From NCBI GenBank assembly GCA_026874595.1, contig CM049306.1, positions 8,798,519-8,862,518 of the forward strand: a stretch of DNA of 64,000 bases, in the 5' to 3' direction. A model generated the notes under the pieces. The model searched no databases. It was not told where the DNA came from and was given only the letters and a program-made list of their open reading frames with translations. The DNA comes from Sipunculus nudus. Its lineage: Eukaryota; Annelida; Sipuncula; Golfingiida; Sipunculidae. The first letter of the stretch is position 1. Every line of letters begins with the position of its first letter. Positions 1-64,000 of this stretch are shown here, in pieces. The translations under genes were made by a program, and so were the position numbers.

Positions 1-250
1 CAATTACAGTATTACTTTTGGCCATGATGAAAAAAAAATATTAACATTTTCAGCAAGCTCGTTATAAACACAGTCATTGTATCCCCAGTCAAAGTCGGGG
101 GATTACTATTTGTGGTCTGTTCCTTTTTCAAAATCAATCATCAGTTTGAGCAAACCAATCAATGATCGATTATTTATCAGTTCAGACAAATGTAAAGAAA
201 TTACCTAGCCTGCATGTTTTTTTTTACCTTTCTTATATTTTCCTATTATT
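1..250. other. No gene seen
   Basis: AT-rich sequence before the first dispersed repeat. No supported coding exon, RNA gene or clear repeat was seen. Confidence 0.4.
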
Positions 251-1523
251 AGCTCAGCTGACTGTAAGTCATCTTAGCTATAGCGATCACTCTTTGTCTG
301 TTGTCCGTCCGGCCATTCAGCCGTCTGTCCGTTATAAAGGCACAAATTGTAACCACTGGACCTGGAACCTTCTAACTTTACATCCAGAGAGGTCCATTAA
401 AAATATCCTTGGAAACCTGAAATTAGGTCTCTGTTACCCATATTGTTCCACTTATGGGGCTCCGAAGTACCCCCGAGAATAATGAAAAATTTGAAACAAA
501 AGCTCAAGTATCTGAACAAATAATGCATTGATCACCATGAATTTTTGCATGGATATTGATCATGGAGTGTTTCTTCAGTTTCTGCAGACTGGTGGCACCA
601 CCTGTATTTAAAAATTTTTTTTTACGATTATTTTTATCTATTTTTCAGACCTAAAAAAAAGATGCCGTCATCTGTTAACAGGGCACAGATCATAACCACT
701 GGACCTGGAATCTTCTCACTGTTATTCCAGAGAGGTCTATGAAAAGTCTTCTTGGAAACCTGGAATTAGGTCTCTGTTACCCATATTCTTCCAGCTATGG
801 GGCTCCAAAGTACCCCCCAGAATAATGAAAAATTTGATACATAAGCTCAAGTATCTGAACAACTAATGCATTGATTACAATGATTCTTGGCATGGAATAT
901 AATCATGGAGTGTTTCATCAGTATCTGCAGACTGGTGGCACTACCTGTATTTTTTTACTATTTCTTTTATCTATTTTTGAGATCCTAAAAGATGCCGTCA
1001 TCTGTTAACAGGGCACAAATCGTAACGGCTCATCCTAGAATCTTATTTCTTGACATGCTGGGAGGCCTATGAAAAGTCTCCTTGGAAACTCAAAATTAGG
1101 TCTCTGTCACCCATATTGTCCGAGCTATGGGGCTCTGAAGTACCCCCCAGAATAATTGAAAATTTGATACCAAAGTAGGGCACAAATTGTACTCATGGGG
1201 CCCAGAATCTTCTAACTTGACATCCTGAAACTTCCTCAAAAGTTCTCCCCAGAAAGCTGAAATTGGGTCACAGTGACCTATATTCTCAGAGTTTTGGGGT
1301 ATGTTTGAGCACCCCAGAATTAATGCAAAATACACACAAATTGCCAGATTCCTCATTAAAGGCTGCTTTGATTGTCATCAAATTTGTTGTGCTTATGGGT
1401 CTTGATGAACTTAAGCTATTATGCATGAACAATGATGCCACCTATCTTAATTAGTTGTCTTTGCAAGGACATATTATCAACATGACAGTCGGCTGAGCGT
1501 CATGACCCATGGGTCACTTGTTA
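251..1523 (+). mobile_element. Family-1 dispersed element, copy a
   Basis: The element opens with AGCTCAGCTGACTGTAAGTC and closes with a segment containing GTCGGCTGAGCGTCATGACC followed by CCATGGGTCACTTGTTA. The two ends form a short terminal inverted repeat (AGCTCAGCTGAC against GTCAGCTGAGC in better copies). Inside are about three diverged units of roughly 330 bp. Each unit carries GGTCTCTGTTACCCATATT, a CCCCCCAGAATAATG block, an ACTGGTGGCACCACCTGTAT block and a GTTAACAGGGCACAAATCGT block. No transposase is visible, so this is a non-autonomous element. Open frames inside it are repeat shadows. Confidence 0.7.
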
Positions 1524-1953
1524 CTGAGATATGCTTTACAAAGTTTCAGTTTAATCAATTATAATAATCGAGAATTAAACCACAATCCAGGACATCTACT
1601 TAATTGTTGGCCCTCATAGTTCCGTGTATTATTTTAACTTCACCATGCAACAGCTAGGACTTTCATTTTATAACAGTTATGATGACTGCCGACATTACTG
1701 GTTTCACAGGCCTGCCAGAAAAATTACAGGCCTGTATATTTTTTTGTGTAAAAGCTAAAAAAAAGTAATTGAAAGCTTAAAATATAATTAATCACGTATG
1801 ATCTATTTGTATAATGTTAACTGCTGGGTAATTATTTCTATTTGTTTTCAGTTCGAAAAACTAGGTCACTTTTGTTTGATTTTCAGTGACATTATCAGCT
1901 TGATCATAATAAAAAATGTAACAGGTATCGATTTTTACATCTGATGGGTCTAT

Positions 1954-1956
<3 letters not shown>

Positions 1957-2008
<52 letters not shown>
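1957..2008. repeat. (TA)n microsatellite
   Basis: An uninterrupted alternating TA tract of about 50 bp. Confidence 0.95.
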
Positions 2009-2010
<2 letters not shown>

Positions 2011-3419
2011 AGCAGTTGTGTGTAATTTAAGACAATTTTAATATTTGTAATATTACCCATGGATATTAAAGGGACATGATCAGGGGCAATAATATGCCAT
2101 CCTTTCACACTATCAGTTCATTTTTGCTTTATACAAACGTTTCCCAGCAAAACCACCCCAGCACACAGTCTCAGTACATCGCATATGGTTGTTAAATGCC
2201 TTGTTATAACTCTGCATGTTGGTAAACACAGTCCACGTGTGTGTTTACCATAACAAGGCCGCGTGAACGGAGGTCCGATTGGGAGCCCAAACATGAGGTG
2301 TTTCAGCCAGCGGAAACATATTACAGCCACAGGGCATCTCCTGATTGACACATGTTGTGACTCCACGATGCACATGGCCCCACGCGCTGTGTTTATGTTG
2401 ACACCTGTGATTACGCCTTACAGGAAAAAGCAAACAGTTTCAAGGCATATTTTGGCAAGTACAGATTTATTTTACAGGGAAGAAGCCATTTTTTTGTGTT
2501 AATTTAACATTTAACATGCTTTATAGGTGATTGGGCCCCTTTAAGACTTATTTCTCATTATTTTTTCCAGTCTATTGTCACTTTCTTCATTTAAAAAAAA
2601 ACTCTTGTAAATAACGTACCAGCAAACTGCACTGGAAAAAATCAACGACAGGCACGGTGTCAAACCCTGAAAAAGTTTGATTTTTCTGTAAGTAATGACT
2701 GAACTAGCAATGTTGATCGCTATCTTGTCTACATCCAAACTAGAAATGCCCTACATTCAGGAAATATCATTTTATTCTAAAGGTTATTAATAAAATTAAA
2801 TAAATGTACAAAGACAGTTAGAAAGAAACACAACCTGTTCTATGCGTGTTCTGATCAGCTGTGGCTGGTAGAAAGAATTAGACAGAAATTGGCCTGCTCA
2901 CAAATCCCTGTCATGACCGCCACAGAACCAATGAAATCATGCAATTCTTGCAATACCAAACATTTATTTTGTGAACATCGTGCATAAGACATCATCAGCT
3001 GCAGGTTCCATTAAATAAGCTTGTGTCATTTGCTTTATATACTCATGGTGGCAAAATTATAACCACCGTATAGGCGACACAATGTCAGTGAACATTATTT
3101 GGGAACATGGACTCATTATGTGAAGCGCTGAATGTTGTAAAAAAATGGAAACATCATTTGTGCCTGAAAAATAAAGGCATTGTGGGAATAAAAATCATTA
3201 TTATGATGACATCAATTGTTGCCTTTGGTAATCGAGCGCTTGAAAGTGGCAGCAAAGGGACTGACTTTAGGTAGCACCACCTATAGTCCTTTTCTTGTTT
3301 TTGTGCCTGTTAATACCCCCATCAGTTCTAGTTTACAGTAGTGTGAGCTTTATAAATCAAAACTAATAGACAGATTTCTTTCATATTATGCACATTCATA
3401 CATATGGGTTATAGGATGA

Positions 3420-4140
3420 ACTGACTATTCAAATTTGGGTCATGACCTTCACTATGAGTGTGGCCTTGACCTCGAATATTTCCATATTTGGTAATAAAAT
3501 TATCAAAAAACATATTTTTCAAGTGGTTGGATGTATTTTTCTGAAAATCAGATTGAAAGATGTCAGATGGTAAGTTGTTGAATGGGTTTGAAAACCAGTT
3601 AGCTTGACCTTGGTTGACATGATCAAAGCAACAGGAAATATTTTTTAACCCCGTAACTTTTGAAGTACTGCATTTTATTTCTTCAAATTTGACACACAAA
3701 TTTTTTCTACCAAGATCTAGGATATTTTTGAAAACTGGTGACCTTGATGTTTGGTTTTCAAGTTAAATTCTTCAGAAACTGGATTTTTGTAAACCCCACT
3801 ACTTTAGAAGTAATGCATATTTTTTCCTCAAATTTGGCACACAAATTATTTTTACCATACATAAACAATCTTTTTGAACCATCTATCATTTTTGATACTG
3901 CATGTTTTTCCTCATTTTGAAACACCAAATTTGTCTAACAAGATAACTTTGAAGTACTGCATATATTTTTCCTCAAATTTGGCACACAGATGGTTTTCAC
4001 TCAACATATATGATCTTTTGTGAACCCTAAAACTTTTTTAATACTGATCAATTTTGATACACATATTGTTTCAACCAAGTTGTTGGACAAGATAAAAAAT
4101 GGGTGAACTTGACTCTGGTGACCTTGAGTCTGTAAAGTGT
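3420..4140. repeat. Degenerate tandem repeat block
   Basis: The phrase TCAAATTTGGCACACAAAT, or near variants, recurs several times (around 3.68, 3.83 and 3.97 kb). It is accompanied by repeated GTGACCTTGA phrases and AAGTACTGCAT phrases. This indicates an old, diverged tandem array with no coding content. Confidence 0.5.
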
Positions 4141-5159
4141 CAATATATGCTTCAGAAGAAGGGGCCTATTTTAGAGGGGGTATGTCCAATTTCTAGGGTT
4201 ACTACAGCATCTCCGATGCCAGAAATGTCTAGTTTGATTTGTAAGGTTATATCAGCACTAATGCAAGGATGTTTGCACAAAACATAATAAACACCTCAGC
4301 GTAGGTGTAAAAACTATACCTATAGTCAGTGTTATATCAGTTTTGTGACCACTGTCACAAGTTCAGTGAGATTCATCAAGCAAATCGGTATCTTGAGCAA
4401 TTTATTATTCCTTTTTATTTGATTAAAAAAATAAAATTTTACCATTCAAAATATATGATGTGAAAGTAGGATATTAAAATTTCAGCTTTAAATTTAAACT
4501 AAGCAGATTATATAATATGACTAACAAAATAATGCTCAAAGTGTAAAAAAAATTAAAATACCTATTACCTACACGCTCCCCAAGTTAAAGTTTTCTATAG
4601 TTCCACTTGCACTTAACTGTCTTACCTGAATTATTTGTGTTTGGTCAATTCCAGAGAGTTAATTATACATAAAAGTGCTCCAATAATTTCCATACAAGTG
4701 ATTCAAGCTACTGAGAATTCACAGGTTAATCCTTTCCTCTGTATTATTGTAATATAGGATCAAGGTTAAAATCCAAAAGTAATTATAAAACTTCTACAAG
4801 AAACCTAAATTAAGCTAATTGTTCATATGCTGAAATATTCCTTGTATGGACTCTATACTTATAATTTATGTTTTTGTTATACATGTTACATACCTGATTT
4901 CTGAGTAACACCCAGCAGTGCTCTAATAAGTTCCACTTGAGTGACTCCAGCTACTCAGGAATCAGTGACAGTTTGAGCAGATTTAAGTCCAGGAAACTCA
5001 GGACTAATTAATTAAACCTCCAAACAAACTCACAAACATCACTGTATGGCTTACTGAGCTGAATTTGACAAATTCCTGAACAGTGATGGCATTGTTAGTG
5101 TCACTTGTAAGGTGTTGACAAAAACTCATGTGTCAAACCTGTCAGTTTGTGTGATGGAA

Positions 5160-5167
5160 TATAAATA
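5160..5167 (+). promoter_or_regulatory. TATA box of the TALE homeobox gene
   Basis: TATAAATA lies about 90 bp upstream of the ATG at 5254, in a good position for a short 5'UTR beginning near 5190. No splice acceptor is needed between it and the start codon, which agrees with an intronless transcript. Confidence 0.6.
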
Positions 5168-5253
5168 CTGAGCTCATGTTGTGAGTACATCACACAGTGA
5201 CTGAGTAACCATCAAGTAACATTGCTCTTGAAGTTAGTAATCATCACTTCATC

Positions 5254-6462
5254 ATGGATCTACTTCAGACCAGATCCCAGGTTGTGGGACAAACATCACA
5301 GACCAATACACAGGGGTCATACCCAGGACAACAGGGATACCACAAAAACCATCAGTACCTGAGTTATACACAGAGGGCAGCACAGATCCTTGGTACCCAG
5401 CAGTATCCTCACTATGGTTACCCAGGATACCATTCACCACAGTATGGAGGTGCCACCACACCCCTCCACCACATGGACATGTGCAGATACAGCACCACAC
5501 CAGCACAGCCAGGGGTTCATCCAGCATCAGGCTTCTCAACACCAGTCAGCAGCTACATGTTCCCCCAGTGGAGCTACCCCAGCCAGCAGTACCTGTACCC
5601 AGGGACCAGTGTACCCAGCAGTCCCCAGATGATGTACTACACACCCATACACTCTACACCCAAGTGGTACTCACAGGTCACCAGAGGTCAGGGGTCAAGG
5701 TTCACTCAGGATCTGTCTAGCAGCAAACAGAGCTTCAACAACACACCATCAACCACCAGAGACTCAGGGATACACTCGTTACCATCACTGTCACTAGAGG
5801 GCAGCAGTAGCTACTCACCAACACCATCTGAAGACTGTACCAGCAGAGACAAGAACAGCACCATCGCTACAGCCCTGACACTGTCTGGGATCAGTAAGGA
5901 AGATCTGCTCCCTTTGTCACCACTGTCATTCACTGAGGAGGACGTCTTCCCACCACTGTCACCAACATCTCTGATCAAACGAACACCACACAAACCTGTC
6001 ACAGTCAACAAGACTCAGAAATCTGTCACCACCACAGTGACAGTAACTACAGAGCAGCAGGAGCCTGCCAGCAGTGTCGCCACCTGTCCAGCACAGAGAC
6101 AGACAAGCACCAAGTCTCGCTGTAAACCCAAGTTCCTGAGCAAGGAGGCCGTAGCCATCATGGACAGCTGGTTTGACCAACACCTGGCTCACCCCTACCC
6201 CAGTCAAGAGGAGAAGGAAGACATGGCACTGCGAGGAGGCATCACCCTGACCCAGGTCAACTCATGGTTTAACAACAGACGTAACCGCAGCTTCAACACA
6301 GGCCCCAAGAGACAGAAGAGGAAGCTGGAGGAGCAACTGGTCAGTCTGTGTCAGAACCTGACAGCAAGTAACAGCGGGGCAGTTCCTGGTGCCATCGTAC
6401 ACGAGATCTCCTCCCTCATCCAACAGAACCTGCAGCCCAGCAAGAGGACCAGGCTACACTGA
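5254..6462 (+). CDS. TALE-class homeobox transcription factor, SPILE-like, intronless
   Basis: A single open frame encodes 402 residues. Residues about 288-350 form a homeodomain of the three-amino-acid-loop-extension (TALE) class: HPYPSQEEK gives the extended loop between helices 1 and 2, and helix 3 reads QVNSWFNNRRNR. The invariant W48, F49, N51 and R53 are present, but position 50 is Asn. This differs from the Ile, Gly or Ala usual in Meis/TGIF, Pbx and Irx. No Meis, PBC, Irx or Mkx accessory domain is visible. The N-terminal 150 residues are rich in Gln, Tyr, Pro and Ser, and residues 150-285 are Ser/Thr-rich; both are probably disordered regulatory regions. A basic stretch (KRQKRK) follows the homeodomain. 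Spiralian genomes carry an expanded, divergent TALE group (SPILE), several members of which pattern quartets of the early embryo. Assignment to TALE is firm. The SPILE label is inferred from divergence, lack of introns and the apparent host lineage. Confidence 0.85.
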   Translation: MDLLQTRSQVVGQTSQTNTQGSYPGQQGYHKNHQYLSYTQRAAQILGTQQYPHYGYPGYHSPQYGGATTPLHHMDMCRYSTTPAQPGVHPASGFSTPVSSYMFPQWSYPSQQYLYPGTSVPSSPQMMYYTPIHSTPKWYSQVTRGQGSRFTQDLSSSKQSFNNTPSTTRDSGIHSLPSLSLEGSSSYSPTPSEDCTSRDKNSTIATALTLSGISKEDLLPLSPLSFTEEDVFPPLSPTSLIKRTPHKPVTVNKTQKSVTTTVTVTTEQQEPASSVATCPAQRQTSTKSRCKPKFLSKEAVAIMDSWFDQHLAHPYPSQEEKEDMALRGGITLTQVNSWFNNRRNRSFNTGPKRQKRKLEEQLVSLCQNLTASNSGAVPGAIVHEISSLIQQNLQPSKRTRLH

Positions 6463-6805
6463 TGTACCTGCAGCCTAGCAAGAGAACGAGGCTACACTGA
6501 TGTACCTGCAGTCAGTCAAGAGGACCAGGCTACACTGATGTACACCCAGCCCAGCAAGAGGACCAGGCTACACTGATGTACCTGCAGCCCACAAGAGGAC
6601 CTGGCTACACTGATGTACACGCAGCCTAGCAAGAGGACCAGGCTACACTGATGTACACGCAGCCCAACAAGAGGACCAGGCTACACTGATGTACACGCAG
6701 CCCAGCAAGAGGACCAGGCTACACTGATGTACCTGCAGCCCAGCAAGATAACCAGGCAACAGTGAATACATGCCAGCAAGAGGACCAGGATACACCAAAA
6801 CCCTG
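6430..6805 (+). repeat. 38-bp tandem array derived from the homeobox gene's last codons
   Basis: The segment that encodes the last residues (QPSKRTRLH) plus the stop codon, CAGCCCAGCAAGAGGACCAG followed by GCTACACTGATGTAC, is repeated about nine to ten times head to tail. The first copy is coding and the rest lie in the 3'UTR. Copies are 37-39 bp and differ by a few substitutions, so the period does not preserve frame. The last two copies are degraded. Confidence 0.9.
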
Positions 6806-7028
6806 ACTTTGTTACTTGGTTTATCCATTTATCATAGTACATGTCATCTCACAAACCATCATGATACATTGTTCATAAAATCATTAACTATTTATTTATC
6901 TGTTATAGGTTTTCTGTGACCTGTTTATTGATTATATGTACATGTATAATTGTAAAAACAAAACAAAATATGTGTACAAATATCTCCTGTTTTGTATTTT
7001 TCAACTCCAAGTGCCATATGTATATATG

Positions 7029-7034
7029 AATAAA
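7029..7034 (+). terminator. Polyadenylation signal for the homeobox gene
   Basis: AATAAA lies about 570 bp after the stop codon, downstream of the 3'UTR array. It is the first good candidate in an AT-rich tail. Confidence 0.5.
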
Positions 7035-7161
7035 GTGATATAGAAAATACACTGATGTGTTGTCTGACTTTCATCCCTGCTGACCTGTAGGGATGGGTCT
7101 TTGTCCTTCCTCAATATATCCCAAGGCAGTCTATCCCTCCCAATGTTCTTATTTGATTTTT

Positions 7162-9066
7162 ACTCAGCTGACTGAAAGTCATCTGAGCTATAGCGATCAC
7201 TCTTTGTCCGTTGTCCGTCCGGCTGTCCATTAACAGGGCACAAATCATAACCACTGGACCTGGAATCTTCTAACTTGACAACCAGGGACACCCATGAAAA
7301 ATCTCCTTGGAAACCTGAAATTAAATCTCTGTTGCCCATATTCTTTGAGCTATGGGTCTCGTAAGTTCCCCCCAGAATAATCAACATTTTGATACAAAAG
7401 CTCAGTTATCTGAATAACTACTGCATTGATCTCCATGATTCTTTGCATGAATATTAATCATGGGGTGTTCCATCAGTTCCTGTAACCTGGTGGTGCCAAC
7501 AATATTTTTTCCAATTTTTACGATATATTTCTCTACTTTTGAGACCTTCATATAAGGTGTCATCTTGTAACAGGGCACAAATCATAACCCCTTGACCTAG
7601 AATCTTCATACTTGACATCTAGGGATGTCCATGATAAGTCTCTGTGGAAACCTGAAATTAGGTCTCTGTTACCCATATTCTTTGAGCTATGGATCTCATA
7701 AGTACACCCCAGAATAATAAAAAAAAATTGATAAAAAGCTCAATTATCTGAATAACTCCTACATTGATCACCATGATTCTTTTCATCGAGTGTTTCATCA
7801 GTTTCTGCAAACTGGTGGCACTACCTGTATTTTTTCCAATTTTTACAATTATATTTTTCTCTATTTTTGAGACCTTCAAAGAAGCTTTCATCTGTTAACA
7901 GGGCACAAATCGTAACCACTTGACCTGGGATCTTCTAACTTAACATCAATGGAGGTCTTTGAAAAGTCTCTGTGGAAACCTGAAATTAGGTCTCTGTTAC
8001 CCATATTCTTTGAGCTATGGGTCTCATAAGTACCCCCCCAGAATAATAAAAAAATTGATACAAAAGCTCAATTATCTTAATAACTATTGCATTGATCCCT
8101 GTGATTCTTTGCATAAATATTGATTATGGAGTGTTCCATCAGTTCCTGTAAACTGGTGGCACCACCTGTATTTTTTTCCAATTTTTTATGAATTTTGTTA
8201 TCTGTTTATGAGACCTTCAAAGAAGCTGTCATCTGTTAACAGGGCACAAATCGTAACCACTGGACCTGGGATCTTCTTACTTAACATCAAGGGAGGTCCA
8301 TGAAAAGTCTCTGTGGAAACCTGAAATTAGGTCTCTGTTACCCATATTCTTTGAGCTATGGTAGTATGGTAAGTACCCCCCCCCCCCCAGAATAATAAAA
8401 AATTTGATACAAAAGCTCAATTATCTTAATAACTACTACATTGATCCCCATGATTCTTTGCATGAATATTGATCATGGGGTGTTCCATCAGTTCCTGTAA
8501 CTTGGTGGTGCCACCTATATTTTTTCCAATTTTTACGATTTTTTTTCTCTATTTTTGAGACCTTCAAATTAATCTTGTAACAGGGACACAAACCATAACC
8601 CTTTGATGTAGAATCTTCATACTTGACATCTAGGGAGGTCCATGAAAAGGCATCTTGGAAATCTGAAATAAGGTCTCTGTTACTCTTATCCTCCGAGCTG
8701 TTCAGCTCATAATCCCCCCCCCCCCCCCCCCCGAATTATCAAAAATGTGATACAAAAGCTCCAGTCTATGAATAACTTATGCATTCATAGCCATGATTCT
8801 TTGGATATATATTGATCATGGAGTGTTCATCAGTTCCTGCAGACTGGTGGCACCACCTGTATTTTTTCAAGTTTTTACACATTTTATTTTTCTATTTATG
8901 AGACCTTCAAAGGAAGTGGTCATATGTTGAAAAGCCCACTGAAACCCATTTCTAAGGACTCTTCACAAAATTCATGATTGTTTGCAGTGGCACTCTAGCA
9001 GTCAATTTGCTCATTGTTCAACTTCCTTGAATTCAGATAAGGGTCATGGCCCATGGGCCACTAGTT
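7162..9066 (+). mobile_element. Family-1 dispersed element, copy b
   Basis: Opens with ACTCAGCTGACTGAAAGTCA and ends near GGTCATGGCCCATGGGCCACT. It contains about five diverged units of roughly 330 bp with the same internal blocks as copy a. Two poly-C runs (near 8377 and 8713) fall at the CCCCCCAGAATAAT block, where the C tract has expanded. No coding capacity is seen. Confidence 0.7.
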
Positions 9067-9208
9067 TTCCAGAAAGAGGTACCTTCCTAACTAAGGCAGT
9101 GTCAAGTTTACAGCATGTATAGTAAATAAAAATCATGATTAAATTATTAAAGAGAAGGCCTGTCTATAATAAATAGATAGTATATTTATCCAATGAACAT
9201 CTGTTTTT

Positions 9209-9928
9209 AGCTCAGCTGACTGTAAGTCATGTTTATCATGGACAGTTTCATCAGATCCTGAAAACTAGTGATGCCACCTTTTTATTTTTTTAAATTTTTA
9301 CACATATCTTTCTCTATTTTTGAGACCTTTAAATAAAGCTGTTTAGCTGTTAACAGGGGACTAACTGTAACTGTTAGACCCAGAAACTTTTAACTATTCA
9401 CCAAGGGTGGTCCTATGCAAATCTCCTTGGAAACCCAAAATTAAGTCATGGTGACCTATATTCTGCAAGCCATTGGCCCAAAATATGATTTTGAGCACCC
9501 AGACAGTCACATGGCACATTTTGTATCCATAAGACCTGGAATAATGTAATGTAATATTCAGGGAGGTTCTGAGAAAATGTTCTTGGAAACATAAAATCAG
9601 GTCACTGTGACCTATATTCTGTGAGGTATGTGAAAGAACATTATTTGAGCACCCTATAAGTTAGGTGGACACAAATCATAGCAGTTGGATGTACAAACTT
9701 CTAACTTAGCCTCTCTGGAAAAATCTTTTTGGAAATCCTAAATAACATCACTGTAACCTATTTTCTGAGGACTGTGCAAAAGCATTGTTTTGAGTACCCT
9801 GGAAATCATTCTACTAATTGTTCAATGTTCCTTAAAATATATTTTCACCAGACCATAATATCAATAATTAATACATGCATCATCTGTATGTCAAAATCAG
9901 CTGAGTGTCATGGCCCATGGGCCACTTT
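9209..9928 (+). mobile_element. Family-1 dispersed element, copy c
   Basis: A shorter, more diverged copy that opens with AGCTCAGCTGACTGTAAGTC and closes with ATCAGCTGAGTGTCATGGCC plus CATGGGCCACTT. The ends are inverted relative to each other. The internal units differ from copies a and b and include a CCTATATTCTG block. Confidence 0.65.
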
Positions 9929-10006
9929 AGAAATGTTGTATTGAAATTAAACTTGAAAATTAAGATGAAACATTATGGATAAATGTTATATAAATGTCTT
10001 TTGCAG

Positions 10007-13000
10007 ATATAACAATTCCTTACATATGGAAGAAAGAGGCGCAAGGTGAGTTAACTCAAGAACAGATAATAGTGCATCATGGTCTCTTAAAATGAGTGTA
10101 AAGTATCCACCCACTCTTGAGTGTGTGTGTGTGTGTGTGTGTATACCAACTAAATCTTTGTCAGTCCAACTGATTTGCAGTTTTGGGAGATACAATTATA
10201 GTTTCCCCAGAATTAGCTGTGATAATGAGTACAGGCACACAGTTGAGAAAGCCAGTGTATTAGTCGAACAAAACATATACATGAGGCAAATGTTCTATTT
10301 TCATTTATATTAGGTAAAATAACCCCATGCAGTATGCTGTGTATTGGATAAAACGTCATTACAGATAGCATGGCTTGTTCTTGATTTTACACACTCTCCC
10401 TTTGCTAAGGGTCCTCTGTCACAGTTCATTTCTTATCATAATAGCAAACTAGTCCTGCTAGTTAATTCAGATATATGTATGCACCTATTCAGAATAATTT
10501 AAGCTAAACCAGTTGTTGTTAGAATATAGGCATCATGCATAATAATCAGTGTGGTGACAGATATTGACTCATACGGTGGCAGATCCAGTAGCTTCAGTGA
10601 TTTTACTATCATACAGCCTTGTTCTCTGCTCTCTTACACCAGTTAAGTTTGGTGCTGGATTATTAAGTCACAACTGTTTATGTTATGTCTTTAAATATCA
10701 CTTTGTCATTTAAATCAACCATACCATGCATTCAGACTTTTCAGGACACAATTATAAAATATGTTGACAGTCAGTCATGAGTGGACAATGTAAAATATTC
10801 CAGCCATACCTCCTTTATCAGTGGACTTATGCTGTAGCAACCCTAGAATACATGCCCTTTTTCAGGTCCCCTTCCCCAGGGCACTGGTTAAAGTGCATGA
10901 GGTGAGGGTGGCCTCTGTCCAGCCCTTGGTGAGCATACATTGAGCAACCTTGGGTACATGCCTGCACCTCATAAGATGCCACTGAAGCAAGTCATTTAGT
11001 CAAATTTAAATTTTTGTAGCAGTTTAAAGAGAAGCAAGTCATTTAGTCAGATTTAAATTTTTGTAGCAGTTTAAAGAGATGGAAACTTGGTGCTAAGCCT
11101 CATCAGATGTTGACTTTTGACAAGGGCAAAATAGTCAACTCTCCAGCACACTTACATGATGACTGGCAGTATAATAAGTTTTTGGCTGAATATTACCAGT
11201 TATTTTCAATAAGGATAGCTATTTATGCCTTATGGTAATATGACACCTGATTTACTGTGCTGTGTTTTGCCAGAGAAACCTGATCACAGTAAATGCAGCT
11301 TCAGCTTTGACTTTTGATTTCTTGACTACTGAGGTTGCCTTTTTATTCACAAGGGTTTTAATTTTGAGATATTTGTGAATGTTAAATAATCGCCAATATG
11401 AAACCCTCAGTTATAAGATGCCCCATCAACTAAGATGACCTCTGAAAACAACCTCATCAGCAACCTAAGTTGTTCCTGGTTTCCAAACTTGCCCATGCAT
11501 TAGCCCTACTCACAGACTGTGATACATATTGACTGTGAAACAAGTCCTTATTTAATGACTGAACCAGAAATTATTTAGGTATTGTAAGATTTTTTTTTCT
11601 AAACTTAAAATCAATACAGATCTTGCTATACTTAGATTTTACATGTTCTGTTGCAATCGCGAAACCCTCGTGAAATGTTCGAAATAAAGAAATCATGAAA
11701 TTTCAGCCTCATGAATAAAAGCCAACAGTGGTTAGTTTCTTGAAACAATGGACTTCTTTTAGGCTCATGCAATGAACACAGCCAGATAAGTTATTAGAAA
11801 TAAATGAAAATGGCTTTGATATATACTCTGATACATAAGTAATATTTCTGGATTTTTTTCATAATTTTCTGTCAAATGCAAAATGTTCACTGGTTATTTG
11901 CATCTTCATTATAATTTTTGACAGATACTGAGGTGAAACTGTCCTTTGTGCCACTTGAACCTGCAGATGGCCATTTTGGAATCAGGTCAGTAATTCATTA
12001 AGCCATGCTTACAATATTCCTTTTCTGCTTTTCTGGTAATTTAATATTCTAGGAAACATTAAGTTCACAAAGCACTGGGTTGATCTTTTGTTGTTTATTC
12101 CACCAGACCAAATTTATTATTAATTGTGTATTTATCATAAAATTGTGTATTTATCATAATCATTAGCACATTTTTCTCTATATGGCATGTACCAGGGACA
12201 AACATTACTCTAAAAATACACTGTAATTAGCTAGCTTGATTGGTCTAGAAATGAAATTATTTAAATATATTCTACTTACATCAGTGTATATTTTTTTTAG
12301 GTCCACCTTTTCAAATGAGGAGAACCAGACCTTCTACTGTGAACTTCCACCAATCAGTGTTCACTTTCATGACATCTTCATGACCTTGCCCTTACACCAA
12401 GTGACCTCTGACATAGCCTGTAAAACCTTTGACCTACTTTGGACATATATTGAAGATAGAACGGAGTATGCTGGAAGGTAAATATATAAAGATATTGGTT
12501 AGATCTGTTCTACTATGGAAACAGGAAAATGATTTGTTTTAAGATCCAGATTTGTTATTAAACTCAATAGGCATGAATGTAAAGAAGAAGCCATATAAAG
12601 TTCTGTTAAATTGGATGTATGCACAACAAAATTTTTATGTTGGTGATGTTAAATGCTAATTATGTCATTGTTTCATTCAGATCCATGGCCTTACCTGTGA
12701 ATATATAAGGTGTCACGGTGTCACGTTGACTCTTGTAGCTGCACAGTTGTAGCTTGTAGCTAGCAATATTCAAGGACCATCAGTGGGTACTTCCATTCTA
12801 TGACAAGAATGGTTCCCTTAAATATAATTGTTGTACAGAATTTGATCCATTTAAAATAATTGTATGAAATCATTGACATAATCATAATATCAGACTAACA
12901 TATTTTGTGTGTATCTATATTATAATGTAATAGTGGATGTTTCTCAGGTTATTTAATTCCATAGCTATTTATCAGTGTACTAGTTACAATATATATGCCA

Positions 13001-15708
13001 AATCAGTATTTTAACTAGAATACGGGTAGTTGACAAGCGACTACGTGTATCCGCCAAAATCAGAGAAGGACGGGTGAAGTAAGCATGGATTGAGTGGCAA
13101 GGGGAAAAACACATCACATAAACATGATTGTAGGTGGCGCCACCTGTTATTTGAACGAGAAACTATCCAAGAAGTATACACATGCAAAATTTCATGTGGA
13201 AAAGTCAAACCATTGCAGAGATATGAGTGATTTTATCCCACAGCAGACAAACAGATGGACGCTGTGCAAAAATGGCTGCCGGTGGTACCACCATTTTTGT
13301 GTATGTTATAAAGATATCCAAGGGCTATATTTGTGTAAATTTTTTTTTCCTGATTGGTCAAATAAGTCCGGAGATATAAGCATTAATGTCTGCAGCGTGA
13401 ACGTGAAAGTAGGTGGCGCCACCTGTCATAAAATCAAGAAAGCTATGCAGGATCTATACGCATGTCAAATTTCAGGTAATTTGGTCAAACCACTGAAGAG
13501 ATATGAGTGATTTTAACCCAAGGCAGACAAACAGATGGACGCTGTGCAAAAATGGCTGTAGGTGGCGCCACCATTTTTGTGTATGTTATAAAGCTATCCA
13601 AGGGCTACATTTGTGTGGAAATTTTTTCCTGATCGGTCAAAAGGTTCCAGAGATATGAGCTTGGATGTCTGCAGCGTTAACGTGAATGTAGGTGGCGCCA
13701 CCTGTCATAAAATCAAGAAAGCTATCTATGTTGTATACGCATGCCAAATTTTAGGTGAATTAGTCAAACCACTGCAGAGATATGAGTGATTTTAACCCAA
13801 GGCAGATGAACAGATGGACACTGTGCAAACATGGTAGCAGGTGGCGCCACCTTTTTTTGTGGATGTTATAAAGCTATCCCAGGGCTACATTTGTGTAAAT
13901 ATTTTTTCCTGATCGGTCAAACGGTTCCCGAGATATGTGGGTTTATGTGTGGAAACAGACACACAAACGGACGCTGGGCAGAGAGGAAAGGTCAGAGGTC
14001 AAGGTCACTTGGTTAGGCACCAGTTCACATGTGACCCGATAATTTGTGTAAGTTTCGGAAAAATCCGTCCAGTAGTCTCAGAGGAGTTCTCCGGAAACAA
14101 ACGCAGTGGAGGCGGCGGCGGCGGAACCCGGTCAAAAACATAGTATCCGCAAAACTTCGTTTTGGTGGATACAATTATGATACACTGCTAATGTTTTAAA
14201 TGACTTTGATAAATTTTGTCAACAAACACTAATAGTTTACCTTTATTTGTAAGAAATGTGTAAGTGACAAATCTAATATGATACATTAATGTTTATCACA
14301 GGTCAGTACTGGTGCTACATGTACCACTGAACAAAGTTTGTACTGTAGTACAAGAACATCTCAAGGACTACATTATAAACTCTGGACCAACTGAAGGTAA
14401 ATTAACACATTGTGTATCTCTTATTTTGAAGGGGCATATTCAATATGACAATCAATCAATTATCAGTTTATAAAGTGATCATAGTTTGTTTGATATATTT
14501 CCACTGGTGTACTGTTTTAATCAAGTAAATATTTCTTACTGAACAATCCAGAACCCCACCATGATTCGATAATCTCCAGTAAATGAACATTTATTAAGAT
14601 TTTAATGTAAACTACCCAAATGATAAATGTGGATGAATAAAAAAATTAGATGATCAATGTATAATTCACATCATGAAATATTTAACAAATATCCGATCAT
14701 ACCATAAAAGGCATAAGACACAGTCTGTATTGTAGTGGTTAAAACCAGCATGACCGGCTTACCAAGAAGGTAACTTTGTGGCAAATGTATTCATTCAATC
14801 AGTGCAGGAGCTAGGGTTCACGCTAATTGGAAGCAAATGAGTTCATGACATTTATGGCAAGACAGGCCAGCAGACAATATTTTATCATGACTTCTTTAAA
14901 AGATAACTCATTTCTGGGATAATTGGGTCATCATAGTGGCTTATTTAATTGTTAAACAGTCTTCCTCCTTCAGTCCTGTGTTTCAGAAGATAACTTCTTA
15001 TTTTACCTTTTGTCATGTGCATCACCAACACTCCTGATTCCAAAATGAAGAAATGAGTCAAAGACCACAACCTACCTCCACCTAATCAGACTCAGCTACA
15101 GAAGAAATTGTTCACAGTTCAGTAGCTCAATCTTGAGTCACCTCAAGAACAAAGCCGCCACTAACACCACTGATTAGTTCTCTGCAGGGACAAAGAAACC
15201 CTCCTATATCACACCAGTATAAAATCCTTTGAATTAAAAACATTTTGGTGATTCAGATTCCCTCCAAGATTTTTGGGACTGTACCGTGGGTGTTATCCTA
15301 ATCCTTCACAAAATTCATCATATCTTTTCATCACTTTTGCATGAAGTTGCTCACAGACAAACTAGTCAAGGGGAAAACATTACATGTATACCTCATCACC
15401 TGGTGGAGGTTTATTAAAAATGCTTTTGTCAAAGCATCATTTAATCCAGATCACATACACTCAATGTAATCAGTAAAGATCCACATCTTAATAAACCAAA
15501 TCTTCGACCTGATTAACTTAATGATGTTCTATCATCCACAGATGAGGATGCCATGAAGGTTGCTATCCATCTACCACCAGCTTCTCTGCTGCTGCTGAGA
15601 CTACAGTCCCAGACCAACACCACAGTGATACAGCTAGCTACAGATCAGGTGTCTACCTTACTAAGGGCCAGTGTATACCTGCGAACCTTGTTTAACGTTA
15701 ACACTTGA
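10007..15708 (+). CDS. 3' part of a multi-exon gene ending in an adaptin-appendage-like domain (possible AP-5 beta subunit)
   Basis: Five exons join in one frame through GT/AG introns: 10007-10045, 11925-11985, 12301-12477, 14302-14396 and 15542-15708 (stop TGA at 15706). The product fragment is about 179 residues. It starts TIPYIWKKEAQ, continues through VKLSFVPLEP and FDLLWTYIED, and ends with LLLLRLQSQTN, TTVIQLATDQV and STLLRASVYLRTLF. The order of an aromatic F-x-x-x-W block, then a Leu-rich strand with LRL, then a terminal amphipathic helix resembles the platform half of adaptor-complex appendage (ear) domains. From its general character I favour the AP-5 beta subunit, an endosomal trafficking adaptor, but I cannot confirm this. 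The 5' part of the gene is not identified: it lies upstream in sequence I could not resolve or outside the window. The last coding segment is amplified downstream. Confidence 0.6.
10122..10143. repeat. (GT)n microsatellite
   Basis: A GT dinucleotide run of about 22 bp inside the intron after the 10007-10045 exon. Confidence 0.9.
10984..11080. repeat. Direct duplication, about 48-bp unit
   Basis: GAAGCAAGTCATTTAGTCAA and its following TTTAAATTTTTGTAGCAGTTTAA segment occur twice back to back, with one substitution. This is a recent tandem duplication in an intron. Confidence 0.85.
13016..14172 (+). mobile_element. Family-2 dispersed element with GGTGGCGCCACC palindromes, copy a
   Basis: Lies in the intron between exons 12301-12477 and 14302-14396 of the adaptor-like gene. 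One end carries GTATCCGCCAAAATCAGAGA. The other carries GTATCCGC-AAAAC paired with GTTTTGGTGGATAC around a short TTC loop, so it can fold as a terminal hairpin. The core has about three diverged units of roughly 270-300 bp, each centred on one or two copies of GGTGGCGCCACC, with blocks GAGATATGAG and AAACAGATGGACGCTGTGCA. No transposase is seen. The 138-residue open frame inside is a product of the repeat. Confidence 0.7.
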
Positions 15709-17580
15709 TGATAGATAAACGTATTTGAAATGTTCCTGTACAGATAGACACCACAGTGATACATCTAGCTACAGACCAGGTGTCTACCTTACTAAGGGCC
15801 AGCGTATACCTGCAAACCTTGTTTAACATTAACACTTGATGATAGATAAACGTATTTGAAATGTTCCTGTACAGATAGACACCACAGTGATACAGCAAGT
15901 TACAGATCAGGTGTCTACCTTACTAAGGGCCAGTGTATACCTGCAAACCTTGTTTAATGTTAACACCTGATGACAAGTGAACATACTGTAAATGTTCCTG
16001 TACAGATAGACATCACAGTGATACAGCTAGCTACAGATCAGGTGTCTACCTTACTAAGGGCCAGCGTATACCTGCGGACCTTGTTTAATGTTAACACTTG
16101 ATGACAGGTGAACATATTGTAAATGTTCCTGTACAAATAGACACCACAGTGATACAGCTAGCTACAGATCAGGTGTCTACCTTACTAAGGGCCAGCATAT
16201 ACCTGCGGACCTAGTTTAATGTTAACACTTGATGATAGATAAACGTATTTGAAATGTTCCTGTACAGATAGACACCACAGTGATACAGATAGCTACAGAC
16301 CAGGTGTCTACCTTACTAAGGGCCAGTGTATACCTGCGAACCTTGTTTAACGTTAACACTTGATGATAGATAAACGTATTTGAAATGTTCCTGTACAGAT
16401 AGACACCACAGTGATACAGCAAGTTACAGATCAGGTGTCTACCTTACTAAGGGCCAGCGTATACCTGCGGACCTTGTTTAATGTTAACACCTGATGACAG
16501 GTGAACATATTGTAAACGTTCCTGTACAAATAGACACCACAGTGATACAGCAAGCTACAGATCAGGTGTCTACCTTACTAAGGGCCAGCATATACCTGCG
16601 GACCTAGTTTAATGTTAACACTTGATGATAGATAAACGTATTTGAAATGTTCCTGTACAGATAGACACCACAGTGATACAGATAGCTACAGACCAGGTGT
16701 CTACCTTACTAAGGGCCAGTGTATACCTGCGAACCTTGTTTAACGTTAACACTTGATGATAGATAAACGTATTTGAAATGTTCCTGTACAGATAGACACC
16801 ACAGTGATACAGCTAGCTACAGATCAGGTGTCTACCTTACTAAGGGCCAGTGTATACCTGCGAACCTTGTTTAACGTTAACACTTGATGATAGATAAACG
16901 TATTTAAAATGTTCCTGTACAGATAGACACCACAGTGATACAGCTAGCTACAGATCAGGTGTATACCTTACTAAAGGCCAGCGTATACCTGTGGACCTTG
17001 TTTAATGTTAACACCTGATTACAGGTGAACATACTGTAAATGTTCCTGTAAAGATAGACACCACAGTGATACAGCTAGCTACAGGTCAGGTGTCTACCTT
17101 ACTGAGGGCCAGCGTACACCTGCGGACCTTGTTTAATGTTAACACCTGATGACAGGTGAACATACTGTAAATGTTCCTGTACAGATAGACACCACAGTGA
17201 TACAGTTAGCTACAGATCAAGTGTCTACCTTACTAAGGGCCAGCGTATACCTGTGGACCTTGTGTAATGTTAACACCTGATGACAGGTGAACATATTGTA
17301 AATGTTCCTGTACAAATAGACACCACAGTGATACAGGTAGCTACAGATCAGATGTCTACCTTACTAAGGGCCAGCGTATACCGGCTTGCCTTGTTAACAC
17401 CTGATGACTGGTGAACATACTGGAAATGTTCCTGAAAGATAGATATCACAGCCATACAGCTAGCTACAGACCAGGATTCAACCTTAGTAAGCTTTAGTGT
17501 ATACCTGCATACCTGATTAACACTGATGACAGATGAGAGTCCTGTTGATATAGTGTAACACTGGGCCAGATCCGAAGTGG
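15613..17580 (+). repeat. 131-bp tandem array containing copies of the adaptor-like gene's terminal coding segment
   Basis: About 15 copies with a period of 130-131 bp, starting near 15613, 15745, 15875, 16006, 16137, 16268, 16399, 16530, 16661, 16792, 16923, 17053, 17184, 17315 and 17443. Each unit holds the segment that in copy 1 encodes TTVIQLATDQVSTLLRASVY plus the stop codon, followed by a spacer with AAATGTTCCTGTACAGATAG. That spacer ends like a splice acceptor (CTGTACAG). Copies are mostly over 90% alike by eye, but the last is clearly degenerate. The array lies after the predicted stop codon at 15706, so it is either 3'UTR, a set of alternative last exons or untranscribed. Confidence 0.9.
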
Positions 17581-17856
17581 AAAATTTGATCATATTAAAA
17601 TAATGCTGAATCCATACTGGTGAACCTTATTGGGGTGGGCAACTTGCAGACATTGCAGATATACGAGAGTTGAGGGTGTGGATAAATGATTCCCATATTA
17701 TACAGTTTGGAAAAGAGCTGTTCATCTTCCATGGGCCCCAGTGAAATTCAACCCCACCCCCAGGATTACTGTTGAAGTCCAAATAAAATTATTCATATGC
17801 TCAAGTAGTTTTATCGGCTATGCTCCATCAATCTGACATTATTATATACATTTTTA

Positions 17857-18690
17857 GCGAACCTGTGAGCTTATGTGATGGCGCAGCGTCGTCCGTCAGC
17901 CGTCCGCCGTCCACGGCTGGCTTTCCACCGTCCATGGCTGTAAGTCAGAAACTGTCAGAGCTAGCAGCTCCAAATTACATGTAAGAATTTGTCACATGTG
18001 AAACTTAGTGCCCTGGAGCTTATTATTGGGTATTTGCATTAATTTAGATTTTATGGAGAAAAAGGCTTAAAAACCTTTAAAAATCTTCTTCTCTGAAAAT
18101 GTCCAGCCAAATTGTCCAATATTTTACAGAAATGATCCCTGGAACAATCTCTCTAAAGTTTGTTCAAATGGTTCCACTTCGGAGATTTTTGGCCAGGTTA
18201 CAGGAGGTTGAACTTAGTCATCTGTCCAAAAAAGCACACTAAAATTAAAATCTCAGAAAAGGCTAGAGCTATAATGACCAAATTTTATACTAATGTTTGT
18301 CACATATGTCATATCTGATTTTGAGGTATTGGTGGCACCACCTACATTGATGTGTTTTTTACAAGCGAAAACGTAATTTTAAACTCTTCTAGCTTATACT
18401 CTGATTTATGATGAAACTGTTCAGCTGATTGGTTTTAACTTTACAAGATTTATTCTATGGTAGGGTTCTGCCAGTTTTATAAGAATAGATTGGGTAAATA
18501 CAGTTTTTAAAAAGCATTGTAGCCAATTGAAAAAGGCTTTCTGTATTTGAAAACAGATTTGACTTCACTCTGAGTTTTAGCAGCCAAGTCAAGAGGTCAC
18601 TCAGTACAAACAGGTGGGGTCCAGACATCACCATGGCAACTGACCTGGCTGGGGGGGGGGGGGTCTAGACAATGTGTCTAGACGTCTAGA
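17857..18690 (+). repeat. Third dispersed repeat family
   Basis: Begins GAACCTGTGAGCTTATGTGA followed by a GC-rich CGTCGTCCGTCAGCCGTCCG stretch. This resembles the very common mollusc repeat whose end reads GTGAGCTTATG-CCATGGCG-CGTCGTCCGTC. Inside is one imperfect GGTGGCACCACC palindrome. No coding capacity is seen. A poly-G run lies near 18652. Confidence 0.55.
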
Positions 18691-18699
18691 CACAATGTT

Positions 18700-21235
18700 T
18701 AGATGCAGAATTCCCAGATTATTGGAACTATATCTTTTAACTGTTTGAAAAAACTTGGTTTGCATTTTAAGTGAATCGGGTTTATCATCAGGTCACATGT
18801 GAACTGCTGCAACCTAATTTTTGGTTGACCTCTGACCTTTCCTTGCTGCCCAGCGTCCATTTTTGCGTCTGTTTCCACACATAAACCCACATATCTCGGG
18901 AACTGTTTGACCAATCAGGCTAAAATTTTGCACAAATGTAGCCCTTTGAAAGCTTTATAACATACACTAAAATGGTGGCGCCACCTGCAACCACTTATGC
19001 ACAGCGTCCATCTGTTGATCTGCCTTTGGATAAAATCACTCATATCTCAGCAGTGGTTTGACTTATCCACCTGAAATTTTGCAGGTTTATACATCATGGA
19101 CAGCTTTCTCGATTTTATGACAGGTGGCGCCACCTACATTCACATTTACTCTGCAGACATCCAAGCTCATATCTCGGGAACCGTTTGACCGATTAGGCCA
19201 AAATTTTGCATGTGTATAGATCTAACATAGCTCTTCAGCCTAGGCAAAACTGGTGGCACCACCTGCGACCATTTTTGCACAGAGTCCATCTGTTCATCTG
19301 CCTTGGGATAATATCACTCATATCTCAGCAGTGGTTTGACTTATCCACCTGAAATTTTGCAGGTTTATACATTCTTGACAGCTTTCTCGATTTTATGACA
19401 GGTGGCGCCACCTACATTCACGTTTACTCTGCAGACATCCAAGCTCATATCTTGGGAACCATTTGACCGATTGGGCAAAAAGTTTGCATGTGTATAGATC
19501 TCACAAAGCTCTTTATCATAGGCAAAACTGGAGGCCCCACCTGCAACCACTTATGCACAGCGTCCATCTAATCATCTGCCTTGGGATAAAATCGCTCATA
19601 TCTCAGCAGTGGTTTGACTTATCCACCTGAAATTTTGCAGGTTTATACATCCTGGACAGGTTTCTCGATTTTATGACAGGTGTCACCACCTACATTCACA
19701 TTTACTCTGCAGACATCCAAGCTCATATCTCAGGAACCGTTTGACCGATAAGGCCAAAATTTTGCATGTGTATAGATCTCACATAGCTCTTCATCATAGG
19801 CAAAACTGGAGGCGCCACCTGCATCCACTTATGAACAGCGTCCATCTGTTCATCTGCCTTTGGATAAAATCGCTCATATCTCCGCAGTGGTTTGACTTAT
19901 CCACCTGAAATTTTGCAGGTTTATACATCCTGGACAGGTTTCTCGATTTTATGACAGGTGTCACCACCTACATTCACATTTACTCTGCAGACATCCAAGC
20001 TCATATCTCAGGAACCGTTTGACCGATAAGGCCAAAATTTTGCATGTGTTTATATCTCACATAGCTCTTCATAATAGGCAAAACTGGTGGCGCCACCTGC
20101 AACCATTTATGCACAGCATCCATCTGTTGATCTGCCTTTGGATAAAATCACTCATATCTCAGCAGTGGTTTGACTTATCCACCTGAAATTTTGCAGGTAT
20201 TTTACATCCTTGACAGCTTTCTCGATTTTATGACAGGTGGCGCCACCTACATTCACATTTACTCAGCAGACATCCAAGCTCATATCTCGGGAACCGTTTG
20301 ACTGATTAGGTCAAAATTTTGCATGTGTATAGATCTCACATAGCTCTTCATCAGAGGCAAAACTGGTGGTGCCACCTGCAACCATTTTTGCACAGTGTCC
20401 ATCTGTTCATCTGCCTTGGGATAGAATCACTCATATCTCGGCAGTGGATTGACTTATCCACCTGAAATTTTGCAAGTTTATACATCCTTGACAGCTTTCT
20501 CGATTTTATGACAGGTGGCGCCAACTACATTCACATTTACTCTGCAGACATCCAAGCTCATCTCGGGAACCGTTTGAATGATTGAGCCAAAATATTGCAT
20601 GTGTATAGATCTCACATAGCTCTTCATCATAGGCAAAACTGGTGGTGCCACCTGCAACCATTTATGCACAGCGTCCATCTGTTCATCTGCCTTGGGATAA
20701 AATCACTCATATCTCAGCAGTGGTTTGACTTATCCACCTGAAATTTTGCAGGTTTATACATCCTGGACAGCTTTCTCAATTTTATGACAGGTGGCGCCAC
20801 CTACATTCATGTTTACTCTGTAGACATCCAAGCTCATATCTCGGGAACCGTTTGACCGATTGGGCCAAAATTTTGCTTGTATATAGATCTCACATAGCTC
20901 TTCATCATAGGCAAAACTGGTGGTGCCACCTGCAACCACTTATGCACAGCATCCATCTGTTGAACTGCCTTGGGATAAAAACCACTCATATCTCAGCAGT
21001 GGTTTGACTTATCCACCTGAAATTTTGCAGGTTTATACATCCTGGACAATTTTCTTGATTTTATGACAGGTGGCACCACCTACATTCACGTTTAAGCTGC
21101 AGACATCCATGCTAATATGCAACACATCACGCTCTATTCCCCTTGCCACTTAATCCATGCCTCACTTCACCCGTCCCACTCTGATTTCTGCGGATACACA
21201 TAGTGGCTTGTTGACTACCCATATTCTGGTTTTAA
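18700..21235 (-). mobile_element. Family-2 dispersed element, copy b (long)
   Basis: Inverted relative to copy a. It ends near 21235 with CCCCTTGCCACTTAATCCAT, GATTTCTGCGGATACACATA and CCATATTCTGG, the complement of the start of copy a. The body has about seven units of roughly 300 bp. Each carries GACAGGTGGCGCCACCTACA and an ACTGGTGGCGCCACCTGCAA-type block, with CTCATATCTCGGGAACCGTT between them. Short minus-strand open frames in it are repeat products. Confidence 0.75.
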
Positions 21236-21239
21236 AATG

Positions 21240-22495
21240 TCCTATTCTGAAACTTGCAGGTCAGAAACATCCATTTTGCTGAAATCATAATGACTAAGGT
21301 AGATATGCAGGACTTAGGAGGATCAATATTAAATTTTAAAAATAAACCTCCATTCATACTCCTAAATTTTGCACAGGTTCGCATTAGGCCTGTAGGCCTT
21401 GTTAAGAATAAAAATATACATATATATATATATTTTTTATATTTATTTCATAATTAAATTTATTTTCATATACTGTAAATTTGTTTTTATTCCAAAGCTT
21501 TTCCCTGAAATAAAAATGATGAAGTTTAATATACTTTTTTTATTGATGACAAAAGCATGTCTATTGTACAGTGTAGGCTGTTTCTTATGGATATTGTCTA
21601 TTTAAGATGATCTAAACTAATATTGGAATAAAAAACAATCCAAATTTTGAAAATTTCATGTTGCTGTTCATAATAATCAATCAGTTGACAAAAGTGACCA
21701 CACATGATGAATTTCTGTATATCAATAAATATGTACAGGTAATAAGACTGAACAAAGATAAAAGAACTTCCATTCAAAGCAGAGATAGCTGTAGATGGAT
21801 AAATACTGCTGTGTACAAACACCTCTTAACTAAAATACATTGTAGACAGGCGTCACATTCATTGTGAACAAATTATTTTATTAATATTACCTGTTACGTG
21901 TACATTGAATGTAATATATGTTTTCATAAAATATAAATAAATTTTAAATATAACACTTGGGAAAATTAATAATGTAACCAGTAAAAGATTTAGCAATACA
22001 CCTGAATCACATGTACCTAAAACAACCAGATAAGCCACAACTTATTTCATGGGAAGAACTGAAATAAGGAAATTGATATATTTATAGGTCACCGTCACCT
22101 TCGGTATCCAGACCACAACTGTTTAAAAGATTTGCCTTCGTAGAATTAAAAATGTTCATATTGTAAAAATAGGAGACCCCACATTGTTTTAAAAATACAC
22201 ACACATACACAATGAGTCTGTTCTTAAAGGATATTAAATTTGTATTTAGTTGTCAAGGGAAATTGGTATTGGAAAATAAATGCTTGTCTTATAATTATTT
22301 TTTTTCCTATTTTGATATAAATTGTTGTCAGTATTGTTATTAACACACAGACATTGATGAATACACCTTTTATCACACATGGTCTGATGAAAAATGAGGA
22401 TATGGACAATTCATTGAATAACATTTGCTTTTTTGAGGCCAACAGTTCACCCAGATTTGAGTCCAGCAGTGTTGTCATTCAGTCTTTTTATCTTA
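21240..22495. other. No gene seen between repeat copy b and gene A
   Basis: AT-rich unique sequence with a short TA run near 21420. It probably contains the 3'UTR of gene A, which is transcribed leftwards. No convincing exon was recognised. Confidence 0.4.
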
Positions 22496-25400
22496 TCAGA
22501 AAAGTTGAAGTAGCATCAGTGTAGTGACTAAAGTCGGAAGAGATAACAAACCGGCAGCTGTAGAACCAGGGAGGTCTGAAATTAAATAAGTTCTAATATC
22601 ATAACTCAGTACTTTACTTTTACTTTAAAATTTAATCAGACTGACATATATTGCTAAAAATCTGTTGTTAGTAAAGGTTGTATGATGGTTTTATATTATT
22701 TGTGGTACATATATTAAATGATGTAATTGCCTTAACTTGTTTAACTTATAAACGTTTAAAACTTTTCCTGGTGTAATGGTACATACCGCCCAAAGAATAT
22801 CATCCAGGTCATCTTCCACATTTAACAAATTACTGGCATTGTACACCTGTAATAGGGGTAGCCACAGTAAACCTGCAACTGCATGTGATTTGTTGGTTTT
22901 GGTTAAGTACCACACCTGGTGCACTGTAATGTAATAATTTAGTAGCTTAAGGGGAGTACACCTATAGATATAACATTTTAGTGCCATACGGGAGTACACC
23001 TGTAATGGTAATATTTAAATGCCCACAGATTACACAACAGTAATACTAGTATTTTAATGCCTCCCGGGGAATACCTGTAATGGTATTAGTTACGTTACAG
23101 TAATAGTTTACTGACTTACAAGCAGGTACTCCTATCAGGGTAGCAGCCAGACCACACTGTTTGACGAGCTGTTTCTGCAGGGATACAGGCACTTTTATGT
23201 ATCTGTCAAGCCGGCGCAGTAACTCCGGGCAGCCTTTCACGTAACTACCAATACACCCACTTAGGTATTTACGAAGAGTCCTGTAAAATAAAAGTATGCA
23301 TACCGTTTCCATTGTTTATAAGGGTTGTATGACTGATTTTGGTCAGATACAAATTTTTCCATGCAAATGAGTGAGGAATGGTGACCGAATGGTTAACTAA
23401 TGGTTTATTCTACCTACTGAGACTTCATGGTTCATGAATTGATGTAAATTTTATGAGGTGAACTCAGAATAAACTGCCTGACACAGAATAAATGAATGAA
23501 CTGTTCAGGACAGCACTGTGTTTGTAATGTTATTGGGATCCTGTACCGGCAGACTTGCGGGGAGGCCTTTTCTTCGTTTAACTGTCGGATTAGCTTAGGT
23601 CCACATTCTCTGATTTTCCGTACACGGACCGGGAGGTACGGACATCGGTCTGCCTCCTTTTCTGTAAGATAAAGTAATGTTTATAAAGACCATAAGTTTT
23701 TAAGTTCTGGACCAGAGTCATAGTACAAGACAAATTTAATTGAAAGGAATAATGTTATATATCAGGATACGAACCCTTACTCCTAAGTTATCACATGGTA
23801 ACTACTGATATATGATTATGAATTTAGACGTTTCGTGAATGTGATAAATTTAAAAATGAATTTAATAAATGGATAAGGGGACCAGATGTTTTTAGCAAGT
23901 AGTAAAAACTACATTGTGAGAAATGTTGCTGCGCCAGCAACTGAAATTGCTGCATAAGCTCCAGAACTACATAAATATGTTTTGGGAAAAAAACCCGGTT
24001 TATTGATCATAAATTGGCTGGTGACAGTCCTGCAACACAGGTTATCGTATTTCCCCAGCTATCATCAGTACTGTTAGTATAATATTAATAGAATCAGCTT
24101 TGTAAAACACACTCTTTTACATGACTGACTTACGCTGTCGCTGCCCGTCTGGCAGTATTGGTAGCGTCTTCATGCCGCACGCGATGGCCGCTGACGGTCG
24201 AGTCCCCAGCAGAAAGTTTAGCTGAATGTCCAGTCCCACCATGACCTTGACGTAATCTAATGTAGTGTACATCAAGGTCGGACAGCCTGTCAACACCTGT
24301 CGTATACAGGTCTCTATCGTATCGTTAGTTTGTCTGAAAGAAAAAGGAGTACGTGATATTTCGAAAGATATACAAGTCATGAAAATATCAGTTTTGTACG
24401 TTTCAAAAGACACCAGTATTAAATGTGAAATATTCTTGTATACATATATACATGTTTATCAGCCATCTTGAAGCAGGTTTTTTTCTTCAATATTTATATA
24501 CACAATGACCTAGAGTTATCCATAATATCATGTACGAAACTCACGCCTCCCGTGAATAACTTTGATATAAATAATTGATTCTAGCATTAATTGAGAATTG
24601 TGTATATACAAAACAATATATCATAATTAATGTTTTCGCACGGTGATGTAAAACATTTTGAAGCAACTATTTTGATTTTATGCAAAGAAACGAAGAGCTG
24701 CATGCATGGTATTGTGAATGTGTGTGTTCTTACATTATCTAAATACTACAGATTTTTGGTATTTTTTTACACTATAAATACAGAGTATAGTTACAAACTC
24801 ACGCGCAGTATGCCTCAGGATCCGTCCTGTCCAGCAGAATTGCCATATGCACGCGAGGTTTGGTGCATTTTAATAATTCTAAAACTTTGAGACTCAGGTC
24901 CGGGCACGCTGCAATATAGAATTTCGGCATTATTGTTATATTTATTATCGGTATAAAATCTGTATTTGTACTCCAAGAAGAAGTAATGCTACAAGGGATG
25001 GTATTAATAATAGTAGTAGTAGTTGTGTTGTAGTAGTAGCCAGTAGTAGTAGTTGTAGTAGCAAAGTGAAATAATGGTGTGACAGTATAGTTGTAGAGGC
25101 AGTTGAAATGAATCCGTATCTACAGAAGTATGATTAATGATCAAGTATAGCAAGCACGGATTGGAAGCATTATAGTATAATTGTAGTATAGAGTCTTAAC
25201 TTGTATACTCGTAGTGAAGGGCTGGTAGTAGTAGTTTGTTTCCAGTAAGTTTTCCTTTGAATTATCATTTATAAAATTACTGTTCTAAGCAGATCTGATA
25301 AAGAAATATTTAACAAAAGAAGCAATCATTCAATAAAGGAAAAAATCAAGATTTTATTTATGAAGTTAACTTATAGCATACTTAAATAAACTTTTCATAT

Positions 25401-25528
25401 AGTCACATAGGCGGGGAAACAATAAGATGGAAAAGCAAAAGGAGGACGTATTTCTCAGTACAGTTAGTATATTCTCCTGTAGAGTACTGAAATAGACAAC
25501 CCCCTCCCCATATCAACCCCATAAGTGC

Positions 25529-25572
<44 letters not shown>

Positions 25573-27488
25573 ATTATTTTATGATATATATATATATATA
25601 TATGCATCCCCCCCCCATTATTATTTCATTTCGCCAATAATGTGTCATTTTATATACAAACTGTAGAATTTTTTTTTAATTGTACAGCAATTACAGTTAT
25701 CTATAACGTTTTACGTACAGACATTAACGGGATCGAAGAAACCATCCCCGCATATTCCCGCCATCTGTCGCTGAAATAATTCCGGGAAATATTGATGTAT
25801 GTAGATTCGGGATGCCTCGGTAACCATTTTTTCCACAGGGTCCTTCAGCGGGGGACAGCTTCCAACGATACTGGCAGTGCAACCACTCAGAAACTCCCGG
25901 ACTGTCCTGAAACCACGTGAAAATACGGGAAGTGCTAACATATACCTTATTGAAATAAATTTCTTAATCCAAACTCATAAATCACCTGGCTTTATTATTC
26001 ATGAGGACAGTTCCATGTTATGCTCACAAACCACCTCTTCCCAATTGTAATGAATTATAATAAAAGGAAATAACTTGATTTATTAAAATATATATAACAG
26101 GAAATGCATATGCCTTAAAATGCTGAACATTCACTTTAAAAGAAGTTAAATTAGGAGCGCAACTAACTTGATTTCTTTATTCTGAAGATATAATTGGCTT
26201 AAATACCAGAATTGCAATATGAGCTATTAGTCAAATGGAAAGAAGGTTGTTTCCCCATAGAACCAGCGTTTGAGAAAACCTTGTTTTCTGTGAAGGCTGT
26301 TCAACCGATATAACAAGGGACCTGGTCCAGTACCCCAGTACAGATGTAGGTTGTGTTTTTTACTCACCTACAGTGGCTGCTTGGGTTATGCAGCAATTGA
26401 ATTTCTTGCTGGAATATCTGGAAGTCAGTACGACATCTCTCCAGAACATCCGTGGTCTCGGAGAACTCCGGACAGCCTGACACAGAAAAACACAGCAAGT
26501 CCTTGACGTATCTGGTATAAAAGATGCTTACAGGTATATAAGTGTAAGGGGCCAGTCATATTTTTCAACATTTAATGAAGTCGAAACATTTTCATATATA
26601 TATATATAAATATATATAACTCTGGAGAAAAACAACACTTAATTCACAACAGTCTGTTTCACGGGGTGCGACCCGATCATCAGGTGAATGTGGTTAGAAT
26701 ATATATATATATAAAGATATATATTGCTTTCAAATAAACATCTATAAATATCTGTTATTGGCCACAGTTTTTCTTTCAACTTTATAACAAACATGTAGTT
26801 ATAAGATATGTGATTTCTAATATTAAAAATCCCGCCAGTGCTCAGCAGGTATTGAGATTTAGTTGAGTTTAAAATCTCTTATGTCTTTTTGTGAAAAAAA
26901 GAATCAACTGGAATACATTAAAATAAATATGAATTGATTCCCTAGAGGGAAGAAAAAGAGTGGAGTCGACTTTAAACATATTATCTGCAAAGTCGGAAAG
27001 TTTTCAGCTTTGTTTAATGTTGATAGATACGATCAACCCGTCCATACATGGAGTTTTGGAGTAGTTCCTAGATCTCGGGGGGGAAATCCCAAATACATTC
27101 AAAACATTTAGTTGAAATCCCGAAACTGATTGACGAAGGTTTGTATTCGAGAAAAGACCTTACAAGTTAGTTCTTACGTTAGACTAGTCCACCGAACAAA
27201 GCTAAGTCGGCGGGTAAACCTGCTTAGCAGAAAGGTATATAGGCCTATATCATTGCTGAAAACAGTTTCAAATTAAGAACATTGGCAAGTTTATTAATGC
27301 GTAGGACACCTTCAAGTGGTAATGGTTTAAGGCAGCCTAACGGTAGTTAAGGTTTCCTTGACAACATATTACATAAAAATACTCCTGAGGAAACATTAAA
27401 AAAGAACAGTACCAGAGGGTGCCACCATGGGCATCAGTAACAGCATGAACGCCAGGATCGTCAGCTGTTTGGCAGTGTCAGCGGCCAT
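22496..27488 (-). CDS. Gene A: secreted, six-cysteine three-module protein with predicted GPI anchor
   Basis: Eight exons on the minus strand join without a stop: 27413-27488, 26368-26476, 25719-25906, 24803-24908, 24134-24333, 23547-23661, 23120-23280 and 22496-22575 (1035 bp, 344 residues). Exon 1 encodes a signal peptide (MAADTAKQLTILAFMLLLMP). Three modules follow, each split over two exons with introns in phase 1, 2, 1. Each module has six cysteines in the order C-(10-11)-C-(about 15-18)-C-(about 8)-C-(6)-C-(about 29-33)-C, typically starting with CP, with motifs such as CRTVREFLSGC and CRTLRKYLSGC. The last exon encodes STAAGLLSLPTLVTTLMLLQ then LF and a stop: a small-residue site followed by a hydrophobic tail, as in GPI-anchor signals. 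The likely location is the outer cell surface. I do not recognise the family; the cysteine pattern faintly recalls the nematode T20D4.11-like domain (formerly DUF19), which is only a suggestion. It has three paralogues to the right. Confidence 0.8.
24990..25060. repeat. Interrupted (GTA)n trinucleotide repeat
   Basis: Short GTAGTAGTAGTA runs, interrupted, in the intron of gene A between exons 25719-25906 and 24803-24908. Confidence 0.7.
25528..25605. repeat. (TA)n microsatellite, two tracts
   Basis: Two alternating TA tracts separated by about 20 bp, followed by a poly-C run, in an intron of gene A. Confidence 0.9.
26595..26715. mobile_element. Short interspersed element flanked by TA repeats, copy a
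   Basis: A unit containing GAGAAAAACAACACTTAATT, CAGTCTGTTTCACGGGGTGC and GACCCGATCATC is bounded on both sides by TA microsatellites. A related unit lies at 61.5 kb. Probably a short non-autonomous element that inserts in, or carries, TA repeats. It lies in intron 1 of gene A. Confidence 0.55.
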
Positions 27489-28682
27489 TTTGAGTAACTC
27501 CCACGAGACGATATTACAGTGTTCCTGGTCACAAGGCGCAAAATCACCTTTCAGCAGACGACACAGCTTCAGCTGAATACCAGGTTGATTTCGGCAGACG
27601 ACACCACTGTAACTGACATCAATCCTCTGTGACTATGAAGGGAGTCAGTGAATGCTGCAGTTTTTCATTGAATATATTTAGACTGTCACTATTGAGTACA
27701 GACTAACTAGTTATCCGTCTAGCATACACTACATTACTATTCTACAGTATAGATACCGTAACTGCGATAAATACAGACACAAGCTTGGCGGCCTTGGACT
27801 TCGCCTACCTGTAATCAGTGAGGTTTATCGCGTGTCACTATACTTGCATTGTAGGCCACTATACATGTAAATCTGAGACCAATACCCAGGTATATAAGCT
27901 TTCTTGTATACACATACCCATGTCCGTTCAAGGTGTAACTTATTAACTCACACTTGATTTGTACATTTGCCGTGTTCTGATTAGATCTGCTTCCAGTGTT
28001 ATAATATAGTACGGAACTGAAAGTATACAAAGTGTTTTTCAGGAAGATCATTCATATGCATATATGTGCTTATTTTTATAAGATAAAGTCCAAAAGTATA
28101 TACATGAAAAAAAAAAAGAAATCTATGAAACTTTTTACAAAACTCTCCTATATGTTATACTTGAATCACATATAGATTGTAATTGATCACGTTCCCTCCA
28201 AAGTAACGAAAGAGAAATACAGATACCCTTCAACCGTTTAACCTCTACAGGTGAGCCTATGGTGTGCGGTCTCTCTTGTTTAATAAGTGTACGTCTGAGT
28301 TGTCCCGCTGGTTTTTGAATTATTATTGTATTTATTAATCATTAGAATTTGAAGAAATTTGTATGATTCATGCATTTTAACATATATACTCACGTGCAAG
28401 CCCGTTGCATGGCTGTTATATACAGTCAGTTCAACTAACCATATTGATTACTTATATTCTGATTAATGGTTAAATAGAATTATTGTATCATGTTCGTGGA
28501 CGTTGTTTTACGGTTTTTCTTTCAGTTATGAAAAAACAAAGAGAACAATATTTCAATCGCTCAAAAGGAGGGGGCACATAAATATTCAGGGATTGCTGAC
28601 ACCATCCAGTTAAAACTGACGAACACAGAACATTCATCAAATAAAATTATCAATATTTTAAAATGATGGTTATTCCACTTTA

Positions 28683-28683
<1 letters not shown>

Positions 28684-28744
<61 letters not shown>
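28684..28744. repeat. (TA)n microsatellite
   Basis: An uninterrupted TA tract of about 60 bp in the A-B spacer. Confidence 0.95.
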
Positions 28745-28747
<3 letters not shown>

Positions 28748-29349
28748 TATCATGCAGTTCAGATAATTATTTTCCAGATAGAATTTAGGCCTAGAATTTA
28801 GGCCTACCTGATGTTTCTACAAAATAGAAACTGAAAAATTGTTTTTCTTCTCCAAGGGAATAATCATTATCCTAAATTTCTCATGAGTCCATGGTTTCAC
28901 CGGTATTGGCTTCACCGATATATAATTCGCATGCCGGGATCTTTGTTTACTTTCGTATTCTAACGCTATGTTGACTTTCCTCTTCCCGGGAAACCGTGCG
29001 ACAGCCGGACTTTCCCAACCCGTATTTGAGATGCAGTTAATACACAATACGCTAAGCTTATTAATACCGATCAAGCTTCACCAGAAAGAGCAGTTTATAT
29101 GCTTTGTCAATAAACCACAGATTATTCAATATCTAACCATGTTCGTTTTTAATGTTATATATATTAATTGGCAGTTGGTTTTTCGGGTATGATTGTCATT
29201 ACAGAAAATGACCATTCGTAGGTCATTGAACATACATGCACAAGAAATAACCTCAATATAGTACAGACAGAGTCAATTTCATGCTATAATTTTGCATAAT
29301 ACCTAAGACAACGGATAAAGGCCTATCTTCATATTTACCAACTTGTAAA

Positions 29350-29530
29350 TATAGCGTAGCTGACTCAAGTTGAGCTATAGCAGTGTTTTTTTGTCCATCG
29401 TCCTTCCGCTAGCGGGACACAAAGTTATAAAATCAAGACTGGCCATGTTTAAACATCCTTAGGAAACACAAATAAATCACGTTGATCTATATTCTTCTAG
29501 TAACAGGGCGAAAACACAGATGAGAACTTC
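29350..29530 (+). mobile_element. Family-1 dispersed element, 5' fragment
   Basis: Contains TAGCGTAGCTGACTCAAGTT, GAGCTATAGCAGTG, a GTCCATCGTCC run and GGGACACAAAGTTATAA, a diverged version of the opening of the family-1 elements. The 3' end is not recognisable. Confidence 0.45.
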
Positions 29531-30792
29531 ATAGAAATCTCTTTCTTTTTAGTGTTCGAGGTTACCGAAAAAACTTTTGAACGAAATAATACATCTCGGA
29601 TAATTTGCCTCCTTCATACTCATTTCACTGTCAGTTTTCAAATTTTGTGAAATTGTGTCCAGCTATATTATTAAAAAATGTTTCTAACAGATAACAAATT
29701 TGATTTGCTTAGTTCTAGAAAAAAAAATAATGAGGAATGAGTGCATTTTTAATCTGAAATTTTGTAGACTTATTTATCTTGGATGGTATTGTAAGTCACA
29801 TAAGGCGGATGGCGTTACCTATAATATCTAAAATTTACGCAAGTTTAATTTGATCATATTTTGGGACCTGATAACTGTAGTCATGTCACTAAAAATTAAT
29901 AAAGGTTAGAGGGCATGCTCGCACCGTTACGTGCAAAGTGTATCTATATTTGTTGCTCAGGCTTTGTAAAATATAAGGTCAATGAATGTTATGTATCTAA
30001 GAGACAGGGGCTTGACAACAAAAGGTTCAGTCATATAGTGACGCAAATTTGTTAAAAGTAAAATTCAAGGCCCGGTTATTTAGAAGGTATCATCTTCATT
30101 GTACTGAAATATGTTATTTTGATTGTGCGCATGTCTGTATGTCGCTGTGTTACAGTTCAGCTCATCATGTGAGCGTCATTACACGGGTCCAAATCTCATC
30201 AAATTTCAATACACACAACGTATCCAAAACAATATTTTCAGGACGGAAGTAAAGATATAAATATGGTAGTTATATTTGTCTTTAAATCAGCTCATTGCGT
30301 TTTGTATTATTAAAACAGCGAAATTTCAAAATATTTATTTTGCAGCAGCGACCATAATAAACTGTCTTTTCTTTGTTTCCGCATACCCTAGACACCTACA
30401 TAATGTTACGAGACAACTATGCTAATTAGTTGTTACCCCGAATAAATACATATTTCACTTCACTAATTGATACAATTACCAAGAGAGACATGGTTCCTGC
30501 GCGTGGAAAAGCGGGCGTCTAACACAGAAACTGTGGTTTTTGCCTAGATGTACAAATATTGTTCCCGCATTCCAAATTTGTTGATCCTTGGGCTAATTTT
30601 TAAAGACACAGTTAAGGGTTTCCCGCACTTTATTTTATGTTGGCGCTTGATATGTCTGTTGGGACTCATTTGTGGACATGTAAAAGAGATCCATTAGCAA
30701 GGTCTGGGTGACTTTGAATCTATATGTGAGATGACGTTTATCTTTATTTAATAATTCTGTTCCTCTGTATTATTTGAAATGCAGAAAACAGG

Positions 30793-33700
30793 ATGAAAAC
30801 CGAGGGATTATTCGTGCGTCTCCTGTTGGTCATGGGGCTGACCTGGGGTGAGTTCTTCCTCTCTATGTAACTTTCTTTACTCTTTATTTACCTTTTGATA
30901 CCATACGCTGAACAAGCGTTATAGTTTTTCTTTATTTGTACTTCATATTATTTTATTCAGGTGTCTAGGTAACATTTAATAAGATCAGTCTGTATCGTAA
31001 ATAGGTGATTTATATATCGGAAGATCGTAAATATTTACTTCTATAATGATGAGCACTATATATATATTCATGATCTCAATGTCAGAGGGTCAGCCGCATA
31101 GAATTTTCACCTTAATTTATTTCCAGGTGAAAAATAATATAATTTTAAGTTAAAAAAAGTTTAGTGGTTCGAATAAATGTAAAAATTGTTTTACGCACGT
31201 TACCAGTAATATGGGAGGAGTGAGTGTTTTCCTTAAAATAGCTTGAATTTATCTGGTGCATCAGTGTATGATCGTAGACACAATATATTATACTAGAGTG
31301 ATCTCAGTAAAAGTCACTAGTGGCCTCTCTAGGCCAGCGATGTTGTGTCTGGTGAAATCCCTTGACGTAAACTTCAAGCAAAGTCTCTAGTGGCCGTGTA
31401 TGATAACATTCAGTTAAACTGTATTCTGCTAACCCTTATGCGACTATTTGGAAAAAACACGGACATTAATATCATTAATATACCATCATCCACCGGCAGT
31501 AAACTAAAAGATTGTTTGTTTTACCAACTTCCTGGACTCTAGATGGCACAGTCCAACCCTTCACCTGAAGAGAAGGAGTCTTGACAAATTAATTCTAAAT
31601 AGTATAATGTATAAGCATCAAGCTTTATTACTAAAATAAAAAAAGGCTACAATGAAATGGAGGATTTTAAATAGGAATAGAAATAAACCTGGATATTAAA
31701 ACTGAATATTTAAACGGAGGCTCAAAATTACAAATGGACATACTTCATAGGAGGAGTTAACAGATATAAGGAATCGCTTATTTTCTTGACAAACACTCGC
31801 TACCACATAGCACATTAATATATGCATATGAGGGTGATGGACATGCATTAGTTATTTTACTAAAATAGTAATAGATGCCTAATCAGGATGGATACACTGT
31901 CCTAATTCCCCAGAACTGCACATATAACAATACACAAATCACCAGATGACTCGCTTTAACTAAAGTTTACGTTTGTTCAAATAAGCTTTACTTGCATAAT
32001 AAGTATTTGATTAGAAAGCTGCTAGTTTTGTATGAAATTACAGATACAAGGCAAAATTGCCAATGGGTCTGCAACAGTTAAGAAAAATTGGGGGAATTGA
32101 TTTTATTCAAAATTTGTCCGAGGATATGATGATATGTATGAGAAGGATGCACATCCTTTTGGGTTATTTACACCATGGTTGCATAACAGACACACGGTAA
32201 AAAATACACTTGACGAAAACGGCCATGTTGACACACAAATGCACATGAAACTTAAAAAAGTAGTTAACGCCACAAAGTTTATTTTTGCTGCCAATTGCCC
32301 AACATACACGTGTATACAACATTCCGTTAGGCTATACCCTGTTGCTGTTGATGAAAGGATGGCATGCGGACGACAGACGACGGACAGACAAAATTCACAG
32401 GTGACCTCAACAGACAATGCTTAATGATGTAGATGGGCAATAGTTATTATAGGTTTTGGTCGACTGATATGAGCCTACTTTAATGAGCCAAAGTAGAAAT
32501 GAAATCTGTAGAAGGATATTTATAGTTTGAATTTATGACAAATATTCATGAGCAGTGTTTTTATTTGAATCTTATAGGGTATATTCATAAAACTAAATGT
32601 CGAATGGTCGGAGAAGAAGATCTATGCAAATATACATGACATTTTGACTTTCCAAATCTAAAGGAAAATAAAGTTTGGTCACTGATTTTAAACATAGATT
32701 TGTAGGTTCCACATCAAAGAGAATGTACAAAGATACCTAACATTACAGTGAACCCTCGAAATTACGACCACCAACAGGACCTCATTAAAGTGGTCGCATT
32801 ATTGAGGTGGTCATCTATATTACAGGCATTTTACCCGAAATAAGTGGTCAACCTCACACAAATTGCAACAAAAGCAAACGCAACTGATTTTGATTCCTTA
32901 GTATGGCCATAAAGTAAGAAAAGAAGTCCTAAGCAATTGTGTGGGGGGAAAGTTTGAAAATCGTCAAATTTGACAAAGTAGAAAATACCTTTTATTTCAC
33001 CATATATGCATCAGCGTTCAAACGGTGTTGTATGAATAATCTCTTGGTTATCGTCCTATAACCTCTTGCTTATTCTTGTTCAAGTAGTTTTGAAATAAAG
33101 TGTATTTCATGAACTATAAGACACTATGGTACAGATATAAAATCAGCAATCTGTGAATTAAAAGGATATCATGAAATGAGCAACACTATCTTAAAATGGC
33201 AACAATAACCAAAGATACATTCCAATTTTTAGTTCAGCCGCTTTTAAGTCATTTGAGCTATAGTTATGATCCATTGTCTGTCATCCGTCCGTCCGTCTGT
33301 CTGTCCGTTTGACTGGCACGTTTTGGAACGATTAGACCGACAAATCCAAAATATGACATACAATTCGATGTCCATAACTTCCCTTACCTCTCCTACCAAG
33401 CCCAAAATTGGGCTAATGCGAATTCGGTCCTTCGAGAATTTAGGGAGAAACCTGTTGTTACACTTCATGACTGCCTAAAATGAAAACCCCTTGTCTGTGT
33501 TTGTTCATATTTATAAACATTTATAAATTTCGGCTATATATTTCCTATGAACGGGCCAAAAATTAGGTCAATATTACATAATTTTTAAAAATTATGGATC
33601 AAAGCATTAATAAGATACCTTATCAAAATATAAAGAAATATATTTTTTTTGTCTTAACATGGTAACTGCTATAGTTGGAGATTTTTTTCAAGTTTACAAC

Positions 33701-36700
33701 TATTTAATCAAGATTTAATTGTATGAAAGAAATTAGATCAACTTTTTGTAAATTCTTAAAATTATTAGCATGAGTGTATAATTAGTAACTTAAATTTTGC
33801 CCAACTTTGACCATGGGCATTTTATTCTAGTAACCACTGCTGATTTGATTTTCACAGCATATACACATAAGGATTTAATCGGTTAAAATATGAAATTTGA
33901 AATCAAAGCTCACAAACAAGGCGAGGTAAAATTTGACGGGGGGGGGGGGGGGGGGCTCTATAGTATTCACTTGCATTCTCAATAATCCCCCCCCCCCCCC
34001 CTAGCTGTCGAAGGTGCACAGTTATTCTCAAATCACTCCCATTACCCCCACAGCAATATACATAAAGTGTAAGGGAATAATTGAATAATTGTTATTGCTA
34101 TCAATAACAATTATATATGATATTTCAAATGTATGAAAATTATAAACTTAAAAAAAAATGATAATATAAAAAGTGAGGAACTAATGCAAACTTTTGTTAA
34201 TCAATTTCCTGCCCAAGGAGAATGGGAAATAATGTGATCAGATTTGTTCGTCTACCTGTTTGTCTGGTGATTTATAAATATTCAGTTATTATGCATCTAC
34301 TGTTTTTCCTGTACGAACTGTTGAATTAAGTTTCATATTCCATATGTAAATGCAGAGATGTTGAAACTCCCACTACTCAGCGCCTCAAAATCCCTCCCCC
34401 ACCATAAGTCCTTGCACCTGTGGACTGGGGACCTTAATTATAAGGCAACTGTATAAAATGGTATTGAAAAAAAGATTTGGATTTAATTAAACAAACGAGC
34501 TGTCAACTACTGAGCTGTCAACAACTTATCAACATGTCAACCACAGATCATGGAAATGGTATAGATCTCATGTTTACAAATTGCTCACATGCTCCAGTTT
34601 CACCATTAGAAAACACATGGTCAGATCACAAAGTATTATTTGCAACAATTTTCTTACTTATCAGTTCAGATCAATCATATCAACCAATATCTAGCTTATA
34701 CTTCCTTTTCCGCTCAGACGTTATCTTTATTATTTTTATATTTTAGATTTTTTTAATCCCCATATCAATAAAATCATGTAGATATGTAATGAGTACATGT
34801 TAAATCAGACGTCATCTTGTCCATTCTTATCACTAAGTGTCTGTTGTCAGTTACGCACAGGGTTTCCAGCAGTCAACTCGGATAAAAAATCTCTGACTTT
34901 TAAATTTAAACTTTATTTATTTAAGATAGCGCCTACTTTTATAAATATTTTTATTCAGTGGCGCTTTACAAAAGTACTAAATTATATTATGACACAAGAG
35001 TTAAAATTTAATAAAAATCTAAGTCGAAAAAAGGTACGTTTTCAATTTTCTTTTAAAGTCGTCAATATTTTCGCTTCATTTAACATCATTAGAAAGTTCA
35101 ATCCAAAGAAATCGTCCAAATGTTGAAAATACCCGATCAGCAAACGTTTTGTTAGACTATTCCCGGACTTTCAGCTGGTTTTCTTGGAAAAAAATAAGCC
35201 ACCAAATTCAATTTCTGCTCAAAAACGTCAGTCTACTGCAAACATACATGTATATATTTTGTGTATCCATGCTGTGCGTTGTCAACTTACATGTGTTTAC
35301 AATAATCTATAGGAAATAAGATTTTACCTACAGACACAACAAAATTTTAATTAAAAGGAAAATAAAAATGTAGTATGAAATTATTGAATGCTGGCTCATG
35401 ACATGAAAAAAAAGCTTCCTACCTGATAATCAACCACAGTCGCCATAGCCAGGGTACACGCTATGTGATTATTTTTGCACGTGCATCTGATGGTGCTGCA
35501 GTTACTCTGACAGTTTCATCTAATAACCTGTTGAAGCGTTTCAAAAGCAGGCGACTCGTCATTTGACATAAACCAAACCAATCGTGACTGTTTTAGTATA
35601 CTTTCTAACAACCTCTACCTGGCGAGAACAATTCCGTGTTAACCCAGCATATCTGTCAAGCCCTCTTCATGTTTGTTGAAAATCTAATTACTACAATATT
35701 ATTGCAACAGGTTAGGTGAGCGCTGCACATTACCAAATTAGGGTTACCTGCTCAATATAAATGCCAACTGAGTCGTGCTACAACCCCCACCCCTACCGCA
35801 CCCATGCTTCAGACCGTTTCCACATCGACCCCCACATATGAGTCTTGGGAATTTTTAAATTAACAAATAAAGACCAGAATTGGATTCTGCGACCCCCCCA
35901 AAAAACCCTGAAAATGTCGTATTACATATTTATACCCTTTTGATTAATTAAATTTGATGGATTCTAGGCCTTCTTGCGGCCATTTTGGATATTCCCAAAT
36001 TATACTACTTTCCCCCAGGAGAATATCTTAGGACTTTTTATATGTTCCAAAGGATACTTTCTGGGATACAAAACAAATGAGATAGCTTTTGTTGCAATTT
36101 GTGTGAGGTCATGTTACAAAATGACTGTACTACTAAGCGAGCGAGGTCTGATATGAATGCGACGATTCTCTTAACAAATGTTACGAGATTTTTTTCCCGA
36201 GGAAAACAACGGGATATATTAAAGCAATATGAAATTCATGGATGGTTACTTAAAACATGGGTATTTGACACTAAAGGTTTATTTAATGTTGAGAGATCTA
36301 GGAAGTCACTGTGTATATTAGAATTAATTTAAAATTTGACAGGTTTACTGTCGATATGTTATGTGACTGTCCCTCTAACCCAAGGCTGACTTATTTTAAT
36401 CAAAGGCTGCCCAGAACAAGAGAAGAGAAGAGTGAAAGACTGCAGAAAAACCTTTATGAAGGAGGTCGGCAAGTTCAGAAACTTAGATAGACAGTGTCAG
36501 TGAGTACTATACACCCTGTTTACCCACCAAAAACCGTTTTGATTTAATTCCTACCTAACTTGTTAAGAAACCTGCAGAAACCGGTTTCAAAATGCTTTGG
36601 CTGTCTCAAACTGTCCTTTATAGAGAATACTTAATAATTTTGAAGAATTCGTTTGAAAGTTTTTAAGGTGTGGGAACAGGGAATGATATTGAATAAAACC

Positions 36701-39700
36701 ATTTGACAGGGCAGTGCAGAACTATGTAGAAGATTGTGTGAAACCGGCCATCGCATCCTGTCCAGATCTTCGTGAGAAGGTACTCAGCTTTAAACGTGAT
36801 CTCGTCGATATAATAAGGGCAAAGTGTGGACCTGGGTCGCTTGATATCCCATTCCCTACAACACGGACTGAAGTGGCTACATCTCCAATGGGTAGGGGAG
36901 TCTGTCTCATAGTTTCCTGCGACCCCTTATATAAATCATCAAGATTTGATTTGATAGATATACTAAGATTTTAAATTAACGTAGGACATTTTGCGCGCAG
37001 GTGCTGCCATCTGTCACGTGCAACATATACTAATGACCATAATTTTTTATTAATTACGGGAAAGTATTTGTTAACATAGACGTATCAGGTGAAAACTATA
37101 TTGAGATAAATTTGCCTGTATTTTATCTTCGTAGTAACTAGCCACAAAAGGAAAAGTCTTTGCGAAGATATGACTACCTCACATTGTACACATGGCTTCA
37201 CGGAGCAGATTAGAAGCCTTTTAGCAGATGTCCCGCCTCTCCCTCTGGTCCTTCTTGAAAACATCCGAGAATCCTGCAGGTAATTTTTTACTTAACATAC
37301 ACAGTCATAATAGCAATCTTCAATAATGGCGCATACCTATGCAACGTCCATCAACGACTCGCTAATTGTTCTTTACATATATGTACATGCATGGTTTAAT
37401 TACCACTCTTTTCAGGCTTTAATATTTTATTTAGTTTACATTTAATAATTATTTGTTTGACAACTGACCTTCCAATTTTAGTCTTGCGGTCATTTGCACT
37501 AACGATCACACAACCATGTATAAAGTGTAATTGCTGTTGTAAGTGTTCGCTTTGATTTGTCCAGATTCGTCAAGGCTCACGGTGACAACATGACGCAATG
37601 CTTATATAACCTGCATGGCAACTGCCCAGGTACCAACAATACACGAAACACGGAGCGTGTCCTCCAGAAGTACCTCGTTTTGTGTCAAGAAGTCAATGGT
37701 AATTCACAGATTTTACTATTTGCGAACTGTTAGCATATCTACTATAATTAAAATATGTTTACTATTTTGTCGGTTGTTGGGCTGATGTGTATTTGCAAAC
37801 TGTGTTTTACAATTTAACTTGCAACATGTATGTTTAGTCTGCATGTCACGTTCATTGTTTATATGCATCTGTAAAACATCGACAAATGGGTATTTCACGG
37901 ACAGGGTACAACATAAAATGCCATCATGAATCATGCAGTTAAATTTCTATCATTCATGAACTAGATGAGAACATCTGAAAGAAAAACTAAAGTGCCAGCG
38001 CCTCTCCAGATATTAGTCTCTCCAGATGCCTTGTTTAGGTTTCATCAGATACCTGAAGCTCCGAACTACAAACAGCAATAATAGTCGAACTTTCTTACAT
38101 TATTATTGTTACGGAACCTATATAATATCAACAGATCACGTAATCGTGACAAACATAAATTTTGTTACGGAGAATCAGATTCCGCAACACTAGGCAGCGT
38201 GAAATGTCTAGGGGAATGAAAAAAAAGAAGTCAGTGGTTTTTAGCTCAGCTGACTGAAAGTCATCTGAGCTATAGCGATCACTCTTTGTCCGTCGTCCGT
38301 CTGTCCGTTTGTCCGTCTGTCCGTCCGTTAACCAGGCACAAATCGTAACCGCTGAACCTAGATCCTTGTAACTTGGGATTCTGAGAGGTCCATGAAAAAT
38401 CTCCTTGGAAACCAGAAATTAGGTCTCTGTTACCCATATCCTTCGAGCTATGGGGCCCCAAAGTACCCCCCAGAAAAGTAAAAAATTTCATACAAAAACT
38501 TCAATATCTCATTAACTACTTGACTGATGGTCAGGATTTTTGGCATACATATTGATCATGAGATGTTCCATCACTTCCTGCAGACTGGTGGCGCCACCTG
38601 TATTTTTCGATTTTTTACAATTTTTTTTTCTCTATTTTTGAGACCTTTAAAAATGTGAACATCTGTTAACAAGGCACAAATCGTAAAGCCTAGACCTAGA
38701 ATCTTAATTCTTGATTCACTGAGAGGTCCATGAAAAATCTCCTTGGAAACCAGAAATTAGGTCTCTGTTACCCATATCCTTTGAGCTATGGTTCCCCAAA
38801 GTACCCCCAAGAATAGTAAAAAATTTCATACAAAAACTTCAATATCTCAATAACTACAACACTGATGGTCATGATTTTTGGCATACATATTGATCATGAG
38901 ATGTTCCATAAGTTCCTGCAGACTGGTGGCGCCACCTGTATTTTTCGATTTTTTTACAATTTTTTCCTCTATTTTTGAGACGTTTAAAGATGCTGTCATC
39001 TGTTTACGTGGCACAAATCGTAACCGCTGGACCTAGAATCTTCATTCTCGACACACTGAGAAATCTATTAAAAGTCTCCGTGGAAACCATAAATTAGATC
39101 TCTGTTACCCATATCCTTCGAGCTATGGGGCCCCAAAGTACCTCCCAGAAAAGTAAAAATTTCATACAAAAACTTCAATATCTCATTAACTACTTGACTG
39201 ATGGTCATGATTTTTGGCATACGTATTGATCATGAGATGTTTCATCACTTCCTTCGATTTTTTACGAATTTAAAAATGTGAACAGCTGTTCACAGGGCAC
39301 AAATCATAAAGACTGGACCTAGAATCTTCATTCCTGACACACTGAGAGGTCCATAAAAAGTCTGCATGGAAACCTGAAATAAGGTCTCTGTTACCCATAT
39401 CCTTTGAACTATGGGGGCTCCCAATAACCCCCCAGAATAATGGAAAATTTGATAAAAACAAACTACAACATCTCAATAACTACAACACTGATGGTCATGA
39501 TTTTTGGCATACATATTGATCAAGAGGTATTTCATCAGTACCTGCAGACTGGTGGTGCCACCTGTATTTTTTCAAATTTTCACAATTTTTTTTTCTCTAT
39601 TTTCGAGACTTTTCAGGATGTAGTTATCTGTCAACAGGGTACAAATCGTAAGGACTGGACCTAGAATCTTCATTGTTGACACACAGGGAGACCTATGATA

Positions 39701-42700
39701 AGTCTCCATGGACACCTGAAATTAGGTCTTTGTTACCCATATCCTTTGAGCTATGGCACTCCAAAGTACAGCTCAGAATAATGGAAAATTTGATACAAAA
39801 GCTGAAGTATCTAAACAACTAATGCAGAGATCACCATAATTGTTTTCATGGATATTGATCATGGAGTGTTTCATCAGTTTCTGCAGACTGGCACCACCAG
39901 TATTTGTTCGGGTTTTTTTACGAATTTTTTCTCTATTTTTGAGACCTTTAAAGTTATGAACATCTGTTAACAGGGCACAAATCATTAAAACTGGACCTAG
40001 AATCTTCATTCTTGACACACAGGGAGACCCATGAAAAGTCTCCATGGAAACCTGAAATTAGGTCTCTGTTACCCATATTCTTTAAGCTGTATGGCTCCAA
40101 ATTACCCCCCAGAATAATGGAAAATTTGATACAAAAACTGCAGTATCTCAATAACTACAACACTGATGGTCATGATTTTCGGCATACATATTGATCATGA
40201 CCTGTTCCATCAGTTCCTGCAGACTGGGTGCGCCACCTCTATTTTTTTTCAAATTTTTACGATTTTTTTCTTCTCTTTTTTTTGATACCTTTAAAGATGT
40301 GGTTATCTGTCAACAGGGTAGAAATCGCAACAACTGGACCTAGAATCTTCATTCTTGTCATGCAAGAAGGCCCATGAAAAGTGCCTGTGGAAACTTAAAA
40401 TTAGGTCTCTGTTACCCATATCCTTCAAGCTATAGGACTCCGAAGTATCCCTCAGAATAATGGACAATTTGATACAAAAGCTGAAGTATCTGAACAACTA
40501 ATGGGGAGATCACCATGATTCTTTGCATGGATATTGATGTTTGTAAGTGTTTTTATTAGTTTCTGCAGACTGGTGGAGCCACCTGTATTTTTGTACCCGC
40601 CAAAACGAAGTTTTGTGGATACTATGTTTTTGACCGGGTTCCTCCGCCGTTGCCGCGTTCTTTTCCAGAGAGCTCCTCTGGGACTTGATTTTATCAGCTT
40701 TCCAAGCTCATATCTCGGGAACCGTTTGACTGATCAGGAAATAAAATTTATACTAATGTAGCCCTTGGATAGCTCTATAACATACACAAAAAATGGTGGC
40801 GCCACCTGTAACCATGTTTGCACAGTGTCCATCTGTTCATCTGCCTTTGGTTAAATTCACTCATATCTCTGCAGTGAATTGACTAATTCACCTGAAATTC
40901 GGCATGCGTATACATCCTGGATAGCTTTCTTGATTTTATGACAGGTGGCGCCACCTACATTCTCATTCACGCTGATGACATCCAAGCTCATATTTCGGGA
41001 ACCGTTTGACCGATCAGGCAAAAATTCTCCATGTATATAGATCTAACATAGCTCTTTATCATACGCTAAACTGGTGGCGCCACCTGCAACCATTTTTGCA
41101 CAGCGTCTGTCTGTTTGTCTGCCGTGCAATAATGTCACTCATATCTCGGCAGTGGTTTGACAAATCTGCCTAAAATTTTGCAGTTTTATACATCCTGGAT
41201 AGCTTTCTTGATTTTATGACAGGTGGCACCACCTATATTCACGTTCACGCTGATGACATCCAAGCTCATATCTCGGGAACCGTTTGACCGATCGGGCTAA
41301 AATTTTGCATGTGTATAGATCTAACATAGCTCTTTATCATACACAAAACTGGTGGCACCACCTGCAACCATTTTTGCACAGCGTCTGTCTGTTTGTCTGC
41401 CGTGCAATAAAGTCACTCACATCTTGGCAGTGGTTTGACATATCTGCGTAAAATTTTGCAGTTTTATACATCCTGGTTGCTTTCTTGATTTTATGACAGG
41501 TGGCGCCACCTTTATTCTAGTTTATGCTGCAGACATCCAAGCTCATATCTCGTGAACCGTTTGAACGATTGGGCCAAAATTTTGCATGTGTATAGATCTC
41601 ACATAGGTCTTTATCATACACAAAACTGGAGGGGCCACCTGCAACCATTTTTGCACATTTTGCACAGCTTCTGTCTGTTGGTCTGCCGTGGCCTAAAATC
41701 ACTCATTTCTCTGTAGTGGTTTGACATAACTGCCTAAAATTTTGCAGGTTTATACATCCTGGAAAGCTTTCTTGATTTTATGACAGGTGGCGCCACCTAT
41801 ATTCTAGTTACCGCTGCACACATCCAAGCTAATATCTCAGGAACCATTTGACCGATTGGGCCAAAATTGTGCTTGTGTTTAGATCTCACATAGGTCTTTA
41901 TCATACTCAAAACTGCAACCATTTTTGCACAGCGTCTGTACGTCTGTTTGTCTGCCGTGGGCTAAAATCACTCATATCCATGTAGTGGTTTGACTTTTCT
42001 GCCTAAAATTTTGCATATGTATACAACTTGGACAGCTTTCTGGATTTGTGGTAGGTTGCACAACCTACATACACATTTAGGCTGCAGACATCCATGCTAA
42101 TATGCAACATACCTCACTCTGTTTCCCCTTGCCACTCAATCCATGCCTCACTTCACTCTGATTTTGGCAGATACACGTAGTCACTTGTCGGCTACCCGTA
42201 TTCTAGTTTTTAAAGTTTACACATTTTTTCTCTATTCTTCAGATATATAAATACAGACTAAATCTTGGCCTGTTGGTTAATCTGTTTGATGCTTCAGTTG
42301 AATGGGTATCTACCATTCTGATGATAAAATTTCCTTTTGTGAATCTCTTCCCAGTCAGCTGAGCGTCATGACCCATGGGTCACTTGTTTATTACCAAAAT
42401 ATTATAATTTATTCTTAGAATATAACAATACTCTAAATCAATACAATTACACAGTATTTAAGACACAACAACAATAAAAATGTTCATTACTAGGGTCAGG
42501 ATCCTAGGCTTTGGTTCCTGGATACCACCACTGTCACAGCCCAACAAGAGTACTTTAACACAAGTAATCCACGGAAACAGTTCAAATAAATCTTCTCAGA
42601 GAATAGTCCGACTTAATCTCGAAAGCAATCTGTTGTAATCCAAAAGTGAAGTTCTGGTAATAATCCCAAAGGCAAACTGAAGACTTATAAAGTCAGTAGA

Positions 42701-44296
42701 ATATCTGTAAGTTCTGCAATTATCGGAAAGGTCCAAGAAACACTAACGACAGAGTCAAACTCTTCCATGTCCGCTGGTATTTTGCTTTCTCCCTGTTCTA
42801 AACATAGCTCCTATTTATAGCTTTTTCACCCGAAATCCAGAAACTTCCATCTTCACGAACATTCCAAAGAACACCACAGTACACACGCGCCTGTAGCGCA
42901 TGAACAGACCCCAAACCTTTAGACTACAACGAGCCCTGTGTCTCTACACTCTGCGAGCAAGCCGGAGTTCATCCAGTGCGGTTCCCATAGCAACGCACAG
43001 GGCTTGCGCTTAACACGAAACAGAATGCCTACGCCAAATCCTGCGTATATTTAAACTTATACATGTAACGCTATAAAACAGATATATATAACATTATCAT
43101 CTTACAAAACAGACAACATATATGCTTTTGGTCCATAATTTGGCTTTTTTGGCAGCGTTTTTCTATATAACTGGCTGGTTCACTGGAAGTTTAAGGTGAT
43201 CCTGATTGTTTTTAGCGTGTAAACTAAAATTGAATGTGGTTAATCAATACATTGGCATTGTTTATTTGAAAACTGGACATATATATTATAATCTATGATC
43301 TATTTATTATACAGACACATAATTTCTAATTTTTTTTCAGTCTGTTCTAAACTGGACAGTCACTTTAAGAACATACTGGCATCTATTGAAAGAGAACCTG
43401 ACGGGCGGCAACAAAACATGTAAGAATTACTTTATGCTTTGTTGCTTGTTTGAAAACATGGTGGAAAGTTTAATGTTCAACAATAGACCTCCTCAGAATT
43501 TCAATATCTACATCGTGTATAAATGCTTTATGTCAGATCAGATACATGTCACTATATCAAGATTTCACTTCCAAGGACGATTCCGAATGTGGTCCGCTGC
43601 GCTGAGCGCTCTCTGCAGTTCTGTCCAAACCTCCGCAAGCACTTCCGGCTTGGCCCGCACCAGTTTACAGAGGGTATGTCACACTGATTGTTCATGTTAT
43701 AGGTGTTCTTCTCTTTATGTCATATAATATTATCGCAGTATATTACAATACTACTAGACCCCCTATATCCTACATAGATATCACTTCAGAGAATTTCTTG
43801 AATTTCTCGGAAATGTCTTGATTTGTTTCATAAATTACTTCTGACTTAAAGTTTTGTCTTACTGAAACAAAAAGAAAACTTATTACATACAATCATACGA
43901 TAGATAACCTATAAACGACTGGTTCATTCACAGGACGAAGAACAAAAAATGAAGACATCATACATTTACCTACGTATACAAAAACAACCCCTTAATTTAT
44001 GTATTTTGTGTTGTTGATTTAGAGGCTCATAAAATACAATATTGCTGGACAGTTTACCGAATTGGGAAAAAAAGGAAAAATGTATTCATGAAATGTATCA
44101 ATCTTTTAAATATCAAATTTTGTTAGCAGTTTGTTTTGTTGAGTATAACACGTTTTAGTCAGATTAGCAACCTCTCTCACAAAATTTTAACTCTGATTTA
44201 AAGTTTACTTTTCCGTTAATTTCAGACACTTCTGGACAACACTCCCGTAACATAGTGGCTCTCGTAGCAGCAATGGTCATTACAATGGTGTTCTAG
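30793..44296 (+). CDS. Gene B: secreted, three-module cysteine-rich protein with predicted GPI anchor
   Basis: Eight exons join in one frame: 30793-30847, 36406-36499, 36710-36891, 37135-37279, 37565-37698, 43341-43419, 43576-43673 and 44226-44296 (858 bp, 285 residues). Intron phases are 1-2-1-2-1-2-1, identical to gene A. Exon 1 encodes a signal peptide (MKTEGLFVRLLLVMGLTWG). Module 1 begins GCPEQEKRRVKDC, aligning with GCPEFSETTDVLERC of gene A, and continues with YVEDCVKPAIASCPDLREK. Module 2 has all six cysteines. Module 3 is short and keeps only the first, fourth and fifth (VCSKLDS and RCAERSLQFCPNLRK); the latter block closely matches gene D. The final exon ends NIVALVAAMVITMVF, a GPI-signal-like hydrophobic tail. 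Introns 1 (5.6 kb) and 5 (5.6 kb) are full of repeats. The product is probably a membrane-tethered extracellular protein of unknown function. The long introns make additional, missed exons possible. Confidence 0.75.
32746..32835 (+). mobile_element. Possible pogo/Tigger-like element end
   Basis: TA followed by CAGTGAACCCTCGAAATTAC and GACCACC, then AAAGTGGTCGCATTATTGAG. CAGT-AACC-TA-ACGACC openings are typical of terminal inverted repeats of pogo/Tigger elements and their MITEs. The matching far end was not found, so this is probably a fragment. It lies in intron 1 of gene B. Confidence 0.4.
33231..33480 (+). mobile_element. Family-1 dispersed element, partial copy
   Basis: Opens TAGTTCAGCCGCTTTTAAGT, continues CATTTGAGCTATAG and runs into a GTCCGTCCGTCTGTCTGTCC stretch. 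This is the family-1 5' end, but the downstream body is different or lost. It lies in intron 1 of gene B. Confidence 0.5.
33938..34001. repeat. Poly-G run followed by poly-C run
   Basis: A run of about 18 G is followed about 30 bp later by a run of about 16 C. The pair could fold into a stable hairpin. The exact run lengths are prone to sequencing error. Confidence 0.85.
34477..34746 (+). pseudogene. Relic of a mobile-element endonuclease domain
   Basis: An 89-residue open frame with no intact partner. It contains STTDHGNGIDLMFTNC and, about 17 residues later, TWSDHKVLFATIF. The pattern T-x-x-G/D-x-x-IDL-x-x-TN followed by SDHK is typical of the C-terminal half of exonuclease-endonuclease-phosphatase domains. 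Such domains occur in non-LTR retrotransposons and in mollusc Helentron-type elements. The frame then runs into AT-rich sequence and no reverse transcriptase or helicase is visible nearby, so it is a dead fragment in intron 1 of gene B. Confidence 0.5.
38243..42388 (+). mobile_element. Family-1 dispersed element, copy d, interrupted by a family-2 insertion
   Basis: Opens AGCTCAGCTGACTGAAAGTC and contains about seven units of roughly 330 bp with GGTCTCTGTTACCCATATCC, CCCCCCAGAA and ACTGGTGGCGCCACCTGTAT blocks. At about 40590 the sequence jumps into a family-2 element and resumes at about 42212 with AAAGTTTACACATTTTTTCT. It closes at 42388 with CAGTCAGCTGAGCGTCATGA plus CCCATGGGTCACTTGTT. The terminal inverted repeat is the cleanest in the window. 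The whole element lies in intron 5 of gene B. Confidence 0.75.
40591..42211 (-). mobile_element. Family-2 dispersed element, copy c, nested
   Basis: Begins with the hairpin end (GTACCCGCCAAAAC paired with GTTTTGTGGATAC) and ends with CCCCTTGCCACTCAATCCAT, GGCAGATACACGTAGTCACT and CCCGTATTCTAG. It contains about four units with GGTGGCGCCACC or close variants. Flanking family-1 sequence is continuous once this block is removed, so it inserted later. Confidence 0.75.
42389..43340. other. Remainder of gene B intron 5
   Basis: AT-rich intronic sequence with no recognised repeat or exon. A polypyrimidine tract and TTTTTTTCAG lead directly into the exon at 43341. Confidence 0.5.
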
Positions 44297-44469
44297 ATGT
44301 CACCAGCTGAAACTAGCGATATGTGATTTGGACAAACTCAGTTACGTTTATCACGCATTAAATCGAAATACCTGTATTAATAATCTCCTTAAACCTTATT
44401 AACAATGTATAATGTACCTCCGTATATGTATATTGTGAGAGGAGAGAACGGGATCTTTATATGGTTAGG

Positions 44470-44475
44470 AATAAA
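44470..44475 (+). terminator. Possible polyadenylation signal of gene B
   Basis: AATAAA lies about 175 bp after the gene B stop codon. It is the nearest good match, but there is no other support. Confidence 0.35.
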
Positions 44476-44814
44476 CGTGACCTTTTGTTTACACAGATGG
44501 AACTAAAGCATATCCCTAAAAAATTGCTTCTCTTACGTAGTGTGGAGTGGTGTAATACGGAGATGTTTGATAGGCATGCTGATGTGTGTCTGTTTACACC
44601 TAGTAGTATAAAGGGCGCAGGGTGGTACAGCTTTCTATTGGTATCTTTTAACATATATGCACTGCTTGTATACTAGTTTACTTCGCGCAGCTGTTCACAC
44701 AAACCTGTACTAGCACGCCCAGGAGTTCACGAGTTTTAGAAAGCATGTTAGTTGTGATTTAGGGGTGGTAAAAATGACCGCTATTACTGATCCTTAACAC
44801 ATTAAACAAGTGCG

Positions 44815-46180
44815 TTCAATACCTCAGTGACATTATTTCAGGTCATCTTTATACCTAAAATTGTCTAGTGACATTATTTCAGGTCATCTTTATACCTAAA
44901 TTGTCTAGTGACATGACTACCGGTCATCTCTATACCTAAAATTGCCTAGTGACATTACTACATGTCATCTTTATACCTAAATTGTCTAGTGACATAACTA
45001 CAGGTCATCTTTATACCTAAAATTGTCAAGTGACATTACTTCAGGTCATCTTTATACCTAAAATGGTCTAGTGACATTACTACAGGTCACATATTACCTA
45101 AAATTGTCTAGTGACATGTCTACCGGTCGTATCTATACCTAAAAATTGCCTAGTGACATTACTACATGTCATCTTTATTCCTAAATTGTCTAGTGACATG
45201 TCTACCGGTCATCTCTATACCTAAAATTGCCTAGTGACATTACTACAGGTCATCTTCATACCTAAAATTGTCTAGTGACATTACTACATGTCATCTTTAT
45301 ACCTAAATTGTCTAGTGACATTACTACAGGTCATCTTTATACCTAAAATTGTTAAGTGACATTACTACAGGTCATCTTTATACCTAAGATTGCCTAGTTA
45401 CACTTGTCAACTTTTTACCTAATATTTTCTAGTGCCATTACTACAGGTCATCTTTATCCCTAAGATTGTTTAGTGACATTACTACAGGTCATCTTTATAC
45501 CTTAATTGTCTAGTGACATTACTACAGGTCATCTTTATACCTAAATTGTCTAGTGACATTACTACAGGTCATCTTTATATCTAAAATTGTTTAGTGACAT
45601 TACTACAGGTCATCTTTATACGTAAGATTGCCTAGTACACTTGCCAACTTTTTACCTAATATTTTCTAGTGCCATTACTACAGGTCATCTTTATCCCTTA
45701 GATTGTTTAGTGACATTACTACAGGTCATCTTTATACCTTAATTGTCTAGTGACATTACTACAGGTCATCTTTATAACCTAAATTGTCTAGTGACATTAC
45801 TAAAGGTCATCTTTATATCTAAAATTGTTTAGTGACATTACTACAGGTCATCTTTATACCTAAAACTGTCAAGTGACATTACTACAGGTCACCTATTACC
45901 TAAAATTGTCTAGTGACATTACTACAGGTCATCTTTATACCTAAAATTATCTAGTCACATTACTACAGGTCATCTTTATACCTAATATTTCTAGTGACAT
46001 TACTACAGGTCATCTTTTACCTAAAATTGTCTAGTGACATTACTACAGGTCATCTTTATAAATAAACTTGTCTAGTGACATTACTTCAGGTCATTTTTAT
46101 ACCTAAGATTGTCTAGTGATATTACTACAGGTCATCTTTTTACCTAATATTTCTAGTCACATTAATACAGGTCATCTTGA
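44815..46180. repeat. 40-bp minisatellite between genes B and C
   Basis: About 34 head-to-tail copies of a unit near 40 bp, TCTAGTGACATTACTACAGG followed by TCATCTTTATACCTAAATTG. Lengths vary by one or two bases and there are higher-order blocks: one stretch of several units including the variant TTGTCAACTTTTTACC recurs. There is no coding sense. Confidence 0.95.
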
Positions 46181-47530
46181 ATCCTCCAGTAGATGACGAT
46201 AATGTTTTTTATTGAAAGGTGGATGTAATAAAGATCTTCCAGAAGTTTTTTTATGATTATTATTGAAAGGACTCTTCTTCCACTGTGATATAATTATCAT
46301 GGTGAGGGTTTTTGTCATTCACTGGTATTTTGGCCCGTCTTTGTTCTATGTATAGACCTGAACCAGCTGAATTGTTGATCTGCCTATATTCTGTGTAGAA
46401 ACTGAAAGGTTAAAAAGAATCCTAGCGGATGTATACATGTAGGCTCAAACTAAGCATCTAACTTGTTTATACCATGGATTTATAATAGATACGGTCATGA
46501 CATATAACGAGAGTTATAAATGACATCAACATGATTTGAAATAGGGGGTTTGAAAATAAGTTGTATACAAAGACTGATTATGTGAAAACAAGATTTATAC
46601 AAAACGACCCTGATAAGAAGACAGAAACTGGAAAAATGAATTGGCCGGAGACCGACGTACGTGGACTGGCACAAGGTACTGTGTACCAGTCTAACAATCA
46701 ATTCTGTCCAACGGGGGCGCCTTTAACGGGGTTATCATCAATTATGAAGCGTCCATGTTGGACTACTGTTTCGGCTTCTGTAAGAACGACAACTGAGTTA
46801 CGATCGTGTTTTCTCATTAAAGGTAATACTGTGGAAAAGACACGGGGTATTTGAAACTTTCATTGTTTCGTAATTAAGTAAATATATTGTATCCTACAAC
46901 AAGTAAGACACGACTGTGTAATGCTTTGAACTGATGAATTATCGCAAAGATTATCGTATGAAAAGAGAATTATATTGGGCATCCAAATTTGACTGGTCGC
47001 AGACTCTCAGGACCAATCAGCTCATTGAAAAACTTGTCAGTCAGGTTTTCATGCCTATGCTCTGGCGATATGCTAACAGAGACTGCTTTTTGTAGCCATT
47101 CTTGCAGTTTGTTTGAATAATGAACAAGCCAAGTGTACCAATCAAATGGCTCTCGTATGCTTCCTGTATGCACCGTTCGAAACATATTTTGCTATATTTT
47201 AGACATACCATCTTGAATTACTTGAATCGCATCAAAATCTCACCAATAAAATAAAGGTTTGTAAACCTTTAACCCCCCCCCCCCCACTCATTTATTCCGG
47301 GCTTGCTTATAATTAGTGTATTAAATGCAGAATAGCTCAATAAACATGCACGGTCTCTTAAAGCAACCACAACCTTTTTATCAAGACGATGGTGGTACCC
47401 ACCTGGCGAGTATATTTAACATGGATACGTCATGAATAAAAAACGTCACCGAGAAGACTACCATTGTTTCAGCGCATGCAGCCTGGAAAAAAATGCAATA
47501 TTTTTCATGATTTCCAATACTGTGTATGGA

Positions 47531-47533
<3 letters not shown>

Positions 47534-47569
<36 letters not shown>
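47534..47569. repeat. (TA)n microsatellite
   Basis: An alternating TA tract of about 35 bp. Confidence 0.95.
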
Positions 47570-47571
<2 letters not shown>

Positions 47572-49149
47572 GATGGTAAGAACTGTAAAATGATGTTCAT
47601 TTATTGAAACGACCGATGGTTTTTAATAGATTATTTAATGTACCTTCTATGAAATATACTGTATAAAATTATACCTTAAATATCGACCTAACGAATTAAG
47701 TTTGACATGTTAACAAAGCTGAAAGGTCAAGGTAACGCCCGAGCTGCTGAGACCTGTTTGCTGTATATTGTTTAATGATGTTCGCCACTATGTGTCCCTT
47801 CTTTTCCATATGTCTCACAAGTCTAGGTCTTTTTCTGGATATTATCACTTTTTCGCATGTGCACATACAATTGTCGCTTGTCACAAGCTTGTTACTTTTG
47901 TACCTATAGCTGTACACCAGCCCTGTAACATTTAGACCAAACGAGCCGAACACGCTGCTCACATATCATTAATGGATAGACTGTCATAGCTGACGCCTCC
48001 TGCTCTATACTGGGATTTCCGGGACTGCTGCTTTCGGTAAGGTTACGTGCATCGAAAATATTACATCACGTGCATCCCCCCCCCCCAAGAATTATTGATT
48101 TTGGGCGATACATGTGCTGCTAAATTCCATGCCGTCCGCTCAGGGAGTGCATATATTCTTGTTCGTTCTGTGATCAGAATCGAAGCAAACCTATTTGACC
48201 CTACCTCGGTTTAAAATTTTTTTCTCGTTTACAGTCTGTTAAACTTCGTGAATTCGATGATAACCCCCCTAATGACATCGTTAATTCAATGATGAAATTG
48301 AAATTAGAAGTGTATCTAAAAGCAGAATTTACCAGTACGAAACTGGCTGTCGTTACGTACGTTTTTAACCGCATGTATTGTTGAGACTACTACGCCATGC
48401 AATAAATTCAAAGTGCAGATTGTTTACAAGGCGCCGTATTATCTCTAATAATTATGTAACTACTAATTTGAACTCGGTCTGTTCTAGTAAATAGGGCCAA
48501 CATGGACCTATATGTTCTATGAAACTCCTGCTGGACGGATATACTTATACGTATAATAGGGGTATAATAGGACACAGAGGTCCATGTATGGACTAGGTCT
48601 GTTCACAATCGCGTTAGCTCAAAACTGTTTATGCTAACTTGTTCAAAGTTCAAAGTCTACATAACTATACGTTTTACAATTTCCCGGAAATAACCAAGTC
48701 CGAAAGTCTTTATATCTGGCTTCTCATTGTGTGTGTACAACTTATGATAAAAAATTCACTTGAACATTTTTATTACATGAATTGCAAGCATGATGTTTTG
48801 GGATTAAAAAGTACATGGTTAACCGTTACTATGCATAGCTCATAACAAAACACACATATCAATATTTTAACCCATTTCAGGCTGTGGTGTTTGAGGTGTG
48901 GCTGGTTTGACAATCATTAACTCGGAGTAAGGCGTGGCCTCGACACGCACAAGCACGTGAGGTGGTGGTCGATAGAAGCCGAGTTTTAAAATTATCCGGT
49001 TTACAGACGCACGGTCACTAGGTGGGGAAACTCATGACTACATATTTGTTTAAACGTAAGCCTAAACGTAAGGCTGGTCGAGCATCATAGGGTGAGATAT
49101 TGTGACGTCACACTGACGGTGAGGAATTTGGTCAGTTTCGTTTGCCGGT

Positions 49150-49157
49150 TTATAAAG
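49150..49157 (+). promoter_or_regulatory. Candidate TATA box of gene C
   Basis: TTATAAAG lies about 95 bp upstream of the gene C ATG, at a spacing much like that seen for the homeobox gene. No acceptor-like site intervenes. Confidence 0.45.
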
Positions 49158-49250
49158 CATTGTTACAAAGGTCGGAAGTGAAAGGAATGGTTTTCTTCGA
49201 ACACTACCCAGCACGAGGGAACGACGACAGCTGGAACCATATTGATCAGA

Positions 49251-52200
49251 ATGGCCTTCTCCTGGAGGGCGTTCACCTTGACAGTCATGTTGTTTGTTAC
49301 GTTGCTAGGTAAGTTTTTTTCCCAGTATGCTAGCTTTGTGTTCCTATGTGCATATTTTTTTTTGCGCCCGTGACCCTTGCTTAGTTTGCTGAAATGCCCA
49401 TTGAAAATCGATTTGTGGAATGTGCTGCCTCTTTTGATTTTAATAGCCTGAATGTTTAAACATAACAGTACTCTTATCAGTAACAATACCAGACGCAAAT
49501 GCTTGCGGACACGAGGTGCACTTACCACTAGCACAATTTTTAAAAGTGTATTGGAAATATTGATAATTTGCCAGGTGTCGTTCCACCATTAGTTACTCTT
49601 ATTAGCTCAGCTACCTGTAAGTCAGCTAGCTTGAGTGATGGAGGATCAAGTCGGGCCTGGCTGGGGCGGGGGCACATGCGTTTGACACAATGTCAACAAA
49701 CATTGGCCAGGGCGACTGAGGGAGATAGGGCTCCGGCCCGAACCGGCCTTTCTATCATATTATCACTAACCGAACTCGTTTATCCTTGCTTTGAGGGTTT
49801 TACACCTGAATAAACTATCTAGTCCCAACTGAACACGTTATTTTGAATTTCAGTCTATTTCGTTTCTATAAATTTTCCCGTCTACCTACTAACAACGGCC
49901 CCCTGCGGAACCCCCCTCGATACGCCCCTGTGTTGGACATATAAAACTCTCTAAGGTTACCTGAAAATATATCACTTCAGCGTAGGCTGAATTCTCTAAG
50001 TTATGGGGCCTGTTTGTGCACGCAAGAATAATTAAAAAAAAATCATATACAAGATCCAGTAGGCCTATCCCAATAATTAATGCATGGATTTGCCATGATT
50101 GTTTTACGTATTGATCATGGACAGTTTCAACTGCTGCTAATTAAACGGCGCTGCTAAAGATGGGTTGCGCCCCCTTATTTTTCCATTTTCCCGCTTTTTT
50201 CATATTACAACAATGGTGTCAGATTCTAAGCTGTGTTATCCTTATCCAGTGTCCTGAAATCTGTTGTCCTCATTGATAAAAATTGTTTCATTAATTGCTT
50301 GAGATTTTTTTCTTATTTTTTATGCATTTTGTCATCTTCTTTTTGAGACCATCAAATGACAGCAATCATATCAGTCTCCCAGCGGTGCTTTTGTTTACAC
50401 CTCTGAAACCGAGTATGTTAAATGGCCATTACCAGTTTTACCAGGTGAGAAGAACTGGTACGTGTTACCACCTGTATTTGTTTTGTGTTTTTCACACATT
50501 TTACTTGTATTTTTTAATCTGTCAGATTACAGGAATGGTGCCAGTTTCTAAACTCTGAAAGTTGAATGAATTACAGGGCACAAATTATAATCACTGGATA
50601 TCCATATGAGTGATTAGGTCACCATGACCTCATCAGCATAAATGAGATCCTTATGTATTGTGATCTCGGGCCAACCAGTGCCAAACAGACAAATGTTTCA
50701 CAATCGTATAGACAATGCCAACACATGAGTCACCTTAGCGTGATTACCCATGGTCACTTTGTTTTTCTGTAATTAGCGATTTAAGTTCCAGCTGCAGGGT
50801 TCTTAAATAAACCTTACATACATACTTTGATTGATTCTGGAATATTATTATTATTACTTGTATTATAATATTATTGCACATTGTGTGTTAAATGATCTGT
50901 CGTTGTGTTCAGGTTTAAATAGACAGCAATGCCGAATGTGTCAAGCTACCTTAGTTACAAGAAAAAAACGTAGCTATGAAAATAAGATACAAATATATCA
51001 ACTTATTAATAACGAAAGATACTTCTCTCTTTGTCGACAAATACAAACCGAACACCGAGTGCCTACCATCGTCGACAGGTGTTGCTAGTGTGATAATTTA
51101 GCTCTATTCTGGCTCAGTAACATGCTGATATGACGACAACCTGTGTCAACAGTTAAACGTTAAATGATATCAGGCGTCAGATTCCAAGCCTGAGGCTTTT
51201 GCATCTTAACTATGCGACCAAGCTTAGTGAAATTAGTTACTCTCCTTGGCTTCAGATCTACCGAGCTCCATGATTATTTACAAAATCCAATTTGATACCG
51301 TCGATACCTTTGAATTTTAATCATATGTTCAAGAGATAAAGTTGCTCATTTGATTTAATAACGGAAGCTTCCTCAGAAGTTAATTAACTGTACAAAGTGT
51401 AATTTTGTAGGTGGTGATGTCAGTGCTAAGTCGAGACGAAATGTCAGCCCTCAATGTGCTTCACCTCGGAAGCTTCTGGAAATTGCTTCTGGCGAAATGC
51501 GTCACAAATGCAGGTAATGACCAAAGTAATCTTCACTTTGCTGGTCCCAATGTATTCTAAAATAAATTAAGTCATAGGCCTAAACTGTTGAGGACTGTGA
51601 TATAGACATGATATATATTCCAAACAATTAATTCCAACTAAGGACAAAATATTTGTTTATAATAATTTATATTGTTGTTTTTTTTTTAATAAATGGATCG
51701 AACAAACTCTCCTGTTTGAATAACATATCCATATGTTCTATGAATAAATATGATTGTATGGATTTCGCAGGGCCATGTCTTTTCGCCTTCCGATTTTTAT
51801 ATTTCTTTAAGATTTACATTCGAAAGGCAAACGTACATAATAAACATTGGGAGCTTATTCAATCATAGCTTATGTTCATTTATACAAAATATTAAAATGG
51901 AAAATTACGTATACATATTCTAATTATCGAGCTTGGAAATACATTTAAAACAAAACATTACCTTGCGTTTACGTTATTGTAGTCGGAATATTCATGAATA
52001 TTAAACTTTGCCACTTACAGCCACCAGGATTAAATCGTAATTTAGTACAGTAATATCTCGCTGTGGGTTTAAACGTAGATGCTTTCGTGTCAGTTTTAAG
52101 ACTTTCTGTGCGACTATGTCTCTAGTAAAGGTTTACAAGTTCGGAGATGTATTGCCTCGTGTCATTCACAGAAGAACTGAAGAGAAACCTTCTCCTGTTT

Positions 52201-55200
52201 GAAAAATAATTTTTAATTTTTCTATTACCATCTGTGTTTTCACGGACAGAAAGATCGAGAACTTCATCGTGTATTGCCTGCGTCCGAATCTTGAACAGCG
52301 TCCTGCGATGAGGTCGCAACTTGAAACATTTGTGGAGAGGCTGGACAAGAAAGCCAGTGTGAGGTGTGGGATGAACGTGATGGAGCTGCTGAATCCACCT
52401 GTGTATTCGACCACCGGCTCCCATAAATATCACGCCACAACCCCTGGGCTGCCAATGGAAGGTAATTCACAAAGTTGTATAAACAATTAACTCTGAGACA
52501 TTAGGTAAAAAAGAAAGACGGACGCAAGACGTTCCATAAAGAAAGGTAAAATATACATATCTATAAACAAATGTTGTAATGTTAGTATGTGTAGTTAAAT
52601 ATTCAGGGGGAATTTAAAACAAATCGGGTATGTGTTAAGTGGTAAGTCTATATTGTTTTAAAATAACTTGTCGGTCACGCATTGTGACGGAAAAGATGCA
52701 TATGATTAAAACGCCATAATGAAAGTCGCTTAATTAGTAAAGAAAAATCTCTGTCCTTATACCAGAAGTTGCAAGTATCAATACGTTACATGTCAGTTGT
52801 GAAAACATGGTTGTACATGCAGTTAAACTGTCAATGAACGCGTACCCGCCTGGCTGAGGCAAAAATGGCCAACTTACGCCTGGTCTAAAGCGTTCTCTCG
52901 GTATAAACAAGTTTATTCAATAATCTCTTTGGTATGAATGACTGGGTTTATCTTCCTGGGAAGCCAGGTTTTCCTACAAAATAATAAAATACGTAAACAC
53001 GACAGTCTACTTATTAGGGTTTATTTCCATGAAAACTCGACATAACTGTATATCGGTCGTCCTTTGTTTACGCAGAAATTACGCTGGCGGGCCATGAATG
53101 CGGAGATCAAATTTTGCGGCAGTGTTTACCTTCATTGGAGACTACGACTACTGGTACCTGGGGAGAGTCTCACGAACTTGCCTCCCTAAAATACCTTGTC
53201 CGTCTGTGCAGGTAATGATTATCAATCACTGAGGAATTATGCCGTTACTCTTAATATATAAAATCTTACCTGGACGACTCTTGTACCAATGTATGTTTGG
53301 ATATGTATGCCGGCCTGCAAAAAAAATAAAATTCTTTGCATTCTTTTGGTTAACGGATGAAACACAGCAAAACAGAAAGAGACCACGACCTTCGAAACCA
53401 CCAAAAGTTGTTGAGTCAAGATTAATTGGTTTATTCTGTGAGTCTTTATCAATATTCATAAATTACATACTTTTTTAATTATGTAGTGTATGTTACTTAA
53501 TCATAGAGCGTAAAACTTCCTTGTGATGACCACCCATGTAAGAGATCATCTTCATCACAACCATTTTATATGTTGTTGTTGTCAGCAATTTTTTTAGTGT
53601 CTAGCAGGAAAACTCATTAACATTAACAGTACATCGGGCCCAGAGATGGAGCGGGATTTACTGTACTGTTTTTAGTGTCAGCGGGATTAACTGTACTGTT
53701 TTTAGTGTCAGCGGGATTAACTGTACTATTTTTAGTGTCAGCGGGATTTACTGTATTGTTTTTAGTGTCAGCGGGATTATCGGTACTGTTTTTAGTGTCA
53801 GCGGGATTAACTGTACTGTTTTTAGTGTCAGCGGGATAACCTGTACTGTTTTAAGTGTCAGCGGGATTAACTGTACTGTTTTTAGTGTCAGCGGGATTTG
53901 CTGTATTGTTTTTAGTGTCAGCGTGATTTACTGTACTGTTTCTAGTGTCAGTGGGATTAACTGTATTGTTTTTAGTGTCAGTGGGATTAACTATACTGTT
54001 TTTAGTGTCAGTGGGATTAACTATACTGTTTTTAGTGTCAGCGGGATTAACTGTACTGTTTTTAGTGTCAGCGGGATAACCTGTACTGTTTTAAGTGTCA
54101 GCGGGATTAACTGTACTGTTTTTAGTGTCAGCGGGATTAACTGTACTGTTTTTAGTGTCAGCGGGATTTGCTGTATTGTTTTTAGTGTCAGCGTGATTTA
54201 CTGTACTGTTTTTAGTGTCAGTGGGATTAACTGTATTGTTTTTAGTGTCAGTGGGATTAACTATACTGTTTTTAGTGTCAGTGGGATTAACTGTACTGTT
54301 TTTAGTGTCAGCGGGAAAAACTGTGCTGTTTTTAGTGTCAGCGGGATTATCTGTACTGTTTTTAGTGACAGGGGGATTATCTGTACTGTTTTTAGTGTCA
54401 GCGGGATTTACTGTACTGTTTTAGTGTCAGCGGGATTAACTGTACTGTTTTAGTGTCAGCGGGATTAACTGTACTGTTTTTAGTGTCAGTGGGATTAACT
54501 GTACTGTTTTTAGTGTCAGCGGGATTAACTGTACTGTTTTTAGTGTCAGCGGGATTATCGGTACTGTTTTTAATGTCAGCGGGATTAACTGTACTGTTTT
54601 TAGTGTCAGCGGGATTACTTTAAAGGCTTTTCACGGCGTGTCATTGACGGATTAGTTCTAGTATAGTTTTATTCATCCATTTATTTATGTTGATCTAGAA
54701 ACGGATGATTTCAAGTGGATTTCCATCCAGTGGATTCCCATCCCTGTTATCGCCCCACGTATATATCCTTCCCGAAACGATGATTTTTTTTTTGGTCGGT
54801 CTTTGTACAATGGCTGTAAGAATACACTCTCTACACCACCTGCCCGGGTTCGAATCCCACAACACCTTATTTGTCCGGAATCACTTCCTTAATTTTCGGT
54901 AATAAGGCTCATATACATAGCACTGGATTACTTTGTGCCTTCTAAATCACCATCTATTTAATAATCGTGTAATCGTTTTTCCCCAGACTGGATGGTAGCA
55001 TGACTAACACCACCTGGTGTGTACATTATAAACTAAAATATTGTCCTGACCCGGCTGATGGTGACAAAACAATGACGCTGATCGAGCAACTGGTTTTGTT
55101 TTGTCAGGAGAATAACGGTATGTGTATATATGATATTTTCAAGTGAAGAAAGTGTTATCAGGCCATTTTGAAATTATTATTATTTTTGTCACCTTATTTA

Positions 55201-58200
55201 TCTCTTGATATTCGGTAATACATAAATCTTCCTTAAGAAGCTCAAAAGCAGATCAAAGGTTTTTGAGTGGAGAGTTTAGTTTCCTTTAATTTTGGTAAAC
55301 CAAGATTGCTTATTTATGTATGTGTTTCTGTATGCTTATCCTGTGATCAGATGTGTAAAAATTTTAATAACTTAAATCAAACCTTTTTAGCTCAGGTAAA
55401 CGTAAGACATCTGGGCTATGGCGATCACCCTTTGTCTGTCGTCCGCCCGTCTGTCCATCCGTTAACGAGGCACATATCGTGACAGCTTGACCAAGAAATT
55501 TCTTACTTAATATCCAGGTAGATCCTCGGTGAATATCCTTGCATATCATCAAAATATCCTGCGAGTTACGCGCGTCTTTGTGTGCACTTAGAAATTCTTG
55601 TGTTAGTGTTATTGGCTGTAATACAAATTTTTTTTCACTCAATCCAAATAATGAAACATTACATGCATCATCTGCACATATATCATTGTTACCCTCATGA
55701 AGGTAAAGGAAATCAAGGTTGATTTGTCATAATAGGAGCCGAGCAAACAAATTCTATATATTGTGTGATTGAAGATTGAAAGAATTAACATGCATCATTT
55801 ACACCTATGTATCTATCACCATGGAAAATTTGAAGATAATCAATTCCATAAATTCTTCACTAATGACATTATAAGTTGATAGATTTTTTTCAGGGTCAGA
55901 GATCAGCTGAGCATCGTGACCCCTGGGTCACTTGTTATGATATTATTTTCTGTAAAATGAACCACCTGTTACATGTAAGATAAACATAGCTCAACAAGAT
56001 TCTGCACTAACATGTTTCTTTAGTATATTCGCTAATATGTATATTTTGCCTCTAAGCATGCGACAGGATGAGTCAATTGAGGGATAAAGCAAGGAATTGT
56101 TGGAAACACGTGACCAGTACAGACCGAGTGACTCCTGGACAGTTGAGCAAGTACACCACCAGAGGACCCAAGTGTCTGTAAGAGCTATTTTCTAACTTTA
56201 TTACACAGCCATTTGGCAATGTTGTGTGTAAGGTCGTAGAATTGTTTATATAAAGATGCGTTTACTTATCTTTTAGTCTAGAAATTTCTTAATTGTTGGC
56301 AAGTCTCTTATGTCATCCAGCATGTTTCCATCAACCGAATTTTTGTACCTTGGTATATAATATGAAAATAAAATGTTTCACTCCTATTTGTTCTTAATAA
56401 AAATATGACCAACATATATTGCATCAAGACACATCTTATCCTACTTACTTGGACATGCAGGTATATCAAATTGCTGCTACACTCTCCTGAGTTATAAGTG
56501 ATTAAAGCATCCCCGTATTAAACTTTAATTTCGTATCTTCTATCAGACAGCTGCACATGTTCCATGGTAATTTTCGTCTTGTTAAATACACCGTTTATAA
56601 TTAATAAGCTAATATCTCAACCTATATAGGTATAGATATTTATATTTTTGCATTCTTTTTCATCATTTTCATATCACTCTGTCTTTTTTTAATCCAATTT
56701 TGTTGTACCTTATTATCGTCTCATTACTTTGACCCAGTTTCAGTGACCTTGACCTATTTTTCAAGGTGAAATGGCTCAGAAAGTGCGATTTTTCCTTTAT
56801 ATTGCGATCTATCATGATTACAGACAAATGGACAAAAGACTTACTGCCAAATCTGATTCCTAACATTTATATTGCGACATATTTGAATTTATTAACGCGG
56901 AGACATACGAGGTAGGTGACTAAGAATAGTTCAGTGAAGCTACGACAGTTGAACTTTTATATGTTTCATTCACAAGGTGTGGGTGCAATGGCAAGTTTGG
57001 TAGCAATATTTTTAATAGTTTTTTTCATTAAATGCAAATAACGAAAATGGGACGTCACCATTTTCAACGCATCTGTTAAACAGAACTAGAATTCTTACTG
57101 TAGTGTTACATAATACAAACAATTGGGCCAATAAAGCCAAAGATCAAAGTCGCAATAGAGGTCTGCACATCGATAAATATGTGAACGTGCAAGTTCTTTT
57201 AAGTATCAAACAAACTGCCTGAACACATACATACCTACACTCTGAACAAAAGGAATAAGTCCTGTGTTTTTAAAAACAATAATAAATATTAAAAAAAAGT
57301 TACTTACATTCTCTGGAGAAGCGCTCCCTTTACACCAACAATAAATACAATCACATAAATACACAAAGGCAAATCATGACGACAAACTGCAAAGCACAGC
57401 GCACAGACTATTCTTTCTGAGCGTTGAATCACATTCTCTCACAGCTATTATCTCCTGGAATCATCCAGACCTAGTACCAGAAAAAGCTTCCACACAGCAA
57501 TATCCTGTACCTCAACGGTAATGCGTATATATAAAGTCCTTAGTCTGTTCCTGGAAGCGCACACAATAAGTATCAATCCGCCAGATTACCAGTCCGTTGG
57601 CAAAATGCGTTATTTGCTCTGTTGTCCTTTACAGAAAAATCACTTGTGGCTTCCTAAGACACCGACCATCAACGCTAGTAGACATCACGTCTCAGTTGTC
57701 TCCACTGTATATATGCAGACCGGCCCGGGACTGCTGAAAGTTTCGTCGGTCTATACCTCACCGGTACGCTGAAACGGACCCTTCCCCCGAAAAATTCCCA
57801 ATCCACTCCCTATAAATGCTTGCTGACGTCACAACTCCCGATTGTCTTTCGGCTAATCATTACTCCAAATTACGCCGACCGTCAATCACTGCGCAAATAT
57901 TAATAAGGAAACGCCTGTAGTAGCAATGGGTGAGAAAATCTAACTTTCACAGATGCACTTCCTTTGAAATCTACCACAAACACTAGTGATCGCCAAAACA
58001 GAGGCGGCTCAATCTAAAGTAAACCGTCTTGAAATGAACAGCAGAAGGGACACGTGTGCTATCTAACAACTAAAATGCCCTGAAATTAACATCTAAAGAG
58101 ACATGTGTGTGTTTTATCCTACTGTCTCACGCTATTATCTTAACATGATACTTCATATTAATGCACAGTAAATTATCAAAACAATCATCTGGCTATTTTC

Positions 58201-59394
58201 CCTACTAGAATATGTAACACAAAACCTAGGTCACAGCTCTTTGGTGACAAGGTCAAAATGTCAAATGTAGATGTCCATTTCTCATGAACCACTTAAGATA
58301 TTAAGATTATACAATGATTGTCAGTTAACAATGATAATTCGCTGTTACTATTATCAAGTTTTAATAACCATCAGCAGTCTGAAGGATACGTCACTTCCGG
58401 TTAATGCTGTTGAAAACCCAGAACTTTTTAATTCTATCAAAAAACGTCTTTTAAAAACGTTAAAGTGCAGTGCAAAGTTTGGTTATATCTTTATTAATTA
58501 TAAATAAATTACAAAATGTCGAAAATGAAACGTCAGCACTCTTAGCTTATCTGTAAAAACTCAAGAAGGAACGACCTAATTTCATTTCTGTTTTACAGGT
58601 CTATATATCCTCCCAAAAAGAGATGGATATAGAGTTAGATCAGTGGGATTATTGGAAAGCCGGGGATGGGGCGGGAGTTAAGGGAAAGGTGGAGATCCGT
58701 GACTGTCTTATGACAGTTACAAGAAGTATAGTTAAATATTATTTAAAAAAATTAAGGAACATTTTTTTTAATTTTCCACAGAATGCTTTCCAGTGTAGTT
58801 GAGTGTATCGATGACTCTCTCCAGCCCTGCCCGGGCCTGCGTCAGGCTTACCGACGAGTTGTGAATAATACCAACAAAATCAAAACCCAGTGTCCGGTAT
58901 TTGCCATGCGCAAAGAAAGTAAGTAATGCAGTAAGCCATCACGGAATGTGTGCCTTAAAGTCTTCACGTACGTTCAAGCTGTGTATCATAATATATGGAA
59001 TCATTCAATGAAATGATCTCCTTATTAAGAACGATATTCTAATACATATGCATATACCTGCATGTTGTGTAATATAATGCATAATATGAGCGATCTTTCA
59101 CCGCTAAATGTTCATATGAAATTCCTAAATCTGTTTCTATTTTAAAACTAAGAAACAATTTAGTGAGAATCGCCAAATCAAGAAGTAACATCTGGAGTAA
59201 TATTGGGAATTCTAATTCAAAAGTGTGGGGGTCGATCAGTCCATATAAGGTAATATACCGTCAAGAAAATTGGTTTTTGTCTCATTTTTTATTTTCTAGT
59301 CCAACCTCAGCACTCAGGTAACACCGATCCTCAGTTCTTTCTGACGTTACTTGTTCCAAGCATGCTGTTCCATTACTCTAACTACATCATATGA
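49251..59394 (+). CDS. Gene C: secreted, three-module cysteine-rich protein with predicted GPI anchor
   Basis: Eight exons join in one frame: 49251-49308, 51411-51513, 52250-52461, 53076-53211, 54987-55117, 56057-56177, 58782-58918 and 59300-59394 (993 bp, 330 residues). Intron phases are 1-2-1-2-1-2-1, as in genes A and B. Exon 1 encodes a signal peptide (MAFSWRAFTLTVMLFVTLLG). Module 1 lacks the first cysteine (the CP position) and the fifth (YCLRPNLEQRP instead of C-x6-CP). Modules 2 and 3 have all six, with WCVHYKLKYCPDP and VECIDDSLQPCPGLRQ marking cysteines 4 and 5. The last exon ends FFLTLLVPSMLFHYSNYII, a weaker but plausible GPI-type tail. N-glycosylation sites occur (for example NTTW). 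The family is not recognised; location and topology are inferred from the signal and tail. Intron 4 contains a 30-bp minisatellite, and introns 1 and 5 contain family-1 elements. Confidence 0.78.
49603..50762 (+). mobile_element. Family-1 dispersed element, old copy e
   Basis: Opens TTAGCTCAGCTACCTGTAAGTC and closes near GAGTCACCTTAGCGTGATTA plus CCCATGGTCACTTTG. The inside is strongly diverged, with fragments such as TTGATCATGGACAGTTTCAA and GGGCACAAATTATAATCACT. It lies in intron 1 of gene C. Confidence 0.5.
53650..54625. repeat. 30-bp minisatellite in intron 4 of gene C
   Basis: About 32 copies of TTTTTAGTGTCAGCGGGATT plus AACTGTACTG. Because 30 is divisible by three, the array yields a 176-residue open frame of SVSGINCTVF-type repeats by chance. 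It sits wholly inside an intron and lacks any other coding support. Confidence 0.95.
55389..55937 (+). mobile_element. Family-1 dispersed element, short copy f
   Basis: Opens AGCTCAGGTAAACGTAAGAC followed by ATCTGGGCTATGGCGATCAC and GTCCGCCCGTCTGTCC. It closes with GATCAGCTGAGCATCGTGAC plus CCCTGGGTCACTTGTTA. The body is only about 500 bp, so the internal satellite is nearly absent. It lies in intron 5 of gene C. Confidence 0.6.
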
Positions 59395-60889
59395 GATGTC
59401 AAAGACGAAATATGTTCAAAACCAATTTCTGTCTAAAACGGAGGAATCGTGAGCAATGAACAGCTGAAGGCCCTGATGCATTTGGTTCAGAATACAGCCA
59501 CCAGATGGCACGACCTTACTGAGGATGCGTCATGGACCTTAGGTCTTCCCATGTCCTCTGACATGCTCGTTGACAGGAAACCAGAGGACTTTCACAACTG
59601 GACTTTGTTAATACATAGCTCGGCAAGCTTTTCATTTTCTTTATATTTCTCTGCTATGGACCTGCATAGTAACCGTACACGGCAGAGGCACCAGTTTGGA
59701 AATTTATTAGTTAAGTATATGGGTATTGAGAATTTATAATGTCTACTGGTTACGAACATACGTATATTGAAAATATACAGAGTTATTAGTTACGTATGTG
59801 TATCGAAAAATATACAGACTAAATGTTTAAAACTTGCATCGGGCGCTAATACATATCCTGTTATCTTCAGTGATTCAACAAACAAATATTTTATCTATAT
59901 ATGAGCTCAATGTTACTGGTTATTCATTTTCATTTATCTATATATGACTTCATGTTTCTGGTTATTTACTTTCATTAGTTTATATATGTACACCATGGTA
60001 CAGGTTATTCATTTTCATAAACATTCAAAGGTTTGTTATTTAGTAGTTCTGTTAAGAAGACCCATATAGACCAGACGACTGGTTGATATCTTCTACTTTT
60101 AGTTCATTTAAGGAGACAGATATACAATACATTGTACAGGTCCTTTAGAAAATGAAAGCCATGGAAGCTTGTACCAACGACAGAATGTTTGTCAAGAGCA
60201 GATGCCATAGCTCAGTCAATTGTGACAGTTATCACTTTGCACATTTTTAGGACTGTGTTGGTCGAATGTGGGAGCAAGCCCAAGTTATCAGTTAAATTGG
60301 TCATACATACAGTATGTCAGATTACAGGTTTTTACACTAATATGTCAAGAGATTCAAGAGTGTGATTTATTTGCATGATAATCTTTCACAAAATGTAAAG
60401 TTTCCCGCTGTGATCATTGAGACACCTCACACAAATGTTTGTACCACAAGTGTCTTTGATTCTGCCGGATGTATTGACCTCTGATGATATCAGCACATCG
60501 CAGTTACCGTAAAGACTAACAAGAACATCCAGTCCATTTTCAGGTTTGCGTGAAGGTCATTCCATCCAGCATATATTTAATTAATTGTCATGCATACTTA
60601 ACTGCTGACATTGCAAAATATGTAAAACAAATGTCATTTGGTGACTTTCGACGGCTGTGCATGCATAAGTGAATTCCTGGTCTTTCTGTATTTGTTGGTG
60701 ATTTACATAATTTTACGTAGATTTTTTATTAGAGTACTAACTGTGGCAATGTTTATATTGATATTTTTGAATGACATATATGACGTATACGTGATGCTGT
60801 GTTAATGTTATTAGCAATTAGCCTTTTGTTTCTAAGAAACATGTAGTATTATCATTGTAAGGGAGACAGGTTCTTCAGAGTGGATTGAG

Positions 60890-61060
60890 TGAGGAACCTT
60901 TTAAGGTTCCAGCTCGAACCTTAAAAATTGGGCTCTTTTTTAAACCTCCCGAGGGTTCTTGTATGGAACCTGTAAGGTTCTATGTAAAACCTCTAAAGAG
61001 GTTCTGAGAGGAACCTTCCAAGGACCAATGGGCTGATTTTTTAACCTTGAAAGGTCTTGG
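60890..61060. repeat. Palindrome-rich GGAACCTT/AAGGTTC repeat
   Basis: The motif GGAACCTTTTAAGGTTCC is a near-perfect palindrome. It is followed by further GAACCTT, AAGGTTC and GAGGTTC copies in both orientations within about 170 bp (for example GAACCTGTAAGGTTC and GAGGTTCTGAGAGGAACCTT). This indicates a cluster of inverted repeats, perhaps the end of an unrecognised element. Confidence 0.6.
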
Positions 61061-61532
61061 TTGAACCATTGTGTTGCACGTTTAACCATTGATATATTTC
61101 CAATGAATGATTTAAATGTACCCTGCTTTGAGTTATGATGTGTTGTACTGACTTATCACGCTCAAATCAAACATCACACTATATTTCCCAAAACAAACAA
61201 CTCTGAAAAGAGGTTAGTAGTTTTATTATTAATCATGAATACATTTTCCCAATCAGTTTTCACTAAATGGCAATAATTAACAATATATTAGGAATTTGTT
61301 CGATATGTACAGAGACATAAAGGCAAGAAGGAAAATAATCACAAACTGAGTCTGTCACAACAAAAGCGGAAACACACTGAGGTAAACGATATGTGTACAG
61401 ATCAGTACAGCTTAAACGTATGTAAACGGAATATATAGCTAATAATATGCAACATGGGTGCCGTTGGACCAGATGCTTAAGTCTCCTTACATATCACTTA
61501 TAAATAAACATGAAAACCATGCATAGCATGGG

Positions 61533-61534
<2 letters not shown>

Positions 61535-61584
<50 letters not shown>

Positions 61585-61650
61585 CTGAAGAAAAACAACA
61601 CTACAGACTGTTTCGGGGGATGTGACCCAATCCTCCATGAATATACATAT
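61535..61650. mobile_element. Short interspersed element linked to a TA repeat, copy b
   Basis: A TA microsatellite of about 40 bp is followed by GAAGAAAAACAACACTACAG, ACTGTTTCGGGGGATGTGAC and CCAATCCTCCATGAATAT. It matches the element at 26.6 kb in order and spacing, with substitutions. Confidence 0.55.
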
Positions 61651-62636
61651 TTCGTTCGACTTTTTAAAGTGTTATTTGCTAGGATTAAAAATATAATTAT
61701 AATCTTATACTTTCTTTTTTTACATGTGCCTGAACGAAAAGCTGAGGGTTTGATGGGTTCTCAGTAGTAACTACATTATATTGTACATGCCCTCGTGAGT
61801 TTTACTGTTATCCATAGCAAGTCGACTAATGATGGACCGATGACAGGCTGACTTCTGATTCGGAATATATTCACACTGATCACCACGGGGCGTGACAACA
61901 TTCTCTAACAGTTATTAATAAATAAATCATAATAAAAATATATAAGGGACGGTATTAAATCAAGATAACTGCGATGACGGATTCGACAACCCACTTGGTT
62001 CATCCCATGGATGACGGTCCGTGCTTATCGCGTAGTCAATCCACGGTTCCCAGTGATGCTGCCACGTGCAAGTCTAAAGGAAGTGCTCAAAAGTTTGTGC
62101 GTGCAGGGATCGTAACATGCACACTAGTAATATCTTCTGTTAATATGAATCATGGCTAAATCTGCCGGATTTCGATCAGATTGTTTTCTAATAATTTTTT
62201 TAGTTTGATTGAAATTCAATCTGTTATGCCCTAACCTTACTAATGGCAGGTAAAAAACATTTATTATAGTAATTTCTATTTAACTTCCATATGATTACGT
62301 CACGTTGATTTGTAACATTTATCTGTACATTTGAAATAAATGAAAATACACGCGTCATACACGTATGAACACGTGCGTGATGCCATGAGGTAATATGGTC
62401 CCAGTCTGGTAGGAACTCTGAACATTCTAACACTTTTAAATTCAGCTGCACTGTATAAACCGGACTGTATAAAAGTCAGTTATAAATAAATCATCGATAA
62501 AAACCTTAATATTTGAAACATTCTATAATTAAGATGTGTTACAGCTTAAATGATTCTTATATAAAAAGCTGAATCTCGGATGCATACTGTGAGAAGTGAC
62601 CGCATTGATGTATCTTCTGCTTCAAGAGTGATGTCA

Positions 62637-63921
62637 CTATAACGTCACAACAAGAACCGATCCCGCCAACAGAAACCCAGCGTAAATTCCAAGGTGATTC
62701 GGTGCAGAACTCTCTGAAATACAACATAATATTATCATTGAACTGTTTCAATCCTATGAAAACGTCAAACGATTCTTATTCAATTTTAACTATTTTACTA
62801 AATCTGCCATTGGCCAGTATATTTGCTTTCAGTTTAAGATGTATAATCTGAAACATCAAGGGGTGTCCATCAATTGTTATAGATTGTATATATTAATGCG
62901 TTTATTCTGAAAAAAATACCTGTTAGTGACCGAACCCTGTATCCGAAAATTATCTAGAAAGAATCAACACGTTTTGCAAAAAAAAATTACTAAATTAAAA
63001 AACTAAGCAGAGAAGACGGTCTTGTGACGACATGTTGACATTTGTGAAGGACACACGGGCTGATTGGTTGTTGGTAGTGCTTGATGCTGTAAATATTATA
63101 AATCAAATTTACAGCTAAAAACATCCGATTTGTGTCGTCGTTTTAGTGAGAAACGTTTAGGCAGTCGTGAAGTACACAGTAATCAGTTTGAAGGAATGTT
63201 TCATTCTCCTATGACGTAGTGTCAACATACTTAACGGATGCCTTAGCTTTTCACACCTTAGTAACCGGACTAAAGCTGACAACAGTATTTGTTTTAGGCA
63301 TTCTTTTCCTGATATGAAGTGGGGTTGCTATGGAGAGTACTGAGTTTAAACCTAAACTTTTTCTGCCATGGTTCACAATTCCGTTATACCATGTACAGAC
63401 TGATAACAGTCTCGGGGTTTCCCTTTACGTGTTTTTATATAATCACATTTCTGTAACGGGAGAGATTGTAATAATGTGGTCACAATGTGGTAACCTGTGA
63501 ATCACTTAAACAATTCAATTTCACAACTTAAAATTGGCTGTATTAATTAAGAAGAAAATGACTTACCCAAGAAATCGTAAGTAAACTTAGGACATTGTTG
63601 CCTGATTTTGTCTGCACTTTGTTCTAGTTCATACCGGAAGGACTTCCGGAGTTTTGGGCAGTATTGTAATGAACGGTCTGCGCAGCATATTACTTTTGGC
63701 ATTACCCTAAAAAAAAGAGATATTTCATGAGAGTAACATACAAGCAACCGAAAACATTACTGCATGCAAATGTAAAATGACAACTGCGAGAAACAAAATA
63801 ATTCTAATTGAACTTTAAGGGGAGTACCTTCAGAAAGTAAAAATTATTTATTCTGCTCGATGTTATGACGTACTCTGCAAATTTCAGGAAATTATTTAAA
63901 CGATTTAATATGCAGCCATTG

Positions 63922-63966
<45 letters not shown>

Positions 63967-64000
63967 ACTTACTTGCACATTAAATCTTTATCGTTTTTAT
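62637..64000 (-). CDS. Gene D: 3' end of a fourth paralogue, cut by the window edge
   Basis: Three exons on the minus strand are visible: 63973 to beyond 64000 (partial), 63567-63706 and 62637-62713 (stop TAG). They join with phases 2 and 1, as at the ends of genes A, B and C. The partial exon ends KNDKDLMCK. The middle exon reads VICCADRSLQYCPKLRKSFR and then KIRQQCPKF, aligning closely with RCAERSLQFCPNLRKHFR of gene B and QPCPGLRQAYRR of gene C. It has an additional cysteine next to the fourth conserved one (CC). The final exon ends HLGIYAGFLLAGSVLVVTL, a clear GPI-signal-like tail. The rest of the gene, including any signal peptide and first two modules, lies beyond the right edge. The function is unknown. 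Confidence 0.75.
63927..63964. repeat. (AG)n microsatellite next to a gene D splice donor
   Basis: A pure AG (CT on the coding strand) run of about 37 bp, starting within about 10 bp of the donor of the partial gene D exon, inside the intron. Confidence 0.95.

Follow-up and report, generated by a model that had tools for sequence, protein, structure and literature searches.

What kind of protein does a cluster of four related genes on contig CM049306.1 of Sipunculus nudus encode? The genes lie in or extend into a 64-kb window, the whole stretch of DNA analyzed here. Their products, proteins A-D, have no significant match in Pfam or the PDB and none to any receptor family, which agrees with the initial annotation, in which the family was not recognized. 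No paper about this family was among the best literature matches listed.

Exon organization of the cluster

Genes A and D lie on the minus strand, and genes B and C on the plus strand. The window contains the whole of genes A, B, and C, each with eight exons in the order signal-X-Y-X-Y-X-Y-tail. One X exon (C1-C3) and one Y exon (C4-C6) make up a module, and each protein has three modules. The exons of these three genes use AG acceptors and GT donors and have identical intron phases: the signal exon ends in phase 1, X exons run from phase 1 to 2, Y exons run from phase 2 to 1, and the tail exon begins in phase 1. A single continuous frame crosses the eight exons of each gene, giving predicted proteins of 344 (A), 285 (B), and 330 (C) amino acids. 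Together with the part of D beyond the window, these exons, phases, and frames bear out the four-gene cluster with a common exon plan that the initial annotation had described.

In gene A, exon 1 (27413..27488) holds the start codon and signal peptide and ends in phase 1 at the donor GTACTG. Exons 2 (26368..26476; X, C1-C3, phase 1 to 2) and 3 (25719..25906; Y, C4-C6, phase 2 to 1) form module 1. Exons 4 (24803..24908; X) and 5 (24134..24333; Y) form module 2, and exons 6 (23547..23661; X) and 7 (23120..23280; Y) form module 3. Exons 4 to 6 were assigned by frame and splice phase, and exons 6 and 7 are spanned by the stretch nearest to RGM_N (discussed below). Exon 8 (22496..22575), assigned by frame and tail composition, encodes a hydrophobic GPI-type tail and a stop codon that ends at 22496, where the initial annotation had the cluster begin.

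The signal exon of gene B (30793..30847) lies 5.5 kb before exon 2 and is less certain, being the choice among 17 candidates listed. Module 1 comprises exons 2 (36406..36499; X) and 3 (36710..36891; Y, by frame and profile match), and module 2 comprises exons 4 (37135..37279; X) and 5 (37565..37698; Y); exons 2, 4, and 5 rest on frame and splice phase. In module 3, the shortened X exon 6 (43341..43419), also less certain, has lost C2 and C3 and retains one cysteine, while the Y exon 7 (43576..43673; frame and profile) has lost C6. Exon 8 (44226..44296; frame and tail composition) encodes the hydrophobic GPI-type tail and stop.

Most exons of gene C were likewise placed by frame and splice phase: exon 1 (49251..49308; signal peptide), exon 3 (52250..52461; Y of module 1, with Arg in place of C5), exons 4 (53076..53211; X) and 5 (54987..55117; Y) of module 2, and exon 6 (56057..56177; X of module 3). 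Exon 2 (51411..51513; X of module 1, C1 lost) has weaker grounds, as it was picked by eye and is absent from the filtered exon search. Exon 7 (58782..58918; Y of module 3) was placed by frame and profile, and exon 8 (59300..59394) encodes the least hydrophobic of the four GPI-type tails, followed by the stop.

The membership of gene D in the cluster stands, but its content within the window is limited to two whole exons plus a 28-base piece of another. These are exon 8 (62637..62713; hydrophobic GPI-type tail and stop, by frame and tail composition), exon 7 (63567..63706; Y of module 3, by frame and profiles), and exon 6 (63973..64000; X of module 3), which runs to 64072 on the scale of the window. 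On the same scale, the remainder follows beyond the window in the right order and phase, apart from the signal exon. Profile matches gave exons 5 (Y2, 64669-64536) and 3 (Y1, 68542-68352), and a splice-and-phase search for X exons gave exons 4 (65958-65802) and 2 (69139-69040). The best signal exon candidate in a search up to 110000 (100602-100539) lies 31 kb away and was not accepted. A spiralian TALE homeobox gene array adjoins the four-gene cluster.

The description of the modules as six-cysteine units holds for nine of the 12 modules, those of D included, and fails for module 1 of C (four cysteines), module 3 of B (three), and module 3 of D (seven). Wherever C4 and C5 are both present, in 11 modules, seven residues separate them (C4-x7-C5).

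Homology and divergence of the four genes

Comparison of the proteins by blastp gave E values of 8e-49 (B-D), 2e-22 (C-D), 4e-12 (B-C), and 9e-6 (A-D). With a profile built only from the Y exons of A, the top non-self match among 2213 six-frame segments was the first Y exon of B (E 0.0012); the best matches in C and D reached only E 0.19 and E 8. Profiles from the Y exons of B and of C ranked the last Y exon of D first (2e-5 and 3e-7, respectively) and did not find A (E about 1). In an independent test, profiles built without any D exon found Y1 (E 1e-11) and Y2 (E 1.3e-11) of D in a 264-kb region. For D, the X profile gave nothing significant: X3 scored E 0.44, and an unrelated match ranked above it at 0.23. 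The third codon position is the least conserved in all five gene pairs tested; for B-D, identity at positions 1, 2, and 3 is 0.56, 0.65, and 0.37. Judged from these comparisons, the homology of the four genes is real.

Every one of the three modules of A resembles module 1 (position 1) of B and of D. The best explanation is that the genes arose through tandem duplication, with three modules distinct by position kept in B, C, and D, and three position-1-type modules making up A. Across the five pairs measured, the paralogues are 21-35% identical, which, with the lost cysteines, fits the fast divergence that the initial annotation had suggested. When A, B, and D were used as protein queries against the 1.43-Gb genome, no copy outside the cluster was listed at E<1.

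Predicted anchor, fold, and function

Proteins A, B, and C have a signal-peptide-like start, that of B being less certain. The last 14 residues of the hydrophobic C-terminal tail contain no K, R, D, or E in any of the four proteins, and the tail of C is weakly hydrophobic over this stretch (0.93). These tails suggest that the proteins are probably held on the cell exterior by a lipid (GPI) anchor. Profiles, blastp, splice phases, and tail composition all support what had been read from the sequence about paralogy, three modules, frame-keeping junctions, and GPI-type tails.

Module 1 of C has lost C1 and C5 together, and module 3 of B has lost C3 and C6 together, along with C2. Because these cysteines are lost in pairs, disulfides C1-C5 and C3-C6 are hinted at. 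The full predicted scheme (C1-C5, C2-C4, C3-C6) would leave C4 of B module 3 unpaired, which counts against it.

The best explanation, in which we place middling confidence, is that these tandem paralogues form a family of GPI-anchored, three-domain ligand-binding receptors or co-receptors, with anchor and function both predicted. Each module would be a small helical bundle tied by the three disulfides, and the run of three would make up an ectodomain that binds a ligand. The hydrophobic tail would be replaced by the GPI anchor. Lacking a cytoplasmic part, such a protein would need a membrane partner for signalling and would therefore act in the manner of GFR-alpha or RGM, as a co-receptor with a GPI anchor.

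A tentative second reading, less probable though to be taken seriously, is that the proteins are not developmental co-receptors but molecules of surface recognition, of immunity, or of gametes, whose divergence is driven by conflict and whose modules present variable binding surfaces. A recognition, gamete, mucosal, or immune role had been conjectured in the initial annotation. The low identity of the paralogues, their varying loop lengths and lost cysteines, and the lack of further listed copies are consistent with such a role. However, there are only four copies rather than a large array, the four show no sign of recent copying, and the same features would be expected of old paralogues evolving under ordinary constraint.

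Comparison with RGM and other known families

In cysteine spacing, the modules come nearest to the N-domain of repulsive guidance molecule (RGM_N, PF06535), which also has six cysteines and offers a weak lead to the identity of the family. This domain is described as having three helices and three disulfides and binding BMP-family ligands (PMC7354924). RGM itself is reported to be GPI-anchored. The spacing is similar across C3-C4-C5: RGM likewise has C4-x7-C5, lengthened to x8 in the copy encoded by this genome, and the C3-C4 distance is 7-12 in the modules and 8 in RGM. An LR- or VR-x-Y/F-like stretch also follows C3 in modules 1 and 3 of A and module 1 of D. In contrast, C1-x4-C2 in RGM stands against C1-x7-12-C2 in the modules, CRG at C5 against mostly CP, and a single N-domain against three module copies. 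The modules are split by a phase-2 intron between X and Y, whereas the genome's own RGM N-domain lies in one exon. The vWD-like RGM C-terminal domain (PF06534) gave no match in whole-protein Pfam scans, and the tail exon directly follows module 3.

It is unlikely, though conceivable, that the modules are true, very diverged members of RGM_N (or of the wider GFR-alpha/GAS1 group) and that the genes encode derived co-receptors of the BMP or GDNF type, in which the vWD-like domain was lost or never present. The shared type of anchor, predicted in the cluster, and module 3 of A favor this reading; the latter matches RGM_N with its cysteines correctly aligned (E 0.074 with whole A, 0.13 with module 3 alone), and two of 300 shuffles that kept cysteines in place reached its RGM-profile score. 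With 21 queries made, the resemblance nevertheless does not rise above the noise. The curated cut-off of 24.2 bits was not reached: the best scores were 13.8 bits on A and 12.9 on its module 3 alone, against 55 for the genome's own RGM. Also in favor, the RGM-profile score summed over the 12 modules is 28.6 versus a maximum of 19.8 in 300 cysteine-keeping shuffles, a test that is not independent because the modules are related to each other; shuffling also destroys the helix pattern. Most modules other than A1, A3, and C3 barely exceed the shuffles, and C1 and C2 fall below the shuffle mean.

Comparison with RGM by hhalign gave E 0.012 over 24 columns with eight of the 12 modules and 0.051 with all 12; against three RGMs only, the values were 0.061 and 0.15. 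Profile-profile probabilities were 4% and 1%. The cluster is not among the 12 matches of a genome search with RGM_N, only the first of which exceeds the cut-off; the other 11, read as peptides by eye, do not have the module plan. Three of the genomic matches (L045, L048, and L050) resemble reverse transcriptase. The PDB gave no match to the sequence of protein A and nothing meaningful for a 10-sequence module profile (one chain, E 0.55) or a position-1 profile (two chains, E 0.27 and 0.31); RGM was not among the profile matches listed. Membership in RGM (PF06535 with PF06534) was rejected, and RGM is retained as a working analogy only.

GFR-alpha combines a GPI anchor with three cysteine-rich helical domains in one ectodomain, an arrangement that the cluster proteins share if their predicted anchor and helices are correct. 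GFR-alpha1 domains carry additional cysteines, unlike the six-cysteine modules, and the GDNF/GAS1 domain (PF02351) gave no match to A-D in Pfam scans, so membership in this class was also rejected. The two PF02351 matches in the genome lie on another contig, and the cluster is not among them. Lophotrochin derives from a DUF4476 protein (PMC7441323) and is therefore not of this family.

It is improbable that any of the genes is a copy in decay. Module 3 of B has lost half its cysteines and has shortened exons, and module 1 of C has lost two cysteines, but the chosen frames stay open over 285-344 codons, splice sites are in place, and conservation is lowest at third codon positions.

T20D4.11-like (PF01579, DUF19) and DUF1397 (PF07165) proteins, to which the initial annotation had pointed, are secreted and cysteine-rich, but A-D match neither above the cut-off and belonging to them is very improbable: PF07165 (cut-off 25.7 bits) gave sub-threshold matches to protein C (E 0.15, 11.9 bits) and to a module-2 consensus that we wrote (E 0.03, 14.1 bits) and a single genomic match below the cut-off (E 9.8), and PF01579 gave none for any query, although most matches weaker than E 0.1 are removed by the filters of HMMER, and its single marginal genomic match (E 0.066, just over the cut-off with its neighbors) lies outside the cluster and holds an internal stop, with nothing gene-like seen in the surrounding 2 kb.

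The four-gene set is a good candidate family rather than a demonstrated mechanism. More speculatively, and with considerable doubt, it may represent an undescribed animal family of GPI-anchored co-receptors with three domains, each an RGM-N-like bundle, and no RGM C-domain. Such a family, duplicated in one lineage beside the TALE homeobox array, would use its repeated helical domains to bind dimeric ligands, BMP-type or other. If the gene models hold, the cluster adds an unrecognized surface-protein family with a clear modular history, in which both the one-intron modules and the genes were duplicated, and with a disulfide scheme open to test. Should the RGM-like reading be correct, a signalling class in which each known member, to our knowledge, carries one such domain would gain multi-domain relatives.

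Gene plan and homology of the cluster

Frame reading and splice-site testing from position 22496 to the right end of the window identified four genes with a common plan, A (-), B (+), C (+), and D (-). A, B, and C are each modeled with eight exons: a signal exon, three successive modules made of an X exon (Cys C1-C3) and then a Y exon (Cys C4-C6), and a tail exon. Their intron phases are 0-1, then alternate between 1-2 and 2-1, and close with 1-stop, without exception. The predicted proteins are 344, 285, and 330 residues long and contain 18, 15, and 16 cysteines, respectively. Inside the window, gene D is represented by its tail exon, the Y exon of its third module, and 28 bp of the X exon preceding it. 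Its X exons were located between the Y exons by a splice-and-phase search, with the expected order and phases, and its signal exon is a candidate only, 31 kb upstream. The less certain exons are the B signal exon, B exon 6, and C exon 2, which was picked by eye and is absent from the filtered exon search listing.

Homology was assessed with profiles run on 2213 six-frame segments of the window. A profile built only from the three Y exons of A had the first Y exon of B as its best non-self match (E 0.0012), with the best C Y exon at 0.19 and D at 8. The B Y-exon profile matched D (2e-5) and C (2.7e-4), and that of C matched D (3e-7) and B (3.7e-4); among these segments, neither found gene A (E about 1). 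Profiles built without D, run on sequence extended by 100 kb on either side, picked up two Y exons of D lying past the window, its first (E 1e-11) and its second (E 1.3e-11). The best Y-profile match outside the four genes in this extended sequence had an E of 0.14. The X profile gave no significant match to D there, with X3 (0.44) ranking below an unrelated match (0.23). Pairwise blastp E-values were 8e-49 (B-D), 1.7e-22 (C-D), 3.6e-12 (B-C), 9e-6 (A-D), 4e-5 (A-B), and 0.085 (A-C). In the B-D codon alignment (268 codons), identity at positions 1, 2, and 3 is 56, 65, and 37%, which is the pattern of coding DNA; position 3 had the lowest identity in all five pairs computed. Similarity among the four genes exceeds chance. 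The exon plan, profiles, blastp, and D exons beyond the window confirm, and somewhat extend, the four-gene paralogous cluster of the initial annotation. In a protein search of the genome (1.4265 Gb, 153 contigs; window at contig C1:8798519-8862518) with A, B, and D, which scores its top candidates only, the matches listed were the four cluster genes and one row on another contig (E 7.8).

Neighboring and other genomic features

Four TALE-type single-frame genes with the motif WFNNRRNR lie within 47 kb, at window 5209-6462 and, left of the window on the same numbering, at -7154..-5862 (+), -30044..-28752 (-), and -40113..-38824 (-). Their proteins are 92-98% identical, and the copy at 5209-6462 has a Pfam match to the KN homeobox. 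They appear to be spiralian SPILE genes that were recently duplicated in tandem. PMC8524836 describes nearly identical tandem copies in a limpet and many A/C-type genes outside tandem arrays in bivalves. An open frame at 12227-12481 contains a signal-peptide-like stretch and, after it, a segment with cysteines. It may represent exon 1 of a further secreted protein gene, and it had no Pfam match at E 0.01.

Tandem arrays occur at 44826-46178 (33 copies of a 41-bp unit, between B and C) and at 53650-54617 (32 copies of a 30-bp unit, within an intron of gene C, with one frame open for 282 codons). Repeats of ~340 bp (339-1175, 7230-8928, and 38381-40592) and ~278 bp (13121-13937, 18890-21118, and 40701-42103), found by eye, look like two tandem-repeat families; those at 38381-42103 are within the long intron of gene B. 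On another contig, two adjoining GDNF/GAS1 domain matches (contig C8:64258285-64258803) share one open frame of 287 aa, likely a GAS1-like or GFR-like gene.

Architecture and history of the modules

The initial annotation described six-cysteine modules throughout, which holds for nine of the 12 and fails for the other three. The spacing C4-x7-C5 is present in all 11 modules having both cysteines, and the X|Y intron lies directly past Cys C3. The first module of gene C lacks both Cys C1 and C5, and the third of gene B lacks both Cys C3 and C6, and also C2. Because these cysteines are lost together, C1-C5 and C3-C6 disulfides may be proposed from a thin basis of two modules, and C2-C4 would follow by elimination. 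Under this pairing, Cys C4 of the third B module would be unpaired. An up-down-up three-helix bundle would allow all three bonds. Each protein carries 2-3 N-glycosylation sequons. K, R, D, and E are absent from the final 14 residues of all four proteins, whose tails look like GPI signals, that of gene C being the weakest.

In a small module tree, the B, C, and D modules at position 2 group together (support 0.94), as do those at position 3 (0.92). The three A modules join the position-1 modules with weak inner support (0.27-0.88). A modules score 13-21 bits against the first modules of B and D, 3-7 against that of C, and at most 9 against all position-2 and position-3 modules. Therefore, B, C, and D probably descend from one gene that was already composed of three distinct modules, and A probably forms a separate branch built of position-1-type modules.

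Family assignment and possible function

Four Pfam scans, totaling 21 queries (the four proteins; ten modules; protein D with three consensuses; and a consensus plus two modules), gave no match over the cut-off. The best E-values were about those expected by chance for 21 queries: DUF5638 (0.0078), CX9C (0.013), DUF1397 (0.03), Defensin_beta_2 (0.044), TPR_IPO5 (0.046), RIN1 (0.059), and RGM_N (0.074). PDB searches returned no rows, or none meaningful, and the best-ranked literature titles held no description of the family. The family has no significant match in the Pfam and PDB libraries searched, in agreement with the initial annotation, which did not recognize it. Pfam scans and genome searches did not place A-D in the suggested T20D4.11-like or DUF1397 families, nor in GDNF/GAS1.

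RGM_N, the N-domain of repulsive guidance molecule (RGM), was singled out because its match sits in the correct cysteine register. Human RGM and the genome's own share C3-x8-C4-x7/8-C5 and an LR-x-Y stretch. Against an RGM profile, A module 3 scored 9.4 bits, C module 3 6.2 bits, and A module 1 3.7 bits; of 300 cysteine-fixed shuffles, 2, 16, and 10, respectively, reached these values. The first and second modules of C scored under the shuffle mean. Summed over the modules, the score was 28.6, against a shuffle maximum of 19.8 (n=300), but this overstates the likeness because the modules are interrelated and shuffling destroys the helix pattern. With hhalign, eight chosen modules aligned to RGM at E 0.012 (24 columns, probability 4%) and all 12 at E 0.051 (1%). 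The genome's own RGM gene (contig C8:2645314-2645544; RGM_N E 2.9e-11) encodes its N-domain in a single exon, whereas A-D modules are split by the X|Y intron. The apparent start of a vWD-like part continues in frame past this N-domain. The cluster was not among the matches listed in the RGM_N genome search. Given the shuffle and hhalign results, the intron difference, and this search, A-D are not classed as RGM.

The type of molecule is familiar, a multi-domain, cysteine-rich, GPI-type surface protein. The main rival reading gives the A-D proteins a recognition or immune role. In the ligand-binding reading we favor, what is observed is limited to the exon plan, the homology, and the pattern of cysteines, and the anchor, fold, ligand, and role are inferences. 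The signal peptide would lead into the secretory path, the tail is probably swapped for a GPI anchor, and three small disulfide-tied helical modules would be displayed on the cell surface to bind a protein ligand. By analogy with GFR-alpha and RGM, any signal would be relayed by a membrane partner. PMC7354924 describes a three-helix bundle with three disulfides in RGM that touches BMP-family ligands.
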